DNA from: Deltaproteobacteria bacterium HGW-Deltaproteobacteria-8
GTDB taxonomy: Bacteria; Desulfobacterota; Desulfovibrionia; Desulfovibrionales; Desulfovibrionaceae
NCBI GenBank assembly: GCA_002840405.1
Contig: PHAR01000005.1
Span: 75,894-139,893, forward strand
DNA: 64,000 nucleotides
Reading direction: 5' to 3'
Under the pieces are notes generated by a model. That model was not told the origin of the DNA, searched no databases, and saw only the letters and a list, made by a program, of their open reading frames with translations. Made by a program: the position numbers and the translations under genes. Below, piece by piece: positions 1-64,000 of the stretch. Position 1 is the stretch's first letter; every line of letters starts with the position of its first letter.

Positions 1-23
1 CATGGCCGGGAATTGTGCGGGGT

Positions 24-350
24 CTACTTCTTCTTCAGCAGCACATACACGGCGATGGCGTTCTTACCTCTGTGGCCGTACTGCAGCTCCATCTCGCCGT
101 TCTTGGTCATGTCGCCGAGCATATAGCCCTCGTCGTGGTCGGCGATGAAGATCTGGCCGTCGGAGCGGATGGTGCCGCTGAACTTTTCTATTTTATCCTT
201 CTTTTTCGAAGCCATGAAGTACGCCTTGGCCCCGTGTACGGACGGCGTGCCTTCCCAGGTGCCCACCAGGTTCTGGGCATCGGCGGCAAAGGCCGTGGCG
301 GCGAAGCAGACGAGGATAGCGAAAAGGCAAAGGCTCAGCAGTCGTTTCAT
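24..350 (-). CDS. small exported protein of unknown function
   Basis: A 108-residue protein I cannot assign to a family. It starts with a typical Sec signal peptide (basic MKR, hydrophobic core, cleavage probably after the AFA near residue 22). The mature part is short, begins with an LVGTWEGT stretch (residues 28-35) and ends in a lysine-rich tail, so a small periplasmic beta-rich protein is likely. The ATG at 350 is chosen because a GGAGGAG ribosome-binding site lies directly upstream; an in-frame ATG at 461 would put 37 residues before the signal peptide and has no such site. It is divergent from the next large gene. Confidence 0.7.
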   Translation of the reverse strand: MKRLLSLCLFAILVCFAATAFAADAQNLVGTWEGTPSVHGAKAYFMASKKKDKIEKFSGTIRSDGQIFIADHDEGYMLGDMTKNGEMELQYGHRGKNAIAVYVLLKKK

Positions 351-590
351 GGAACTCCTCCAGATGTTGGTGGAATGTTTCGCTTGTCTGGGTATCTGTA
401 TGGGTTGCGTAGCACACCCCACAGCCACCGGCAATGCTCGCGGCAGGAAAGCATTCTTCATCTTCCTGGGAAAATGTCATTGCCGTGTCAGAAAATGAGC
501 CCAGGCCTTGACTTTTTGCCCCGGCCTGACGATTGTGAAAAGTGTCACGTTTTGCCGGGGGCCCCACCCGGCGTCGTGCACAGGGGCAGC

Positions 591-3500
591 ATGGAAGCAG
601 GCGGTTCGTATTGCGGGCAGACAGCGGAGGCTTTCGCGGCCATCCGCCCCTCGCGGGCGTTCTTCGACAAGAAGGACTACGATCTTTTGCGCATCGTCTG
701 CGACGTGGTGAACCGCGAGGATGCGCCCGCCCACAAGAAGCTCCTGGTCCCCTACATGCATCCCCACGGCATCAAGGAAATGGCCGCCACGCGCGGGCTG
801 CGCATCGCCTACGCCGTGGTGCACCTGCTGGGGTCGCTTGAGACCGGCAAGGCCGACGACCGGCTTTCGGCCCTGCGCGGGCTGCACGCCGAGGTGCTGT
901 CCACGGCCCAGGGAGGCCTGCGCTACAATACTGCCCGCGTGCTCGTGCAGCTGATGAAGGAGATGGTGCGCACCAGCGGCGACCCCCTGGCACAGTTGAC
1001 CCTGGCCCACGACTTCCGCGAGGCCTGCTCGGGCAAGCCCAGGGTCGTGCGCCGTCACCTGGAGCGCTTCCACCTCCTGGAGATGCCCGAGGACTTCAGC
1101 CAGATCACCTTCGACGACCACGTGCATGACGCCAACACCAAGGGCCGCAAGTCCTCCACGCATCTGGTCATGGACGCCTGGATCAAGGGCATCCGCCGCC
1201 TCACCGTGATCTACTACAATCATGTTCCCCCCGAGGTCGCCGCCGAGCTGCTGGAGGCCGCGCGCATCATGAATGTGTACGTGCGCGTCGGCATCGAGTT
1301 CACGCCGCGCTTCCGGGGCCGCTACCTGAAGCTCATCTGGATGCCCGAGGGCTTTGCCAGCCCCACGGAGTTCCTGGACTTTCTGGACCAGCCCGAGGTG
1401 CTGCGCTTCTTCGAGGAGTCGCGCCTGGTCTCCTTGTTCCACCAGCGCTATGTGCAGGAAGCCTTTGGCCAGTTCAACGTCGCGCACAGGCTGGTGCTGG
1501 CGCGGGAGCTGGGCCTGGAGCTCCCCCCCCTGGCCGAGGCCGAGTTCAAGCGCTTCGTCGGCGCGGGCCAGGCCTCGCTTGAGCACCTGGGCAAGTTCAT
1601 CCACGACCGCCTGCTGCCCCTGATGCAGAAGCAGGCGGCCTTCCTGCGCCACGGGCTTTTGACCGCCACCGGCCCGGAGCGCGAGGAGGTCCGCCAGCAT
1701 TTGAAGCGCCTGCGCGACCTGGACACCGACGAGATCATCGAGCGCTTCCTCAAGCCCGCCAAGAATCCCACCCTGGTTGATCCGGGCGTGCCCCCCAGCG
1801 TCGACGAGGGCGCATCAGCGGTGCCGGAGATGCTGAAGCTCGGCCCGCAGGAGCTTGCGGCGCGGCTCTTGGGCATCCATGCCCTGGGCCGCATCACCCT
1901 GAGCCTGGGAACCTTGCGCGTGGAGGATGTGCTGGAGATCCTCTACGACTGCCAGGGCATGATCACGCACCTGGAGATCGTGAACATGAAGGACCGCGCC
2001 CTGGGGCGCGAGATCGACCACGCGCGCATCAACGCCCTGCAGGAGGCGCTCAACACCGCCAACGTCGTCAAGCTCAAGAAGCTCATCCGCGACATCATCC
2101 AGAGCGTGGGCTCACGCACGCGGCGCGAGAAGCTCGAGGAGATCCTCTACGACATTTCAAGCTTGCGCTCCTACTACCTGAAGATCCCGCTGGCCTCCTG
2201 CATCGGCACCGACTCCACGGGCCAATCCAGCCGCCTCTATGGCATGGGCATGGCCGTGGTCGACACCCTGCCCGCGCGGGCGCGCCGCGCCCTGGCCGCC
2301 ACGCCCGGGGCCGAGCAGAAGCGCCTGGACGTCAGCGTGAGCGCGCGCAGGCGCATCACCTACTTGCCCGAGGAGGAGTGCGAGCCACGCTTCGACCTGC
2401 TGCACGGCCTGGCCGCCGTGTGTCCGCCCCTGCGCGTGTTCACGCGTCACCGCGGCGTGGAGTGGCTGGCCGAGAACTACCGGCTGACTCCGGGCAAGCC
2501 AGGCAACGTTTCGCTCATGGGCGGCGTGCAGCGCGAGCACGGCATCGAGGCGGGCCTGGAGGAGCACGAGCCGGGGCAGGCCAAGGCCCAGCGTCTGCCG
2601 CACCTGCGCTACCTCAACTCGCATCTCAAGAATTCGCTGAAGATCCTGGCCGGGTTCATCCCGGCGGCCCTGACCTTCGCCCTGACCAAGGACTGGTGGG
2701 TGCTGGCCTGGTTCGGCGCGTTCCTCTGGTTCGGCATCACCGGCGTGCGCAACGTCATCCAGATGGTGCTGGGCAGCGGCGGGTTCAGGCGCTCCTCGCT
2801 GTTGCAGTGGAGCGGGCTGGTGAGCTGGGGCCGGCTGGCGGACTCGCTCTTGTACACGGGCTTTTCCGTGCCGCTGCTGGATTACCTGGTGAAACAGGAG
2901 CTTCTGAACAAGGGTCTGGGCATCACCCTGGCCACGAGCCCGCTGGTGCTGTACTCGGTGATGGCCGTGGCCAACGGGCTGTACATCTTCAGCCACAACG
3001 TGCTGCGCGGCCTGCCCATGGTTGCGGCCGTGGCCAACCTGTTCCGCTCGGTTGTGTCCATCCCGCTTGCGCTGCTCTACAGCGAGATCATCGTGCTTCT
3101 GGTGGCGGCCACCGGGCACCCGGACGCCGTGGCTGCGGTGAGCCCCTGGGCTGCGGTGATCTCCAAGCTGGCCAGCGACTGCGTGGCCGGCGTCATCGAG
3201 GGCCTGGCCGACCGCGACCTGTTCATCCGCATGCGCGCCTGGGACTACCGGGGCAAGCTGAACCAGCTCTTCGACACCTTCCAGCAGCTGGAGATGCTCT
3301 TCCCCCAGGAGGACACCCTGGCGTTGCTCGAATCGCCCAAGGAGTTCATGCTGACCATGAGCTACGAGCACAAGGGCCTGGAGAGCATCATCATCGTCAA
3401 TGCGCTCGACCTGCTGTATTTCTGGATGTACCAGCCCCGCGCGCGGCGGGTCATGGCCGGCTACCTGCGCGACATGGGGCCGGAGGAGCGACGGGTGTTC

Positions 3501-3671
3501 CTGCTCTCGCAGTACGTGCTGCTGCGCGAGCGCGAGATCAGCCAGGTCTTCCTGGACGGCGTGGTGGGCAAGAACTTCTCCAAGGCCCTGTCCTTCTACC
3601 TCGACAGGCACCGCGAGTACCTGGAGGACATCCAGGAGCTGGCCGGGCGGCTGGCCGTGGCCGGGAAGTAG
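591..3671 (+). CDS. large membrane protein with PHP-like N-terminal motifs
   Basis: A 1026-residue protein that I do not recognise by name. The N-terminal third carries a series resembling PHP phosphoesterase motifs: HVH at residues 177-179, NH at about 210-211 and GIEF around 235-237, separated by predicted helices as in a TIM-barrel PHP fold; some usual metal ligands are not evident. The middle is soluble and helical. Hydrophobic segments at roughly 684-725, 750-770 and 774-841 look like four to six membrane spans, followed by a 180-residue soluble tail. The start is uncertain: the reading frame is open far upstream, and ATG 591 is chosen because conserved-looking sequence begins there. It precedes rsmG with a 92-bp gap. 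Confidence 0.7.
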   Translation: MEAGGSYCGQTAEAFAAIRPSRAFFDKKDYDLLRIVCDVVNREDAPAHKKLLVPYMHPHGIKEMAATRGLRIAYAVVHLLGSLETGKADDRLSALRGLHAEVLSTAQGGLRYNTARVLVQLMKEMVRTSGDPLAQLTLAHDFREACSGKPRVVRRHLERFHLLEMPEDFSQITFDDHVHDANTKGRKSSTHLVMDAWIKGIRRLTVIYYNHVPPEVAAELLEAARIMNVYVRVGIEFTPRFRGRYLKLIWMPEGFASPTEFLDFLDQPEVLRFFEESRLVSLFHQRYVQEAFGQFNVAHRLVLARELGLELPPLAEAEFKRFVGAGQASLEHLGKFIHDRLLPLMQKQAAFLRHGLLTATGPEREEVRQHLKRLRDLDTDEIIERFLKPAKNPTLVDPGVPPSVDEGASAVPEMLKLGPQELAARLLGIHALGRITLSLGTLRVEDVLEILYDCQGMITHLEIVNMKDRALGREIDHARINALQEALNTANVVKLKKLIRDIIQSVGSRTRREKLEEILYDISSLRSYYLKIPLASCIGTDSTGQSSRLYGMGMAVVDTLPARARRALAATPGAEQKRLDVSVSARRRITYLPEEECEPRFDLLHGLAAVCPPLRVFTRHRGVEWLAENYRLTPGKPGNVSLMGGVQREHGIEAGLEEHEPGQAKAQRLPHLRYLNSHLKNSLKILAGFIPAALTFALTKDWWVLAWFGAFLWFGITGVRNVIQMVLGSGGFRRSSLLQWSGLVSWGRLADSLLYTGFSVPLLDYLVKQELLNKGLGITLATSPLVLYSVMAVANGLYIFSHNVLRGLPMVAAVANLFRSVVSIPLALLYSEIIVLLVAATGHPDAVAAVSPWAAVISKLASDCVAGVIEGLADRDLFIRMRAWDYRGKLNQLFDTFQQLEMLFPQEDTLALLESPKEFMLTMSYEHKGLESIIIVNALDLLYFWMYQPRARRVMAGYLRDMGPEERRVFLLSQYVLLREREISQVFLDGVVGKNFSKALSFYLDRHREYLEDIQELAGRLAVAGK

Positions 3672-3763
3672 GGCCGAGCAGGCGCGGGCGCGGGCAAATG
3701 CGCGCCGCCGCCTTTTTTGCCCACACCCTTGCCGCCACCCCCGCCTCCGCGTACACTCCCCCC

Positions 3764-4480
3764 ATGCCGCAACCGCCCAAGCAACCACCCAAGTCCTACG
3801 CGCCCGCCCCTGGCGAGGTCGCGTCCGAGGCCCGCCGCGCGGGCTTCGCCCTGACCAAGACCCAGGCGGGCCTGCTCTCGCAGTACCTCACGCTCCTGCT
3901 CAAGTGGAGCCGGGCCATGAACCTCGTGGGCCGCGCCACCTGGCCCGAGGTCTTCCGCGACCTCACCGCAGACAGCCTGCACCTGGCGGAGTTCCTGGCG
4001 ACCCTTGCCCTGCCGAAAGCGCCGCTGACGCTCGACCTGGGCGCGGGCGCTGGCCTGCCGGGCATCCCGCTGCGGGTGCTCTGGCCCGTGGGCGACTATG
4101 TGCTGGTGGAGCTGCGCGAGAAGCGCGCCGTGTTTCTGCGCCAGGCCGTGGCCGAGCTGCAGCTGGCCGGTGGCCTGCCGGGCGTGCGCGTGGTCCATGG
4201 CCGGGCCGAGGCCGTGGCCCCGGAGCTGAAGCTGCTGGGCCTGCGCCCGCGCGCGGACCTCATCGTGAGCCGGGCCTTCATGCCCTGGCCCAAGCTTTTG
4301 CCCCTGGCAACGGAGCTTTTGTCCGAGCAGGGGCGGCTGGTGGTGCTGTCCAACGAGCCCGCACCCTCTGCCGAGGCCTTGGCCGAGACAGGCGCTGGCT
4401 TCGTGGTCGAGGCCAGCCAGGATTATCCGGCTGGCGGCAAGACGCGCTACTTCTGGTCCTTGATCCCGGCCATGGCCTGA
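3764..4480 (+). CDS. rsmG: 16S rRNA (guanine527-N7)-methyltransferase RsmG
   Basis: A 238-residue class I SAM-dependent methyltransferase of the GidB/RsmG family, which methylates G527 of 16S rRNA in the 530 loop. The family features are the MNLVGR segment near residue 50, the SAM-binding LDLGAGAGLPGIPL motif near 90-103, the following acidic VELREKR strand that would contact the ribose, and a late VSRAF motif. The length fits the family (about 210-240). The open frame extends upstream, but homology-like sequence starts only after ATG 3764. Its last 34 bp overlap the end of a small convergent gene. Confidence 0.93.
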   Translation: MPQPPKQPPKSYAPAPGEVASEARRAGFALTKTQAGLLSQYLTLLLKWSRAMNLVGRATWPEVFRDLTADSLHLAEFLATLALPKAPLTLDLGAGAGLPGIPLRVLWPVGDYVLVELREKRAVFLRQAVAELQLAGGLPGVRVVHGRAEAVAPELKLLGLRPRADLIVSRAFMPWPKLLPLATELLSEQGRLVVLSNEPAPSAEALAETGAGFVVEASQDYPAGGKTRYFWSLIPAMA

Positions 4481-4665
4481 AGCATCCCGCCCTTGAAGAT
4501 GAGCTTGGTGGCCAGCTCGTCAGCCTGGTCGGCCAGATCCATCAGCTTCTCCAGATACCCCAGAATCATCTGACGGCGCGCTTCGTCGCCGTGTTCAAAG
4601 TCGAACTCCAGGTCGCCGGAGCTGAAGTATTCGGCGAGCTTGTCCAGGTGGGCTTGGTCGAGCAT
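4447..4665 (-). CDS. small conserved-looking acidic protein
   Basis: A 72-residue soluble, mostly helical protein without signal peptide or membrane segment; no family recognised. It has a good GAGGAA ribosome-binding site before ATG 4665 and a balanced composition (many Asp, Glu, Leu and Lys) unlike a shadow frame. It converges on rsmG, and its 3' end overlaps that gene by 34 bp. It lies upstream of no obvious operon partner. Function unknown. Confidence 0.65.
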   Translation of the reverse strand: MLDQAHLDKLAEYFSSGDLEFDFEHGDEARRQMILGYLEKLMDLADQADELATKLIFKGGMLQAMAGIKDQK

Positions 4666-4757
4666 GTGCGGTTCCTCGCGGCTGTGGCTTGTATGTTGCG
4701 TGCGCGCGGCCCTGGGTCGTCAGCCGTGGCGCGGGGTTTCAGTGGTGGCGCCCGCCC

Positions 4758-5237
4758 TTAGTCATGATGGTAGGGCAGGCCCTTGTTGATGCTGGCGGCC
4801 CGGTACAGCTGCTCCAGGAGCACCACCCGGGCCAGCTCGTGCGGCAGGGTGATGCGCCCCAGCGAAAACAGCGCACCATTGGCCCTGGCCCGTTCGCGCA
4901 CCTCGTCGGACAGGCCGAAGGCCCCGCCCACGATGAAGCAGGGCGTGCGCGCCGCGTCCTCCCAGGCCTTGAGCTTGGTGGCCAGCTCGCGGCTGGACCA
5001 GTTGTCGCCGCGTTCGTCCAGGGCGATGGGCAGGTGCCGGGGGTCCAGGCGGGCGAGGATGTCGCGGCCCTCGCGCAGGCATTTCTCCGGGGCGGAGCAC
5101 GCGGCGGGCGCGTCCTTGATGAGCGCCACCTCGCAGCGCGCCAGACGCGAGAGCTTCAGGGCATAGAGGTCCGCGGCGTCGCGCAGGGAGGCCTCGCGGG
5201 CCTTGCCCACGAACAGGCAGAACAGTTGCGCCGCCAT
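4758..5237 (-). CDS. rlmH: 23S rRNA (pseudouridine1915-N3)-methyltransferase RlmH
   Basis: A 159-residue SPOUT-class methyltransferase that acts on pseudouridine 1915 in helix 69 of 23S rRNA in assembled 70S ribosomes. Recognised from the FIVGGAFGLSDEV block (residues about 104-116, the knotted SAM-binding region), the SLGRITLPHELAR segment and the C-terminal YRAASINKGLPYHHD signature, which is nearly invariant in the family. Length matches the usual 155-160 residues. ATG 5237 lies 4 bp after the stop of the metallophosphoesterase gene, so the two are probably co-translated. Confidence 0.95.
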   Translation of the reverse strand: MAAQLFCLFVGKAREASLRDAADLYALKLSRLARCEVALIKDAPAACSAPEKCLREGRDILARLDPRHLPIALDERGDNWSSRELATKLKAWEDAARTPCFIVGGAFGLSDEVRERARANGALFSLGRITLPHELARVVLLEQLYRAASINKGLPYHHD

Positions 5238-5241
5238 GGCC

Positions 5242-5940
5242 CTAGATCCGCTCCAGGCTGGCGCGCAGCTGGCCGTCGATGAAGCCCAGGCGCACGTACC
5301 CGCCACTGGCCAGCAGGCCGGGGTTCAGCACGTGGCTGGCGCCCAGGCGCTCCTCGCCCACGGACTCGTGGATGTGTCCGCAGAGGACGACCTCGGGCTG
5401 GGCCTGCTCGATGAACGCGCGCACCGCAGGGCTGCCTACGTGGATGCCGCTGGAGGTGTGGTCGAGGGAGGTGTTCAGGGGCGGGGTGTGGATGACGGCC
5501 ACCAGCCGGACGCCGCCCTCTGGGCAGGCCCTGGCGGCGCAATCCTTGGCGGCGAGGTCGAGCGCCAGCTGGTGTGCCTCTTTGAGCCACAGCTCCAGCG
5601 TCTCCTCGGGAATTTCGGACGGGGTGCCAAAAGGGGTGGGGGTGGAGAACCCGACGCCCATGAGCACCAGGCCGGGGGCCAGGACGCGCGCCTGGCGGTG
5701 GATGTTCTCCCCGCGCCGGGAGAGCAGCTCGCCCACCTCTGGGTAGTCCATGTTGCCCATCTGGGCCAGCAGGCTGGGGTTGGCCTCGCTGGCCTGGTCC
5801 AGCACGCTCTGGGCCTTGTCCCCGCGGCCCCGGTTGGTCAGGTCGCCGGTGAGGATCAGGCCCTCGGCCTTGGCTATGCCAGGGATGGATTTCAACATTC
5901 CGGTGCTTTCGTGCACGTCGCCCACTGCTATCCAGTACAT
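5242..5940 (-). CDS. calcineurin-like metallophosphoesterase
   Basis: A 232-residue cytoplasmic metallophosphoesterase. The di-metal site motifs are all present in order: GDVHE (residues 7-11), GDLTNRG (about 31), GNMD (about 62), an H in VIHTPP (about 147) and GHIHE (about 189). The substrate cannot be told from sequence; related proteins include phosphodiesterases and YfcE-type enzymes. ATG 5940 is preceded by AGGAGA at good spacing; an upstream in-frame ATG would add 40 residues before the first motif. It forms a two-gene unit with rlmH and is divergent from the folate gene. Confidence 0.85.
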   Translation of the reverse strand: MYWIAVGDVHESTGMLKSIPGIAKAEGLILTGDLTNRGRGDKAQSVLDQASEANPSLLAQMGNMDYPEVGELLSRRGENIHRQARVLAPGLVLMGVGFSTPTPFGTPSEIPEETLELWLKEAHQLALDLAAKDCAARACPEGGVRLVAVIHTPPLNTSLDHTSSGIHVGSPAVRAFIEQAQPEVVLCGHIHESVGEERLGASHVLNPGLLASGGYVRLGFIDGQLRASLERI

Positions 5941-6117
5941 AGGCGTCTCCTGTCGCATCTCGCCGTCTGGCGAGGCCTTGCAGCCTTCCGGTCCGGATGT
6001 GGATCCGTCCGGGAGAGGCCCGTAATTTTCGCTTCCAATACCCCTATTGATAGCATACAAAAGTTTGGGCGCAAAGGCAATGGGGGTGCTCGAATTTGAC
6101 AGGTTGGGGGGGGGCGG

Positions 6118-6717
6118 ATGAACGAGGCGAGCCAGGAAAAAGATAGAATTCGCAAGATGATGGTGGAGCAGCGCATGGCGCTTTCACCGGACGAGGTGAA
6201 GCGGGTCAGCATGGCCGTGACCGAGCGCGTGCGCACTCTGTCCGAATGGAAGAACGCCTACAGCGTCCTGCTGTACTGGCCGATCAAGAACGAAATCGAC
6301 ACGCGCGCGCTGTTGGCCGAGCTCTGGGAGCGCGGGGCCATGGCCCTTCTGCCGCGTTGCCGCCCGGACCAGCCGGGCTTCATGGACATCTGCTCCTGCA
6401 CCTGCGAGGACGATCTCATGGAGGGCTCCTTCAACATCATGGAGCCCGCGCCCTGCTGCATGACCCGCGAGGACTCCGGCGAGCCCTTTGTGCCCGATCT
6501 GGTGCTGGTGCCTGCCGTGGCCTTCGACGCCAGCGGCTTTCGCCTGGGCTTTGGCGGCGGCTACTACGACCGTCTCATGGCCCGGCCCGAGATGGACGAC
6601 ACCGTGACCCTCGGGCTGTGCTACGAGTTCCAGCGCATCGAGTCCTTTCCCATAAACGCATGGGACGCGCCCGTTCAGGGCATCTGCACCGAGCGCGAGC
6701 TCAAATGGTTCCGCTAG
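6118..6717 (+). CDS. 5-formyltetrahydrofolate cyclo-ligase
   Basis: A 199-residue enzyme of the 5-FTHF cyclo-ligase (MTHFS, YgfA) family, which converts 5-formyl-THF to 5,10-methenyl-THF using ATP. Key features are the basic N-terminal helix (RKMMVEQR), PRCRPDQPGFMD in the middle, the catalytic and folate-binding block LVPAVAFDASGFRLG and the glycine-rich FGGGYYDR loop that binds phosphate. Length is as expected. Its 3' end overlaps the start of pgeF by 13 bp, so the two are translationally coupled. In some bacteria 6S RNA lies next to this gene; I see none here. Confidence 0.93.
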   Translation: MNEASQEKDRIRKMMVEQRMALSPDEVKRVSMAVTERVRTLSEWKNAYSVLLYWPIKNEIDTRALLAELWERGAMALLPRCRPDQPGFMDICSCTCEDDLMEGSFNIMEPAPCCMTREDSGEPFVPDLVLVPAVAFDASGFRLGFGGGYYDRLMARPEMDDTVTLGLCYEFQRIESFPINAWDAPVQGICTERELKWFR

Positions 6718-7460
6718 GGCTGATCCCCTTCCGGTTTCCCGGCCTGGCGAACGTCTCCTGCGTGTTCACCACGCGCCGGGGCGGGGCCAGCCAGCCACCA
6801 TTTGACGGGGCCAACCTGTCCTTCGACGTGGGCGACGAGCCCGCAGCCGTGGGCGCCAACCGCCGCCAGCTGGCTGTCGGCCTGGGCCTTTCGCGCTGGT
6901 GCGAGTGCCGGCAGGTCCACGGCGACGTGCTGCACATCGAGCCCGAGCCCGTGGCCCTGGACGCCCCGGCCACCCTGGCGGGCGATGCCCTGGCCACCAG
7001 CGTTCCGGGCCTGGCCCTGGGCGTCAAGACCGCGGACTGCCAGCCCGTTTTGCTGGCGCACGAGTCCGGACGCTTTGTGGCGGCCCTGCACGTGGGCTGG
7101 CGCGGCAATGTGCAGAACCTTCCGGGCAGCGCCGTGGCCCGGCTGTGCGCGCACTACGGCTGCGCACCTGCCGAGCTGTTCGCCGTGCGCGGGCCGAGCC
7201 TGGGGCCGCAGGCGGCGCAGTTCACCAATTTCGAGGCCGAGTTCGGCGCGGGCTTCCGCGAATTCTTCGACCCTGCGCGCCAGACCGTGGACCTGTGGCG
7301 GCTCACGCGCCATCAGCTTGAAGCCGCCGGGCTCAAAGCCGGGCGCATCTTCGGCATCGACCTGTGCACGCTGTCGAACCCGCTGGATTTCTATTCCTTC
7401 CGCGCCGCGCGCGTCACCGGGCGGCAGGTCTCGCTCATCTGGGTGGGCGATGTGGCATAA
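6705..7460 (+). CDS. pgeF: PgeF/YfiH family purine nucleoside phosphorylase (laccase-domain protein)
   Basis: A 251-residue member of the multicopper-polyphenol-oxidase-like family (YfiH, DUF152), now known to include purine nucleoside phosphorylase/adenosine deaminase enzymes and the peptidoglycan-editing factor PgeF. The zinc ligands are visible: H in RQVHGD (about residue 72), C in TADCQPVL (about 112) and H in HVGWRGN (about 130). Length is typical. Start ATG 6705 overlaps the preceding folate gene by 13 bp; there is no other suitable start near it. Confidence 0.9.
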   Translation: MVPLGLIPFRFPGLANVSCVFTTRRGGASQPPFDGANLSFDVGDEPAAVGANRRQLAVGLGLSRWCECRQVHGDVLHIEPEPVALDAPATLAGDALATSVPGLALGVKTADCQPVLLAHESGRFVAALHVGWRGNVQNLPGSAVARLCAHYGCAPAELFAVRGPSLGPQAAQFTNFEAEFGAGFREFFDPARQTVDLWRLTRHQLEAAGLKAGRIFGIDLCTLSNPLDFYSFRAARVTGRQVSLIWVGDVA

Positions 7461-7535
7461 AGAGCGGCCCGGCCCACTTCCCCTGCCCGCAAAATGTTTG
7501 TATATGGTCCAGAAATCCATTGGGAGAGGGCCATC

Positions 7536-7880
7536 ATGCTCAACGGAATCTTTCACGTGAGTTTTCAGTCCAGCCTGGCCACCGTGGGCGAGGGCCTTGC
7601 CGTGTTTGACGCCTGCGGCGTGCACGGGGCCAACGAGAACCATATCTTTCGTGGCGCGCAGGCCGACAATGGCGGGGCCACCATCCTGACCGTGGAGATC
7701 CGCCACCTGCATGGCGAGAAGTACCCGACCTTCGGGCCGCTCGGGGCCGTGAACCTGGAGCTCACGGTCAGCAAGGACACGGGCGATGGCTTCCGCGCAG
7801 AGGGCTCCATCCGCGAGGCCAAAGGCATCCGCCTGCATGTGGTGGGCAGGAAGCTGGGCGAGCTGGTCCAGGCGAAGTAG
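7536..7880 (+). CDS. GrlR-like small regulatory-domain protein
   Basis: A 114-residue protein that resembles the GrlR domain, a lipocalin-like beta-barrel first described as a negative regulator of type III secretion in enteropathogens. The similarity is in the N-terminal NGIFHVSFQSS and GEGLAVFD patterns and in the alternating beta-strand composition; I cannot show more by eye. No type III secretion genes lie nearby, so any such regulatory role is doubtful. ATG 7536 has GGAGAGG upstream; an ATG in the same frame at 7494 has none. Confidence 0.65.
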   Translation: MLNGIFHVSFQSSLATVGEGLAVFDACGVHGANENHIFRGAQADNGGATILTVEIRHLHGEKYPTFGPLGAVNLELTVSKDTGDGFRAEGSIREAKGIRLHVVGRKLGELVQAK

Positions 7881-8061
7881 CCCGCCACCAGTCCCCGGGC
7901 ATGCTGCCCGGCACATCCGAGAGAGACGCGCGCCAACGTCGGAGGGGCCTTTGCCAGGTCCCGCACCGCACGGGCGTGGGCATGTTTCCGGCCCTCTGGC
8001 CGGGAGGAGAAGCTGCCGCGCGCTGTTGCGCGGCGAAACAACAGCAGAAAGTGAGGCGCAT

Positions 8062-8277
8062 GTGTTTGTCAACAGCCACGAGGAAGACATCTTCATTGTC
8101 AACCTGGACAACAAGGAGATCCACCTGGCCTCAAAGCTCAGCGAGAGCTGCAACCTGGACCGCATGGGTGACGGGGAGCACAAGGTCTTTCCGGTGAATG
8201 CCGCCAGCGACTACGAAAACGTGCTCAAGCGCCTGAAGAAGAACTGCCGGGAGTGCAAGCACTGCTTCAAGAGGTAG
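8062..8277 (+). CDS. small protein with C-terminal CxxC-type cysteines
   Basis: A 71-residue soluble protein of unknown function, starting at GTG 8062 behind a GTGAGG ribosome-binding site. The chain is acidic in its first half and basic at the end, where three cysteines cluster in a CRECKHC pattern (residues 62-68), suggesting metal or Fe-S binding or a redox role; a fourth cysteine is at residue 30. The overlapping ATG at 8060 is in another frame and gives an implausible protein. A strong hairpin terminator follows 36 bp downstream. Confidence 0.6.
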   Translation: MFVNSHEEDIFIVNLDNKEIHLASKLSESCNLDRMGDGEHKVFPVNAASDYENVLKRLKKNCRECKHCFKR

Positions 8278-8312
8278 CCCTTGCCGCTGCGTTTGTGGCG
8301 GGACCATGAACG

Positions 8313-8348
8313 GCAAAGGGCCGGGGAGACAACTCCCCGGCCCTTTGC
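8313..8348. terminator. perfect 16-bp hairpin, probable bidirectional terminator
   Basis: Arms 8313-8328 and 8333-8348 are perfectly complementary (GCAAAGGGCCGGGGAG on the left) around a 4-nt ACAA loop. It sits between two convergent genes ending at 8277 and 8368, so it can serve both. A short T-rich stretch follows on the plus strand. Confidence 0.85.
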
Positions 8349-8367
8349 TGCTTTTGTGGGCGTCGGG

Positions 8368-8601
8368 CTAGCCGATCTTGCCGCCCAGGCTGGACAGGAT
8401 GGCGATGAGCAGCAGGACGGCGACGATGACGAGCAGGGCCTTGACCGAGATCCATTCCTTCTTCGGCGCGGACTCGGCTGCGGTTCCTGCGGCGGGCTGC
8501 ACAGGCGGCGGGGCGCTCTTCATCTGCGCCTTGCGCTTGCCCCAGCGGTAGCCGAAGAGCACCAGGCACACGGCGATTAGGATGGTGGCTTTGCTGATCA
8601 C
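8368..8601 (-). CDS. small protein with two membrane segments
   Basis: A 77-residue protein with hydrophobic helices at residues 4-18 and 53-70, joined by a proline/alanine-rich linker containing KKEW; both spans are long enough to cross the membrane. No family recognised. The start is GTG 8601 with a GAGGAG ribosome-binding site. It is the last gene before the hairpin at 8313 and lies 69 bp downstream of the hisG stop codon. Confidence 0.65.
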   Translation of the reverse strand: MISKATILIAVCLVLFGYRWGKRKAQMKSAPPPVQPAAGTAAESAPKKEWISVKALLVIVAVLLLIAILSSLGGKIG

Positions 8602-8670
8602 TGCCGCTCCTCGCTGCGCTGAAGGAAAACGGGGCGCCCCGCCGAGATGGTGGAGCGCCCCGCCATTGTC

Positions 8671-9552
8671 CTAGATGACCTTGTTCAGCGGGTACTCGAT
8701 GATGCCCTCGGCCCCGAGGTCCTTGAGCTGCGGGATGAGCTCGCGCACCACGGACTCGTCCACCACGATCTCAACGGACAGCCAGTCCGGGTTGGACAGG
8801 CCGGACACCGTGGGCGAGGTCAGGCTGGGCAAAAGGGTCATGGCCACGTCCATCTTGGCCTTGGGCATGTTCATTTTCAGCCCCACCATGCGCTCGGCCT
8901 TGAGCGCGCCCTGCAAGAGCAGGTTCATGTGCTCGATCTTGCGGCGCTTGAAGGGGTCTTCCCAGGCCTTCTTGTTGGCGATGAGCCGGGTGTTGGTCAA
9001 AAGCAGGTCCTCGATGATCTTCAGCCCGTGGGCGCGGATGGTGGTGCCGGTCTCGGTGACCTCCACGATGGCGTCGCACAGGCCCTCGACCACCTTGGCC
9101 TCGGTGGCGCCCCAGGAGAAGCTGACCTCCACCGGGATATTGCGCTCGGCGAAGTAGCTCTTGGTGAACTGCACCAGCTCGGTGGCGATCTTCTTGCCCG
9201 CCAGGTCCTCGGGCTTGTTGTAGGGCGAGTCCCCGGCCACGGCCAGGACCCAGCGCGCCGGGCGGTTGCTGACCTTGGAGTAGACCAGGTCGCTGACCAC
9301 CACCACGTCGGAGTTGTTCTCCAGGATCCAGTCCTTGCCGGTGAGCCCGCAGTCGAGCACGCCCTGCTCGACGTAGATGCTCATCTCCTGGGCCCGGCAC
9401 ATGGAGCAGGAGATCTCCTCGTCGTCGATGTCCGGGAAATAGTTGCGGGAGTGCAGGCGGATCTTCCAGCCGCTCTTTTCGAACAGCTTGATGGTGGCGT
9501 CCTGAAGCGAGCCCTTGGGCACGCCGAGCTTGAGTTTTTTGGTGGCGCTCAT
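8671..9552 (-). CDS. hisG: ATP phosphoribosyltransferase, long form (HisG)
   Basis: A 293-residue enzyme catalysing the first step of histidine synthesis, condensation of ATP with PRPP. It is the long HisG form: the catalytic part shows the early GVPKGSLQ segment and the DCGLTGKDW region, and a C-terminal regulatory (ACT-like) domain of about 75 residues, beginning near residue 218 ([11 protein letters not shown]), allows histidine feedback inhibition. The PRPP-binding region lies around [14 protein letters not shown]. The start overlaps the hisI stop by 4 bp (ATGA), so expression is coupled. No other his genes are in the window. Confidence 0.95.
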
Positions 9553-9926
9553 TTTCCGTAGACCTCCTTGGGGTCGAAAACCATGGGCGAGCACTCGCGT
9601 ACGTCGTCGCCCGAAATTTCGCGGTAGAAACAGCTTTTGCGGCCGGTGTGACAGGCCGCCCCGCCCTTTTGGGTCACCTGGACCAGCACCGTGTCGGCGT
9701 CGCAGTCCAGGCGGATGGTATGGACCTTTTGCACGTGGCCGGAGGTGCCGCCCTTGTGCCACAAGGTGTTGCGGCTGCGGCTGTAGTAGTGGACCTCGCC
9801 GGTCTCGATGGTCTTGTCCCAGGCCGCCTCGTTCATGTAGGCGAGCATGAGCACTTCGCCGGTCCCGGCCTCTTGGGCAATGACCGGCACCAGGCCTCCG
9901 CACTTTGCAAAATCTGGTCGGAGCAT
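9549..9926 (-). CDS. hisI: phosphoribosyl-AMP cyclohydrolase (HisI)
   Basis: A 125-residue single-domain cyclohydrolase for the third step of histidine synthesis, hydrolysing the adenine ring of phosphoribosyl-AMP. Diagnostic motifs are VLMLAYMN (residues 25-32), [13 protein letters not shown], the metal-binding DCDADT (about 74-79) and the [14 protein letters not shown] zinc-ligand block. The HisE pyrophosphohydrolase domain found in fused versions is absent. ATG 9926 follows a GAGG ribosome-binding site. It is the first gene of the hisI-hisG pair. Confidence 0.95.
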
Positions 9927-10069
9927 GAAAACCTCGCAAAAGGGTGTTCGCGCACAGGGCAAAATGAGCGCCCACGCGCGCGCCAACCGAACTTCTTATG
10001 CGAATGGCGCACGGTTGTCCAATGTTGCGGCGGCAGGGGGGCCGGGGTGAGAGCAGGCGGCTTCCGGCC

Positions 10070-10471
10070 TCAGTTCACGCCGTGCTCGGCCAGGAAGGGG
10101 GCGTAGCGGCCGTCTTCGGCCTGGATGTGCCCGGACAGCCAGGACAGCAGAAAACCCAAGGCCTGGTGCGCAAGCTCCGGGCTGGGGTGTTGCCCGGACA
10201 GGCGGTCCAGGGCCTCCAGGAACTCCCGGTGGGCCCGGCGGTGGGCCTCGCGATCCGGATAGCCGTGGTCGTCGAGCAGGCGTTCCTCGGTCTCGAAATG
10301 GAAACGCGCATAGGTGCGCATGCTGTCCAGCCCGTCCAGCAACGCCTCGCGGGCGTGGCCCAGGGCAAGTTTGCTCTGCATGGCGTTGATGATCTCAAAA
10401 AGGTAGCGATGCTGGGCGTCTATAGCGTCAATGCCGATCCTGAGCGATCCGTCCCAACAGACTATGGCCAT
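10070..10471 (-). CDS. bacteriohemerythrin
   Basis: A 133-residue single-domain hemerythrin, an oxygen-binding four-helix protein with a di-iron centre. The iron ligands can be followed: H in [10 protein letters not shown] (residue 20), H and E in FHFETEE (about 58-62), H in HRRAH (about 77-81) and the H...D pair in HIQAED (about 114-119). There is no signal peptide, so it is cytoplasmic. ATG 10471 has a strong GGAGGTGA ribosome-binding site. It is divergent from the hmc operon, which fits a role in oxygen binding or detoxification in an anaerobe. Confidence 0.92.
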
Positions 10472-10861
10472 GGCTCACCTCCATAAGATTCCCATATTCG
10501 GCCCATACACCATTCCCGGGGTCCGGCAAAGGTAATTTTCGAAAAAAATGCAGGCGGAATTCATCCTTATGGGGCAGGACAAAGAAATCCTCCAAGTTGG
10601 TTGGGAATGTCTTGTGCCAAGAATCACATAGATCGTAACCCGTTGATAAGTTGCGCTGGGCTGAAGAAAAGATATCCTCCTGAAGCGAGAGTTTCCAGAA
10701 ATGGCGCTTGACGAATTTGCGAGAATTGGGTACTCACGGGTAAGACATTATTTCCTACCACTTTGGGGTGAAAAGGGGCTGGGCAGACTCCCTGCGCCGA
10801 TTTCTCGGCGTTCACCATGATCGGGCAAACCCTCTCAACGTATGAGGCAAGGAACAACAAC
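10472..10861. other. 390-bp divergent intergenic region upstream of hmc
   Basis: Gene-free region between the bacteriohemerythrin and hmcA, less GC-rich than its surroundings. It must hold the promoters for both genes. A TTGACG hexamer at 10708-10713 followed after 17 bp by TACTCA is the best -35/-10 pair for hmc, but the -10 is weak. I found no convincing sigma-54 promoter, riboswitch or long inverted repeat. An Rrf2-type operator would be expected here, but I cannot identify it by eye. Confidence 0.4.
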
Positions 10862-12553
10862 ATGGAAAAAGGAAGAGTACTGCTGCTGAGCGCCGGGGCC
10901 ATGTTTGTCCTGGCCGTGGTCTCGATCCTCAGCCTTGAGGCGCAAGGGGTCGGGGAGGCGCAGGCAAATGCAGCCATCCGTACGGACATGGTGACCATCG
11001 ACACCATGAAGACCTACGGGAAGCTGGAGTTGCCGCCCGTGACGTTCTTGCATGACAAGCACACCCTGGCCCTCAAGACTGGCGAAAAGGACTGCAAGAC
11101 CTGCCACGTTGAGAAGGACGGCCAGGTGGTGACCAAGTTCAAGCGCGAGAAGAACACCACCCAGGCCGAGGTCAAGGTCATCTACCACAAGGGCTGCATC
11201 GGTTGCCATACCGACATGGCCAAGAAGGGGCAGAAGACCGGACCCCAGGACGGCGCCTGCCGCTCCTGCCACAACGCCAAGCCCAAGGTCTCTTCCGCCA
11301 AGCTGGAGGCCGGTCTCACCAACGCCCTGCACTACCGCCACACCTCCACCAAGGAGCTGCCCTCGACCCTGAAGGACGAGGCCACGGGCGCGCTGCGCAA
11401 GGATAACTGCGACCGCTGCCACCATGAATACAACAAGGACACCAAGAAGACTTTCTACGCCAAGGGCAAGGAAGGCACCTGCCGCTCCTGCCACCTGGAC
11501 AAGCCCACCAAGGACACGCGCAGCATGTCCCAGGCCGCGCACGACTCCTGCGTGAACTGCCACCGCACCCTGGCGCTCAAGGGCGTCAAGGAGACCGGCC
11601 CGACCTCTTGCGCCGGTTGCCACGGCAAGGAAGCCCAGGCCAAGACGGCCGCCAAGAACAAGGAAGTCGTGGCCAAGGCCGGTGACGACGTCCGCCTCAT
11701 CCGCAAGGCCGGCCAGCCCGACCTGACCCTCGTGTCCATTGAGAAGCCCGTGGAAGGCGCCAAGCCCGTGGCCATGAGCCCGGTGGCCTTCAACCACAAG
11801 CTGCACGAGAAGAACGTCGACACCTGCCGCGCCTGCCACCACAAGGAAACCGTGGCCTGCAGCAAGTGCCACACCGTGGCTGGCAGCAAGGAAGGCGGTT
11901 ATGTCCAGCTCGAGCAGGCCATGCACCGCGCCACCGCCAAGCAGAGCTGCGTGGGCTGCCACAACCAGAAGAAGGCCGAGCCCAAGTGCGCCGGCTGCCA
12001 CGGCCTGATGAAGGACCGCAAGAATCCTCCCCAGGCCGAGTGCAAGAAGTGCCACATCCAGGGCGCGCTGAAGGTGCCCGCCGAGCCCGGCCAGATGCCC
12101 GCCTACTGGGCCATGAAGCCGGAGGAGAAGGCCGCCGCCGCAGGCGAGCTCTTGAAGGGCCGCGCCGACAAGGCCGACATCTTCACCACCGACGACATTC
12201 CGGAGAAGGTCACCATCAAGTCCCTGGTGAACGAGTACGAGGCATCCGAGATGCCGCACCGCAAGATCGTGCTGAAGCTCATGGAGAATGTGAAGGGCTC
12301 CAAGATGAGCGGGGTCTTCCACTCTGATCCCGGCACCGTGTGCCAGGCCTGCCACCACAACGGCGTGGCCGGCACGAAGAAGCCGCCCAAGTGCAGCAAC
12401 TGCCACGGCAAGCCCTTTGACGAGAAGCAGCCGAACCGTCCGGGTCTCAAGGCCGCGTACCACGGCCAGTGCATGAGCTGCCACAAGGCTATGGACCTGA
12501 AGAAGCCCCTGAACACGGACTGCGTGGGCTGCCACAAGGAAAAGAAGAAGTAA
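10862..12553 (+). CDS. hmcA: high-molecular-weight cytochrome c, 16 haems (HmcA)
   Basis: A 563-residue periplasmic multihaem cytochrome, the electron-accepting subunit of the Hmc complex that links periplasmic hydrogen oxidation (via type I cytochrome c3) to the cytoplasm. I count exactly sixteen CxxCH haem motifs, the number known for HmcA, several followed by a second histidine as in bis-His c3-type haems. The N-terminus is an exported signal (MEKGRV then a hydrophobic stretch, residues 1-31). The ATG at 10862 has an AAGGAA ribosome-binding site; an in-frame ATG 45 bp upstream precedes the signal. It is the first gene of the operon. Confidence 0.97.
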
Positions 12554-12584
12554 GCCGGACCCCGGCATTATAAGGAGCACGTCC

Positions 12585-13658
12585 ATGAAGAGAAGACAGT
12601 TTCTCGGCTTGCTGGGCGCCGCGGGGATCACGGCCACCCTGGGCACCGAAGCGCAAGCCGCATCAGGCCACACCTTTGATGGCTACCCGAATGCAAAGGG
12701 TGTGTTGTTCGACTCCACCCGCTGCATTGGCTGCCGCAAATGCGAGGCCGCATGCAACAAAGTGAACAAGCTGCCGGCACCGGCGAAACCCTTTGACGAC
12801 CTGAAGGTTCTGGACAAGGAGCGCCGCACCGACGCCAAGTCCTACACCGTGGTGAACAAGTACCCCGGCAAGAACGGCCCGGTGTTCCGCAAGGTGCAGT
12901 GCAACCACTGCCAGGAACCCGCCTGCGCCTCGGTCTGCTTTGTCCGGGCCTTCGTCAAGAACCCGGACGGCTCGGTGACCTATGACGCCAGCCTCTGCGT
13001 GGGCTGCCGCTACTGCATGGTGGCCTGCCCGTTCAACATCCCGGCTTACGAGTACAGCGATCCGCTGACCCCCAGGGTCATGAAGTGCACCATGTGCCAC
13101 GACCAGATTCAGAAGGGCGAGCTTGCCGCCCCCGGCTGCGTGGGCGCCTGCCCCAAGGAGGCCCTGGTCTACGGCAAGCGGGGGGACCTGATCGAGATCG
13201 CCCGCGAGCGCGTCAAGAGAAACCCCGGGCGCTACCAGGACCACATCTACGGCGAGAAGGAGATGGGCGGCACCAACTGGCTGTACCTCTCCGGCGCGGA
13301 GTTCAAGGATATCGGCCTGCGCGAGGACCTGGGCAACGTCAGCGTGCCCACCATGACCGCCGGCCCGCTGTCCGTGGTGCCCATGGTCGCGGCCCTCTGG
13401 CCGGCGCTGCTCGGCGGCGTGTGGGCCATGAACAAGCGCAAGGAGAAGGTGGCCGAGGACGAGCAGAAGGCTGCCGTCAGGGCCGCCAAGGCTGAGGTCA
13501 AGGCCGAGGCCGCCGCCAAGCTTGCCAAGGAGCTGGAGAAGGCCGAGAAGGACAAGGCCCAGGCCGTTGAGCGCGAGGTCAAGCGCGCCCTGGAAGAAGC
13601 TGCCGCCGCCCAGAAAGAACAGGCCGCCGCCGCCAACAAAGACGAGGAGGGCGCCTAG
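12585..13658 (+). CDS. hmcB: Hmc complex iron-sulfur protein HmcB
   Basis: A 357-residue ferredoxin-like subunit. It begins with a twin-arginine-type leader ([13 protein letters not shown]), then carries four cysteine clusters for [4Fe-4S] centres: [11 protein letters not shown] (from residue 47), [20 protein letters not shown] and CTMCHDQ with CVGACP. A hydrophobic span near residues 265-285 anchors it, and the last 75 residues are a highly charged Ala/Lys/Glu coiled coil that would lie on the cytoplasmic side. It sits between HmcA and the membrane subunit HmcC, whose gene starts at the very next base after its stop codon. Confidence 0.95.
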
Positions 13659-14822
13659 ATGACTGCTGAAACAAAAAAGACCCTGTTCACCCCGGTGAAC
13701 ATCATCTCCGGGATCTTCCTGGCCATCGGCCTGGTGATCACCGTGCTCCGGTTCACCAAGGGCCTGGGCTACGTCACCAACCTGGACGACAACAATCCCT
13801 GGGGCATCTGGATCGGCTTCGACCTCCTGTGCGGCGTCGCGCTGGCGGCCGGCGGCTACACCGCAAGCTCGGCCTGCTACCTCTTTGGCATGAAGAAATA
13901 CCACTCGGCGGTGCGCCCGGCCATCCTGACGGCCTTTTTGGGCTACGCACTGGTGGTTTTTGCCCTGCACTTCGATGTGGGCCGTCCCTACCGCCTGGTG
14001 TACCCCATCTTCGTCAGCCCCGGCACCACCTCGCTCTTGTACGAAGTGGGCCTGTGCGTCTTCCTGTACGTCACTGTGCTGGCCATCGAGTTCTCCCCGG
14101 CCCTGTTCGAGTGGCTGGGCATGAAGAACCTGCGCAACAAGATCCACAAGCTGACCCTGGCCCTGACAGTGTTCGGCGTCATCCTGTCGACCCTGCACCA
14201 GAGCTCGCTGGGCGCGCTGTACATCGCCGTGCCGAGCAAGATCCACCCGCTCTGGTACTCGCCTTACCTCGCGATCCTCTTCTTCGTGTCGAGCATCCCG
14301 GCGGGCCTGTCCATGGTCATCCTCGAGGGCACGCTTGCCCACAAGCCCTGGCACCACATGATGGACAAGACTTACCAGGATGAGCACGACGGCGTGATCC
14401 TGGGCTTCGCCCGCGGCGCCTCCATGGCCCTGGCCGCTTACTTCTGCGTGAAGCTGGTGGCCATGGCCTATGACAACAACTGGCACTACCTGGCCACGGG
14501 CTGGGGCGCCTGGTGGCTGCTTGAGGTCCTGGGCTTCGTGGCCCTGCCGAGCCTGCTTTACGCCATCGCCAGCCGTGAGAAGAACATCAAGCTGGCCAAG
14601 TGGACCAGCGCGCTCACCGTGCTGGGCATCATCTTAAACCGCTTCAACGTGTCCATCGTGGCCTTCAACTGGCAGCTTCCGTCCAGTCAGCGCTATTTCC
14701 CCAGCCTGATGGAGATCGGCCTGTCGCTGTTCGTGGTCACCCTGGGCGTCACCATCTACCGCTTCGTCGTGTCCAGGATGCCCATCTTCTTCGAGCATCC
14801 TGAATACAAAGACGCCCACTAG
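13659..14822 (+). CDS. hmcC: Hmc complex integral membrane subunit HmcC (NrfD family)
   Basis: A 387-residue polytopic membrane protein of the NrfD/PsrC family with about ten hydrophobic helices; it has no haem ligands of its own pattern and is thought to bind menaquinone or pass charge between the Fe-S subunit and the cytochrome b-type subunit. Characteristic segments are NPWGIWIGFDLLCGVALAAG near residue 45 and LHQSSLGALY near 187. Translation starts at the base after the hmcB stop, and the gene ends 13 bp before hmcD. Confidence 0.94.
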   Translation: MTAETKKTLFTPVNIISGIFLAIGLVITVLRFTKGLGYVTNLDDNNPWGIWIGFDLLCGVALAAGGYTASSACYLFGMKKYHSAVRPAILTAFLGYALVVFALHFDVGRPYRLVYPIFVSPGTTSLLYEVGLCVFLYVTVLAIEFSPALFEWLGMKNLRNKIHKLTLALTVFGVILSTLHQSSLGALYIAVPSKIHPLWYSPYLAILFFVSSIPAGLSMVILEGTLAHKPWHHMMDKTYQDEHDGVILGFARGASMALAAYFCVKLVAMAYDNNWHYLATGWGAWWLLEVLGFVALPSLLYAIASREKNIKLAKWTSALTVLGIILNRFNVSIVAFNWQLPSSQRYFPSLMEIGLSLFVVTLGVTIYRFVVSRMPIFFEHPEYKDAH

Positions 14823-14835
14823 AAGGAGGCGCGAC

Positions 14836-14991
14836 ATGGAATTCTTCGTTTATCACGACTATATGATGTTCACCAAGTCCGTCGTCTACGTTCTGATGGG
14901 CTTGTTCGTGGTTGGTTTCTGGGGTCTCTGGGCCTTCATGACCTCGCGTGACGAGGAAATTCACAAGATGCCAGAGCACCACAAGGAGTAA
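14836..14991 (+). CDS. hmcD: small membrane subunit HmcD
   Basis: A 51-residue protein read directly from the sequence between hmcC and hmcE. It has one membrane span (residues about 13-36, ending in WGLWAFMTS) and a charged His/Glu-rich tail. Its place, size and single span match HmcD of Desulfovibrio, a small subunit of unknown function. The ribosome-binding site AAGGAGG is 6 bp upstream of ATG 14836, and hmcE begins 3 bp after its stop codon. Confidence 0.9.
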   Translation: MEFFVYHDYMMFTKSVVYVLMGLFVVGFWGLWAFMTSRDEEIHKMPEHHKE

Positions 14992-14994
14992 GCC

Positions 14995-15675
14995 ATGTAC
15001 CAGATCGTTACCGGACCTCTCCTGTGGCTGACCTTCGCCGTCTTCTTCGGCGGGCTGGCCTGGCGCATTTATACCTACATCAAGGGCCTGGACTGGAAGC
15101 TTGACCGCGTGGCCTACGGCACGCAGACGGCCTACGGTATTAGGGGCGCGGTGCGCAGCATCGTTGCCTGGATCGTGCCCTTCGGCTCCCAGGGCTGGAA
15201 GGTGAAGCCCATCTTCACCATCCTGTTCTTCACCTTCCACATCGGCCTGGTGGTGGTTCCCCTGTTCCTGGCCGGACACGCCGTGGTGCTCAAAATGCGC
15301 TTCGGCCTGCCCTGGCCCACCATCCCCATGGTCCTGGCCGACGTGCTCACCGTGGCCATGATCTGCGCGGGCGTGTTCATCATCATCCGGCGCATCGCCC
15401 TGCCAGAGGTGCGCATCATCACCAGCCTGTACGACTACCTGCTGCTGGCCATCACCCTGGCGCCCTTTGTGACGGGCTTCATGGTCGTGCACCAGATCGG
15501 CGGCGACTACGAGTTCTGGCTGCTGGCGCACGTCATCGCAGGCGAGATCATGCTCCTGGCCGTCCCCTTCACCAAGCTGTTCCACGTGGTGGGCTTCTTC
15601 CTCTCGCGCGGGCAGCTCGGCATGGACTACGGCATCAAGCGTGGTGGCATGAAGGGCACGAACATGGCATGGTAG
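14995..15675 (+). CDS. hmcE: Hmc complex membrane subunit HmcE
   Basis: A 226-residue protein with five or six predicted membrane helices, similar in layout to cytochrome b-type gamma subunits of nitrate reductase and heterodisulfide reductase (NarI/HdrE-like). Conserved-looking histidines lie in TFHIGLVVVP (about residue 82), LAGHA (about 98) and VVHQIGGDYE and LLAHVIAG near the C-terminal helices, which would allow b-haem coordination. It is translated with hmcD (3-bp gap) and precedes hmcF by 48 bp. Confidence 0.92.
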   Translation: MYQIVTGPLLWLTFAVFFGGLAWRIYTYIKGLDWKLDRVAYGTQTAYGIRGAVRSIVAWIVPFGSQGWKVKPIFTILFFTFHIGLVVVPLFLAGHAVVLKMRFGLPWPTIPMVLADVLTVAMICAGVFIIIRRIALPEVRIITSLYDYLLLAITLAPFVTGFMVVHQIGGDYEFWLLAHVIAGEIMLLAVPFTKLFHVVGFFLSRGQLGMDYGIKRGGMKGTNMAW

Positions 15676-15723
15676 GCCTTTAAGCCGCCAAGCCCAAAAG
15701 CGCAGTCTTAAGGAGATACAGCA

Positions 15724-17121
15724 ATGCCCGAAGGAAAATTCTGCAACAAGACGCCCGTAAACACCCAGGAGGCCCTCGATGCCGTGCTGGGCGACAAGGG
15801 TGGAAAGCAATACTACGCCGAGATGCTTGAGTTGGAAGTGGATACGGCGAAACTCGCCGCGTCCATCAAGAACACCTGCAAGTCGCGCACTGGAACGTGG
15901 CTGGAGATGTGCGCCCATTGTGGACTCTGCGCCGACTCCTGCTTCCTGTACCTGTGCAACAACCGCGACCCCAAGCAGGTTCCGGCCTACAAGATCCAGT
16001 CCACCCTGGGCGAGATGGTGAAGAGAAACGGCGACGTTGACAACGCCTTCATGCGTCACGCCATGGAAGTGGCCTGGAGCCAGTGCACCTGCTGCAACCG
16101 CTGCGGACAGTACTGCCCCTATGGCATCGACATGGGCGTCATGTTCGGCTACCTGCGCGGACTTCTGTACTCGCAGGGCTTCGTGCCCTGGGAGCTCAAG
16201 ATCGGCGCGGGCATGCACCGCGTGTTCAAGGCCCAGATGAACGTCACCGACGAGGACTGGACCGAGACCTGCGAGTGGATGGCCGAGGAGGCCCAGGACG
16301 AGTGGCCGGGCCTTGAGATCCCCATCGACAAGCAGGACGCGGACATCATGTACACCGTCAATGCCCGCGAGCCCAAGCACTACCCCGAGGACATCTCCGA
16401 GGCCGCAGTGCTCTTCCATGTGGCGGGCGAAAACTGGACCGTGCCCAGCTCCGGCTGGGAGCAGACCAGCCTGGCCCTCTTCGCGGGTGACTGGGAGGCC
16501 TGCAAGCAGCAGGTGGAGCACGTTTACGCCGCCATTGACCGCCTGAACCCCAAGCGGGCCGTGGGCACCGAGTGCGGCCACGCCCATCGCGCCACCGTCG
16601 TTGAAGGCCCCTATTGGGCCGGACGGCCCGACGGCCTGCCGCCCAAGCCCTTCCTGCACTATACGGAATGGCTGGCCGAGGCCCTGCGCCTGGGCAAGAT
16701 CAAGATCGACCCGGCCAAGCGCATCAAGCAGCCGGTGACCTTGCAGGACTCCTGCAACTACATCCGCAACTACGGATTGAAGGAGATCACGCGCGAGATC
16801 ATCAGCTATCTGGTGGAGCCTGGCTACTTCGTGGAGATGAGCCCCAACAAGGAGCACAACTACTGCTGTGGCGGTGGTGGCGGCTTCAACGGCATGGGAA
16901 TCTTCCGCCCGCAGCGCAACCGCGCGCTCATGGTCAAGCGGGACCAGATCCTGGCCACGGGCTGCAAGCTCGTCATCGCGCCCTGCCACAACTGCTGGGA
17001 CGCCATCCGCGACCTTGAGGAAGAGTTCAAAATCGGCATCAAGTGGAGCTTCCTCAAGCCCCTGGTCATCAGCATGATGATCGTGCCAGAGCACCTGAAG
17101 CCTGCGGAAGAAGAAGAATAG
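15724..17121 (+). CDS. hmcF: Hmc complex cytoplasmic Fe-S subunit HmcF (HdrD-like)
   Basis: A 465-residue cytoplasmic protein related to heterodisulfide reductase subunit D. Two ferredoxin-like clusters lie near the N-terminus ([11 protein letters not shown] from residue 63; [12 protein letters not shown] from residue 121), and the C-terminal half has CCG-domain features, including a CCGGGGGFN motif from residue 381 and a later CHNC. It would pass electrons to or from the cytoplasm. It is the last hmc structural gene; a 10-bp hairpin separates it from rrf2. Confidence 0.94.
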
Positions 17122-17140
17122 ATCCAGCGCTGCACAACGC

Positions 17141-17171
17141 CGGGGGAGGGGGGAACGCCCTCCCTCCCCCG
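17141..17171 (+). terminator. hairpin between hmcF and rrf2, possible attenuator
   Basis: A perfect 10-bp stem (CGGGGGAGGG, 17141-17150, with its complement at 17162-17171) and an 11-nt loop. No T-run follows, so it may only reduce read-through or protect the hmc mRNA 3' end, leaving some transcription into rrf2. Confidence 0.55.
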
Positions 17172-17203
17172 CGCGCATCATTGAGCAACCCCTCGGAGAG
17201 TCC

Positions 17204-17620
17204 ATGCGTCTGAGCACCAAAAGCCGTTATGGCACCCGCATGCTCATCGACATTGCCGAGAACTACCACGACGGGCCGGTGTCCGTGGCCGAAATCGCCT
17301 CGCGCACGGGCATCAGCGAAAAGTACATGGAGAAGCTCATCAGGCGCCTCAAGCGCGCCGGACTGGTGCTCTCCAAGCGCGGACCCAAGGGCGGGCACAT
17401 CCTGGCCAAGCCTGCGGCCCATATCACCGTGGGTGACGTGGTGCGCGCGCTTGAGGACTGGGTGGTCCTGAAGGGCTGCAGCTTCGGCAAGGACGCCTGC
17501 GACACTTGCGCCCGGCAGGACACCTGCCCAACCAAGGTCGTTTGGGAAGAGGCCAACGAGGCCATGTTCCAGACCCTCGACTCCTACACCCTGCAACGAC
17601 TCATCAAGCCTGGCCTCTAG
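17204..17620 (+). CDS. rrf2: Rrf2 family transcriptional regulator
   Basis: A 138-residue winged-helix regulator of the Rrf2 family, named after the gene in this position in Desulfovibrio vulgaris (regulator of the redox-protein operon). The N-terminal RLSTKSRYGTRMLIDIA and the recognition-helix region ISEKYMEKLIRRLKRAGLV are typical; a later cysteine group (C93, C100, C103 and C109 by my count) could hold an Fe-S cluster, as in IscR and NsrR. It probably represses or tunes the hmc operon. Start ATG 17204 has GGAGAG upstream. Confidence 0.93.
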   Translation: MRLSTKSRYGTRMLIDIAENYHDGPVSVAEIASRTGISEKYMEKLIRRLKRAGLVLSKRGPKGGHILAKPAAHITVGDVVRALEDWVVLKGCSFGKDACDTCARQDTCPTKVVWEEANEAMFQTLDSYTLQRLIKPGL

Positions 17621-18236
17621 CCCGCCGCTTTTTTCCCGCCCTCTCTCGCGCCCTTTGGCCGCATTCCTTTGCCGGATTTGCCGACTATTTTCGCCTTCCA
17701 TCTTGCCCCAGCGAACAATTTGGGATACGTATTGCGAGGTGAGAATCGTTTTGGCTTTTGCGCAAACCGTTCTTGTCCTGCGCGGCCACGCGGTCCCGGT
17801 CAGGGTCATCGCCTCCTCATTCGGCATGCCCGCAGACTCTTGGGCGTACCACCAGCGCGCAGGTGGACCTTGAGGGCGGGCGAAACCGGGTGGCAAGGTC
17901 TTTCCACAGCGAAGCTGCCCTTGGCAGGAGGCATAGAAATGCGCAGTTTAGGCAAGAACCCATCAGGGGCAGTGCTTGTGTCAGCCTTTCCTCACCCCTT
18001 TCACCCGAGCAGAGATCCCCTCCGTGTGCCTTCTGGCCGCTCTGGAAGTTCTTCCACGCTGCCTGTTTTTTTGTCTTATGTGGTCTGCTGCTCTAAGGAA
18101 GTCGTCGGCAGCGTCGATAGTGTAAGCGGCGAATATCGCGTCAGCTGATGACCCCGTTGTGCTCAGGCCAGGTTTTGGCCAGGGCCTGTCTTTCTATGAT
18201 TGGGACGTCCCCGCGTGCCCAGGAGGTGTTTCGGGA
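17621..18236. other. 616-bp gene-free region before the chemoreceptor
   Basis: Between rrf2 and the chemoreceptor gene. Apart from the cheW remnant (17777-17940) I see no coding frame with a plausible protein. The last part must hold the promoter of the chemoreceptor-cheW operon, but no clear -35/-10 pair stands out. The region looks like degenerating chemotaxis DNA. Confidence 0.5.
17777..17940 (+). pseudogene. decayed cheW remnant
   Basis: This stretch aligns with three parts of the intact cheW 2.7 kb downstream. Bases 17777-17802 are identical to 20469-20494, and 17820-17834 are identical to 20512-20526 with the same 17-base spacing in between. A segment around 17860-17877 matches the region near 20565-20580, and 17891-17937 follows the end of the gene (20743-20800) with scattered changes. 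Internal stretches are missing, frames are broken and no start remains. It is best read as a leftover of a duplicated or rearranged cheW copy. Confidence 0.8.
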
Positions 18237-20300
18237 ATGAAGAACTGGAGTCTGCGCGTCAAATTGCTTGGCGGTTTCCTGCTTACGGCGGCCATCACCC
18301 TGGTTGTCGGCACCCTGGCCTATGTCCAGCTCACAACCCTGGCCCAGAAGAGCGCCGACATCAGCAACGTTGATCTTCCCGGCGTGCGCGAATCCCTGGC
18401 CCTGAAGAGCGAAGTGCTTGTCATTGGCCAGGCCCTGCGCACCCTCATGAGCACCGAGGTGTCCAAGGCCGACCGCGACCGCCAGTTCGTGAACATCGAC
18501 AAGGCCGGCGAGCGTTTGACCGCGTCCATGGAGGCCTACGCCAAGCTTGCGGTGGACCCCGAGGCCAAGGCCCTGTTCCAGGATCTCAAGGCCAAGGTCG
18601 CCGCCACCCGCGAGGCCAACGGCAAGGCCCAGGAAATGGCCAAAAAGCTTGAGGAGGTCGATATCCTCAAACCCGATGCGTTGCAGAGCGAATTGCAGCT
18701 TTTCCGGGGCGACCACTACGCTCTGGAGGCCAAGCTTTACGATCTGACCGTGGGCGGCAAGGCCTTTGACGGAGGCGAAGATCCTACGGCCTGCAACTTT
18801 GGCAAATGGGTCGCCACGTTTAAGACGAACAACAAGCCCATCAACGATGCCTTGCAGGCCATAACGAAGCAGCACCAGGACTTCCACAAGTCCGTGGCCG
18901 AGATCAAGAGGGCCATGGGCGAAAAGGGTGGCGCGGCAAAGGCCAAAGCCATCCTGAACGACATGACCAAGCCGGCGGCGGAGCAAGTTTTTGACGGCTT
19001 TCACAAGATGAGCCAGGAGGCCAAGCTGGCCCAGACCCTCTTCGGCAGCATGGCCGAGGAGCTCTTTGGCGAATCGCGGACAAAGATGAACGCGGCCCTA
19101 GCCGCCGCCGACGCCCTGGCTGCGCACCACAAGAAGGTGGCTGACGGGGCCAGTTCGGCGCTCACCCTCAGCGCGGCGCTGAGCAAGTCCGTGGCTCTGG
19201 GCGGCATGATCATTGGCGTGCTCATCGCCGTGATCCTGGGCGTGGTGCTCACCCGCAGCATCACGCGGCCCGTCATGCAGGGCGTGGCTTTTGCCAAGGC
19301 CATGGCCGAGGGCGACTTCACCAAGACGCTCAACATCGACCAGAAGGACGAGATCGGCGTGCTGGCCGCAGCGCTGAACGACATGGTGACGCGTCTGCGC
19401 CAGGTTGTGGCCGATGTGCGCGGGGCCACGGACAACGTGGCCTCCGGGTCCGAGGAACTGTCCGCATCAAGCGAGTCCCTGTCCCAGGGCGCCACCGAGC
19501 AGGCTGCGGCCATCGAGGAAGTCTCGTCCTCCATGGAGCAGATGTCCTCCAACATCAAGCAGAACGCCGACAACGCCCAGCAGACCGAGAAGATCGCGCT
19601 CCAGGCCTCCAGGGACGCCCAGGAGGGCGGCGTGGCCGTGGGCAAGGCTGTAGAGGCCATGAAGAACATTGCCGAGAAGATCGGCATCATCGAGGAGATC
19701 GCCCGGCAGACCAACCTCCTGGCGCTTAACGCCGCCATTGAGGCTGCCCGCGCAGGCGAGCACGGCAAGGGCTTCGCGGTTGTCGCTGCGGAGGTGCGCA
19801 AGCTGGCCGAGCGCAGCGGCAACGCCGCAGGCGAGATCAGCGAGCTGTCGAGCTCCACAGTGAGCATCTCCGAGAAGGCCGGCGAGATGCTGACCAAGCT
19901 CGTGCCGGACATCCAGCGCACGGCGGAGCTGGTGCAGGAGATCAACGCGGCCACGGGCGAGCAGAACAGCGGGGCCGAGCAAATCAACAAGGCCATCCAG
20001 CAGCTCGACCAGGTCATCCAGCAGAACGCCTCGGCCTCGGAAGAGATGGCCAGCACCAGCGAGGAGCTGTCCAGCCAGGCCCAGCAGCTGCAGCAGACCA
20101 TGGGCTTCTTCCGCGTTGACGACGGGCATCAGGCCCAGCGGTCCAGGAAGCCCAAGGCCCTGCCGGTTGGCCCGTCCCATGCGGCGGCCCAGGGCGGCCC
20201 CAAGGCCCATGGCCCGGCCTCCAAGGCCGGCAAGAAGACCGGTGGCATCGATCTTGACCTAAGCTCGGACGCCGATGACGGCGAGTTCGAGAAGTTCTAG
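18237..20300 (+). CDS. methyl-accepting chemotaxis protein with CZB-like sensor domain
   Basis: A 687-residue transmembrane chemoreceptor. Order: short cytoplasmic start, first span (about 8-30), periplasmic four-helix region (31-316), second span (317-338), HAMP (about 340-392) and a signalling domain with the conserved tip around [20 protein letters not shown]. The periplasmic part has H160, C186, H213 and H217 in the spacing of a chemoreceptor zinc-binding (CZB) domain, with the CNFGKW signature. CZB domains are often cytoplasmic; here it seems outside. There is no C-terminal NWETF-like pentapeptide. Start ATG 18237 has AGGAGGTG upstream; cheW follows by 10 bp. Confidence 0.9.
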
Positions 20301-20310
20301 GGGGTCCGCC

Positions 20311-20805
20311 ATGGCAGAACCAAACGCCACCGGCAGCAGCCAGTACCTGAACTTCACCCTGGGCAAGGAAGTCTTTGCCCTGGACATCTCCAGCGTGCGC
20401 GAGGTGTTGGAGCTGACGGTGATCACCAAGATCCCGCGTACCCCGGACTTCATGTGCGGGGTCATCAACCTGCGCGGCCACGCGGTCCCGGTCATGGACA
20501 TGCGGCTCAAGTTCGGCATGCCCGCATCCCAGACCACTGTGGACACCTGCATCATCATCGTGGAGGTGGACTTCGAGGGCGACCGCATCATCATGGGCGG
20601 CAAGGTGGACTCGGTGCGCGAGGTCTTCGACCTGACCGCCGAGCACATCGAGACCGCGCCGCGCATGGGCACGTCCATCAACACCGACTACATCAAGGGC
20701 ATCGGCAAGCAGGACGAGAACTTCGTGATCATCCTGGACATCGGCAAGGTCTTCTCCGCAGCGGAGCTGGCCCTGGCCAAGGAAGCCCAGAAAGACGCCG
20801 CCTAG
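20311..20805 (+). CDS. cheW: chemotaxis coupling protein CheW
   Basis: A 164-residue CheW, the adaptor that links chemoreceptors to the kinase CheA. It has the two beta-barrel subdomain pattern: FTLGKEVFALDISSVREVL at the start, the hallmark GVINLRGHAVPVMDMR in the middle and a C-terminal EDENFVIILDIGKVFS-like strand. Length is normal. ATG 20311 lies 10 bp after the chemoreceptor stop codon behind a G-rich ribosome-binding site, so receptor and adaptor are made together. A strong terminator follows. Confidence 0.95.
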   Translation: MAEPNATGSSQYLNFTLGKEVFALDISSVREVLELTVITKIPRTPDFMCGVINLRGHAVPVMDMRLKFGMPASQTTVDTCIIIVEVDFEGDRIIMGGKVDSVREVFDLTAEHIETAPRMGTSINTDYIKGIGKQDENFVIILDIGKVFSAAELALAKEAQKDAA

Positions 20806-20830
20806 CGCCAAGATCATGCAGGAACATTAG

Positions 20831-20865
20831 GGCCGGGCGGAGGGAGACTGCTGCCCGGCCTTTTT
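20831..20865 (+). terminator. Rho-independent terminator after cheW
   Basis: Stem GGCCGGGC (20831-20838) pairs with GCCCGGCC (20853-20860), loop of 14 nt, followed by TTTTT at 20861-20865. Position and form are those of an intrinsic terminator for the chemoreceptor-cheW operon; it also separates it from the convergent amidase gene. Confidence 0.85.
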
Positions 20866-20881
20866 GCTGGCGCGTTTGGCG

Positions 20882-22708
20882 CTATCTCTTGCTGGCGAAG
20901 CGCTCGATCTGGGCCTTGTAGCCCAGCACGCCATCGGCGATGCCCCGGGACAGGGTGCGCAGGTAGGCGTCGTTGTTCAGGCGCGCGGCCTCGGTCTTGT
21001 TGGTGATGTAGCCGATCTCGAGAAGCGCGGAGGGCATCTTGGCGCCCATGAGCACGTAGAACGGGGCCTCGCGGTTGCCGTGATCGGACACGGCCCAGAC
21101 GCGGCGCAGGTTGGCCAGACCCTTCCGATGCACCCCGTGGGCCAGGTCCACGCTCTCCTTGATCTTGCTGGTGAGCATGAGGTCGGTCAAGATCATCTGC
21201 AGGTCGCTGATGTTCCTGTCCGACACGGCGTTCTCCCGCGCGGCCACGCGTACGGCGTCCGGGGTGCGTGCCAGGTTCAGGCTGTAGGTCTCCAGGCCGC
21301 TCATGCCGGGGTCGGTGTGGGCGTTGCAGTGCACGGAGAGGAACAGGTCGGCCTTCTTGGCGTTGGCCAGGGCCGTGCGCTCCTCCAGGGGCAGGAACAC
21401 GTCGGTGGTGCGCGTGTAGATGACCTTGAACCCGCGGCTCTTGAGGGTCTTGCCCAGGGTCAGCGCCATGCGCAGGTTCACGTCCTTTTCGCGCAGCCCG
21501 TAGCCCTGTGCGCCAGGGTCCTTGCCGCCGTGCCCGGCGTCGATCATGATGGTGCGCACCGAGAGCCCGAGCTGTTCCACCAGGTCGGCCGCCATGCGCT
21601 TGCGGCTGGCCGAGGGTTCGGCAAAGGTGACCGGCTCAGGCGCTTTCTCAGCTGCCTTGGCCTGGTCCTTGGCCTGGTCCTTGGCCGAGGCCTTGAAGTT
21701 CGGCCCGGCAAAGGCATCGAGGACGATGCGGAAGGGATTGTCCAGGGTCTGGATCTTGTAGTCCTTCAGGTCTGCGAAGTCGAAGACCACGCGCACGGTA
21801 TCGGCCCCGCGCTGGCTGGCGCGGATGGACTTGAGCAGGCCGCCGCCAAGGTGCGTGTCCTCTTCGATGGTCGCGCCGAGCCGGGTCGCCAGCAGATCCA
21901 CGTAGACGCGGTTGTGCTCGTTTTTGCCTGCGGAGGACTCAAGCAACTGGTACTTGAAGCGTACGCTCTGGTCCAGGTCGAGGACCACGCGCGAGGCGGT
22001 CCCGTGGTTCTTGGGGCGGATGTCCAGGAGCAGGGCCTTGTCTCCAGCCCCGCGCGGGCGCGCGGGCTCGGCAGCGGGCTCCGGCTTGTCGGGCTTGGCC
22101 GGGGTCTTGGGCGCAACCAGGGCCTTGGCCGCCTGGCGCGACAGCTTCCGCGCCGTGGCCACGCGCGACGAACGCGGGTGGTCGCGCAGCACGGTCTGAA
22201 AGTCGGTCTGCGCGCCCTCGGGGTTGGCCAGCTGGGTGAGGCGGATCGTGCCGCGCCGGACAAGGGCGTCGGGCGCCAGGACATGCTTCGGGAATTTTGT
22301 CAGATACTCGCCAAAGGCTTCCGCAGCCTTGGACCAGTCGGCCTTCTGGTCGCTCTTGCGGGCCAGTTCCTCGCGCACTCGGGCCAGGAAGAAGCTGGCT
22401 TTGGCCCCTTGCAGGCCATCGGGCTGGATCTTCCGGGCCTGTTCGAGCTGGTCTTCGATCTTCTGCAGCTGGCTCTGGCTGACGTTTTTGCGGGCCAGCA
22501 GGCTCATGAAGCGTTGCACGGGCGCGTCGGCCGGGGTGGTGTCGACTTTTTGGGCCTTGGCCGAGTGGACCGGCTTGGAGGCGCGCGTTGTCCTGGCCTG
22601 AACGCCCGGCGCCACGGCCAGGAGAGCCAGCGCCGCACAGAGAAGCGCCAGCGTCCAAACGGACACGGATCCATGGCGCGCTGCGCGGCGTTGTACTACT
22701 TTCGGCAT
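20882..22708 (-). CDS. N-acetylmuramoyl-L-alanine amidase with AMIN domain
   Basis: A 608-residue periplasmic cell-wall hydrolase of the AmiA/B/C type, cutting peptides from peptidoglycan during cell separation. After a basic, hydrophobic export signal (to about residue 38) comes a helical region with TPR-like features, then an AMIN domain (about 225-330) that would target it to septal peptidoglycan, a KDQAKDQAK linker, and an Amidase_3 domain from about 385. Zinc-site motifs are IDAGHGGKDPGA, the Glu in LREKDV, SVHCNAH and the catalytic ALLEIGYITN. ATG 22708 has a GGGGGA ribosome-binding site. Confidence 0.93.
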   Translation of the reverse strand: MPKVVQRRAARHGSVSVWTLALLCAALALLAVAPGVQARTTRASKPVHSAKAQKVDTTPADAPVQRFMSLLARKNVSQSQLQKIEDQLEQARKIQPDGLQGAKASFFLARVREELARKSDQKADWSKAAEAFGEYLTKFPKHVLAPDALVRRGTIRLTQLANPEGAQTDFQTVLRDHPRSSRVATARKLSRQAAKALVAPKTPAKPDKPEPAAEPARPRGAGDKALLLDIRPKNHGTASRVVLDLDQSVRFKYQLLESSAGKNEHNRVYVDLLATRLGATIEEDTHLGGGLLKSIRASQRGADTVRVVFDFADLKDYKIQTLDNPFRIVLDAFAGPNFKASAKDQAKDQAKAAEKAPEPVTFAEPSASRKRMAADLVEQLGLSVRTIMIDAGHGGKDPGAQGYGLREKDVNLRMALTLGKTLKSRGFKVIYTRTTDVFLPLEERTALANAKKADLFLSVHCNAHTDPGMSGLETYSLNLARTPDAVRVAARENAVSDRNISDLQMILTDLMLTSKIKESVDLAHGVHRKGLANLRRVWAVSDHGNREAPFYVLMGAKMPSALLEIGYITNKTEAARLNNDAYLRTLSRGIADGVLGYKAQIERFASKR

Positions 22709-22869
22709 GCTCCCCCGGCCCGGCTGTGTTGGCGGCACTTTTGCGACGCTGCTCCGGGCAGGGGCATCCTTGCCTAGATTCCAAAAAATGTCTAGACCCG
22801 CTGCCCGCCGCAGGATTGCCCTGGCCGGGGACATTGACCCGGAGCGCGCAGGGCGCTACCACAGCGCCC

Positions 22870-24165
22870 ATGCGCATCCCTGAACTGCTCCTGCCTGCGG
22901 GCGACATGGAATCCCTGACCACGGCCCTGATCTACGGGGCTGATGCTGTGTATCTGGGCGCCGACGGCCCGAACCTGCGCGCCCGGGCCGCCGGGTTTGC
23001 CGGGGACGTGCTCGCCCAGGCCGTGGCCGCAGCCCATGCTGCCGGGGTCAAGGTGTACGTCTGCGTCAACGCCACCCCGCGCCAGCAGGACCTGCCGCTC
23101 GTGCGCCAGGGCCTGGACCAGGCTGTGGAGGCGGGGGCTGACGGGCTGATCATCTCGGACCCCGGCGTGGCCCGCCTGGCCGTGCGCCACGCGCCAGCGC
23201 TGCCCATCCATGTGAGCACCCAGGCCAACACGCGCAACGCCGAGGGGCTCGCCTTCTGGCGCGACTTCGGGGCCAGGCGCGCCAACCTGGCCCGGGAGTG
23301 TGCCGCGCGCGAGGTGGCCGCCCTCTGCGCCGCCCGCGATGCCGAGCTGGCTGGCTTCGAGCTGGAGGTCTTTGCCCACGGCGCGCAGTGCATGGCCTTT
23401 TCCGGGCGCTGCCAGCTCTCGGTGCACATGACCGGGCGCGCGGTGAATGAGCCGGGCCGCACCGCCTGCATGGGCGCCTGCGCCCATCCCTGCCGCTACG
23501 AGTACCGCCTGCGCTCTGTGGTCGAGGAGCGCAAGCGCGAGGGCGCGGACGCCTGGGAGGTGCTGGAGCAGTGGACTGGAGATCGCCAGGCCCCAGGCGG
23601 CGAGGCCTGGACGCAATACTTCGCCCCGCAGGACCTTTGCCTCATCTGGCAGGCGCGCTGGCTGGCGAAGCTCGGCGTGGACTGCCTGAAAATCGAGGGC
23701 CGCACCCGCAGCTCGGCCTACCTGGCCGTGGTGGGCGACGCCTGGCGCTTTGCCCTGGATTCGCTTGCAGCCGGGAGCTTCCAGCCGCGCGCGGCCCTGG
23801 CAGAGCTGCGCCACGCGGCCACGCGGCCCCTCACCAGCGGGCTCTTCGGGGCCGACCCGCGCCGGACCATCCCCGGCCTGGACCTGGCCTCCCAGCGCAG
23901 CCTGCCGCTGCTGCGCGTGCTCGAGGCCTCGGATACGACCGCCAGCGGCCCGGCCTGGGATGTGGAGCTGAAGGGCACCTTTGACCCGGCCCGGCCCGAG
24001 GGCCTGACGCTCCTTCTGCCCGGCCTTGCGCGCCCGGTGCTCAGTCCGCAAGAGTACCGCCTGGAGCGCACTGATGGGCTGCCCCTCACGGCTGGGCATC
24101 CGGGCGTGCGCGCGGTGCTCGTCTGCGCGCATCCGGCCTTGCGCCCGGGCATCTTTGCCCGCTAG
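22870..24165 (+). CDS. U32 peptidase-family protein (TrhP/YegQ-like)
   Basis: A 431-residue member of the U32 family. The signature runs around CMAFSGRCQLSVHM with the later cysteines of CMGACAHPCRYEY, the four-cysteine set that binds an Fe-S cluster in characterised members. Family members hydroxylate tRNA uridine 34 (TrhP) or ubiquinone precursors (UbiU/UbiV); here a tRNA-related role is more likely than proteolysis or ubiquinone synthesis, but this is inference. ATG 22870 begins the conserved MRIPELLLPAGDMES sequence, whereas the frame is open upstream without conserved sequence. It is divergent from the amidase. Confidence 0.88.
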   Translation: MRIPELLLPAGDMESLTTALIYGADAVYLGADGPNLRARAAGFAGDVLAQAVAAAHAAGVKVYVCVNATPRQQDLPLVRQGLDQAVEAGADGLIISDPGVARLAVRHAPALPIHVSTQANTRNAEGLAFWRDFGARRANLARECAAREVAALCAARDAELAGFELEVFAHGAQCMAFSGRCQLSVHMTGRAVNEPGRTACMGACAHPCRYEYRLRSVVEERKREGADAWEVLEQWTGDRQAPGGEAWTQYFAPQDLCLIWQARWLAKLGVDCLKIEGRTRSSAYLAVVGDAWRFALDSLAAGSFQPRAALAELRHAATRPLTSGLFGADPRRTIPGLDLASQRSLPLLRVLEASDTTASGPAWDVELKGTFDPARPEGLTLLLPGLARPVLSPQEYRLERTDGLPLTAGHPGVRAVLVCAHPALRPGIFAR

Positions 24166-24290
24166 CCCGCCTTAGGGCGCTTCCGCCACCATTGGCCCAA
24201 ATCCTACGGCTCCGGCATTCGCCTCTGGCAATGGTCCCCCTTGGCAACGGGCCTTGGCTTGGTGTAGTGTCGCGTCAAATGGAGGGAAGT

Positions 24291-24482
24291 ATGGCTGGCA
24301 CAGTGACCATCAACGAAGACGAGTGCATTGGCTGCGAAACCTGCTGTGAGCTCTGCCCCGGCGTGTTCCAGTTCGACGCCGACGCCGGCAAGGCCAAGGT
24401 CGTCAACCCCACCGGAGCCTCGGACGACGAGATCCAGGCGGCCATCGACGCCTGCCCGGCAACCTGCATTTCCTGGGAATAG
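24291..24482 (+). CDS. small [4Fe-4S] ferredoxin
   Basis: A 63-residue ferredoxin close in pattern to Desulfovibrio ferredoxin I. The first cluster motif is CIGCETCCELCP (residues 12-23, CxxCxxCxxxCP), and the paired cysteine lies in DACPATC near the end; only one complete four-cysteine set is present, so a single [4Fe-4S] cluster is expected. The protein is acidic and cytoplasmic, an electron carrier. ATG 24291 has GGAGGGAA directly upstream. It is a single gene, followed by a 7-bp hairpin at 24493-24509. Confidence 0.95.
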   Translation: MAGTVTINEDECIGCETCCELCPGVFQFDADAGKAKVVNPTGASDDEIQAAIDACPATCISWE

Positions 24483-24492
24483 GGCGCCTCGC

Positions 24493-24509
24493 GCCGGGCC
24501 TCGCCCGGC
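24493..24509. terminator. short hairpin between convergent ferredoxin and regulator genes
   Basis: GCCGGGC (24493-24499) pairs with GCCCGGC (24503-24509) around a 3-nt loop. No T-run follows on the plus strand. It lies between two convergent genes and may end transcripts from either side. Confidence 0.45.
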
Positions 24510-24580
24510 AACGGGAGCCTGGATGGGGACCCTGAAGGCCTTGAAGGGGACGCGCGCCCCTTCCGGCTCTGGCTGTGCGG

Positions 24581-25261
24581 CTAGCGGTCGGACTCGGCCA
24601 GGGCGGCCAGGCCCTCGGGGTCCAGCACGCTGACGCGGCTGCCCGCCACCTCGATGAGGCCCTGCTCGCTGAGCTTCTTGATGGCCCTGGACAGGGTCTC
24701 GGGGATGGTGCCGAGGTATGACGCGATCTGGCCCTTGGGCAGGTCCAGGGTGAGCTCGTCGCGGCCCTGGGCGGCGCGCAGCAGCAGCAGGTAGCCCGCC
24801 AGGCGCTCCGGCACCTCCTTCAGGCTCAGCTGGGCGATCTGCCCCACAAAGGCGCGCAGCCTGGACGAGAGCAGGGCCATGACGCTCAGGGCCAGCTCCG
24901 GCTCGCGGCGCAAGAGCTCCACAAGGCCCCGGCGCGGGATGGACAACAGCACGCTGTCCTCCAGGGCCTGGGCGCTGGCCGGATAGGTCTTGCCCTCGAA
25001 CACCGGCACCTCGGCAAAACTTTCGCCCGCCTGGAACACCGAGAGGATCTGCTCCTTGCCCGAAAGCGAGGCGCGGTACACGCGCACCTTGCCCGAGACC
25101 ACGGCGAAGAAGTGCGTGCCCGGCTGCCCGGCCTCGAACAGGATCTCCCCGTACTTGCAGCCTTTCAGCTGGGAGATTTCGGCCAGACTCTTCAGTTGCG
25201 CCGGGGGCAGGCCCTCGAAGAGCTTGATCCCGCCAAGGGCCGTGAGCTTGTCCTTTTCCAT
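24581..25261 (-). CDS. Crp/Fnr family regulator (HcpR/Dnr-like)
   Basis: A 226-residue transcription factor with an N-terminal cyclic-nucleotide-type beta-barrel (residues 10-120), a long dimer helix and a C-terminal Crp helix-turn-helix, whose recognition helix reads IPETLSRAIKKLSEQG. It lacks the cysteine set of Fnr, so it is not an Fe-S oxygen sensor of that kind; Dnr/HcpR-type haem or NO sensing is possible. An HcpR-like palindrome (25293-25306) sits just upstream and may be an autoregulatory site. ATG 25261 has GGAGGAGG at good distance. Confidence 0.88.
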   Translation of the reverse strand: MEKDKLTALGGIKLFEGLPPAQLKSLAEISQLKGCKYGEILFEAGQPGTHFFAVVSGKVRVYRASLSGKEQILSVFQAGESFAEVPVFEGKTYPASAQALEDSVLLSIPRRGLVELLRREPELALSVMALLSSRLRAFVGQIAQLSLKEVPERLAGYLLLLRAAQGRDELTLDLPKGQIASYLGTIPETLSRAIKKLSEQGLIEVAGSRVSVLDPEGLAALAESDR

Positions 25262-25292
25262 TGCGCCTCCTCCCGTCATTTCATGCAGGACC

Positions 25293-25306
25293 TTGACTTT
25301 AGTCAT
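25293..25306. promoter_or_regulatory. HcpR/Fnr-like operator upstream of the Crp/Fnr gene
   Basis: TTGAC-TTTA-GTCAT: near-palindromic, with an inner perfect TGACT-TT-AGTCA. It resembles the TTGAC-N4-GTCAA pattern known for HcpR in Desulfovibrio and lies about 32 bp before the start codon of the regulator gene, where an autoregulatory operator would be. Confidence 0.5.
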
Positions 25307-25348
25307 GGAATCCACACATGGCAACTGCCAGGATGCGTGGGCAGGCGA

Positions 25349-25504
25349 GGCCGCCAGGGGCTCCGCCCCTGGACCCCGCCAAAGGGCCTGAGGCCCTCTG
25401 GACTCCCCATTTGGCCGCGAATTCTGCGGCGGTCCCCGCCGAAGAATTCGCGGCGAGTAGATGAGGGGGTTCGGGGGAAATCATTTCCCCCGGCCGCCGG
25501 AGGC
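25349..25504. repeat. modular hairpin repeat element 1
   Basis: A 156-bp gene-free block made of successive hairpins: CCAGGGGC/GCCCCTGG (25354-25372), the palindrome AGGGCCTGAGGCCCT (25383-25397), a 17-bp stem with one mismatch and a 3-nt loop (25415-25453, arms containing GAATTC), GGGGGAAA/TTTCCCCC (25473-25491) and a closing CCGCCGGAGGC. The same modules recur at 26870, 38965 and 49915. It lies between divergent genes, so it cannot act simply as a terminator there. Confidence 0.85.
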
Positions 25505-25537
25505 ATGTTCCCGCAGACCAACCAAAAGCGAGAGCCC

Positions 25538-26854
25538 ATGACAACGTTGATGCTGACCCTGGCCGTTCTGGGCCACCTGCTGCTGGCGGCCCATGCCCTG
25601 CGCCGGGGCGAATGGGCGCTCTGCGCGGCGCTGGTCGCCCTGCCGCTCCTGCTGCTGACCCGGCGCGGCGCGGCGCGGCTCATCGCGGCCTGCGTGCTGG
25701 TGCTGGGCGCGCTGCTCTGGGTCGACGCGGGCCTCGGCTTTGTGCGCCTGCGCCTGGCCCTGGGCCAGGACTGGCTGCGCCTGGCCCTGATCCTGGCCAG
25801 CCTGACCCTGTTGAGCCTGGGCGTCGGCCTGTGGCTGCTGGGCCAGCGCGCGCAGATGCTCTTCAGCCGGGGCCGCGCGCAGGAAATCCCCCAGGCCGTA
25901 GCCTTCGGCCTCACGGCGGGGCTGCTTTACATGGCGCGCTCCAAGGCCAGCGTGCCGCTGCTCCTGGCCGACCGCTTCCTGCCGGGCTCTGGCTGGCTGG
26001 AGATGCTCGCCCTTTCCCTGTATGCCGCCTGGCTGGTTGGCGCCTTCCTGGACCCCGAGCGCCACAAAAAGCTGCGGCCGTGCGTCTGGGCGCTGTTCTC
26101 GGCGGTGTTCTTCGGCCAGCTTGTGCTGGGCCTGCTGGGCCTCCAGGATTTCCTCATGACCGGGCGGCTGCACCTGCCCGTGCCCGCGCTCATCGCCGCC
26201 GGGCCGATCTTCCGGGGCAGCGGGCTGTTCATGGCCATCCTCTTCTCGGCCACCGTGCTCTTCGTCGGCCCGGCCTGGTGCAGCCACCTCTGCTACATCG
26301 GGGCCTGGGACGACGCCTGCTCGCGCCTTGGCCCGAACCGGCCGGAGCCCCTGCCCGCGCGCTGGACGCTCTGCGGCCGCGCCACGACCCTCGCCCTGAC
26401 CTGCGGCGGAGCCCTGGCCCTGCGCCTCCTCGGCGTGGAAACCCTGACCGCCGTCTGGCTGGCCGCCGGGTTCGGGCTCGTCGGCGTCGGCGTCATGCTC
26501 CTCGTCTCGCGCAGGCTGGGCGTCATGGCCCACTGCACCGCCTTCTGCCCCATCGGGCTCCTCGGCAACCTGCTCGGGCGGCTCATCCCCTGGCGCGTGC
26601 GCATCGACCGCGACACCTGCACGCGCTGCCGGTCCTGCTCCCGCGCCTGCCGCTACTCCGCCCTCTCCGCCGCAGACATCGAGGCCGGAACACCGGCGCT
26701 GTCCTGCACCCTCTGCGGCGACTGCATCGGGGCCTGCCCGCACGACTCCATGCACTACCACTTCCCCGGCCTGTCCAATGCCGCGGCCCGCGCCACCTTC
26801 CTGACCCTCATCGCCACCCTCTCGGCCACCTTCCTGGGCGTGGCGCGGCTCTAG
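25538..26854 (+). CDS. membrane-bound polyferredoxin (NosR/NapH-like 4Fe-4S protein)
   Basis: A 438-residue integral membrane protein with about ten hydrophobic segments and two kinds of cysteine motif. CSHLC (near residue 248) and a CTAFC (near 331) resemble the CxxxCP motifs of NapH/NosR/CcoG proteins, and the C-terminal part has two ferredoxin clusters, CTRCRSCSRAC and CTLCGDCIGACP (from about 362 and 390). It probably moves electrons across or along the membrane; the partner is unknown. ATG 25538 is chosen because the hydrophobic sequence starts there; an ATG at 25505 is inside the repeat element. Confidence 0.85.
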   Translation: MTTLMLTLAVLGHLLLAAHALRRGEWALCAALVALPLLLLTRRGAARLIAACVLVLGALLWVDAGLGFVRLRLALGQDWLRLALILASLTLLSLGVGLWLLGQRAQMLFSRGRAQEIPQAVAFGLTAGLLYMARSKASVPLLLADRFLPGSGWLEMLALSLYAAWLVGAFLDPERHKKLRPCVWALFSAVFFGQLVLGLLGLQDFLMTGRLHLPVPALIAAGPIFRGSGLFMAILFSATVLFVGPAWCSHLCYIGAWDDACSRLGPNRPEPLPARWTLCGRATTLALTCGGALALRLLGVETLTAVWLAAGFGLVGVGVMLLVSRRLGVMAHCTAFCPIGLLGNLLGRLIPWRVRIDRDTCTRCRSCSRACRYSALSAADIEAGTPALSCTLCGDCIGACPHDSMHYHFPGLSNAAARATFLTLIATLSATFLGVARL

Positions 26855-26869
26855 CGATGGGAAGAGAGT

Positions 26870-27201
26870 GCCTCCGGCGGCCAAGGGGCCTGAGGCCCCT
26901 TGGAACCCCCGTATGGTCTGGGCCAATGCACCCACGTTTCATGCCCCGGCTTCGCCCAGCCACAAACATGCGCGCGGGTTTTCCGAGGGGGGACCCTCGA
27001 AAAGCCCCGCGCGTGGTTGGCCCCTTTTGAAGCGGAGACGAGAGGCAAAGAGAAAGACGCGCTCCCGTGATTTTCCCAAAGAAAGCCGAAAGGGCTGTTT
27101 CAGGTTCTTCCTGAAACAGCCCTTTCGGCGCAATGGGGAGTCCAGAGGGCCTCAGGCCCTCTGGCGGGGGTGCCGGGGGCGGAGCCCCTGGCCGCCGGAG
27201 G
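26870..27201. repeat. composite hairpin repeat, copy A
   Basis: A 332-bp non-coding element between two convergent genes, bounded by GCCTCCGGCGG and CCGCCGGAGGC. Inside are CCAAGGGGCCTGAGGCCCCTTGG (26881-26903), a CGCGGG...CCCGCG region with complementary GGGGACCCTC-type arms (about 26972-27021), and a perfect 19-bp hairpin (27086-27104 with 27110-27128, loop TTCTT). Then come a GGGCCTCAGGCCC palindrome and GGGGCGGAGCCCC. Copy B at 38965-39360 is the same element in inverted orientation. No plausible protein is encoded. Confidence 0.88.
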
Positions 27202-30200
27202 CTATTCTGTCTTGGCCTTCGTCGACTTCTTGCTCTTCTTCTTTGTTGGCTCGGGCTCATCGGCCTGAGCCTTCTTCTTTGAGGTCTTGCTCTTCTTCTT
27301 GGTCGGCGCCGGTTCCTCGGCCTGTATCTTCTTTTTGGACCGCTTGGACTTGACCTTGGGCAGCGGCTCTGGTTCAGGCTCGTCGTCCATGTCTTCCTCG
27401 TAGGATTCCGAGGACTTCTTGAGGGTCGTCATGCCGAGCATGGCTGTGAGGTTGCGCGGGAAGATGGTCAACGAGCGCGTGAACAGGTCCTGGGCCTGGC
27501 CCGGGTGTCCCTTGCGCAGCAGCGCCCAGCCCATGCCGGACATGGGCGCGGCGTAGGGCGTCTCGGTGTTGTAGGTCCGCAGCCAGTCAAAGGCGTGCAG
27601 GGCCTTGTCGTACTTCTGCTGGTGGAAGGCCGCCCAGCCGAGCTTGTCCATGAGGTGGCTCCACTTGTCCCAGGACGGCGCGGTTTCGGGCGCGCGCGGC
27701 AGGATCTTGTCGAAGGACTTCTCGGCCGTGGCCCAGTCGGCCTGCAGATAGGCCGTGGCTCCAAGGCCGAACTCGGCCTCCAGGTTGGCGGGGTTGGCGC
27801 CGAGGATGCGCTCGAACTCGGCCCGGGCCGGGGCCAGATTGAGGGCGTAGAGCTGGCTCCAGGCGAGGTCCACGTCCAGGCCGCCCAGCTGGAAGTGCCG
27901 GGAAAGCAGCCGCCCCAGCTCCTGCTCGTCCAGGTAGGCCGGGTCGAGGTTCAGGCCGGAGAGCAATTCCTCGCGGGCCAGGCGGGCGTCGCCCAGGGCC
28001 ACCAGGGCGAAGGCCAGCCCGTAGCGCGGGGCGGCCAGGCCGGGGTCACGGGCCACGGCGCGGCGGAAGTCGCGCACGGCGTCGCGCAGGCGGCCTTCGG
28101 TCAGGGCTGCGAAGCCGCTGGCGCTCATGCGGTCCAGGCGTTCCAGGCGCGACTTCGGGGCGCTGTCCTGCACGGCCACGGCCTCCTGATTCTTGCCCTC
28201 ACGGAAAAGCAGGATCACCAGAGCGCGCCAGGCCTGGGCGTTGGTGGGCTCCAGGCGCACGGCGTCGCGCAGGTGGGGCTCGGCCCGGTCCAGGTAGTTG
28301 CGCGAGAGCATGGCCAGGCCGTCGCCCAGATGCGCGTCCGCGTCGTCCTTGTTCACGGTGAGCAGGGTCTGGAACAGGGCGTGGGCCTTGTCCTCCTGCC
28401 CGGCCCAGAAGCTGGCCCAGGCCAGGGCGCGGCGGCCGGAGCGGCTGTTGGGGTTCTGGTACAGGTATTCCTCAAGGAAGGGCGCGGCGGCCGTGGGATA
28501 CAGCTTGCGCGCGTAGGCCTCGCCCATCTCCAGGAACAGCTCGCCGTATTCCGGCCGGGAGCGCATCAGCTCCAGCACTTCCGGGGTGGCGGCAAAGTCC
28601 GGGTACAGGAAGATGGCCTCGGCCAGGCTCTGGCTGGCCTTGTCGGCCTTGCCCTGCTTGGCCAGGGTGATGCCCAGGCCGTAGGCGGCGGCGGGCAGGG
28701 ACGGGTTCAGCCTGCGGGCCTCGGAAAAGGCCTGAAGCGCGTCATCGTAATGGCCCTGGCGCAAGCGCGCCCAGCCCAGGCCGTTCCAGGCCGCCACGGA
28801 GCGCCGCTCCTGGGTGGCCAAACGGAAATACTCGGCGGCCGCACCGTCATAGTCGGCGCGCTCGAAGAGGATCTTGGCTGCGGCCATGCGGCTGTCGACG
28901 TAGTCGGGCCGGGCGCTCAGGGCCGCGCGGAAGTTTTCCAGGGCCTTGGCGGGGTTGCCTTGCGACAGCTCCAGGTGTCCCAGGGTGTTCAGGGCCACGG
29001 CGTTGTTCGGCTCCAGACCCAGGGCCTTGACCAGCAGGCCGCGCGCCGTGCTCGTCTGGCCAAGGGACAGCGTGGCCGCGCCCATGCCGGCCAGGGCGTC
29101 GGCGCTGGGCGAGCCGGAGCCGCCCGCAGCGCGCACGATTTCGGCATCGTTGAAGGCGTCCAGGGCCTGTGCGCTCTGCCCCAGGCGCAGGTGGCTCCAG
29201 CCCATGCCCATGAGGCAGGCGTAGTCCTTGGCGTCCACGTCGTCCAGATAGGACGAGAGCTTGGACAAAGCCTCCAGATAGGCTGCGCGGTGGAAATAGG
29301 CCAGGCCCCAGTCCTTGTTCAGGGGCCGCAGGACCGGGTCTGCGGCGATGGCGCCGTTGAGCGGCTCGACCAGCGTGGGCTCCAAGACCACCAGGCGACG
29401 CAGGGAGGCCAGAGCCTCGGTGACGTTGCCCCGGGCCAGCAGCAGCCGGGACTGGCCCAGCAGGGCCTCGGGCTGGTAGAACTTCCCGCCCGTCAGGCTC
29501 CCGAAGACCGACAGGGCCTGGGCGAGTTCGCCTTTGGCCTCCAGGAGACGGGCGGCCTTGAGCCGCGCCAGTTCGTCCCGCGGCGCATCGCCCTGGAAGT
29601 GTGAGGAGCGCTTTGGCACCTCGGCCCAGGCGGCCAGTGCGCCCTTGGTGTCGCCAGCCAGGCCCAGGGCGTCGCCCAGTGCCAGGAACAGCTCCTTGGG
29701 CGAGGACAAAAGATCCGGGTCGGAGGTTGCGGCCTGGAGCAGCCGCGCGGCCTCGCTGGCGCGGCCCCGGCCCAGGGCGATGAGCCCCTGGCCCAGGCGG
29801 GCGTCGGCGCTGACGGATTCGCGCAGCATGTCCGGCAGGCCGGGCGGCTGGGCGGCGGCCGGGCGGAGGCTCTGGCTCAGGGCCTCGGCATAGAGCTCCA
29901 CGGCGGCGGAGGTGCGGCCCCGGGAAAAGGCCGCCCAGCCGGAGCCCAGCAGGCCCACGGGCTGGAGGGCGGCGTCCTGGCGCACCAGATCGAACTGCTC
30001 CTCGGCCTCGGCCAACTGGTCCAGGCGCAGCAGGGCGAATCCCAGTACCGCGCGCGTGTGCAGCTCCTCGGGAGTGTCGACGTTCCGCGGGGCCTGAGCG
30101 GGCTGCTGCGCCGAGGGCGTGAGGCTCGGGGTCAGGCTGGGCCGGGGCGTGGCGGCCTGGATAGGGGTCGGGGCGGGCAGGGCGTCGCGCAGCACGCGGG

Positions 30201-30360
30201 CGGCCTCTGCGTATTTGCCCTGGCGGTACAGCTCCAGGCCCTGCACGTAGGGCGAGTCGGCCCGGGCCTGTGCGGGGGCGGCCAGAGCCAGGCAACAGGC
30301 GAGCACGAGGCTCAGGGCCAACAGGGGCAGGGTCTTTGGGGCGGGCGGCACGGCGCGCAT
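27202..30360 (-). CDS. large exported TPR protein with lysine-rich tail
   Basis: A 1052-residue protein with a Sec signal peptide (residues 1-34, AxA end) and about twenty tetratricopeptide-like repeats across most of its length, recognisable by repeated A-LGYAF-type helix pairs such as AVALNTLGHLELSQGNPAKAL and AAAYGLGITLAKQGKADKA. Such proteins act as scaffolds in the periplasm, for example in polysaccharide or cell-wall assembly; no catalytic motif is seen. The last 55 residues are lysine-rich and contain two copies of an approximately 19-residue unit (EP-PTKKKSK type). ATG 30360 has AGGAG 5 bp upstream; the GTG 6 bp earlier is less likely. Confidence 0.85.
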   Translation of the reverse strand: MRAVPPAPKTLPLLALSLVLACCLALAAPAQARADSPYVQGLELYRQGKYAEAARVLRDALPAPTPIQAATPRPSLTPSLTPSAQQPAQAPRNVDTPEELHTRAVLGFALLRLDQLAEAEEQFDLVRQDAALQPVGLLGSGWAAFSRGRTSAAVELYAEALSQSLRPAAAQPPGLPDMLRESVSADARLGQGLIALGRGRASEAARLLQAATSDPDLLSSPKELFLALGDALGLAGDTKGALAAWAEVPKRSSHFQGDAPRDELARLKAARLLEAKGELAQALSVFGSLTGGKFYQPEALLGQSRLLLARGNVTEALASLRRLVVLEPTLVEPLNGAIAADPVLRPLNKDWGLAYFHRAAYLEALSKLSSYLDDVDAKDYACLMGMGWSHLRLGQSAQALDAFNDAEIVRAAGGSGSPSADALAGMGAATLSLGQTSTARGLLVKALGLEPNNAVALNTLGHLELSQGNPAKALENFRAALSARPDYVDSRMAAAKILFERADYDGAAAEYFRLATQERRSVAAWNGLGWARLRQGHYDDALQAFSEARRLNPSLPAAAYGLGITLAKQGKADKASQSLAEAIFLYPDFAATPEVLELMRSRPEYGELFLEMGEAYARKLYPTAAAPFLEEYLYQNPNSRSGRRALAWASFWAGQEDKAHALFQTLLTVNKDDADAHLGDGLAMLSRNYLDRAEPHLRDAVRLEPTNAQAWRALVILLFREGKNQEAVAVQDSAPKSRLERLDRMSASGFAALTEGRLRDAVRDFRRAVARDPGLAAPRYGLAFALVALGDARLAREELLSGLNLDPAYLDEQELGRLLSRHFQLGGLDVDLAWSQLYALNLAPARAEFERILGANPANLEAEFGLGATAYLQADWATAEKSFDKILPRAPETAPSWDKWSHLMDKLGWAAFHQQKYDKALHAFDWLRTYNTETPYAAPMSGMGWALLRKGHPGQAQDLFTRSLTIFPRNLTAMLGMTTLKKSSESYEEDMDDEPEPEPLPKVKSKRSKKKIQAEEPAPTKKKSKTSKKKAQADEPEPTKKKSKKSTKAKTE

Positions 30361-30573
30361 GGGCACTCCTTGGGGGAACTCGCCTGGCGGCGGTCAGCCG
30401 GGACTATGCCCCAAGGGGTGCGCTCCCGTCCACAATCTTGATGAGGGGGGCCAGCAACCGAAACGGGATGCCAGGACCGGTTGTCGGCAACAGCGGCCAG
30501 GCCCCTGGCCGGGCAGAATCCGCGCAGGGGCTTGGCCGCCGGGGAAAGAACCTGGGGCCGAGGGTCGGGGCGG

Positions 30574-31059
30574 CTAGCGGGCGGGGTCTTCCGGGGCCGG
30601 GGGCGCGGCCTTGGGCTTGCTCTTGTGCTTTTCCAGCTGCGCGTCGAGCTCCCGGCTCAGGCGCTCCAGCGCCTTGCGGGAGGCCTCCACCATGTTGCGC
30701 AGGGAGTCGCGCAGGGCCTGGCGCGGCGACTTCTCCGCAGAGGCGGGCGCGCCGGGTTCGGCTGCGTTGTCCTGGGCGCTGCCCTGAAAATGGGAGGCCG
30801 CAAGGCCGCGCGAGGTCTCCTCCAGGGTCGCGTGCAGCTCGCGCAGGTCCAGGCGCAGGGCGGCCATGTCCTCCGCGCGGCTGGCCCGCTCCGCGGCGGA
30901 CTCCTGCTCCAGGCGCTCCACCCGGGCGCGCAGGGCTGCGGTCTCGCGCTCCAGCTCGGCCTCGCGCTCCGAGGCGGGCTTCCCGGCGCAGGCCGGGAGC
31001 AGGAGCAGGGCGCAGAGGAGCAGGGCGGCCAGGGCGGCGCTCACATATTTGCTGGGCAT
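30574..31059 (-). CDS. coiled-coil lipoprotein
   Basis: A 161-residue lipoprotein: the signal peptide ends in the lipobox LLPAC, so the mature protein would start at a lipid-modified cysteine near residue 25. Most of the rest is charged, alanine-rich coiled coil (REAELERETAALRARVERLE and later LEETSRGLA), ending in a Pro/Ala-rich tail. Function unknown; such proteins are often envelope spacers or adaptors. ATG 31059 has GAGGTGA upstream; 99 bp of upstream frame lack a signal and are not included. Confidence 0.75.
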   Translation of the reverse strand: MPSKYVSAALAALLLCALLLLPACAGKPASEREAELERETAALRARVERLEQESAAERASRAEDMAALRLDLRELHATLEETSRGLAASHFQGSAQDNAAEPGAPASAEKSPRQALRDSLRNMVEASRKALERLSRELDAQLEKHKSKPKAAPPAPEDPAR

Positions 31060-31090
31060 GGCGGTCACCTCGTGGTTGTCCGGCGCGGGG

Positions 31091-31294
31091 CTACAGGGTG
31101 GCCAGGTCGAGGTCCGGCGAGAACTCGCACTCCGCTTCCTTGGCCATGGCCTGCGCAAGGATGGCGGACCCGCGCACAGGGTCGAAGGAAAGGCTGGGGC
31201 CGCCGTGGAGCTCCCAGCCAGTGTTCAGGGCCAGGCTCACGCGCAGGCAGTTGGCGTCGTCGTCCGGGCCGGTGAAGCAGCGAGACAGTTTCAT
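31091..31294 (-). CDS. DUF1737-like small protein
   Basis: A 67-residue cytoplasmic protein that resembles DUF1737 proteins: MKLSRCFTGPDDDANCLRVS, then NTGWELHGGPSLSFDP, is the family pattern of a small alpha/beta domain. Function unknown. It lies between the lipoprotein gene and the DUF1992 gene on the same strand, 32 and 36 bp away, and may be expressed with them. The AAAGGGGA upstream of ATG 31294 is a fair ribosome-binding site. Confidence 0.7.
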   Translation of the reverse strand: MKLSRCFTGPDDDANCLRVSLALNTGWELHGGPSLSFDPVRGSAILAQAMAKEAECEFSPDLDLATL

Positions 31295-31330
31295 GGCGTC
31301 CCCTTTGCGGAAAGGTCCTTGGCCGTGGCG

Positions 31331-31732
31331 TTATTTCGGGCGCTTGTCGTTGACCGGCACACGGGCCACGACCTTGTCGTAGTATTCCTGCTCGGCCTCC
31401 AGTTGCACCGGGCGGCGGCGCAACAGGTTCAGCCTGGTGATCATCAGGTTCAGGCGCTGCATCTGGCGGTAGCGCTCGGCCTCGTCGGTGAGGCCGGACA
31501 AGAGCTCGCGGGCGGTGTGGATCTCGCGTTGGGCCTCGATCTCCGGGGGCAGGCAGCCTGCGTTCTTCAACACCCGCCAGGCCATGCGCAGGTCCTCGGG
31601 CACGTGGGCGTCGTCGTCCAGGCACAGGGGGCGGCCCCGGCCGGGCAGGGCGTCGAAGTCGCCCTCTTCCTGGGCTTTCTTGATGCGCTCCTCGGCGAGC
31701 CGCTCGATGAAGGCGAGGTTCAGGAAGCTCAT
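31331..31732 (-). CDS. DUF1992 domain protein (DnaJ-C28-like)
   Basis: A 133-residue soluble protein with the DUF1992 pattern: AEERIKKAQEEGDFDALPGRGRPL near the N-terminus and VPEDLRMAWRVLKNAGCLPPE in the middle, also found in eukaryotic DnaJ homologue subfamily C member 28. Function unknown, probably a co-chaperone-like helical domain. The ribosome-binding site is poor (CCCCC upstream of ATG 31732). It starts the three-gene minus-strand group and is divergent from the structured-RNA region. Confidence 0.8.
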   Translation of the reverse strand: MSFLNLAFIERLAEERIKKAQEEGDFDALPGRGRPLCLDDDAHVPEDLRMAWRVLKNAGCLPPEIEAQREIHTARELLSGLTDEAERYRQMQRLNLMITRLNLLRRRPVQLEAEQEYYDKVVARVPVNDKRPK

Positions 31733-31902
31733 GGGGGAAAATTGTGCTTTGCCTGCGCTTGAAAGTCAATGCGCTCCACGGTGGGTGGGCAGGTGTTCCG
31801 GTGGATACGAAAGCATCCCGGGCATGTGGGACAGACTCCATGGACGCGCAAAATCGTGGGCCAGGGTCTTTACATCGTGTCCGGCGTGCTTACCTTATCC
31901 TT

Positions 31903-32230
31903 TACAAGGGACCGGTAAAGTCCCGGTCCGCTCGAAGCGCGGGGCAAAGGCCCGGAGACGAGCGGCAGGGGCGAAGGACCCGCAAGGGGGGTCGCCCGGA
32001 GCAGGGGCCAAGAGGCGGACTGCACGGGGAAAGAGGCCGAAAGGCCGCCGGTCCCAGACGATAACGGCGACAATGCGAAAGGAGGGTAGCCCGGCCTGGC
32101 TGAAAAAGCTCTCAACATATGGCGGATAGAGCCGCCCCTCGCACCAAGAGAGAAAAGTGCGCCGTGACAAAGAGCTCGCGGGTCCCTGGAAGCAGCGGAC
32201 CGGAGATCGCCGGGTGAACCGGCAAGCGGC
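31903..32230 (+). ncRNA. candidate structured RNA in a 598-bp gene-free region
   Basis: The region 31733-32330 has no plausible gene, but its plus strand holds many short perfect hairpins: 31909-31915 with 31923-31929; a GCAA-tetraloop hairpin within 31971-31995; GGCC-GAAA-GGCC at 32035-32046; a three-way junction closed by AGCTCT/AGAGCT (32107-32112 with 32171-32176) enclosing 32121-32136 and 32140-32161; 32181-32201; and 32209-32223. GNRA-type loops favour the plus strand. A TTTACA-N16-TACCTT promoter-like pair (31869-31896) precedes it. No match to RNase P, tmRNA, SRP RNA or a known riboswitch was recognised. Confidence 0.4.
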
Positions 32231-32330
32231 GCACAAACATTTTCCTTGACCCCCGCCCGCACCGTCCAGTACCCGCCCCCTTCAGGGCAAGCTTGCCGAT
32301 ACACCTCCCACTTTGAAGGAGCACCCCCTG

Positions 32331-33146
32331 ATGGCGCCCTGGTACATCGCCGTGATCATGGGCCTCGTGGAAGGCCTGACCGAATTTCTGCCCGTGTCGA
32401 GCACCGGGCATCTCATCCTGGCCGGGCACGCCTTGAGCTTCACCGGGCCCAAGGCCGACACCTTTGAGATCGCCATCCAGCTCGGCGCGATCCTGGCCGT
32501 GGTGGTGCTCTACCACGAGCGCTTCCTGGGCCTGCTCAAGACCGACCCGGCCCGGAGCTTTTCCGGCCCGCGCGGCGTCTGGCTCCTGTTCCTGACCTCG
32601 CTGCCGGCCCTGGCCATCGGCTTTCTGGCGCACAAGGCCATCAAGGCGCATCTTTTCGGCCCGCGCACCGTGGCCCTGGCCCTGCTCGTCGGGGCGGTCA
32701 TGATGTTCATTGTGGAGGCCCGGGCCGCGCGCATGAAGCGGCCCCGCAAGCGCCCGTTGGACTCTCTCGACGCCGTGACCCCGAAGTTGGCGCTGTCCAT
32801 CGGACTCTTCCAGTGCCTGGCCCTGTGGCCGGGCTTCTCGCGCACCGGGGCCACCATCATGGGAGGCATGCTGCTCGGCGTGGACCGCAAGACCTCAGCT
32901 GAGTACTCCTTCCTGGCTGCGGTGCCGGTGATGTGCGCGGCCGTGGGCTACGACCTCCTGAAGAATTGGCGTCTGTTCGACTCCAGCGACTTCGTGTTCC
33001 TGGGCATCGGCTTTGCGGTCTCCTTCGTGTCCGGCTGGGCCGCTGTGAAGGGCTTCATCGGGCTGTTGTCGCGCTTCACGCTCAAGCCCTTCGCCTGGTA
33101 CCGGGTGGCCCTGGCGCCCCTGGTCTGGATCTTCTGGCCCAACTGA
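32331..33146 (+). CDS. uppP: undecaprenyl-diphosphatase UppP (BacA)
   Basis: A 271-residue integral membrane enzyme that recycles the cell-wall lipid carrier by dephosphorylating undecaprenyl diphosphate. The two family signatures are present: GLVEGLTEFLPVSSTGHL at residues about 11-28 and PGFSRTGATIMGGMLLG at about 167-183, both facing the active site, and about eight hydrophobic helices. Length fits. ATG 32331 has AAGGAGC upstream. The candidate structured RNA lies directly before it and might be part of its leader. Confidence 0.95.
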   Translation: MAPWYIAVIMGLVEGLTEFLPVSSTGHLILAGHALSFTGPKADTFEIAIQLGAILAVVVLYHERFLGLLKTDPARSFSGPRGVWLLFLTSLPALAIGFLAHKAIKAHLFGPRTVALALLVGAVMMFIVEARAARMKRPRKRPLDSLDAVTPKLALSIGLFQCLALWPGFSRTGATIMGGMLLGVDRKTSAEYSFLAAVPVMCAAVGYDLLKNWRLFDSSDFVFLGIGFAVSFVSGWAAVKGFIGLLSRFTLKPFAWYRVALAPLVWIFWPN

Positions 33147-33246
33147 GGACGCCATTTGACCTTGCAATTCCACTCCCCTTCGGTTATGCTGCGCTATCCG
33201 GCGAATAGCGTCATTTTTTCGCCAACTTTTCAGGAGGACTCCGTAC

Positions 33247-34512
33247 ATGACCCGTAAGGATCGCACCGAGGGCATCTACAGCCGTCGCGAGGTGCTCGAC
33301 GATTCCGAGCGCCGCCAATATTACCAGCTCCAGCTGAAAGACCTCTTGTCCTACGCCTACCGCTATTCCGAGGACGTGAAGAAGCGCTTTGACCGTTCGC
33401 AGTTCAACGTGGACAAGTTCAAGGCGCTCTCCGACCTCAAGCACGTGCCCATCCTGAAGAAGAAGGAACTCATCTTCTTGCAGAGCATGGGCCCGCGCCT
33501 GGGCGGCCTGTTGACCAAGGACCTGGGCGAGCTGCGGCGCGTGTTCCTGTCGCCCGGCCCCATCTTTGATCCCGAGGATCGCCAGGACGACTACTGGGGC
33601 TGGACCGAAGGCTTCTACTCCGTGGGCTTCCGCCCCGGCGACGTGGCCCAGATCACCCTGCCTTACCACATGGCCCCGGCCGGACTCATGTTCGAGGAGC
33701 CGCTGAAGAACCTGAACTGCGCGGTGATCCCCGCCGGGCCGGGCAACACCAGTTCGCAGCTGGACATCATGCAGAAGCTGCGCGTCACCGGGTACATCGG
33801 CACGCCGAGCTACCTGCTGCACCTGACCCAGAAGGCCGAAGAGCTGGGCCTGTCCCTGCGCAAGGACCTGTTCCTTGAGGTGGCCTTCGTCACCGGCGAG
33901 AAATTCTCCGAGAAGATGCGCACCACGCTGGAGAAGAAGCTCGACTGCGTCATGCGCCAGGGCTACGGCACCGCCGACGTCGGCTGCATCGGCTACGAGT
34001 GCTTCCACAAGTGCGGCCTGCACCTCAGCAACCGCGCCTTTGTGGAGATCTGCCACCCGGATACCGGCATCCCGCTCAAGGACGGCGAAGTGGGCGAGAT
34101 CGTGGTCACGGCCTTCAACAAGACCTACCCGCTCATCCGCCTGGCCACGGGCGACCTCGGGTTCATCGACCGCGCGCCCTGCGCCTGCGGCCGCACCAGC
34201 CCGCGCCTGGGCAACATCGTGGGCCGCGTGGACACCACCGCGCGCATCAAGGGCATGTTCGTGTACCCGCACCAGGTGGAGCAGGTCATGGCCAAGTTCG
34301 AGGAGATCAAGCGCTGGCAGATCGAGGTCACCAACCCCGGCGGCATCGACGAGATGGTTTTGTCCATCGAGTCCGGCGCCTTCAAGCGCGAGGAAGAGCT
34401 GCTGCACGCCTTCCGCGAGAAGATCAAGCTGCGTCCCACGCTGAAGATTCTGAACCCCGGCACCCTGCCTCCGCAGATCCGGCCCATCGAGGACAAGCGC
34501 ACCTGGGACTAG
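33247..34512 (+). CDS. phenylacetate-CoA ligase-like AMP-forming enzyme
   Basis: A 421-residue adenylate-forming enzyme related to phenylacetate-CoA ligase (PaaK). It shows the family's early YxQLQ-LLSYAY region, the GTPSYLLHL and RQGYGTADVG stretches around the middle (residues about 180-245), the cysteine-containing CACGRTSPRLGN block and the MFVYPHQVEQVM motif at the start of the C-terminal domain. The classic P-loop-like STG motif of PaaK is weak (LSPGPIFDPED). Substrate unknown. ATG 33247 has AGGAGGA upstream; it follows uppP by 100 bp. Confidence 0.85.
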   Translation: MTRKDRTEGIYSRREVLDDSERRQYYQLQLKDLLSYAYRYSEDVKKRFDRSQFNVDKFKALSDLKHVPILKKKELIFLQSMGPRLGGLLTKDLGELRRVFLSPGPIFDPEDRQDDYWGWTEGFYSVGFRPGDVAQITLPYHMAPAGLMFEEPLKNLNCAVIPAGPGNTSSQLDIMQKLRVTGYIGTPSYLLHLTQKAEELGLSLRKDLFLEVAFVTGEKFSEKMRTTLEKKLDCVMRQGYGTADVGCIGYECFHKCGLHLSNRAFVEICHPDTGIPLKDGEVGEIVVTAFNKTYPLIRLATGDLGFIDRAPCACGRTSPRLGNIVGRVDTTARIKGMFVYPHQVEQVMAKFEEIKRWQIEVTNPGGIDEMVLSIESGAFKREEELLHAFREKIKLRPTLKILNPGTLPPQIRPIEDKRTWD

Positions 34513-34540
34513 CCCGGGCCTTGTCCGCACCAGAGGCTTC

Positions 34541-35830
34541 ATGTCCTCAGTGACCCTTCCGCGCGTCCCGGCTCCTGCTTGTTGCAGAGGCCGGGGCGCG
34601 CTTTTTCTTGTCCTGCTGGCGTTGTTCCTGCTCTCGGCCTGCGCCCGGCCCGCGCCCACGCAAACCTCCATGCAGGTCAACTTTTTGCCCTCGGCGGGCG
34701 AGTTTCTGACCGACACCGGTGATCGCCTCGCGCCCGAGGCCCTGCGCCAGCGCGCGGCCACCGCCGCCTACATCCTGGTGGGCGAGAGCCACGGCAACCC
34801 CTGCGACCACGAGGCCGAGGCCCGCATCATCACCCTCCTGGCCCACGCCAAGACGCTCGCGGCCCCTCCGTTCGTGGTCGGGCTGGAGATGGCCCCGGCG
34901 ACCCTGAACCCGGTGCTGGCCGAGTTCAGCGCAGGGGGCTTTCCGCCCGAGGAGCTGGAGAAGCGCCTGGACTGGAAGACCAACTGGGGCCACCCCTTTG
35001 CCAAGTACCTGCCCGTGTTCCAGGCCATCCGCGACTGGAGGCTGCCGGTGTTCGGCCTGAACGTGCCGCCGCAAGTCATCCGCCGCCTCTCGGCCGCAGC
35101 CCTGGCCAACGCCACGGCCGCAGACCCCGTGGCCTCGCTTTCGCCCGAGGACCGCGCCCAGCTGCCCGCGCGCATCATCGAGCCAGCGCCGGAGCAGCTG
35201 GCCTTCCTGCACGAGGTCATGGGCAGCCACCCCGGCAACGCCAAGGGGCAGAAGGCCGGGGGGACTGTGGACGCCCGCCGGGAGGCGCGCTTCCTGCTCA
35301 TCCAGAGCGTGTGGGATTCCGCCATGGCCGAGCAGGCTGTGCGCGCGCGCAAGGCCACCGGCAGGCCCGTTCTCGTGCTGGCTGGCGCGGCCCATGTGGA
35401 GGGCGGCCTGGGCATTGCCCGGCGCATCCGCGTGCTCGACCCCGGCGCAGAGGTGCTGCTCATCTCGCCCTGGCGCGGCGACGGGTTCGCCAGGGCCGAC
35501 GCCGACGTGCGCGTGTACTGCCCGGAGAGCTTCGAGAGCCGCATGGGCATGGTCCTGGAGTCCAGGCCCTTTGGCGAGAACTTCGAGTACGTGGTCAGCC
35601 AGGTCAAGCGCGGCTCCCAGGCCGAGGCCGCAGGCCTGCGCCCCGGCGACGTGGTCACCAGGGCGGGCGGCTACCGCATGCGCTCCCTCACAGTGCTGCA
35701 CCTGGCGGGCAGCGACGCCTTCCGCGAGAAGAAGCACCTGGTCTTCGTCATCCGGCGCGGCGAGGACTGCTACAGCGTGGACCTCGGCCCCCTCGGCGTG
35801 AAGAGCCCCCGCAAGCAGGAAGGGAAGTAG
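34541..35830 (+). CDS. ChaN-like lipoprotein with C-terminal PDZ domain
   Basis: A 429-residue lipoprotein (lipobox LLSAC, cysteine near residue 34). The central domain is ChaN/haem-binding-uptake-like: VGESHGN (about residue 80), GLEM, and an AGAAHVEGG near 290; ChaN-type proteins are implicated in haem-iron uptake and are structurally related to Tiki proteases. After about residue 330 comes a PDZ domain (GSQAEAAGLRPGDVVTRAGG), unusual but known in delta-proteobacteria, which would bind peptides or other proteins. It precedes mutM by only 2 bp, so the two are co-transcribed. Confidence 0.83.
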   Translation: MSSVTLPRVPAPACCRGRGALFLVLLALFLLSACARPAPTQTSMQVNFLPSAGEFLTDTGDRLAPEALRQRAATAAYILVGESHGNPCDHEAEARIITLLAHAKTLAAPPFVVGLEMAPATLNPVLAEFSAGGFPPEELEKRLDWKTNWGHPFAKYLPVFQAIRDWRLPVFGLNVPPQVIRRLSAAALANATAADPVASLSPEDRAQLPARIIEPAPEQLAFLHEVMGSHPGNAKGQKAGGTVDARREARFLLIQSVWDSAMAEQAVRARKATGRPVLVLAGAAHVEGGLGIARRIRVLDPGAEVLLISPWRGDGFARADADVRVYCPESFESRMGMVLESRPFGENFEYVVSQVKRGSQAEAAGLRPGDVVTRAGGYRMRSLTVLHLAGSDAFREKKHLVFVIRRGEDCYSVDLGPLGVKSPRKQEGK

Positions 35831-35832
35831 CC

Positions 35833-36699
35833 ATGCCTGAATTGCCCGAGGTCGAGACCATCGCCCGCACCCTGGCCAGCGAGGTGGAGAGCCGCCTGAT
35901 CCTGGACGTGGAGGTGCTGGACGAGAGCGCCATTGCTCCAGAGCCGGGATCCTTTCGCGAGCGGGTGCTGGGGCGGCGCATCGCGCGCGTGGACCGGCGC
36001 GGCAAGCTGCTTCTGCTGCATCTGCAGGCCGCTGGCGGCAAGGACGGCGGCGAGATCGCCGTGCACCTGCGCATGACCGGCCGCGTGCTGGCCCTGCCGC
36101 CCGGCGAGAGCCCGGTGCGCCCGCGCGTGGTCCTGACCCTGTCCGACCGGGGCTGCGGGGCCATGCTGCTCGTGTTTTCCGATGTGCGGCGCTTCGGCCG
36201 CATGCTCGCCTTTGCCCCGGGCGGCGGGCCTGACAGCATCGACCACTGGCCCTTCTACCGCGACCTCGGCCCGGAGCCGCTGCTCATCACCGCCGAGGAA
36301 TTCCGCCAGCGCCTGGCCCCGCGCGGCAAGAAGAGCAAGGCCCGCATCAAGGCCCTGCTCCTCGACCAGGGCGTCATCGCGGGCATCGGCAACATCTACG
36401 CCGACGAGGCCCTGCTGCGCGCGGGCATCCGGCCCGACGCCGTGGCCGGGGCCATCAGCGCCCGCAGGCAGGACAAGCTCTTCGCGGCCATCCAGGCCGT
36501 GCTCACCCAGGCCATCGCCGAGAACGGCAGCTCCATCCGCGACTACCGCGACGCCCATGGCGACGCCGGGTCCTTCCAGAACCACTTCCGCGCCTATGGC
36601 CGCGCCGGGCAGCCCTGCCTCACGTGCGGCGCTGCGCTGCGCTCCCTGCGCGTGGCCGGCCGCACCAGCACCTTCTGCCAACATTGCCAGACCGCGTAG
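35833..36699 (+). CDS. mutM: formamidopyrimidine-DNA glycosylase MutM (Fpg)
   Basis: A 288-residue base-excision repair enzyme that removes 8-oxoguanine and formamidopyrimidines. The catalytic PELPEVE start (Pro2 nucleophile, Glu3), the RRGKLLLL strand with the conserved lysine, the helix-two-turn-helix region LLDQGVIAGIGNIYADE (about residue 177) and the C-terminal zinc finger with two CxxC pairs (C-LTC and CQHC) are all present. ATG 35833 starts 2 bp after the ChaN gene stop, with a purine-rich ribosome-binding site in its end. A sensible gene for an oxygen-sensitive organism. Confidence 0.95.
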   Translation: MPELPEVETIARTLASEVESRLILDVEVLDESAIAPEPGSFRERVLGRRIARVDRRGKLLLLHLQAAGGKDGGEIAVHLRMTGRVLALPPGESPVRPRVVLTLSDRGCGAMLLVFSDVRRFGRMLAFAPGGGPDSIDHWPFYRDLGPEPLLITAEEFRQRLAPRGKKSKARIKALLLDQGVIAGIGNIYADEALLRAGIRPDAVAGAISARRQDKLFAAIQAVLTQAIAENGSSIRDYRDAHGDAGSFQNHFRAYGRAGQPCLTCGAALRSLRVAGRTSTFCQHCQTA

Positions 36700-36863
36700 T
36701 TCCCTGCCGCTGACCCCCTGATTTCCTGCCACTCACCGATTGCGCTGAACAGAAATCTCTCGGCCGGTGTATGCACGCTTGGCTGATGCAATATTGCGCC
36801 GCGAGGGAGTGCTCGCACGCAGAACCCTGCCTGCATCGGCTTGATTTTACGGGAGGAACACAC

Positions 36864-38198
36864 GTGAAGCACAGGACCGTGGGCCACGCCCACCACCAGC
36901 CCGCCCCGGAAGCCGCCGCTGTTGATGCGGGCTATGGCAACAAGGGCTGGATCGTCGCCTTTTCCGGCCTGGGCCTGAATCTGGCCCTGGGCGTGCTCTA
37001 CTCCTGGAGCGTTTTCGCCAAGCAGATGACCGAGGCCATCGACCTGGGCGGCTGGGGCCTGACCAAGACCGAGGCCAGCCTGCCTTACATGCTGGCCATC
37101 GGCGTGTTCGCGTTGATGATGGTGCCTGCCGGGCGCCTGCAGGACCGCCTGGGGCCGCGCGTGGCCGCCACGGCCGGGGCCGTGCTCACCGGGGCCGGGA
37201 TGGTGGTGTCGAGCTTTGCCGGGCCGGGCAACATGCTGCCCGTGCTCTTGGGCTTCGGGCTCATGGCCGGATCAGGCTTCGGCCTGGGCTACGCCGCGGC
37301 CACCCCCGCAGCCATCAAGTGGTTCCCGTCGGAGAAGAAGGGCCTCATCACCGGCATCGTGGTCAGCGGCTTTGGCCTGGCCCCGCTGTATATCGCTCCC
37401 CTGGGCAAGCACCTGCTGGACGCGTATGGCGTTGGCGGAGCCTTCCGCATCCTGGGCGTGGCCTTCACCGTGGTCACGCTGTTGCTCGCCCGCATGATCG
37501 TGAATCCGCCCCTGGCCGTGGCCGCCGTGGCCGTGGGTGGAATCGCCCCCGCGTCCCAGATCCCCGCGCAGGGGTCGACTCGGGGCGCGTCCCAGAGCTC
37601 GTCCCAAGGGTCGGTCTGGCGCGAGATGATCGCCTCGCGCGCCTTCACCCTGCTCTATATCGAATACACCTTCGCGGCCCTGGCCGGGCTCATGATCATC
37701 GGCCACCTGGCCAGGATCATCGCCGTGCAGACCGGCGGCCTGGTGCAGACCGGCTTCATGTTCGTGGCCTCCATGGCCGTGTTCAATGCCGCCGGTCGGC
37801 TTTTGGCCGGACTTCTGTCCGACAAGTTCGGGCGCATCCGCACCCTGGCCGTGGTGCTCTTGAGCCAGGCCTGCGTCATGCTTGTGTTTCCGGGCCTGGA
37901 CGGCATGGCCGGGTTCTTCGTGGGCTCCGGCGTGGTGGGCTTCAGCTACGGGGCCTGCCTGGCGCTGTTCCCGGCCACCGTGGCCGACTTCTGGGGGGCC
38001 AAGAACTTCGGGCTCAACTACGGCATCCTGTTCACGGCCTGGGGCGTGGGCGGCATGTTCGGGCCGCTCCTGGCCGGACGCATCGCCGACGCCACGGGCA
38101 GCTACCAGCTGGCCTACTACATCGCGGCTGGCCTGCTGGTGGGCGCCGCCGCACTGACCACCGTCACAAAGCGTCCTCCGCTCTCTGCTGGGGGGTAG
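36864..38198 (+). CDS. OFA-family MFS transporter (oxalate/formate antiporter-like)
   Basis: A 444-residue major facilitator with twelve predicted spans, of the oxalate:formate antiporter (OFA) branch, whose members move monocarboxylates such as formate, oxalate, lactate or pyruvate. The early LALGVLYSWSVFAKQM and the GAGMVVSSFAG, GFGLGYAAATPAAIKWFP regions fit that branch. A longer serine/glutamine-rich loop lies between helices 6 and 7 (about 225-255). The start is GTG 36864 with GGGAGGAA upstream; the N-terminus is histidine-rich. Formate or lactate transport would suit a sulfate reducer, but the substrate is not proven. Confidence 0.85.
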   Translation: MKHRTVGHAHHQPAPEAAAVDAGYGNKGWIVAFSGLGLNLALGVLYSWSVFAKQMTEAIDLGGWGLTKTEASLPYMLAIGVFALMMVPAGRLQDRLGPRVAATAGAVLTGAGMVVSSFAGPGNMLPVLLGFGLMAGSGFGLGYAAATPAAIKWFPSEKKGLITGIVVSGFGLAPLYIAPLGKHLLDAYGVGGAFRILGVAFTVVTLLLARMIVNPPLAVAAVAVGGIAPASQIPAQGSTRGASQSSSQGSVWREMIASRAFTLLYIEYTFAALAGLMIIGHLARIIAVQTGGLVQTGFMFVASMAVFNAAGRLLAGLLSDKFGRIRTLAVVLLSQACVMLVFPGLDGMAGFFVGSGVVGFSYGACLALFPATVADFWGAKNFGLNYGILFTAWGVGGMFGPLLAGRIADATGSYQLAYYIAAGLLVGAAALTTVTKRPPLSAGG

Positions 38199-38404
38199 GG
38201 TAGCGAGGGACCGCTTGAGCGGGGCCGCACCGGCCCGCTCCGTCACCACATGGCCCCGCACAGGCGAAAGCTTGAGCGGGGCCTTCGCATGCCCAAGACC
38301 TTCCCCCTCCCCTTGACCCGCACGCCCTGGCGTCCTAGAATCCCGGAGACTGCACGCGTGCCGTCAGCCGAGACCGCACGCCCGCGCGCAGCACAGGGAG
38401 GAGC

Positions 38405-38953
38405 ATGACCGACGACGCCAACACCTGCCAGAACCCGCCGGATTCCGGTCTGGACACGCCCGCCGGAACGCATGGGGGCAAGACACCAGAAGAGTCCTCC
38501 GTCATCATGACGCACCAGGTGCTGCCCTCGGACGCCAACCCCGCAGGCAATGTCCACGGTGGCGTCATCCTGAAGCACATCGATACCGCCGCAGGCGTGG
38601 TGGCCATGCGCCACGTGCGCGGCTGGGCCGTCACCGCCAGCATCGACCGCATGGACTTCCTCAAGCCCGTGTACGTGGGCGAACTCGTCACCGTCAAAGC
38701 CAGCCTGAACCTCGTGGGCCGCACCAGCATGGAGATCGGCGTGCGCGTGGAGGCCGAAAACCTGCTCACCGGCGAGGTGCGGCACACCAACTCCGCCTAC
38801 CTGACCTTTGTCGCCCTGGACGGCCTGGGCTGCCCCCGGCCCGCACCACCCCTCATCATCCAGGGCGAAGTGGCCGAACGCCGACACCGCCAGGCCCTGC
38901 GCCGGCGCGAACTGCGCCGCCAAGCCATCGCCGAGGAACGCGCCGGGGACTAG
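38405..38953 (+). CDS. acyl-CoA thioesterase, hotdog fold (YciA-like)
   Basis: A 182-residue hotdog-fold thioesterase. The core matches the acyl-CoA thioesterase (BFIT/YciA) type: HQVLPSDANPAGNVHGGVIL (about residues 37-56), with the general-acid/base region GGVILKHIDTAAG, and the later FLKPVYVGELVTVKASL. The N-terminal 30 residues are an added low-complexity stretch and the C-terminus is arginine-rich. ATG 38405 has GGGAGGAG upstream. It is the last plus-strand gene before the composite repeat copy B. Confidence 0.87.
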   Translation: MTDDANTCQNPPDSGLDTPAGTHGGKTPEESSVIMTHQVLPSDANPAGNVHGGVILKHIDTAAGVVAMRHVRGWAVTASIDRMDFLKPVYVGELVTVKASLNLVGRTSMEIGVRVEAENLLTGEVRHTNSAYLTFVALDGLGCPRPAPPLIIQGEVAERRHRQALRRRELRRQAIAEERAGD

Positions 38954-38964
38954 GAGAACGAATG

Positions 38965-39360
38965 GCCTCCGGCGGACAGGGGCGCTGCCCCTGCACCCCG
39001 CCAGAGGGCCTGAGGCCCTATCGATGCTGTCGACAGCCGTAAGATTCGCGGAAGACCGCTCATCATAACGGCTGACGCCTGGACTCCCCATTGCGCCAAA
39101 AGGGCTGTTTCAGGAGGACCTGAAACAGCCCTTTTGGCTTGTGTGGGTCATGGGGAATCACTGGAGAGCCTCTCTCTCGTTGCCCTTTCACCAATCCTCT
39201 TAAAGGGGGCCAACCGCGCGCGGGGCTTTTCGAGGGTCCCCCCCTCGGAAAACCCGCGCGCATTGCCAGAGCCAAGCCAAGCCGGGACATGGACGTGGCT
39301 GCGCTGGCCCAGGCCATACGGGGGTTCCAAGGGGCCTCAGGCCCCTTGGCCGCCGGAGGC
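38965..39360. repeat. composite hairpin repeat, copy B (inverted)
   Basis: A 396-bp non-coding element between convergent genes; its reverse complement follows copy A (26870-27201) in order and spacing. Shared parts include GGACTCCCCATTG (39081-39093), a perfect 19-bp hairpin (39096-39114 with 39119-39137, loop AGGA), the complementary region around 39208-39255 and the GGGGCCTCAGGCCCC palindrome near 39331-39345. It differs by a 60-bp insertion at 39020-39079, which itself contains the inverted arms CAGCCGT (39034-39040) and ACGGCTG (39068-39074). Confidence 0.88.
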
Positions 39361-39384
39361 GCTTGCTGCCCGGCTTTCTCGCCC

Positions 39385-39777
39385 CTACCAGGGCTGCCAG
39401 GTGCCAGTCGTTTCGGCGGTGAAGGCGTCGGGTGTGTGCTGGATGTTGTGCAGGGTGCCTGCGCGGAAGAGCACGGCCACGAGGTCGAGTCGGCAGGGCC
39501 GGTGCCAGAGTTCGTGTTGGGAGAGGTAGAGCTGGGCTGCGCGCTGGAGCCGCGAACATTTTTGCCGGGTCAGGCCATCGGCTGGTGTGGCCAGCGAGCC
39601 TTCGGCGCGGGTTTTGACTTCCACGAAGACGATGGTGTCGCCCTCTTCGCAGACGAGGTCGAGTTCGAGCCGGCCCAGGCGCAGGTTGCGTTCCAGGATG
39701 CGCAGGCCCTTGTCCGCGAGGAGTTTCGCGGCGGCTTCCTCGCCTTGGCGGCCTAGGTCGAGATGCCTGGCAGGCAT
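39385..39777 (-). CDS. YraN family (UPF0102) endonuclease-like protein
   Basis: A 130-residue protein of the YraN family with a Holliday-junction-resolvase/PD-(D/E)xK nuclease fold: the acidic [20 protein letters not shown] and VKTR motif (about 35-58) is visible, preceded by the GEEAAAKLL helix. Cellular role not settled. Start ATG 39777 overlaps the end of rnhB by 25 bp, as often seen in this cluster. It is the last gene of the ffh-rplS operon; the composite repeat copy B follows its stop codon. Confidence 0.85.
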
Positions 39778-40433
39778 GACTGGCGCTCCTGTTTGGGGCG
39801 AGGTGCGGCTTCGGGCCGCACGCCCCGGAAGGTCAGGCGGTGGAGGGGGCTGGGGCCGAGGGTGCGCAGGGCCTCCAGGTGCAGGGCGGTGCCGTAGCCT
39901 TTGTGGATGGCCAGGCTGTAGCCGGGGTGGCGGCGGTCCAGGGCGGCCAGGAGGCGGTCGCGGAAGGTCTTGGCCAGGATGCTGGCGGCGGAGATGGCCG
40001 GGACCAGGGCGTCGCCGCCGACGATGGTGCGCTGGGGGATGGTCGAGAGGCAGGTCTGGTTGCCATCGATGAGCAGCAGGGCGGGCCGCAGGCGCAAGTG
40101 GGCCACGGCGCGTTCCATGGAGCGCAGGGTGGCTTGCAGGATGTTGATGCGGTCGATCTCCGGCGCCCAGGCCAGGCCAAGGGACCAGCACAGGGCCTGG
40201 GAGCGGATGGCAACGGCGAGGGTGTCGCGCCGGGCGGCCGTGAGGGCCTTGGAGTCGGTGAGGCCGGGCAGGTCGAAGGACTCCGGCAGGATGCATGCGG
40301 CGGCCACCACGGGTCCGGCCAGACAGCCGCGTCCGGCCTCGTCGATACCGGCGACTTGGTCGGCGGACAGGCTATGCTGGCCGAGGTCGAGGAGGCCCGG
40401 CGAGGGGCGGGTGCTGGCGTGGCGCTTGGTCAT
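39753..40433 (-). CDS. rnhB: ribonuclease HII
   Basis: A 226-residue ribonuclease HII, cutting the RNA strand of RNA-DNA hybrids and single embedded ribonucleotides. The active site acids are seen in the [20 protein letters not shown] block (residues 27-46, DEAGRG), with LLIDGN around 121 and the later [12 protein letters not shown] and HKGYGTALH signatures. The C-terminus carries an extra proline/arginine-rich stretch. It overlaps yraN and is preceded by rplS with a 192-bp gap that contains a terminator-like hairpin. Confidence 0.94.
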
Positions 40434-40560
40434 GGTAGGGCAAGCCTACACGCCACGCAGGCCGGACGCAACGCCGGAGGCGTGCTGGCCCAGGTTCTGA
40501 AAGCCACGGCCTCAAAAGCCTCGACGAGGGAAGCCTGGGCAGGCCCGCGAGAAGCGCAGA

Positions 40561-40598
40561 GTCCCCGGCAGCTCCTCGTATGAGGCGCTGCCGGGGAC
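40561..40598 (-). terminator. 12-bp hairpin downstream of rplS
   Basis: GTCCCCGGCAGC (40561-40572) pairs perfectly with GCTGCCGGGGAC (40587-40598), with a further short CCTC/GAGG stem in the loop. No strong T-run follows on the minus strand, so it may be a partial terminator or processing site between rplS and rnhB. Confidence 0.6.
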
Positions 40599-40625
40599 GC
40601 GGGTCCATGAGCTTGGCTTGGGGGG

Positions 40626-40976
40626 TTAGTCCCAGGCGTTGCGGGACTTGACGCGGGCGGCCTTGCCGGCCAGCTTGCGCAGGTAGAAGATGCGCGAGCG
40701 GCGCACCTTGCCCTGGGACATGACCTCGACGCGGTCGATGGCCGGGGTGTGCAGCGGGAAGATGCGCTCCACGCCCACGCCGTCGGAGATCTTGCGCACG
40801 GTGAAGGTGGCGTCGGTGGTGCCGCGCTTCACGCAGAGCACAACACCCTGGAAGACCTGGATGCGCTCTTTGTCGCCTTCGATGATGCGGGTGTGGACCT
40901 TGACGGTGTCGCCCGCACGGAACGAAGGCAGGTCCATGCGCAGGTGTTCGCTTTCAATCTGCTTGATGATGTTCAT
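40626..40976 (-). CDS. rplS: 50S ribosomal protein L19
   Basis: A 116-residue ribosomal protein L19, at the 30S-50S interface. The family features are the [20 protein letters not shown] start, [15 protein letters not shown] in the middle and the C-terminal [21 protein letters not shown]. Length is exactly as expected. ATG 40976 has an AAAGGAG ribosome-binding site. It follows trmD in the conserved rpsP-rimM-trmD-rplS order. Confidence 0.97.
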
Positions 40977-41018
40977 ATCTCGACTCCTTTCTGGGAAAAT
41001 ACGTACGTTTAGGTCGTC

Positions 41019-42335
41019 CTACCAGCTGTCGCCCAGCAGCCTGTCCACCAGGATGGCTGCGGCGCTACGCACCGGCAGGTGGTTGTACAAAGCAAACCCG
41101 CGCAGCGGCTGGAGCACCGCGTCGGCCCTGGTGAGCACTTCCGGGGCCAGCCCGTGTCCGGTGCCCAGCACCAGCAGCACAGGTCCCTCAGCGAGCCAGC
41201 GACGCACATGCGCCGAGGGGCTGAAGGCGATGGCCTTCTCTTTTCGTCCGCGCGCCGGGCGGTAGCTCGTCCGCGCCGAGGTGGCCACGACCTTCGGGGC
41301 CGCACCCGCGCTCTCAGTCACCTGGGCGATGGCCTCGTCCAGGCTCTCGGCCATGCGGCCAAGACTCAGGGCGTTGGCCCGATCCGGGTTGGCCCGGCCG
41401 CCCGCTCCTGTGGTCCAGTGGTCCAAAAGCCGCTGGCCAAGTTCCCGCTGATCTGTGAGCGGGGTGACGAAACACACCCCTGCCAAATCGTAAGTGCGGG
41501 AAACGCGGCACATATCGTGTATGTCGAGGTTTGTCAAAGAAACCGTGGAGGGTTTGCCGGATTTATCGAGCACCGGGTGGTGCAAAAGACAGATGGTCAG
41601 CCCGCGCCCCAGGCCGGCCGGGCGTTTCTGGGCGCGCAAAAAATCGATGTCCGTGCCGGACAATTCTGCGGTCTGCAGCAGCTCCGGGCGGCGGAGCAGG
41701 GTGCGCCGCAGGGACTCCTCACGCCGCCAAAGGGCGACCTTGGCGTGGGAGCCGCCGCGCAAAACCTCGGGCACCTCGCGCTTTTCATAGACCTCGGGCC
41801 GGGTGTAGTGCGGGTGCTCCAGAAGCCCGCCGGAAAAGCTCTCCTCGTCCCCGGACTCCTCCTTGCCCATGAACCCCGGCACCAGCCTCCCCACGGCCTC
41901 CACCAGGCACAGGGCTGCGGCCTCGCCGCCGTTGAGCACGAAGTCGCCCACGCTGACGCTCTCCAGGCCCTGGTCCTCGATGAGCCGCTCGTCGATGCCC
42001 TCGTAGCGCCCGCAGACGATGGTCAGGGCGGGCTCCAGAGCCAGCTCGCGCGCCAGTTCCTGGGTCAGGGGCGCGCCGGACGGCGCGAGCACGAGCTTGC
42101 GGCCCGGCTGTGGGATGCCTTGCAGCGCTGCGGCCAGGGGCCCCGGCATCATGACCATGCCCGGCCCGCCGCCGTAGGGCCGGTCGTCCACCGGGCGGTG
42201 GCGGCCTTCTGCGAAGTCGCGCGGGTTCACCAGGTCGACTTTTACCACGCCCGACTCCACGGCCTTGGCCAGCTGTGCGCAGGCGAGGGGGCCGGAGAAG
42301 AATTCCGGGAAGAGCGTGAGGATGGTGAAGCGCAC
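41019..42335 (-). CDS. trmD: TrmD tRNA (guanine37-N1)-methyltransferase fused to a second SPOUT domain
   Basis: A 438-residue fusion. Residues 1-245 are TrmD, which makes m1G37 in tRNA: the knot motifs FTILTLFPEFF, YGGGPGMVM, VCGRYEGIDERLI (SAM loop) and VGDFVLNGGEAA are intact. From about residue 246 a second domain starts (TICLLHHPVLDKSGK, TNLDIHDMCRVSRTYDL, LLVLGTGHGL), which matches the RNA-methyltransferase type known from Aquifex and Desulfovibrio (Methyltrn_RNA_4), also a SPOUT knot. The target of the second domain is unknown. It is translated after rimM (36-bp gap). Confidence 0.93.
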   Translation of the reverse strand: MRFTILTLFPEFFSGPLACAQLAKAVESGVVKVDLVNPRDFAEGRHRPVDDRPYGGGPGMVMMPGPLAAALQGIPQPGRKLVLAPSGAPLTQELARELALEPALTIVCGRYEGIDERLIEDQGLESVSVGDFVLNGGEAAALCLVEAVGRLVPGFMGKEESGDEESFSGGLLEHPHYTRPEVYEKREVPEVLRGGSHAKVALWRREESLRRTLLRRPELLQTAELSGTDIDFLRAQKRPAGLGRGLTICLLHHPVLDKSGKPSTVSLTNLDIHDMCRVSRTYDLAGVCFVTPLTDQRELGQRLLDHWTTGAGGRANPDRANALSLGRMAESLDEAIAQVTESAGAAPKVVATSARTSYRPARGRKEKAIAFSPSAHVRRWLAEGPVLLVLGTGHGLAPEVLTRADAVLQPLRGFALYNHLPVRSAAAILVDRLLGDSW

Positions 42336-42371
42336 GGTTGGACTCCGAAAAGCTAGCTTTGGCTGGGCGTG

Positions 42372-42965
42372 TTACTCGGGCTTGGCCAGATAGAGTTCGA
42401 GCAGCCCCGGCGGCGGGTCGATGACGATCTCTTTGCGCTTTGCGTCCAGGCCCAGGATGAACTGGGGCACGGCCGGGAACAGGATCTCCTCGCCGCCCTT
42501 CCCCCGGATGACCCAGGTGATCTGGCCGGGGGTGTCCAGGATGGCCTCGAACACCCCGATCTCCGCGCCTGCGGCCTCTCCGACGTCCGGCAGGAAGACC
42601 TTCGAGCCCAGCAGCCGGAACAGGTATTCCTCGCCCTCGTCAGGCGGGGGCAGGTCGGCCTCGGCGATGTACACCTCGGCCCCGCGCAGCAGGTCCGCCG
42701 CCGTGCGGTCGGGCACGCCCGTCAGCGTCACCAGCATGCGCCCGGTGTGCTGGCGGCTGGCGGCGATCTCAAAGGGCTTGGGCCTGGCAAGGCCGCCGCC
42801 CTTGAGGTTCGGCACGGCCAGGAACAGGGTGCGCCCGGGCGCGAAAAGCAGCGGGGAGCCCGCATGGATGTCCATGCAAAGCTCCCCGCGGATGCCGTGC
42901 GGCTTGGCCACATGTGCCACAGCCACCATGCCGTGCGCGGCTGCGCGCTCAGGCTTGGCGGTCAT
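42372..42965 (-). CDS. rimM: ribosome maturation factor RimM
   Basis: A 197-residue protein that helps 16S rRNA processing and 30S head assembly. The N-terminal RimM barrel is seen in VAVAHVAKPHGIRGELCM (residues about 14-31), the linker and the PRC-barrel part around EYLFRLLGSKVF and PVPQFI-like LFPAVPQFILGLD near the end. The position between khpA and trmD is canonical, and it starts 3 bp after the khpA stop codon. Confidence 0.93.
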   Translation of the reverse strand: MTAKPERAAAHGMVAVAHVAKPHGIRGELCMDIHAGSPLLFAPGRTLFLAVPNLKGGGLARPKPFEIAASRQHTGRMLVTLTGVPDRTAADLLRGAEVYIAEADLPPPDEGEEYLFRLLGSKVFLPDVGEAAGAEIGVFEAILDTPGQITWVIRGKGGEEILFPAVPQFILGLDAKRKEIVIDPPPGLLELYLAKPE

Positions 42966-42968
42966 GGT

Positions 42969-43202
42969 TTATTCGATGATCTCGAGCACGGCGCGGCGCT
43001 TGACCTTGGCCGAGGCTGCGCCGAGCAGGGTCCGCATGGCCCTGGCCGTGCGTCCCTGCTTGCCGATGACCTTGCCCAGGTCTTCTTTGGCCACCTTGAG
43101 TTCCAGCACAGCGGTCTGCTCGCCTTCGATCTCCGTGACCTTCACCTCGTCCGGGTTGTCCACGAGCGATCTGGCGATGTACTCGATCATGTCTCTGAGC
43201 AT
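42969..43202 (-). CDS. khpA: KH-domain RNA-binding protein KhpA
   Basis: A 77-residue KH-domain protein (formerly YlqC/UPF0109). The nucleic-acid-binding GxxG loop is GKQG within [17 protein letters not shown] (about residues 42-58), and the [18 protein letters not shown] start is typical. KhpA-type proteins bind many RNAs and partner with KhpB/Jag. It sits between rpsP and rimM, as in many bacteria, 89 bp from rpsP. Confidence 0.93.
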
Positions 43203-43290
43203 GTCGGGCCTCCCATGATGAATGTGAGCGGGAGAACGAGCCGTGAACGGGACCCCTGCCGCAGAAAACCCAAGCCGCGCGCCTGTTTTA

Positions 43291-43530
43291 CTAGGCGGTC
43301 TGCTTGGAGACCAGCGAACGGACCGTGTCGCTGGGCAGGGCGCCCAGGCCGATCCACTTGTCGTACGCTTCCTTGTTGATGACGACCTCAGCGGGCTCGG
43401 TCATGGGGTTGTAATGCCCCAGGAATTCCAGCGGACGGCCGTCGCGGCGGCTGGCGCGCTCGAGCACGACCAGGCGATAGAACGGACGCTTCTTGCAGCC
43501 CATGCGGGTAAGTCTAATAGTCAAAGCCAT
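43291..43530 (-). CDS. rpsP: 30S ribosomal protein S16
   Basis: A 79-residue ribosomal protein S16. The start [22 protein letters not shown] and the [19 protein letters not shown] block are diagnostic; the length is typical. ATG 43530 has GGGGGAAAG upstream; the open frame upstream belongs to no protein. It follows ffh by 83 bp. Confidence 0.96.
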
Positions 43531-43613
43531 GGTGTCTTTCCCCCTGAATGTGTTGATATGCGGTTTAAAGTCAAAAGGCAAGCGGATCGCCGCCTGCGCT
43601 GTATGGCATGAAG

Positions 43614-45155
43614 TCAGCGCTTTTTGCGCTGCTTCTTGTTCATCTTTTTCTTTTTGCGCTCGGCCAGGGTCTTCTTGGACAGGCCCTTCTTGGCCTCTGC
43701 GCCGCCCATGTCGCCCATGTCCGGCATGCCTGGCATGCCCGCCATGGGGTTGCCCATGGCGTTTGACAGGCCCGGCCTTGCGGCCTGGGGCTTGCTGCCC
43801 GGCGGGGTGTAGCCTGCGGGCATGCCGGGGATCCTGGGCATCTTGGGCTGCTTTCCGCCGCCGCCCAGCATCTGCTGCATCATCTTGTTCATCTGCTCGA
43901 AATTCTTCAAGAGCGCATTGACCTCGCCCACGGTCATGCCGCAGCCCTTGGCGATGCGCGCCCGGCGCGAGGTGTTGATGAGCGCGGGCTCCTGGCGCTC
44001 CTTCTTGGTCATGGAGCTGATGATGGCCTCGGCCTTGTCGATCTCCTTCTCCGGGACCTGCATGTCGCCCATCTTCTTGACCATGCCGCCCATGCCCGGC
44101 ACCATCTTGAGGATGCTCTCGAGCGACCCGATCTTGCGCATGCGGCGCATCTGGGTCAAAAAATCCTCGAGGTCGAACTTGGCCTGCTGCATCTTGGAGG
44201 CCAGCTTCTCGGCCTCCTCCTGCTCCATGGTGCCCTGGGCCTTCTCGATGAGCGTCATGACGTCGCCCATGCCCAGGATGCGGCTGGCCGCACGATCCGG
44301 GTGGAAGACCTCCAGGTCGGACAGCTTCTCGCCCATGCCCACGAACTTCAGGCTCTTGCCGGTGACGCTCTTGATGGACAGGGCCGCGCCGCCGCGCGCG
44401 TCGCCGTCCATCTTGGTCAGCACCACGCCGGTGATGTCCAGGCGCGCGTTGAAGGCCTCGGCCACGGTCACCGCGTCCTGGCCGGTCATGGCGTCGGCCA
44501 CGAACAAAATTTCCTGCGGCGCGCACCGGGCCTTGATGGCCGAGAGCTCCTCCATGAGGGGCTCGTCCAGGTGCAGGCGGCCCGCGGTGTCGAACAGGAT
44601 GGCGTCGCACCCGGCCTCGGCGGCCTTCTTGATGGCGTCGGCGCAGATGTCCGCCGGGTTCATGTCCGTGGTGGACGGATAGGCGGGCACGCCGAGCTGC
44701 TTGGCCAGCACGTGCAGCTGCTCGATGGCCGCCGGGCGGTACACGTCCGCCGGGACCAGGTAGGGCTTGAGCTTGTATTTGGAGCGCAGGAGGTTGGCCA
44801 GCTTGGCTACCGTGGTGGTCTTGCCCGAGCCCTGCAGGCCCACCAGCATGATCTTGACCGGCTTTTGGCGCAGGTCCAGGCCCTTCTGCTCGCCGCCGAG
44901 CAGCTCCACCAACTCGTCGTGCACCAGCTTGACCAGCTGCTGGCCGGGCGTGAGGCTTTTCAGCACATCCGCGCCCATGGCCTTGTCGCGCACGCGGTCG
45001 ATGAAGTCCTTGACGACCTTGAAGTTGACGTCGGCCTCGAGCAGGGCCAGACGCACCTCGCGCAGGCCGTCCTGGATGTTCTTCTCGTCCAGGCGGGCCT
45101 GGCCGCGCATCTTGCGGAAGGCTTCTGAGAGGCGGTCGGTCAGGCTGTCGAACAA
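43614..45155 (-). CDS. ffh: signal recognition particle protein Ffh
   Basis: A 513-residue SRP54-type GTPase that binds 4.5S RNA and signal sequences and targets membrane proteins with FtsY. N domain ([17 protein letters not shown]), G domain with P-loop [15 protein letters not shown] (about 107-121), DTAGR (about 190) and [10 protein letters not shown] (about 246-255), and a methionine-rich M domain (330-440) with a Gly/Met-rich tail. The start is most likely TTG 45155: conserved sequence begins there and a GGAG ribosome-binding site fits. The ATG nearby is in another frame and the next in-frame start, GTG 45200, would add 15 residues. Confidence 0.93.
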
Positions 45156-45248
45156 GTTCTCATCTCCAGTGCGTGCGCTTTGGGCAAAACATTTCCGCAC
45201 CGGCCATCCCGTGAGGAACGGCGCGGCACGGCATAAAAAAGAGACTGT

Positions 45249-45277
45249 GTGTTACATAAGCAGACAGGGCTCGTCAA
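45249..45277 (-). promoter_or_regulatory. candidate promoter of the ffh operon
   Basis: On the minus strand TTGACG (45277-45272) is followed after exactly 17 bp by TAACAC (45254-45249), about 95 bp before the ffh start. The -35 is strong; the -10 is moderate. It would drive the ffh-rpsP-khpA-rimM-trmD-rplS-rnhB-yraN operon. Confidence 0.5.
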
Positions 45278-45333
45278 GGGGGATGAAGGGGGGTGCGCCC
45301 AGGCGGCTTGAGGCTGCGGGACAGGGCATGGGC

Positions 45334-46701
45334 CTATCCGCCAAGCTCCGCGATCCATCTGGCCAGGGGCTCCTCGACCAGCTTGCGGATCTCGGCCAGG
45401 CGGGCCTCGCTCTCGGCCTCGAAGCGCAGCACCAGCGAGGGCGAGGTGTTGGACGCGCGCACCAGCGCCCAGCCGTCGGGGAAGACGAGGCGCGCGCCGT
45501 CGTCGCCCTCCAGGGTGTAGTCCTTGGCGAACTCCACGCGGCAGCGCTCGGCCACCTGGAACTTGGCATGCTCGGCGCAGTCCACGCGCAGCTCCGGGGT
45601 GACGAAGGTCCTGGGCCAGTCGGACAGCAGCGTGGAAAGCGGGCCAGCGGCCCCGGCCACGATCTCCACCAGGCGCAGGGCCGCGTAGGGCGCGTCGTCG
45701 AAGCCGAAGTAGCGGTCGGCGAAGAACATGTGCCCGCTCATCTCTCCGGCCAGGGCCGCGTTTTCCTTGAGCAGGCGGTCCTTGATGAGGGAGTGGCCGG
45801 TGGCGGACATGATGGGCCGCCCGCCGTGCTTGGCGATGTCGGCAAAGAGCAGGTGCGAGCATTTTACGTCGCCGATGATGGCCGCGCCCGGCTTTGCCGC
45901 CAGGACCTGGCGGGCGAAGAGGGTCAGCAGCCGGTCGCCGTGGATGACCTGGGCCTTTTCGTCCACTGCGCCGATGCGGTCGCCGTCGCCGTCGAGCCCG
46001 ATGCCGAGCTCGGCCCCGGACTCCAGCACTGCAGCCTTGAGCGCCACCAGGTTCTTTTCCTCCACCGGATCCGGGTGGTGGTTGGGGAAGCGTCCGTCGG
46101 GCTCGCAGAAAAGCGGGATGACTTCGGCCCCGGCGCGTTCAAGCAGGGCCTTGGTCACCAGCCCGGCCGCTCCGTTGCCGCCGTCCAGCACCACCTTCAC
46201 CCGGCGCGTGACGTTCGCCAGGCCGGACAGGGTGTCCAGGTAGGTGGGCACGATGTCGTGGGCCGTGGCCAGGCCCTGGCCCTGGGGGAAGCCCTTGGCC
46301 GCAAGCAGCCGGGCCACCTCCTGGATCTCGCCGGAGTGGATGGTGCTCTTGCCCGCCCAGATCTTGAAGCCGTTGTACTGGGAGGGGTTGTGGCTGGCGG
46401 TGATCATGACCCCGGCGTCGTAGCCCAGGTGGCGGATGGCGAAATAGCAGACCGGGGTGGGCACCATGCCCAGGAACAGCACGTCCACGCCCGTGCTCGT
46501 CAGCCCGGCCACCATGCGCTCCTGGAAGCCAGGGGAGGTCAGGCGGCAGTCGCGGCCGACCACGGCGCGCTGCGAGCCGCGCGCCAGGAAGTAGGCCCCG
46601 CAGGCGCGGCCCAGGTCCTCGACCCAGTCGGCGTCGAAGTCCTGGCCGACAATTCCCCGGATGTCATAGGCGCGAAAAATGCGCAGGCTGTTCTGGTCCA
46701 T
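45334..46701 (-). CDS. phosphomannomutase/phosphoglucomutase (AlgC/ManB type)
   Basis: A 455-residue alpha-D-phosphohexomutase that interconverts mannose (or glucose) 1- and 6-phosphates for polysaccharide and LPS sugar synthesis. The four domain signatures are present: FRAYDIRGIVG at the start, the catalytic phosphoserine loop MITASHNPSQYNGFK (Ser near residue 102), the metal-binding GLDGDGDRIGAVD (about 241-253), the sugar-binding GEMSGH and the C-terminal phosphate-binding RASNTSPSLVLRFEA. ATG 46701 has AGAGGA upstream. It lies 178 bp upstream of ffh on the same strand. Confidence 0.93.
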   Translation of the reverse strand: MDQNSLRIFRAYDIRGIVGQDFDADWVEDLGRACGAYFLARGSQRAVVGRDCRLTSPGFQERMVAGLTSTGVDVLFLGMVPTPVCYFAIRHLGYDAGVMITASHNPSQYNGFKIWAGKSTIHSGEIQEVARLLAAKGFPQGQGLATAHDIVPTYLDTLSGLANVTRRVKVVLDGGNGAAGLVTKALLERAGAEVIPLFCEPDGRFPNHHPDPVEEKNLVALKAAVLESGAELGIGLDGDGDRIGAVDEKAQVIHGDRLLTLFARQVLAAKPGAAIIGDVKCSHLLFADIAKHGGRPIMSATGHSLIKDRLLKENAALAGEMSGHMFFADRYFGFDDAPYAALRLVEIVAGAAGPLSTLLSDWPRTFVTPELRVDCAEHAKFQVAERCRVEFAKDYTLEGDDGARLVFPDGWALVRASNTSPSLVLRFEAESEARLAEIRKLVEEPLARWIAELGG

Positions 46702-47214
46702 GATCCTCTCAACTGGCTGCACCCGCCCTCTTGCGGCGGGGCATTTGTGCGTGGCGCCTGCTCCAGGTGCCACGCATAGTTTTATGGTGACGTATCCGCA
46801 TAGCACACCACTTGCCGAGAGGGAAGCCTCGCTGCTGTCCGGGCCCCGCTGGCGGCCCCCATCTCTCGGCATTTTCAGGGAAATGCCCTGTGCAGTTGTG
46901 GCGAACGCACCCCCACGTTTTGTGAAGCGTTCTGCACAAACAACATACTTACTTTTGTGTTCCACGTATTGACAGACCTGAATAGTTGTATAGAAGTGCT
47001 ACATTGATCGTACTAAACGCTCTTGCATACTGCGACTATGTCAGAACTGCATCAACAACAATAGGCCTCTTGAACGGCTGGTGGTTCGTTTGTACTTGAC
47101 GTTCGCGATTGGTTGTAATTATTGTTAGCTGAGAAACGAGTCTTCGTGGCAAGCCAATATAGGAACATTTGTTTTTATAAAGCTATATCGAAAGAAAAAT
47201 ATGGAGGTTTAGCG
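46702..47214. other. 513-bp regulatory region, AT-rich in its second half
   Basis: Gene-free region between the divergent phosphomannomutase and S24-like regulator genes. From about 46930 it is clearly richer in A+T than its surroundings. TTGACA at 46969-46974 with TAGAAG at 46991-46996 (16-bp gap), and TTGACG at 47096-47101 with TTATTG at 47119-47124 (17-bp gap), are the best promoter-like pairs for the regulator. I see no complete gene in it. Confidence 0.45.
46748..46776. other. 13-bp inverted repeat upstream of the phosphomannomutase gene
   Basis: TGCGTGGCGCCTG (46748-46760) pairs with CAGGTGCCACGCA (46764-46776) around a CTC loop; one pair is G:T instead of G:C. It is about 50 bp upstream of the phosphomannomutase start and could be an operator or an RNA hairpin in its leader. 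Confidence 0.5.
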
Positions 47215-47940
47215 GTGGCCAAACTTAAGAAGAAGTGCGACGAACGCCTTGAACAGTGGTTCGAGGAGGCCATGGATCGCATCAAGAAAGCCACTGGTGC
47301 CCGGACCCAGGTTCAGCTCGCTGACGTTCTGGAGGTCCGCCAGTCCAGCATCTCCGACGCCAAAAGGCGCTGCTCCGTCCCGTCCGACTGGTTCCTCAAG
47401 CTCTACCGCAGCCACGGCCTGAACCCCAACTGGCTGTCCGACGGCCATGAGCCGGTTTACCTGAACACGACCAAGGGCCACGTCAGCGCCGAGAACCTCC
47501 TGCGCGAGGCACCGGCCGCCTATGGCCGCACCCATGCGCGCGGCCGTGTCGTCCCGGTCTCGTCCATGGCCGGAGCCGGCACTGATTCCGCCGCCTGGCA
47601 GCCCCAGTCGGTTGAGGACCTGACCATCCCGGAGACCTTCTTCCGGCCGAACCTGCAGGTCTTGCGCGTGGACTCCCCGGGCATGGAGCCTGTGATCCTG
47701 CGCGGCGCCTTTGTGGGTGTGGACCAGGACCAGCGCCAGCATCCTGACGGCGACCTGTGCGCCGTGCACTTCCCCCACCAGGGGCTGCTCATCCGCCGCG
47801 TGTACTACCAGGATGGCCAGTTCGTGCTCAAGGCTGAGGACAAGGGCCACGCCGACCTGCACGTGCCAGCCGCCGAGATGTCCGAGCGCACCCTCGGTCG
47901 CGTCATCTGGGTCATCCAGAGCCTGGCCCCGCAGGCCTAG
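47215..47940 (+). CDS. phage-repressor-like regulator, HTH plus degenerate S24 domain
   Basis: A 241-residue regulator with a CI-type helix-turn-helix start (TQVQLADVLEVRQSSISDAK, about residues 27-46; WFLKLYRSHGLNPNWLSDG typical of the CI-repressor domain) and a C-terminal LexA/S24 signal-peptidase-like domain from about 105. The nucleophile position of the usual GDSMEP motif is a glycine (SPGMEP, G156), and the lysine of LLVKR is an arginine (R194), so self-cleavage is unlikely. Start GTG 47215 has GGAGG upstream. No prophage genes surround it; it may be a domesticated repressor. Confidence 0.87.
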   Translation: MAKLKKKCDERLEQWFEEAMDRIKKATGARTQVQLADVLEVRQSSISDAKRRCSVPSDWFLKLYRSHGLNPNWLSDGHEPVYLNTTKGHVSAENLLREAPAAYGRTHARGRVVPVSSMAGAGTDSAAWQPQSVEDLTIPETFFRPNLQVLRVDSPGMEPVILRGAFVGVDQDQRQHPDGDLCAVHFPHQGLLIRRVYYQDGQFVLKAEDKGHADLHVPAAEMSERTLGRVIWVIQSLAPQA

Positions 47941-47967
47941 CAACCAGCTCCTTGCAACACCAAGCGC

Positions 47968-47995
47968 CCCCCCGGCCCAGTCCGGGGGGTTTTTT
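47968..47995 (+). terminator. Rho-independent terminator
   Basis: CCCCCCGG (47968-47975) and CCGGGGGG (47982-47989) form a perfect 8-bp stem with a 6-nt loop, followed at once by TTTTTT. It ends the S24-like regulator transcript. Confidence 0.9.
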
Positions 47996-48106
47996 GCGCA
48001 CGGCATGGGGTCCCGTTGCCAGCTCCTGGCGCCAACCGGCTGTTGCGCCGATATATCCTCGACGTGGCGCGGAAGTTGCTATTCCTTCGGCAGCAAGGAG
48101 GACGCC

Positions 48107-48346
48107 ATGAACGCCCTGGTTGAACCCCAGCCCCAACACAGTCTGCCCACCGAGATGTACCGCGTCTATGAGGCCACGGACCCCTTCCACGAGCGGCCCT
48201 ACCGCCTGGCCCTGTGCCTGGCGCGCGAGAAGTGCCTGATTGAGGACATCAACTCCGGACGCAGGCTCATGCGCCTGGGCCGCATGGTCATGGAGACCCG
48301 CGAGGCGGCCCTGGCCTGCGCAGGAGCCGAAGCCCTGTATCTCTGA
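48107..48346 (+). CDS. small protein of unknown function
   Basis: A 79-residue soluble protein, no family recognised. The sequence is rich in Arg, Leu and Glu, with helices such as RLALCLAREKCLIEDI. ATG 48107 is preceded by AAGGAGGACGCC, a very good ribosome-binding site, which supports it as a real gene. It is a single gene between a terminator and an exported protein gene. Confidence 0.7.
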   Translation: MNALVEPQPQHSLPTEMYRVYEATDPFHERPYRLALCLAREKCLIEDINSGRRLMRLGRMVMETREAALACAGAEALYL

Positions 48347-48459
48347 CCCGTGCTGACGCGCGGGGCTGACCGGGAAAATAAAGTGTCGTCAGGTCTTGAT
48401 TTCCCCGACCACTCGGGCCAAGATGCCACACAGATACACACTTTTTGCCCGGAGGCTCC

Positions 48460-49101
48460 ATGCGTTGCACCCTGGCCGTCCCCGCCCTGACGGCGTGTTT
48501 CATCCTTGCCCTCGCCACGACCTGCCTTGCGAGTGAAGCCCAGGCCACAGCCCAGGCCACAGCCCAGGAGGCTGCCCTTGCGGCCCAGGCCGCGGCCCTC
48601 CCCGAGCCCGCAGCCGCCATCCCCGCGCCCCCGGCCGGGACCAAGGCCCCTAGCAACATCGACACCCCGCCGGCCTTCACCAGGCGGCCCGTGGCCAGGA
48701 ATAGGCCGGTCCGGCCTGACCTGACCTTTGCCGTGAAGCCCGCGCCCGTCGAGTTCCGTGGGCTGGCCTGGGGCAGCGACCTGGAGCGGATTCCGGGGCT
48801 GCTCCCGGTGACCAAGCCCGTGACCCTGGCCGGCACCTTCTTCCGCCCCGACGAGACCCTGCGCCTGGGCGAGGCCGAGATCCGCTCCGTGGCCTACTAT
48901 TTCCCCAAGGGCAAGCTCACGGGCGTGGGCATCATCTTCGAGGGCCAGGACAACTTCTTCCTCCTGAAGGACCACCTGATCGAGCTCTACGGGCCGGGCC
49001 GCCAGATGGGCGACCGCTACGGCTGGACCTGGAACAACTTCTTCATCGATCTGCGCATGCGCGAGAATCTGGGTGAGCTGCGCTACGCGACCCAACCCTG
49101 A
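48460..49101 (+). CDS. exported protein of unknown function
   Basis: A 213-residue protein with a Sec signal peptide (residues 1-25, CLA end), then an Ala/Gln/Pro-rich low-complexity linker with the tandem AQATAQAT-type repeat, then a compact domain from about residue 90 (PVEFRGLAWGSDLERIPGL and GVGIIFEGQDNFFLLKDHLI). The final part is similar in style to small periplasmic domains that follow a linker, but I recognise no family. GGAGG lies 5 bp before ATG 48460. The GGDEF-type gene follows 20 bp later. Confidence 0.75.
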   Translation: MRCTLAVPALTACFILALATTCLASEAQATAQATAQEAALAAQAAALPEPAAAIPAPPAGTKAPSNIDTPPAFTRRPVARNRPVRPDLTFAVKPAPVEFRGLAWGSDLERIPGLLPVTKPVTLAGTFFRPDETLRLGEAEIRSVAYYFPKGKLTGVGIIFEGQDNFFLLKDHLIELYGPGRQMGDRYGWTWNNFFIDLRMRENLGELRYATQP

Positions 49102-49121
49102 CCTGAGCATGGGGGCCGGCA

Positions 49122-49898
49122 ATGGCTGAAGATCCCGCAGCGCCACGGGCGCAAACGCCCGGCAGGGGCACGGCCCTGCTCTATGCCGCCACCCTGGTGG
49201 GCCTCTTCGGGGTGCTCCTGGCGGAATTCTTTGTGGCCTACCAGCTCCTGGCCGACCACCCCACCCACTCCCCCGGGCTCATCAAGGAGACCTACGGGGC
49301 CATGCTGCTCGGCGTTGCCCTGCTGGCGGGCCAGGGCGTGCTGGTGTACGCCGGGCTGCTCCGGCCCGTGCGCGAGAACTCCCTGGAGATCGCCCGGCTG
49401 AAGGAGTCCCTGGACAAGCACTGCCACCACGACGAGCTGACCAAGGTCCTGAACCGCATGGCCTTTGACCACATGATCGTGCGCGATCTGGAGAGCCTCA
49501 AGCGCTATGGCGCTGGCTTTTCGGGCATCATGGTCGACGTGGACAGCTTCCGGGCCGTGAACGATTCCCTGGGCTACGACGCGGGCGACCAGGTGCTCTA
49601 CGAGCTGGCCCAGCTGCTCAAGCAGCACATCCGCAAGGCCGACTGCCTGTTCCGCTGGCGCAGCGGGTGCTTCCTCATCCTGGCGGCAGGCATCGAGGCC
49701 GACAGGGCCCAGCTCTTCGCGGACAAACTTGGCGAGCTGGTGGCAGGGCACGAGTTCCACCATGGGGCGCGCATCGGCGTGACCTTGGGCGCTGCCCAGG
49801 CCGAGGCCCAGGACACCCCGGAGATCTTCATCGCGCGCGTCAAGACCGCTCTCTCCCTGGCCAAGGACAAGGCCCGCGCGCTGCCGGGACCAGAATAG
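49122..49898 (+). CDS. membrane protein with degenerate GGDEF domain
   Basis: A 258-residue protein with two N-terminal membrane spans (about 19-42 and 61-80), a short coiled coil and a GGDEF-type domain (HHDELTKVLNRMAFD start, DVDSFRAVNDSLGYDAGDQVL). The active-site GGDEF stretch is replaced by RSGCF (residues 180-184), so it should not make cyclic di-GMP; the first metal aspartate region is kept. A role as a GTP- or effector-binding sensor is possible. It follows the exported-protein gene by 20 bp, probably one operon. Confidence 0.87.
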   Translation: MAEDPAAPRAQTPGRGTALLYAATLVGLFGVLLAEFFVAYQLLADHPTHSPGLIKETYGAMLLGVALLAGQGVLVYAGLLRPVRENSLEIARLKESLDKHCHHDELTKVLNRMAFDHMIVRDLESLKRYGAGFSGIMVDVDSFRAVNDSLGYDAGDQVLYELAQLLKQHIRKADCLFRWRSGCFLILAAGIEADRAQLFADKLGELVAGHEFHHGARIGVTLGAAQAEAQDTPEIFIARVKTALSLAKDKARALPGPE

Positions 49899-49914
49899 GA
49901 AGACACCCGCATGG

Positions 49915-50080
49915 CCAAGGGGCGCTGCCCCTTGGCCCCGCCCAAGGGCCTGAGGCCCTTGGGAATCCCCATATGGCTGCTGTTTCTGCGGCGGGAAACG
50001 CCGCAGAAACAGCAGCGAGCATATGCGGGGGTCCGGGGGGAATCATTCCCCCCGGCGGGGTGCAGGGGCGGAGCCCCTGA
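49915..50080. repeat. modular hairpin repeat element 4
   Basis: A 166-bp gene-free block with the same modules as elements at 25349, 26870 and 38965: CCAAGGGGCGCTGCCCCTTGG (49915-49935), CCCAAGGGCCTGAGGCCCTTGGG (49941-49963), a perfect 18-bp hairpin with GGAAA loop (49976-49993 with 49999-50016) framed by two CATATG motifs, GGGGGGAAT/ATTCCCCCC (50035-50052) and AGGGGCGGAGCCCCT. It lies between two genes in the same direction, where it may also stop transcription. Confidence 0.85.
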
Positions 50081-50134
50081 TTATGCGCAGGGCGGTAGCT
50101 TCAGACAACAAGAAGGCGGGCAAGAGCGACCATC

Positions 50135-51298
50135 ATGACGCGAAAGAAACTGTTGTACATAGCCCTTGCGCTGTTGCTCGCCGCTGGCGGCTTCTATTAT
50201 TACAAGAAGGGCCGCGCCACGGGCGCGACCAGGGTGCTGGCCACGGCCACGGTGGCGCGCGGGCAGGTCCGGCGCGTGCTGGAGGCCACGGGCATCATCA
50301 AGGCCCAGGTGGGCGCCAGCGTCAAGATCGGCGCGCGCGCCACGGGCGCCATCTCGCGCATCTATCTGCGCGTGGGCGACCCGGTGAAAAAGGGCCAGAT
50401 CGTGGCCGAGATCGACGCCCGCGAGCTTGAGGCCCAGCGCCAGGAGGCCGCCGCCCGCCTGCGCGTGGCCGAGGCCAAGGCCCAGTACGCAGCGCAGACC
50501 CTGCCGCGTAACGAGGCCCTGACCAGCCAGGGCATGCAGGCCCAGAGCATCCTTGACGAGACCCGCCAGAACTACAAGGTCGCCCGGGCCGACGCAGCGG
50601 CCGCGCGCGCCGCCCTGGCCACGCTGGACGTGCGCATCTCCTACACCCGCATCGTCAGCCCCATCGACGGCGTGGTCTCCCAGGTCACGGCCCAGGAGGG
50701 CGAGACCATTGTGGCCGGCCTGCAGGTGGCCAACCTCGTCACCGTGCTCGACCCCTCGCGCCTGGAGATGTGGATCTACGTGGACGAGACCGACGTGGGC
50801 CGCGTGAAGACCGGCCTGCCCGTGGAGTTTCGCGTGGACTCCCAGCCGGGCAAGACCTTCACCGGCACCCTTGACCGCGTGTACCCGGAGCCGGAGATCC
50901 GCGACAACATCGTCTACTACAAGCCCCTTGTGACCGTGGACCGCGAACAGGCCCTGCTGCTGCGGCCGGAAATGACCACCCAGTGCAGCGTGGTGGTGGA
51001 CACCCGCGAGAACGTGCTCACCGTGCCCAACCAGGCCCTGAAGTGGGTGGGCGGCGGCCAGACCGTTTTTGTGGTGGACAAGGCCGCGCCTGGCGGGGTG
51101 CGCGCCGTGGCGCCCAAGCTCGGTCTGCCCGGCCTGGAGCAGAGCGAGGTGCTGGAGGGATTGCAGGAGGGCGACGTGGTGGCCACGCAGATCGTGCTCT
51201 CCGGCAACGAGAAGCCTGCCGAGTCCGCGCCGGTTCCGGACAAGGCCGCTGGCCCCAAGCCCGGCAAGCCGGGCCAATCGGGAAAGAAGGGCGGATGA
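50135..51298 (+). CDS. periplasmic membrane fusion protein (MacA/HlyD type)
   Basis: A 387-residue adaptor subunit of an export system with one N-terminal membrane anchor (residues 5-23). It has the biotinyl-lipoyl-like parts (GAISRIYLRVGDPVKKGQIVAEID and IVSPIDGVVSQVTAQEGETI), a coiled-coil hairpin between them (about 90-160) and a beta-barrel (TVLDPSRLEMWIYVDETDVG). The closest type is MacA, which pairs with ABC transporters. The gene overlaps the ABC ATPase start by 4 bp (ATGA), so the two proteins work together. Confidence 0.9.
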   Translation: MTRKKLLYIALALLLAAGGFYYYKKGRATGATRVLATATVARGQVRRVLEATGIIKAQVGASVKIGARATGAISRIYLRVGDPVKKGQIVAEIDARELEAQRQEAAARLRVAEAKAQYAAQTLPRNEALTSQGMQAQSILDETRQNYKVARADAAAARAALATLDVRISYTRIVSPIDGVVSQVTAQEGETIVAGLQVANLVTVLDPSRLEMWIYVDETDVGRVKTGLPVEFRVDSQPGKTFTGTLDRVYPEPEIRDNIVYYKPLVTVDREQALLLRPEMTTQCSVVVDTRENVLTVPNQALKWVGGGQTVFVVDKAAPGGVRAVAPKLGLPGLEQSEVLEGLQEGDVVATQIVLSGNEKPAESAPVPDKAAGPKPGKPGQSGKKGG

Positions 51299-52113
51299 GC
51301 GCGCCGGGCAACGTCATTGAGCTTGCGGGCATCCGCAAGGTCTTCCGGCAGGTGCTGGCCCCGCAGGAGGGGAGCGGCATGCTGGCGCGGCTGTTCTCGC
51401 GCGGGGGGGCGAAGCCGGCGGAGCAGGGCGGCGTCCCGGAGCCTGGGGGCGGCATTTCAGACGGGGCTGCCGGTGATGTGGAGGGCGGCGTCGAGGTCCT
51501 CTCGGACATCAGCCTGAACATCGCGCGCGGCGAATTCGTGGCCTTGCAGGGCACCTCGGGTTCGGGCAAGAGCACGCTGCTGCATCTGCTGGGCCTGCTC
51601 GACCGGCCCACGGCCGGGACCTACAAACTCCTTGGCCGCGATGTGTCCGGGCTCTCCGACGACGATCTCTCGCACCTGCGCAACGCCACGCTGGGCTTCG
51701 TGTTCCAGAGTTTCTACCTGGTGCCCTACGCCACGGCCCTGGAGAACGTCCTGTTGCCGGGCATGTATTCCAACACCCCCCAGGCCGAGCTGCGCCAGCG
51801 CGCGCTTTCGCTGCTGGACCGCGTGGGCCTGGCCGACCGCGTGCACTTCAAGCCCGCCAACCTCTCCGGCGGCCAGCAGCAGCGCGTGGCCATGGCCCGG
51901 GCCCTGCTGAATCAGCCGGAGCTCATCCTGGCCGACGAGCCCACGGGCCAGCTGGACTCCGCCACAAGCCAGGAGATCATGCGCCTGTTCGCCCAGGTCA
52001 ACGAGACCGGCACGAGCATCGTGCTCGTGACCCACGACGAGGCCGTGGCCGGGAAGGCCGGGCGTGTCATCCGCCTGGCCGATGGCCGGATCATCGCCGA
52101 CTCCGGCTCATAG
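51295..52113 (+). CDS. ABC transporter ATPase (MacB/LolD type) with N-terminal insertion
   Basis: A 272-residue ATP-binding subunit. Walker A is GTSGSGKST (about 86-94), the Q-loop [12 protein letters not shown], the signature [15 protein letters not shown] and Walker [15 protein letters not shown] are complete, so it should be active. Between the first strand (AGIRKVFRQ) and the second (VEVLSDISL) about 45 extra residues are inserted, glycine- and proline-rich, not usual in this family. No permease gene follows: the next gene encodes a radical SAM protein. The membrane part of this exporter must be encoded elsewhere. Confidence 0.9.
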
Positions 52114-52172
52114 CCGCCGCACATTTGCCCCTCTCATTTGACACGGACACTCCGGGCGCATACTGCCCGCAG

Positions 52173-53192
52173 ATGCCCTTCCGCTTCGCCCACCCGGAAC
52201 CCCCGCGCCCCAGCGCCACACCGCGCCCCAGGGTCTTCCCGGTGTTTTTGCCCCTGGCCGGGTGCCCCGGCCGCTGCCTCTACTGCAACCAGCCCGCCCA
52301 GACCGGCCAGGCCCCGGAGCCCCTTGAGGCCGTGCTGACCCGCGCGCGCGCGGAGCTTTCCGCCCTGTCGCAGCCGGTGGAGCTGGCCTTTTATGGAGGC
52401 ACCTTCACGGCCCTGCCGGAGCCCTGGCCGCACCGCTTTCTCGACCTCGCCACAGAGCTGCGCGCCAGCGGCCGCGTGACCCGCGTGCGCTGCTCCACCC
52501 GGCCCGACGCCGTGACGCCTTTGCTGCTGGCCGACCTGCGCGGGCGCGGGCTGGACCTGGTGGAGCTGGGCGTGCAGAGCTTTCAGGACGCGGCGCTGGC
52601 GGCTTCCCGGCGCGGCTATGGCGGGGCCGTGGCCCTGGCCGCCTGCCGCATGGTGGCCGAGGCGTCCTTAAGCCTGGGCATCCAGCTTTTGCCCGGAATG
52701 CCCGGCCATGGCCCGGACGACTTCGCCCGCGATGTGGAGGTTGTCGCCAGCCTCACGCCCGAAGCCAAGCCCGAATCCGTCCGGCTGTACCCCTGCCTGG
52801 TGCTGGAGGGCACGCCCCTGGCCGACCTCTGGCGGGCCGGGGAGTTTTCGCCCTGGCCGCTTTCCGTGACCATCGAGGCCCTGGCCGCGGCCCTGCGCGT
52901 GCTCTGGGCCGCAGGGGTTCCGGCCGCGCGCATGGGCCTGGCCGAGCAGGCAGGCCTCGCCGTCCTGGCCGGGCCGAGGCACCCGGCCCTGGGGCAGATG
53001 GCACGTGCGCGCGCCCTGTTCCTGCACGTGCGCGACCTGCTGGCGGGCCTGCCCAAACCCGCTGCCACGCTCTTTGTCCCGGCCCGCTGGCAGGGCGAGG
53101 TGCTGGGCCAGGGGAATGAATTGGCAGGGGAGTACGCCGGGCTGGGGCTGGGGGTGGAGGCGTGGGCGGAGCCGGAGTTTGGGTTGGGGTGA
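52173..53192 (+). CDS. radical SAM protein (Elp3-like)
   Basis: A 339-residue radical SAM enzyme. The [4Fe-4S] motif is CPGRCLYC (CxxxCxxC; about residues 31-38) in the context FPVFLPLAGCPGRCLYCNQ, and LAFYGGTFTALP plus LDLVELGVQSFQDAALA follow as in the Elp3/coproporphyrinogen-oxidase-like branch. The reaction is unknown. Start ATG 52173 is uncertain (no clear ribosome-binding site). It begins 59 bp after the ABC ATPase, with which it may be co-transcribed but not functionally related. Confidence 0.8.
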   Translation: MPFRFAHPEPPRPSATPRPRVFPVFLPLAGCPGRCLYCNQPAQTGQAPEPLEAVLTRARAELSALSQPVELAFYGGTFTALPEPWPHRFLDLATELRASGRVTRVRCSTRPDAVTPLLLADLRGRGLDLVELGVQSFQDAALAASRRGYGGAVALAACRMVAEASLSLGIQLLPGMPGHGPDDFARDVEVVASLTPEAKPESVRLYPCLVLEGTPLADLWRAGEFSPWPLSVTIEALAAALRVLWAAGVPAARMGLAEQAGLAVLAGPRHPALGQMARARALFLHVRDLLAGLPKPAATLFVPARWQGEVLGQGNELAGEYAGLGLGVEAWAEPEFGLG

Positions 53193-53296
53193 GGGGGGCG
53201 TAGGCTCTCTGCGCGGGCGTGGGCTCTTCCGCAACGGCGTGCGTCGGTTTTGGGAACTGTGTGCCCGGACGTCTCAAACAAGGTGGGTGCTGCACC

Positions 53297-53881
53297 ATGG
53301 CTGCGACAGAAATGGAGCCCGTCTCCTTCTTTCTCCATGTGGGGTCTGGGCCGAAGAATCCCAAGAAGATTCCGGCCGTCTTCCAGGGGGCTCAGTGGCG
53401 GGAGGTGCGGCTGGACATAGATCCCAAGGTCGCGCCGGACATCGTCGGGGACATCAAGGCCATGCCCGCTGCGGAAACGGCCCGTTTCGACGCGGTCTAT
53501 TCCTCCCACAACCTGGAGCATCTGCTCCCGCATGAGGTGCCCCTCGCCCTGGCGGAATTCCTCCGGGTTCTCAAGCCCGGCGGCCAGGCGCTGGTCTCTT
53601 GCCCGGACCTCCAGTCGGTGGCGGCGCACATCGCCCAGGGCAATCTCACGGAGCCGCTGTACCAGTCTCCGGCCGGGCCCATCGCGCCGCTGGACATCCT
53701 GTACGGGCACCGGCCGTCCCTGGCGCGCGGGAACCTGTTCATGGCCCACCGCACGGGCTTCACCGCCCAGACCCTGGCCCAGGCCATGCGTGACGCCGGG
53801 TTTGCGGACATCCAGGTGCAGCGCCGGGGCGCGCCGCATTACGAGCTGCGGGCGCAGGGGCGCCGGCCTGCCGGGGCCTGA
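53297..53881 (+). CDS. SAM-dependent methyltransferase, class I
   Basis: A 194-residue methyltransferase-like protein. It has the SAM-binding LHVGSG motif at residues about 10-15, an acidic strand end (RLDIDP) and the core FDAVYSSHNLEHLLPHEV, then LRVLKPGGQALVSCPD, typical of Methyltransf_11-type enzymes. Substrate unknown. ATG 53297 has AAGGTGG upstream. It stands between the radical SAM gene and the PEP carboxykinase-like gene. Confidence 0.85.
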   Translation: MAATEMEPVSFFLHVGSGPKNPKKIPAVFQGAQWREVRLDIDPKVAPDIVGDIKAMPAAETARFDAVYSSHNLEHLLPHEVPLALAEFLRVLKPGGQALVSCPDLQSVAAHIAQGNLTEPLYQSPAGPIAPLDILYGHRPSLARGNLFMAHRTGFTAQTLAQAMRDAGFADIQVQRRGAPHYELRAQGRRPAGA

Positions 53882-54087
53882 TGGGACAAGGCGTTCCGGG
53901 TGCCGCCGCCGCAGGCAGGCTGATCAGGTGATCGACGCGTTGACTCATCTCTCCCGTTGACCAGCCCCCCTGCCATGAATTATTGTAGGAGTTGACGGCG
54001 GACACCCCAGCGCTTGGAGAGGAGCGGGGACTCGCCCGCCGCATACCCTCCCGCGCTTGGCGCGGTACTTTTTTGGAGGCCCACCGG

Positions 54088-55833
54088 ATGTCCAGCCAGT
54101 CGAGCTACGAGTTCTACGGTCCAGACCTGTCCAAGATGCCCCCCCTGCGCTCCCTCGCCGAGACACTCACCCTCGACCCCCGCGTGCGCCTGGTCAACGC
54201 GGCCGAGGCCTACGAGCTGGCCATGGCCCAGCACGACGTGGCCGTCACCGACATGCCCGTGTACCCCCCGGCGGCCAAGCGGCTGGGCCTGCCCCAGGGC
54301 GCAAAGGTGCTGAACCACTGCCACGGCCGCATCGTGGGCCGCTCGGCCAATGCCCGGCGCTTCTACAACGCGCTGACGCTCTCCGAGCAGCAGAAGGTCC
54401 TGGGCGACGTGCGCGAGGCCCTGTTCGATTTCCAGAAGCGCCCGCTCATCAAGGCCCACGCCATCCTGGGCCTGGACCGCGACCTGATGATCCGGGCCAC
54501 CCTGGTGTCCGGCGTGGACGACGCCGTGAACGTGTTCAACTGGCTCTCCAACTTCACACCCTTTGACGAGCTGGCCGACGAATACGCCAAGAGCCCCAAG
54601 CTGCCCATCCAGGATATCCTGATCATCGGCGACAACCTTTGGAACAACCCGGACCCGTTCTACAACAACCACGGCGGCCCGCAGCTGGCCCTGGTGGACG
54701 AGACCGCCAACGTCATCTTCAACCTCGGCATGCGCTACTTCGGCGAGCGCAAGAAGGGCACGCTGACCCTGGCCTGGACCTCCGGCATGCGCTTAGGCAT
54801 GGCCGCCTGCCATGGCGGCATCAAGGAGATCGACTTCTCCGCCTGCGCGGACAAGGCCACCAAGGCCGTGGGCAAGCGCTCAATCGCCTTCTTCGGGCTC
54901 TCAGGCACGGGCAAGAGCTCGCACACCAACAGCTCGACCAACGGCGGCACCCTGCCTGCGGGCTTCAAGAAGGTCGTGCTGCACGACGACGCCTTCCAGA
55001 TCGACTGCGAGGAGAAGGTCTGCCGCGTGTGGGAGCCCACCCTCTTCGACAAGACCGACTCCCGGCCCGTGGGCGACGAGGACTGGCGCTACATCCTTTC
55101 GGTCATGAACCACGGGCTCATCGAGGTGGACGGCAAGGTGCTGCCGCTGGGCCAGGACCTGCGCAACTCCAACGGCCGCGCCCTGTTCGACCGCGACCTG
55201 CTGGGCGCGTACGTGAACCGCTGCGGCTTCCCGGACATCATCTGCTGGCTGATGAAGGACTCCTGCCTGCCGCCGCTGATGCGCTTCGACGACCCGGCCC
55301 TGGCCGTGGCCATGGGCGCGAGCCTGATGACCCGGCGCAACCGGGCCGAGAACGTGCCCGAGGAGGAGCTGCAGAAGCTCGTGTTCGTGCCCTATGCCAA
55401 CCCCTTCCGGGTGTACGAGCTGTGGCGCGACGTGCAGGCCTTCACCAAGGTCTTCCACCAGGGCGCCATAGGCTACTGCTTCAACTCCAGCGGCTTCTGG
55501 AAGTCCTCGGACGTGGACCTGCGGGCCATCCCGCTCAAGACCTCGCTCACGCTCCAGACCGCGCTGCTGCTGGACAAGCTGACCTGGGAGAAGCTGGACC
55601 TCTTGCCCGGCGCGCAGATCCCCACCCGCGAGAGCGTGGAGGCCATCCTGCCCGGCTACTACGACACCTACCACCCGAACAACGTGGAGAACCGCGCGGC
55701 ATACATGGCGACCCTCAACAGCCGCTTCCGCCAGCGCACCATGTTCCTGCAGTCCAGCGACCTGCACGACAAGCCGGGCCTGCTTCTCTCGCTCATCAAC
55801 TCCCTGCGCGTGAACAACGGCGAGGACGAGTAG
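54088..55833 (+). CDS. divergent ATP-type phosphoenolpyruvate carboxykinase-like protein
   Basis: A 581-residue protein related to ATP-dependent PEPCK, which interconverts oxaloacetate and PEP. The P-loop GLSGTGKS lies at 270-277, GERKKG with the metal-ligand lysine at about 222-223, ACHGG with the histidine at 242 and an aspartate pair (LHDD, 300-301) at the place of the GDDE motif. The active-site ligands (Lys, His, Asp) therefore seem kept although the rest is diverged. A possible substrate arginine lies in VGRSANAR near residue 92. ATG 54088 has TTGGAGG upstream. An intrinsic terminator follows. Confidence 0.83.
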   Translation: MSSQSSYEFYGPDLSKMPPLRSLAETLTLDPRVRLVNAAEAYELAMAQHDVAVTDMPVYPPAAKRLGLPQGAKVLNHCHGRIVGRSANARRFYNALTLSEQQKVLGDVREALFDFQKRPLIKAHAILGLDRDLMIRATLVSGVDDAVNVFNWLSNFTPFDELADEYAKSPKLPIQDILIIGDNLWNNPDPFYNNHGGPQLALVDETANVIFNLGMRYFGERKKGTLTLAWTSGMRLGMAACHGGIKEIDFSACADKATKAVGKRSIAFFGLSGTGKSSHTNSSTNGGTLPAGFKKVVLHDDAFQIDCEEKVCRVWEPTLFDKTDSRPVGDEDWRYILSVMNHGLIEVDGKVLPLGQDLRNSNGRALFDRDLLGAYVNRCGFPDIICWLMKDSCLPPLMRFDDPALAVAMGASLMTRRNRAENVPEEELQKLVFVPYANPFRVYELWRDVQAFTKVFHQGAIGYCFNSSGFWKSSDVDLRAIPLKTSLTLQTALLLDKLTWEKLDLLPGAQIPTRESVEAILPGYYDTYHPNNVENRAAYMATLNSRFRQRTMFLQSSDLHDKPGLLLSLINSLRVNNGEDE

Positions 55834-55856
55834 CCCCAACACAACGGAAACAACGC

Positions 55857-55895
55857 CAACGGGCGGCCCCTCCGGTCAGGAGAGGCCGCCCGTTG
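55857..55895. terminator. 12-bp hairpin after the PEPCK-like gene
   Basis: CAACGGGCGGCC (55857-55868) pairs with GGCCGCCCGTTG (55884-55895); the loop has an inner CTCC/GGAG stem, and a T-rich stretch follows. It also lies at the end of the convergent chemoreceptor gene, so it probably serves both directions. Confidence 0.8.
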
Positions 55896-55916
55896 TTTGC
55901 CTTTGGGGTGGGTGGG

Positions 55917-57836
55917 CTAGGCTGCGGAGCGCAGAACCTGGAGCCGGGGATCTCTCCCCTCGGCTTCGGACTCCGCCCCGGCGGCGTCTCCCGCATCCTG
56001 GCGGATCTCGTCCACGATGCCCGAGAGGTTGTGGGCCTGCTGGGCCAGCTCGCTCACGGCCCGGGCGCTCTCCTCCATGACCCGGCTGGTCTCCTCGCTG
56101 ATGCGCCGCATGTCGGCCACGGACTCGCTGACCTCGCGCCCGGCCTGGGCCTGCTGCCCGGCGTTCTGGGCGATGACGCGCACCTCGCTGGCGGCGCGGG
56201 AGGCCAGGTCCACGATCTCGGCCAGGGCGGAGGCCGAGGCTCCGGCCTGCTCCGTGGCTTCATCCACGGCCCGGCCCGCCAGCTCCACCTGTTCCAGGCT
56301 GCCCACGGTTTCGGTCTGGATGCCCCGGATGGCCGCGTCCACCTGCTTGGTGGCGGCCTGGGTCTTCTCGGCCAGCTTGCGGACTTCATCAGCGACAACA
56401 GCGAAACCCCGTCCTGCGTCGCCTGCGCGGGCGGCCTCGATGGCGGCGTTCAGGGCCAGCAGGTTGGTCTGGTCGGCGATGTCGTCGATGACCGAGATGA
56501 TGCGGCCGATGTCCTCGCTCTTGGCGCGCAGGGAGTCCATGCTGCCCCGCAGGGCCTTGGCGCGGTCCTGCACGGCGGCCACGTCGCGGGTGACGAGCTT
56601 GACGGCCTCAGCCCCGGACAGGGCCTTGGCCCGGGCCGCGTCGGCGGTGTCGGCGGCGCTGGCGGCCCCGGCGTCGGTGCCGGACACCGAGGCGATGAGC
56701 CGCTCCATGTCCGCGTTGGTGCGGTCGGACAGGCGCGACTGCTCCTCGGCCCCGCGCGCGCTCTGCTCCACCTGGGCAGCCAGCTCCTGCGAGGCCGAGC
56801 CCAGGCGCTCCACCACCATGCCCATGCGCGAGGCCGCGTGGCGCATGCCCTCGCGGCGCGAGAGCTCGGCGCGCAGCCCGGCCTGCCTGGCCTCTTCCAC
56901 AGCCAGGCGGGCGCGCTCAGCCTCGCTCTTGGCCTCTTCCCCGCGCTCGTCGGCCAGGGCGATCTCCTTTTGCAGTTCCATGACCATGAGGCGCAGGGCG
57001 TCGGCCATTTTCCCCAGCTCGTCGCGGCGCTTGACCGTGAGCTCGGCGGTGAGGTCTCCTGCTGCCACGCGCTGGGCGAAGTCCAGGGTCTTCTTCAGCG
57101 GGCGGCTGATGTTGCGCGTGATGTACAGGCCAAATCCCAGCGAGGTCAGAAGCGCCAGGGCCGAGGCCGCCAGCAGCAGCAGCCGGTCGCTCCGGGCCTG
57201 GGGCAGGGCCTGGGCCACGAAGGCCTGGGCCTCGGCCTGCTCACGGCTCTGCATGGCGTCCAGCGCGGCCTCCACGCGCTGCTGGGCCTCGCGCGCCTCG
57301 CGCATGGACAGGGCCATGGCCCCCATGCGCATGTCCGAGGACAGAAGCTCCAACACCTTGTCGTGGCGCTTGAGCCAGGCTTCCCAGGCGTCCTTCAACT
57401 CCAGCCAGACCGGATCGCCTTGCTGCGGGGCGGCCTGGGGGTCGGCTTTGGCGTCGACTTTGGCATCGGCCTTGGCGTCGGCCTTGGCCTGGGCCTTGAC
57501 CGGGCTCGTGGTCGCAGGCAGGGCCTCATAGGCGGCGAAAGCGGCCAGGCCCTGGGCTCTGAACTTTTCCATGTTCTTGTTCTGGCGTGCGATCTCGGCG
57601 GGATTCTCCGAGGTCTCCTCGATGAGCAGGGTGCGCTCGGCGCGCTGGATGGCGGTGAGGGCGTTGCGCAGGCTGCCCAGGGCCTCCAGGGCGGGCATGT
57701 GGTGCCTGGCGGTTTCGGTCAGGGCGGCCTCTGTGCGCAAGAGACCCAGAGAGCCCCCGGCGGTGATGGCCAGGGTGATGATGGCGGCGGTGGCGAGTCC
57801 CAGGGCGATTTTGGCCCAGACGGGTAGGTTGCGCAT
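55917..57836 (-). CDS. methyl-accepting chemotaxis protein
   Basis: A 639-residue chemoreceptor. Order: first span (about 7-30), periplasmic domain (31-225) with a long helix and a low-complexity KADAKADAK segment (about 113-130), second span (about 228-245), HAMP (245-300), coiled coil, and a signalling domain with the [20 protein letters not shown] tip. The ligand is unknown. No cheW is attached; it would share the chemotaxis machinery with the other receptor. ATG 57836 is preceded by GGAG at a somewhat long distance. Confidence 0.9.
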
Positions 57837-58035
57837 GGTGTTGCGGCTCCGGAGTGGGAGTTTCCGGCGGGTGGGGTCCCGCCTGGAGACTTCCGCATAC
57901 CCTTGTGCGCAACGGGAAGGGTGGCTGGCTGGTGAAAGGTTGGTGACGGCTTGGTGACGCGTGGGCATTCCAGCGTTGGCCTGGTGCAGAATGGCGCGGT
58001 TGATCAGGCGGGCGGCAAGGGCGAAGCAAAGGACA

Positions 58036-58077
58036 AAAACGAAGGGCGGCCTCTTCGAAACAGAAGATGCCGCCCTT
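58036..58077 (-). terminator. Rho-independent terminator of the small gene at 58152
   Basis: AAGGGCGGCCTCTTC (58042-58056) pairs with GAAGATGCCGCCCTT (58063-58077), one mismatch in 15 bp. On the minus strand a T-run (GTTTTTG) follows at about 58035-58041. It stops the transcript of the 58152-58412 gene before the chemoreceptor gene. Confidence 0.75.
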
Positions 58078-58151
58078 TGGGTTGGGCGTTTTGGCCGGAT
58101 CCAGGCGCCGGGGAGTGCGCCGGACGGTCGGACGGGCGGACGGGCAGGCGT

Positions 58152-58412
58152 CTAGGCGCCCAGCCGGGTGCCGATGGCCAGGGTGGCGAGCAGGCACATG
58201 CCGCGTTTCAGGGCCACGGAAAAGGCGTCGTCCTTGCTGCCGCAGATCTCATTGATGGTGACTATGTCGATGGCGCTGCCGGGGTGGTGTTTGCGCGCGG
58301 ACAGTTCCGGGACATAGGTGCCTTCGCTGGTCAAATAGGCGTAGGGCCGCAGCTCCCAGCCGTTGTGCAGTTCAACCTTGCCGGTGTACATTTTCTTGCG
58401 CAGTGCGTTCAT
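58152..58412 (-). CDS. small protein of unknown function
   Basis: An 86-residue protein, no family recognised. It has a basic N-terminus, LHNGWELRPYAYLTSEG in the middle and a hydrophobic last stretch (MCLLATLAIGTRLG) that is too short to be a sure membrane span. ATG 58412 has GGGGGA upstream; 39 codons of upstream frame are not included. A terminator follows at 58036-58077, supporting a real single-gene transcript. Confidence 0.65.
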   Translation of the reverse strand: MNALRKKMYTGKVELHNGWELRPYAYLTSEGTYVPELSARKHHPGSAIDIVTINEICGSKDDAFSVALKRGMCLLATLAIGTRLGA

Positions 58413-58677
58413 GGTAGTCCCCCGAAGAAACTGCATTTTGTTCAGCACTGAAGAACGATCTATATAGACTATTGGAGGCTGTCTCAAGCATAGCTCAAAT
58501 GCTCGGTTGGGTCTAGGGGGAAGGAGCATTTATTTGCTTTGCGAGGCAGGAGTTTTTTTGCCGGAGATCAATTCCAGCGGGTTGCGCGAAAACTATTTTG
58601 AGGGGTCAAGGCTTGCCCCTGCCGGGTTGGCCGGGGTATGCTCCGGGCACCACCAAAACCCACTTCTGGAGGCCCCC

Positions 58678-59820
58678 ATGTGCGCCGTTGCCAAGCCTGC
58701 TTCAACTCCGTCCGCCGCACTGACCGTTGCCCTGCCCGCCGACCCGCCCGTCGACCTCTCGCCCGGCCCGCTGCTGGGCATGTCCGGGTCCTACTGGCGC
58801 GGGTGCACCCTGCATGCCGGGGTGGTGCTCGACGTGTTCACGCCCCTTGCCGAGGCCCCGGCCAGTCCGCAGGACCTGGCCTCGCGGCTGGGCTGCGATG
58901 CGCGCGCGCTCACCATGCTGCTGCGCGCCCTGTGCGCCATGGGCCTGCTCACGCGCAAGGGCGCGGCCTACGAGGCAACCCCCCAGGCCCGGCTGTTCCT
59001 GACGCCCGCCAGCCCCCGCTCCATCTGCCACATCATCCGCCACCACCATCATCTGGTGGAGTCCTTCGCCCGCATGGACGAGTCCGTGCGCTCGGGCCGG
59101 GCCAACCGCCTGGGCGTGGGCGAGGGCGAAACCGCACGCGAGGACTTCCTGCTGGGCATGTTCAACCTGGCCATGGGCATCGCGCCCGGGCTGGCCCGAC
59201 AACTGGACGCCCTGCTCAAGGAGGCTGGCCTGCCGGGCATGGCCGGGCGCAGGCGCCTGCTCGACCTGGGCGGCGGGCCGGGCACCTACGCCATCCAGTT
59301 CTGCCTGGCGCACCCGGAGCTCTCGGCCATCATCTTCGACCAGCCCACCACCGCGCCCGTGGCCGAGGCCACGGTGGCCCGCTTCGGCCTGGGCTTCGGG
59401 CCGCAGGGGCGGGTGGGCTTCCAACCCGGTGACTACACCACCGGAACGCTGCCCGGCGGCTTCGACCTGGCCTGGCTGTCGCAGATCCTGCACGGCGAGG
59501 ACCCGGCCACGGCGGCGGCGGTGGTGCGGCGCGCGGCGGACGCGCTGGCGCCGGGCGGGGTGCTTCTGGTGCACGAGTTTCTGCTGAATGACGCACAGGA
59601 TGATACCCAGGACGGGCCGGAGTTCGCGGCCCTGTTCTCGCTGAACATGCTGCTGGGCACCCCGGGCGGGCAGGCCTACTCCGGGGGCGAGGTGCGGGGG
59701 ATGCTTGAGGCGGCGGGGCTGGTCAAGGTCTGTCGGCTGGGCTTCACCGGACCGAACGACTCCGGCCTGATCGCCGGGGTGAAACCGGGAATCCAGGCCG
59801 GAGCCGCAAGGTCCGCGTGA
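58678..59820 (+). CDS. O-methyltransferase with winged-helix dimerisation domain
   Basis: A 380-residue SAM-dependent methyltransferase of the acetylserotonin/hydroxyneurosporene O-methyltransferase class. The N-terminal winged-helix part (SPQDLASRLGCDARALTMLLRALCAMGLL) is for dimerisation; the catalytic part has LLDLGGGPGTYAIQF (about 193-207), IIFDQPTTAPVAEAT and a LAPGGVLLVHE block near 290. The substrate, probably a phenolic or isoprenoid compound, is unknown. ATG 58678 has TGGAGG upstream. It is a single gene, followed within 16 bp by the end of a convergent lipoprotein gene. Confidence 0.87.
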   Translation: MCAVAKPASTPSAALTVALPADPPVDLSPGPLLGMSGSYWRGCTLHAGVVLDVFTPLAEAPASPQDLASRLGCDARALTMLLRALCAMGLLTRKGAAYEATPQARLFLTPASPRSICHIIRHHHHLVESFARMDESVRSGRANRLGVGEGETAREDFLLGMFNLAMGIAPGLARQLDALLKEAGLPGMAGRRRLLDLGGGPGTYAIQFCLAHPELSAIIFDQPTTAPVAEATVARFGLGFGPQGRVGFQPGDYTTGTLPGGFDLAWLSQILHGEDPATAAAVVRRAADALAPGGVLLVHEFLLNDAQDDTQDGPEFAALFSLNMLLGTPGGQAYSGGEVRGMLEAAGLVKVCRLGFTGPNDSGLIAGVKPGIQAGAARSA

Positions 59821-59836
59821 GGGTGGAGCGGGGCTG

Positions 59837-60877
59837 CTAGTCGCCCGCGCCCATGAGCGCGTCCAGTACGCTGACGAACGCGCCCGGGCCGACGTGCATG
59901 CCGGCGCTGACCGAGGTCTTGGTGGACCGTGTGGTGGTGCTGGTGGAGGTGCCGCCAGGGATGGCCGAGGTGCTGCTGGTGGTGTGGCTGGACCCGGAGG
60001 AGCCCACATCCCAGTTCTTGCCCACGCTGGGCCAGGCGGCCTCGCCCAGGGCCTGACGGGTCTCGGCCCGGGTGATGTCGTCTGCGCCCTTGTCCGGGCC
60101 GCCATTCGATGCGTTGGTCGCCTGCTGGTTCAGCAGGCCCACGGCCCACTCGCCCCGGCCCACGCGGTGCGCGGGATAGTGGCCCGAGGCCGTGCGGCCG
60201 TTCTGCCTGGCGCCCATGGTGAACCAGCGCACCACGTTGCCTGCGGCGTCTTCGTGGGCCGGGTCCGGCACCACGGAGAAGGACGCGCCGGTCTGGGGGT
60301 TGCTCCAGGCCGAGGTCTGGCCGCTGCGGGTGCTTTCGAGCGCGTTCTCCAGCATCTGCTGGTCGCCTACGTCCATGGCGTCCAGCGGGGACAGGCCGTT
60401 GGCCTGGGACTGCTCCACATGGGCGGCCGTGGCCCTGGACGGGAAGCCGTTCACAGGCACCAGGCGCATGCTCACGGTGGAGGGCGAGAGCACGTACGCC
60501 TCGCCGGTCTCCTCCTGGCTGTTGACGGACATGACGCCCGCGTTGGCGCCCATCCAGCCGTCCTTGAAGAAGTTGTTGGACTGCGCGCCCTGGTTCAGTG
60601 CGTTCAGCAGCACCTTCTGGGTCTGGTACTGGCGCTTGATGAGCACGTCCTGCTGGCGGTAGCCGTCCTTGCTCAGGGTCAGGATGTGGTCCTGGTTGCG
60701 CGCCAGGCTGACCTGGCAGGGCGCGGTGCAGGTGGGCTTGCCGTCCACCACCACGCTGACGCCGCCCGGGTCGGTGGACACCGGCACGGTCTGCATGGCG
60801 ATCTGCGGGGCGCAGGCGGAGAGCAGCAGCAGGCAGAGGGACGTTCCGGCGAGTCTGGTCGGGAATGTTCTGGTCAT
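59837..60877 (-). CDS. PEGA-domain lipoprotein
   Basis: A 346-residue outer or inner membrane lipoprotein: lipobox LLSAC (cysteine near residue 22). A PEGA-type surface domain follows (PGGVSVVVDGKPTCTAPCQVSL, about 38-59), a small beta fold thought to bind sugars or wall components. The middle is a larger domain of unknown function, and the C-terminus contains a serine/threonine-rich tract (GSSGSSHTTSSTSAIPGGTS, about 296-315). ATG 60877 has AGGAG upstream. It is a single gene, divergent from the next. Confidence 0.8.
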   Translation of the reverse strand: MTRTFPTRLAGTSLCLLLLSACAPQIAMQTVPVSTDPGGVSVVVDGKPTCTAPCQVSLARNQDHILTLSKDGYRQQDVLIKRQYQTQKVLLNALNQGAQSNNFFKDGWMGANAGVMSVNSQEETGEAYVLSPSTVSMRLVPVNGFPSRATAAHVEQSQANGLSPLDAMDVGDQQMLENALESTRSGQTSAWSNPQTGASFSVVPDPAHEDAAGNVVRWFTMGARQNGRTASGHYPAHRVGRGEWAVGLLNQQATNASNGGPDKGADDITRAETRQALGEAAWPSVGKNWDVGSSGSSHTTSSTSAIPGGTSTSTTTRSTKTSVSAGMHVGPGAFVSVLDALMGAGD

Positions 60878-61066
60878 GAGAACTCCTGAAGCGCAAGGGG
60901 CCGCGCTGATTGGTGTGGATGCAAGGAGCCTTAGCACACAGCCCGGCGAGAGGCTAGTGCGCCTGGCGTCCTTGCCCATGCGGATTGCCCCGGCTATGCT
61001 GGGCCTGCCAGGCGGGCGGTTGCGCTGGCTCCATTTGGCGTTCAAATTGTGGGAAAAAGAGGCGGC

Positions 61067-62083
61067 ATGGCCATGGGAAATGACAGGCGGGAGGCGCTGC
61101 GGGCGCTGGCGGAGGCAATCGCCGCCACCCTGGCGCGCGGGGTGCCCCAGGACCAGGACACCCTGGACACGGTGCTTGCCGCTCTTGGCGACCCGGACGA
61201 GCCTGGCAAGATGGACATCCGGGCGGCCCTGGCGCTCCTGGCGGCGGACCCGGAGGCCTCGGAGCACGCCTCGTTGGCGGCCCTGCTGCTCTCGCCCGGC
61301 CCCTCTGTGCTGCGCGGGCTGGAGCCTGCCTTGGCTCTGGCGGACCTCCGCGCGGACGAGGCCCTGGCGCTGGCGGAACGTGTGGTGGAGCGCCTTGCCG
61401 GGGACCAGGAGCGGGCGCTGGTCCTGCTGTCAGCGCTTTTGCCCGACGGCTCGCGGGCGGAGCTGTACGCCTCGGCCGATGGGTTGCGCGCCTTTGTGCG
61501 CCGCCTGCGGCCAGAGGCAACGGCCCCGGCGGAGCTGCGGGGCATCATTGCCCGGCGCTTCACGCCGGAGCTTGGCGCGGAGCTGGGCGTCATTCTGCGC
61601 CACTGCCGCCTGGGCTGGACGCCCGGACACGTGTTCTTCCTCGGCACCCTGCTAGAGCGCGCCGAGCCCCGCGCGGACGACCTGCTGGGGCTTTTGGCCT
61701 GGGCCGCGGGCTTTCTGGAGGACGTTGACGCCGAGCACGGCTCTTCCTCTGGCTCGGCACCTGGCCGACCACCCGATCTGCGAGGCAAGCTGGCCGCGCG
61801 CAGGCAGGCGCTGCTGAGCCAGCTGCGTCAGGCGGAGTTCATGGAGGAGGCGCTGGGGCGCGGCAACTACGAGACGCTCATGTCCCAGGGCCTGCGTTTC
61901 GCCCACGTGCATGGGCCGGACGTGCGCGACCAGCTTGCGTTTCTGGAACGCGTGACCAGGCTGGCGCTGGGCCTTGCGGGCGAGGCCCTGGACGGGGTGA
62001 TCGTGCGCGACCTGGGCCGGGCCGAGGACGCCGAAGAGCTCCTGCGGCTGTTGCCGGGCCTGGATGACCAGGGCGAAGGCTAG
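61067..62083 (+). CDS. helical protein of unknown function
   Basis: A 338-residue soluble protein rich in Leu, Ala, Glu and Arg, all-helical in appearance and possibly built of HEAT-like helical pairs (LALAERVVERLAGDQERALVLL and similar). No motif or family recognised, no signal peptide, no membrane segment. ATG 61067 has AAGAGG upstream; a second ATG 6 bp later is possible. Its stop codon overlaps the stop codon of the convergent membrane-protein gene in a shared CTAG. Confidence 0.75.
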   Translation: MAMGNDRREALRALAEAIAATLARGVPQDQDTLDTVLAALGDPDEPGKMDIRAALALLAADPEASEHASLAALLLSPGPSVLRGLEPALALADLRADEALALAERVVERLAGDQERALVLLSALLPDGSRAELYASADGLRAFVRRLRPEATAPAELRGIIARRFTPELGAELGVILRHCRLGWTPGHVFFLGTLLERAEPRADDLLGLLAWAAGFLEDVDAEHGSSSGSAPGRPPDLRGKLAARRQALLSQLRQAEFMEEALGRGNYETLMSQGLRFAHVHGPDVRDQLAFLERVTRLALGLAGEALDGVIVRDLGRAEDAEELLRLLPGLDDQGEG

Positions 62084-62565
62084 GCCGTGGTCTTGGCGAG
62101 CTCGGGGTCGCGCCAGAGCAGCCAGGACAGCTTGCCCAGGTGGGCCGCTGCCACGAGGCACAGGAACGTGGCGAAGACGATGAGCGCCGGGTCGAAGTCC
62201 ACGGTGTTGATGTCCGGCATGCGGATCAGGTACACTGAGACCTCCGCGAACAGGCCCAGCAGGAGCAGCGACAGCCCGTAACCGTGGCAGTGGTGGTCCA
62301 CGCGGGCCTGCTGCGGCGTCAGGGCGTCCGGATACACCCCCAGGAACTTGAGCAGGGTCTCGCGCTCCTCAAGGGCCACGCCGTAGGCCACCAGGATGGT
62401 GCCCAGACCCTCCAGGATCTCCTCCATGGCGTGCTGGTGCTGGTCGATGGCCCCGATATCCTCCAAAATGTCCCAGGCGCCCTGGAGCATGAGTAGGCTA
62501 AACAGGACGCTCATGGCGATGAGGCCGGTGCGGCTGGTCAGTGCCAGGATCAGCTTTTTGGTCAT
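62080..62565 (-). CDS. membrane protein of unknown function, paralogue 1
   Basis: A 161-residue protein with three to four membrane spans (about 12-32, 90-110 and 125-150), no family recognised. It is clearly a paralogue of the gene at 62633: both share LTSRxxxIxMxxxxxLLMLQGxWDIL, TILVAxGxxLxExxxLL, VYLIRMPD, VDFDPALIV and LSWLLWRDP patterns. Its histidine-rich VDHHCHGYGLS segment parallels VDTHCSGYGLA in the paralogue. ATG 62565 has AAGGA upstream. The stop codon overlaps the opposite gene's stop. Confidence 0.8.
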   Translation of the reverse strand: MTKKLILALTSRTGLIAMSVLFSLLMLQGAWDILEDIGAIDQHQHAMEEILEGLGTILVAYGVALEERETLLKFLGVYPDALTPQQARVDHHCHGYGLSLLLLGLFAEVSVYLIRMPDINTVDFDPALIVFATFLCLVAAAHLGKLSWLLWRDPELAKTTA

Positions 62566-62632
62566 GGGAGAGTCCTTTTGTGGAGAGATTCGGCCGAATT
62601 TTGCCACAGGTGGCGGGCGGGGGCAACACTGC

Positions 62633-63106
62633 TCAGATCTCTTTCGGGTCGCGCCAGAGCAGCCAGCTGAGCCGGGCCAGCAGCCCTGCGGCCGCGAGGC
62701 AGAAGAGCGCGCCCAGCACGATGAGCGCCGGGTCGAAGTTCACGATGTCCAGGTCCGGCATGCGGATCAGATACACCGCCACGCTCACGAACATGCCCGC
62801 CAGGATCACGGCCAGGCCGTAGCCGCTGCAATGCGTGTCCACGCGGGACTGGTGCGGGCTGATCCCGTGGGGGTAGAGCTTGAGGAAGGCCAGAAGCGCC
62901 GCGCGCTCCTGCAGCACCAGGCCAAAGGCCACCAGGATGGTGCTCAGGCCTTGCAGGATGTTCTCCATGCCGGGCTGGTTTTGGGCGATGGCGCTGAACT
63001 TGCGCAGGATGTCCCAGGAGCCCTGGAGCATGAGCAGGATGATCACGATGTTCATGACCATGATCGCCGAGCGGCTGGTCAGGTTGAGGAGCAGTTTCTT
63101 GGGCAT
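62633..63106 (-). CDS. membrane protein of unknown function, paralogue 2
   Basis: A 157-residue membrane protein, the tandem duplicate of the next gene downstream (62080-62565), about 50% alike by eye across the whole length. It has the same three or four spans and keeps VYLIRMPDLD, NFDPALIV and LSWLLWRDP. The function is unknown; the two are likely made from one transcript, 67 bp apart. Start ATG 63106 is chosen because MPKKLLLNLTSR aligns with MTKKLILALTSR of the paralogue. Confidence 0.8.
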   Translation of the reverse strand: MPKKLLLNLTSRSAIMVMNIVIILLMLQGSWDILRKFSAIAQNQPGMENILQGLSTILVAFGLVLQERAALLAFLKLYPHGISPHQSRVDTHCSGYGLAVILAGMFVSVAVYLIRMPDLDIVNFDPALIVLGALFCLAAAGLLARLSWLLWRDPKEI

Positions 63107-63165
63107 GGCGCCATCCTTGGGGAATTGGGCGGACATTGCCACAGGCTCCGGGCGCAGGCAATGCG

Positions 63166-63207
63166 CAAAATAAGTGCGGCGCGGCCCTTTGAGGGTGACC
63201 GCGCCGC
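63166..63207 (-). terminator. hairpin terminator after the Lys/Ala-rich gene
   Basis: GCGGCGCGG (63176-63184) pairs with CCGCGCCGC (63199-63207), with an inner CCCT/AGGG stem. On the minus strand it is followed by a T-rich ACTTATTTTGC stretch. It ends the 63232-63456 transcript. Confidence 0.75.
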
Positions 63208-63231
63208 TGGAGGAGGGGATGGACTCAGAAT

Positions 63232-63456
63232 TTACTGCTTGGGGGCTTCGTCGGCGGCTTTCTCGGCCTTCTTGGCGGCCTTCTTGGCCTTCACGGCCTT
63301 TTTCTCAGCCTTCACGGCCTTCTTCTCGGCCTTCACTTCGGCCTTTTCAGCCTTCATCTCGGCCTTGGCCGGGGCGGCGGCATCGGCGGCCGGGGCGGCG
63401 GCAAAAGCGGGAATGGCCAGGGACAGCATCAGGGCGGCGATGACGAGCTTCTTCAT
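63232..63456 (-). CDS. small exported Lys/Ala/Glu-rich repeat protein
   Basis: A 74-residue protein with a signal peptide (residues 1-20, FAA end) and a mature part that is nearly all Ala, Lys and Glu, with KAEKKAVKAEKKAVKAK-type heptad-like repeats; it would form a charged helix in the periplasm. Function unknown; similar small repeat proteins may bind nucleic acids or the cell wall. ATG 63456 has AAGGAG upstream, and a terminator follows. Confidence 0.7.
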   Translation of the reverse strand: MKKLVIAALMLSLAIPAFAAAPAADAAAPAKAEMKAEKAEVKAEKKAVKAEKKAVKAKKAAKKAEKAADEAPKQ

Positions 63457-63550
63457 GATGAGACTCCTTGCGTACAGCTGAGGGTTTGGAAAAGGAGGTG
63501 CGCTTCCGTTATCTTTGCAGCGGCAGTGTGGGCTGCCGCATTGGCCACAA

Positions 63551-63886
63551 TTAAGGCTGCTGGGGGGCGGTCTGCTGGTCGTGCTTCTCGCGCTTGATGT
63601 CGCGGCTCAGGCGGTCGGCCTTCTTGTTCAGGCGCTTGCGCTCCTGGGGGGTCACCACGCCGTCGGCCTTGGCGCGCTCCTCGGCCTTCATGAGCTTGGC
63701 CTCGCGTTTTTCCAGGCGTGCGGCTTCCTTTGCGTTCAACTGGCCGGAGGCTTTGCCCTGCTCGATGCGCCTCTCCATGCGGGCCTCGCGTTTGTCCAGT
63801 CCGGGGGTCTCGCCCGAGGGAGCCTGGGCAAAGGCGGGCACGGCCAGGGCAAGCATCAGGGTGGCGGCGGCGAATTTCTTCAGCAT
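63551..63886 (-). CDS. small exported charged helical protein
   Basis: A 111-residue exported protein: signal peptide to about residue 20 (FAQ), then a strongly charged helical region (LDKREARMERRIEQG, LNAKEAARLEKREAKLMK). It contains a GVVTPQERKRLNKKAD-like segment, reminiscent of the paired EF-hand-like GQLxxxE helices of Spy/CpxP-type or DUF4398-like small proteins, but not assignable. ATG 63886 has AAGGAA upstream. It is upstream of and in the same direction as the Lys/Ala-rich gene. Confidence 0.75.
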   Translation of the reverse strand: MLKKFAAATLMLALAVPAFAQAPSGETPGLDKREARMERRIEQGKASGQLNAKEAARLEKREAKLMKAEERAKADGVVTPQERKRLNKKADRLSRDIKREKHDQQTAPQQP

Positions 63887-64000
63887 GATCCAGTTCCTTG
63901 TCGGTTGGTTGCAGACTATCAAGGAAAGTCCCTTTGGCGTCCCCGGTGCGTTTTCGCGCCGTGTGCCTTGCGGCAACGGGAGGAATAGAGCATAGCCCGT

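Follow-up and report, generated by a model that had tools for sequence, protein, structure and literature searches.

Four intergenic sites in the 64,000-nucleotide stretch of DNA analysed here (the window) carry hairpin-rich repeats, which a first-pass annotation had described as one family with shared modules and an exchangeable central hairpin. We asked what kind of repeat this is, whether it moves, and how its hairpins come to differ from site to site.

Copy number and anatomy of the family

The modules were found at all four window sites (Table 1). The genome-wide search that had been suggested for them, carried out in the Humidesulfovibrio-type genome of the sulfate reducer from which the window comes, revealed a genome-wide family. 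Exact GGGCCTGAGGCCC occurred at 85 sites in 3.51 Mb as compared to one for the reversed control, and the end tag CCGCCGGAGGC at 106 genome sites as compared to 11 for its control. Within the window, GGGCCTSAGGCCC with at most one mismatch was found seven times against 0.87 expected by shuffling (six matches were exact, all of them inside the four sites), and CCGCCGGAGGC five times against 0.30 expected. Short hairpins are easily found by eye in a GC-rich genome such as this one; however, the notion that unrelated GC-rich terminators are alike by chance or composition is hardly credible, being refuted by these genome counts and opposed by the common order in which modules and linkers follow one another. 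The evidence supports a family of non-coding repeats that draw on one set of modules.

Table 1. Repeat elements of the window with the positions of their modules and their single-strand folds
Feature	Position	Strand	Modules and remarks	Fold z
Element 1, short type	25349-25504	+	H1 25354-25372; H2 25380-25400; core hairpin 25413-25454; H4' 25472-25492; end tag E' (CCGCCGGAGGC) 25494-25504	DNA, -6.1 (25370-25504)
Element 2, long type	26870-27202	+	E 26870-26880; H2 26881-26903; Ha 26970-27014; Hb 27085-27129; H2' 27142-27164; H1' 27172-27192; E' 27192-27202	RNA, -10.5
Element 3, long type, opposite orientation	38965-39360	-	E 38965-38975; H1 38977-38993; H2 39002-39019, split by insert; Hb 39095-39138; Ha' 39216-39261; H2' 39327-39349; E' 39350-39360	
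59-bp insert, second small repeat	39020-39078	+	inside the H2 hairpin of element 3	
Element 4, short type, no E tag	49915-50080	+	H1 49915-49935; H2 49941-49963; core hairpin 49976-50016; H4' 50033-50055; H1' 50063-50079	DNA, -12.2

An element is a composite unit of 150-400 bp, in which a symmetric shell of short hairpins (H1, H2, H4) and pairing linkers surrounds a single long hairpin in the short type and two, Ha and Hb, in the long type. The four sites form one family by their shared modules, refined into two types. The shell linkers pair with each other across the element, and the ends are often tagged by GCCTCCGGCGG; the end tag ascribed to all four sites was present at three and missing at 49915-50080. 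Elements 1 and 4 share 80% identity over 139 bp, and elements 2 and 3 lie in mutually opposite orientation. Single-strand folds of elements 1, 2 and 4 were 6 to 12 standard deviations below shuffles; element 4 was predicted to form a cross-shaped structure with its linkers paired.

Exact H2 counts ranged from 0 to 85 across the genomes of the genus. A count of zero does not always mean that the family is absent, since one such genome (G003) carries another hairpin version on the same linkers. The broad linker pattern was detected in two of 395 phylum genomes, namely the source genome (G000) and G003, and the linker grammar recurred in a single Methylobacterium, M. dankookense itself, among 190 genomes of its class. 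Hence, the exact linker pattern is not widespread, in searches that would miss other dialects. Similar GC-rich hairpin strings are presumably present in other proteobacteria and clostridia. No matches were obtained with Rfam covariance models at gathering thresholds against the window, with one long-type element as query against plasmids and phages, or with one 28-base pattern as query against IMG/VR viral contigs. No description of the family was found in open-licence papers, among which six sequence strings brought up only seemingly unrelated work.

Placement behind genes

Divergent, convergent and tandem contexts in the window had been taken to mean that the elements are not simply terminators. 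This argument was not borne out genome-wide: 59 of 72 clusters were classified as 29 convergent, 28 tandem and 2 divergent, and a stop codon lay within 40 bp in 51 of the 57 convergent or tandem ones. Gene contexts were assigned with a rough ORF caller, overlaps were typed as 0 or 1, and certain elements count as two clusters, so that the counts are not fully independent. Besides the two divergent clusters, seven at the edges of examined sequence and six 'inside' an ORF were left out of the 57; among the latter, the window copy at 25349 is an ORF-caller error and C1:131622 looks like a chance match. Convergent context was enriched relative to the window's own gene pairs (P = 0.0003); the depletion of divergent contexts was not significant (P = 0.11). 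The window site 25349-25504 is divergent and forms an exception to the 3'-end placement.

Among seven terminator-like sites in 25000-27700, Hb of element 2 has the most pairs, on the minus strand and with the tail TTTCTTTGGG. Many family hairpins have no T tail; Ha is one of these, as are several of the short-type cores. Of the eight orthologues found empty, at six sites in total, only the two at el43 contain a T-tailed hairpin: there, G004 and G008 show a plain hairpin followed by a T-rich tail in place of the element of G000. Empty orthologues of el47 and el56 (G008) and of el18 (G012) contain hairpins and no T-rich tail; those of 25349 (G013, G001) and 26870 (G012) contained no hairpin in a scan for stems of at least 7 and loops of at most 14.

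Lying mostly a few bases behind stop codons, the elements probably serve to terminate transcription or to shield mRNA ends, and in many cases would do so for both genes of a convergent pair; it is this position that suggests such a role.

The empty sites, mostly without a plain terminator, the many hairpins without a T tail and the one divergent window copy speak against the explanation favoured below.

Kept sites and changed hairpins

Eighteen sites were queried in the relative G004, where the flanks were found together at 11, apart at six and as a single flank at one. Nine of the 11 were occupied, el43 was empty and el47 was unread (2.1 kb between the flanks); nine of ten readable syntenic sites are therefore occupied. 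Flanking genes were about 80 to 95% identical between the compared species. Both flanks of 28 of the 72 clusters were present in examined G004 loci, which were mostly chosen for carrying the repeat and are thus uninformative on absence; 19 multi-hairpin pairs were selected from these 28 by hand. By-eye sorting revealed a module change in 17 of the 19, comprising 14 replacements, two inversions and one type switch; some of the swaps could be assembly chimeras, as the named relatives are MAGs. Left-arm identity of Ha was 0.574 in eight orthologous pairs as compared to 0.588 in 118 others, with two of the eight being bad extractions (sites 29 and 64, Ha absent in one genome) that are also among the 118; one of the six sound orthologous pairs is identical. 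The central hairpin is exchangeable, as had been proposed: cores differ between orthologous sites, and Ha arms from orthologous sites resemble each other no more than those of other pairs.

Individual sites illustrate the extent of these changes. In G000 and G002, el43 has the same flanks, ...CTCAGTACGC and GCTTTTGGGGGGCA, and wholly different hairpins. The el62 core arms of G004 were found at no other examined locus of G000 or G004. Two asymmetric Ha variants are each present at five sites in G000 and at none of the examined G004 loci. The orthologues of el6 and el15 retain their modules, and most of the changes in them affect both arms. The site of element 1, empty in G013 and G001, was remodelled in G011 and G012; that of element 3 was remodelled in G002, split in G012 and without recognisable shell or core in G008. 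Element sites are apparently largely inherited, with location and content evolving independently of each other.

Pairing in the stems is preserved, both arms having changed in 11 of 33 core pairs and 14 of 19 Ha pairs; none of 500 shuffles reached as high. The core set comprised 11 of 19 extracted cores, those with a CGGCGG-type tip (eight were left out, one of them degenerate). From 38 Ha hairpins found, 29 were of 42 nt with 19-bp stems, and 25 distinct ones were used; extraction demanded good pairing, which favours perfect stems and treats G.T and A.C alike. Mismatches amounted to nine G.T and 11 A.C in Hb and to two G.T and nine A.C in Ha (a set with tighter ends), wobble not being favoured; the elements, not the transcripts, set the orientation of these counts, and mixed transcription directions would even them too. 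Transversion-type changes made up 37 of 94 doubly changed Ha cells, in a context-only Ha set that includes at least three unrelated sequences.

Covariation of this kind, together with the location behind stop codons, the terminator-like Hb and the el6 and el15 orthologues, would be expected if the elements were ordinary terminators or mRNA stabilisers, with selection at the RNA level maintaining the hairpins and point mutations being compensated singly. We regard this as quite improbable. G.T was no commoner than A.C; furthermore, one Ha pair was swapped from G-C to C-G in 12 of 25 hairpins with no intermediate. RNA-level selection does not readily account for wholesale replacement and inversion of modules at orthologous sites or for the same asymmetric variant at five separate sites, and it has no need for a common shell sequence. 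Covariation in such hairpins is by itself no proof of RNA-level selection.

Alternatively, the repeats may be non-autonomous mobile elements of a REPIN- or MITE-like kind, inserted behind stop codons or into terminators by some transposase that recognises the terminal hairpins. The spread of exact H2 counts within one genus, the empty orthologous sites and a 178-aa ORF that replaces the core in one shell are compatible with this, as are the symmetric ends with their common tag and a weak preference outside the element ends (AATA at 14 and GGAT at 12 of 84). Nevertheless, we consider it unlikely. The Y1_Tnp (RAYT-type) profile had no match at E 0.001 in any of 15 genus genomes, the source included, with controls positive in 5 of 14; seven of the 15 are less than 90% complete, and Y1 was the sole transposase family tested. 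The link to a TnpA_REP-like gene that had been proposed for testing was not found. No target-site duplication was detected in 14 doubly E-tagged elements, where direct repeats never exceeded 2 nt, like those of shuffled pairings. The tags of RAYT-associated and CGTC-tagged REPs are rare: among 84 E ends and 87 H2 sites, GTAG was near six and one, and CGTC near two and two, respectively. As high-copy intergenic palindromes behind genes, the elements are REP-like in the broad sense. Moreover, contents that differ at kept sites are the reverse of what transposition produces. The suggested mobility is not supported as classic insertion, given the missing duplications and the occupied G004 sites; the range of exact H2 counts, with the reservation on G003, may reflect some form of spread.

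We tentatively favour, with confidence slightly short of even, the explanation that the elements are composite palindromic repeats of gene 3' ends, their hairpins being renewed by palindrome copying at the DNA level. Many sites are kept while their hairpins are swapped, flipped and rewritten in a close relative, which points to DNA copying and not to classic jumping. Copies would undergo ectopic conversion with each other through the common shell, and template switching inside the palindromes of a copy might rewrite both stem arms in one step. Template switching as maker and repairer of hairpins has a published precedent (PMC8794818). The range of exact H2 counts in the genus suggests that sites were gained somehow, and conversion between existing copies hardly makes new ones, which counts against this view. 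A bolder version is possible, though on the doubtful side: hairpin cassettes with reversed mobility, in which sites are fixed over species-level times, DNA-level palindrome copying exchanges and inverts the hairpins and carries copies of them from one site to another, and species have their own dialects on a linker grammar conserved across phyla (Humidesulfovibrio, Methylobacterium). If true, repeats could spread through gene ends without a transposase.

Loop inversion, also expected from template switching, was rare, an observation against the copying view. The TTCCT loop occurred in 2 of 34 oriented Hb in G000 and 1 of 27 in G004 (61 of 72 hairpins were orientable, at least 14 of 20 pairs being demanded). 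Loop flipping as the main process was rejected once double-sided counting of hairpins had been corrected.

Relation to known repeats

Known REPINs are RAYT-dependent, unlike this family, in whose genus 15 genomes were without a Y1 transposase match; the BOX elements of pneumococcus have a modular boxA-boxB-boxC structure. The middle of the present elements is, unlike that of BOX, a long hairpin with site-specific sequence. REPINs (see PMC3116915) resemble this family in having two inverted palindromes around a middle and forming within-genome populations, and BOX elements (see PMC3049150) in being a modular interspersed intergenic repeat with a variable middle.

REP-like repeats are often attributed to a dedicated transposase; some families have none, such as the CGTC-REP superfamily (Di Nocera 2013, PMC3733652), and none was found here, where Y1 was tested. 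REP/BIME and CGTC-REP are, like this family, small high-copy intergenic palindromes, often in opposite-orientation pairs, and most follow genes that are convergent or in tandem (PMC3733652). Compared with these repeats, the present elements combine several distinct hairpins, pairing linkers and an exchangeable long core in one composite of 150-400 bp, their GTAG and CGTC tags are rare, no Y1 transposase was found with them, and content changes at kept sites.

Repetitive hairpin-forming elements of sponge mitochondria, double-hairpin elements and yeast GC clusters likewise invade intergenic DNA and are divergent in structure and composition, with large differences between close relatives; they are organellar, whereas this family resides on a bacterial chromosome, and no statement of kept sites with exchanged hairpins was found in the abstract (PMC2800124). 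Hairpins maintained by template switching share the both-arm changes in one event and the DNA-level stem repair that are proposed here; that description concerns RNA genes (PMC8794818), whereas the present hairpins belong to an interspersed repeat family. Comparison of orthologous sites opens two ideas to testing, namely DNA-level copying and correction of palindromes in the course of replication and the replacement of gene-end hairpins as cassettes.

Additionally, the insert in element 3 belongs to a second small repeat, whose first 43 bases were found exactly at three places in the examined parts of the source genome, each directly after CCCT.

Modules of the repeat family

All modules that the first-pass annotation had named were found in the window (G000:C4:75894-139893); the source genome G000 comprises 3.51 Mb in 13 contigs. 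The sequence GGGCCTSAGGCCC occurred in the window six times exactly and once with a mismatch, as compared to 0.87 expected occurrences. The end tag, described as shared by the four elements, was seen at five CCGCCGGAGGC sites in the window (0.30 expected) but is absent at 49915-50080. The genome-wide search which the annotation had proposed revealed 85 sites of GGGCCTGAGGCCC with one site for the reversed control, and 106 sites of CCGCCGGAGGC with 11 for its control.

The anatomy of the elements was drawn from 87 GGCCTSAGGCC sites in the fetched parts of G000, a few of which are chance matches. The modules are an end tag E, GCCTCCGGCGG(CC), tandem in some cases, and the short shell hairpins H1 (CAGGGGCTCCGCCCCTG or a near variant, with linker GACCCCGCC), H2 (AAAGGGCCTGAGGCCCTTT or variants in the outer pairs, with linker GGAATCCCCAT) and H4 (GGGGGAAATCATTTCCCCC with linker). 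Linkers of opposite sides are mostly complementary to each other, which allows elements of the short type to adopt a cross-shaped fold. This type holds a single core hairpin, with a stem of about 20 bp in most cases. The long type holds two long hairpins, Ha (GCGCGCGGGTTTTCGAG...) and Hb (GCCGAAAGGGCTGTTTCAGG...), flanked by two shells. In two coreless copies (L046, L065), linker joins linker directly.

Outside some elements (L014, L016, L024), the E tag GCCTCCGGCGG forms tandem arrays in which it recurs about every 26 bp. In one shell, an AT-rich ORF replaces the core hairpin; a Pfam search gave no match for it. A 59-bp small repeat, ATCGATGCTGTC...GGCTGACGC, was inserted three times in the fetched parts of G000, each time directly after CCCT, and a fragment of it was found at a fourth place; possibly, it is a second element targeting hairpins of the family.

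Further features in the window and at fetched loci of G000
Feature	Position	Observation
59-bp small repeat, copies	window 39020-39078; L049, L050	located in a hairpin arm in at least two of three
AT-rich ORF, 178-182 aa	L066 1509-2057 (G000 C2 near 210458-211065)	in place of the core hairpin
300-nt copies, two	window 62105-62945	tandem-like, 73% identity
57-nt tandem units, two	window 27217-27330	at 3' end of gene adjoining element 2; length seems, by eye, to differ among relatives
TGCCGCTCCTGCCAC-like repeated units	window 11247-11852	read as CxxCH haem motifs; from the sequence, perhaps a multihaem cytochrome

Placement and content of orthologous sites

Gene context was classified for 59 of 72 clusters, six others being called inside an ORF and seven lying at fetched edges. 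Convergent (29) and tandem (28) contexts prevailed over divergent ones (2). Convergent contexts were commoner than among window gene pairs (29/59 vs 9/55, p 0.0003); the shortage of divergent contexts against these pairs had no significance (p 0.11). For the 57 clusters in a convergent or tandem context, edges facing a gene end lay ≤40 bp from the stop codon in 69 of 86 cases, and edges facing a gene start lay within 40 bp in 8 of 28; at least one stop codon was ≤40 bp away in 51 of these clusters.

The flanks of 18 G000 elements were searched in four relatives. In the congener G004, both flanks were together at 11 sites, apart at six, and a single flank was found at one. Ten of the 11 sites (all but el47) were read: nine contained an element and el43 a plain hairpin with T tail. 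Separated flanks at six of 18 sites suggest rearrangement at the repeats, some of these sites being near contig ends. At two of the six, the flanks were on one contig but distant or inverted.

A hairpin scan covered eight empty orthologues of six sites. Both empty orthologues of el43 (G004, G008) had a hairpin with T-rich tail, whereas the hairpins found in G008 at el47 and el56 and in G012 at el18 lacked one. With the scan settings used, no hairpin was detected at 25349 (G013, G001) and 26870 (G012); a longer-loop hairpin is visible by eye at the latter. Since el43 alone showed a T-rich-tailed hairpin, replacement of a plain terminator by an element is supported at a single site, and most sites of this small sample do not show it.

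Hairpins of 28 orthologous G000/G004 intervals were compared side by side. Among the 19 with a multi-hairpin element in both genomes, 14 differed by the replacement, gain or loss of one or more hairpins; identity of the flanking genes was mostly 80 to 95%. Modules were unchanged at el6 and el15, with mostly both-arm differences; at el16 and el37 the inner unit was inverted and the outer parts constant, and el46 was of the long type in one genome and of the short type in the other. Orthologous Ha left arms were no more alike than non-orthologous ones (mean identity 0.574 for 8 pairs vs 0.588 for 118 pairs), the 8 pairs including two bad extractions, without which 6 are left, one of them identical. 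Two asymmetric Ha variants occurred at five G000 sites each and at none of the fetched G004 loci; the tip TTGAGC had 4 matches in G000 and 16 in G004 (hairpins counted on both strands). The el62 core arms of G004 had no other copy at the fetched loci of either genome. Window site 25349 was empty in G013 and G001 and had only an H1-like hairpin in G008; G011 and G012 carried elements of different build at the same position.

At the G012 orthologue of 38965-39360 (L154), the long-type halves are separated by about 1.7 kb of what appears to be gene sequence, and a segment resembling the upstream gene end is duplicated beside one half (both by eye).

Stem pairing and mobility

In 11 short-type cores, 95.8% of cells were paired and both sides had changed in 11 of 33 pairs; 0 of 500 shuffles was as high. 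The 25 distinct Ha rows, preselected by a pairing filter, were 98.5% paired; 14 of 19 pairs had changed on both sides and one on one side only. Without this filter (n = 28), Ha showed 514 Watson-Crick, 2 G.T, 9 A.C and 7 other cells; Hb (61 of 72 hairpins, oriented, each counted once) showed 1193, 9, 11 and 7, respectively. If RNA of one strand were the sole thing kept, G.T should outnumber A.C. G.T was no commoner, as would be expected if the stems were maintained as DNA; hairpins were oriented by element, not by transcript, and this is an argument rather than a test with a null.

The link to a RAYT gene considered in the first-pass annotation was not borne out, since none of the 15 genomes of the genus gave a Y1_Tnp match. 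The elements may be moved by another enzyme; no flanking duplication was found at 14 elements with E on both ends, and there was no match in plasmid and phage collections (one long-type element as query) or among viral contigs (one 28-base pattern).

The family is a real, unusual member of the REP-like world: it is composite, lacks the usual transposase within the Y1_Tnp search, lies mostly behind genes, and its positions and hairpins evolve separately. The copying mechanism together with a terminator role fits best; we give this reading slightly less than an even chance.

Distribution across genomes

Exact H2 counts in the 14 other genomes of the genus ranged from 0 (G001, G003, G014) to 79 (G004). 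Outside the genus but within its family and order, 44 genomes had between 0 and 4 exact sites, and controls reached 3. Despite its zero count, G003 has 14 sites with the same linkers around different hairpin tips (GGGCATTCGCCC and similar, among the 10 matches listed); thus, a genome without exact H2 matches may still carry the family. At each of five G003 sites read, a core hairpin followed, different in every one.

A 28-base H2-plus-linker pattern was found in at least 99 stretches in named genomes. The matches listed include Humidesulfovibrio MAGs, other deltaproteobacterial, Desulfovibrionales or Proteobacteria MAGs, one Desulfovibrio sp. MAG, one 'Bacillota' MAG contig with a sample name like that of another match, and one contig of Methylobacterium dankookense. 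On grounds of kinship, G000 is termed Humidesulfovibrio-type. The exact linker pattern matched in 2 of 395 phylum genomes and in 1 of 190 class genomes, the latter being M. dankookense itself. In this species the linker pattern occurred at 15 sites (control 0), with the loop ATGAT in 14; the ten sites read were part of hairpin strings, mostly near a gene end as judged by eye.
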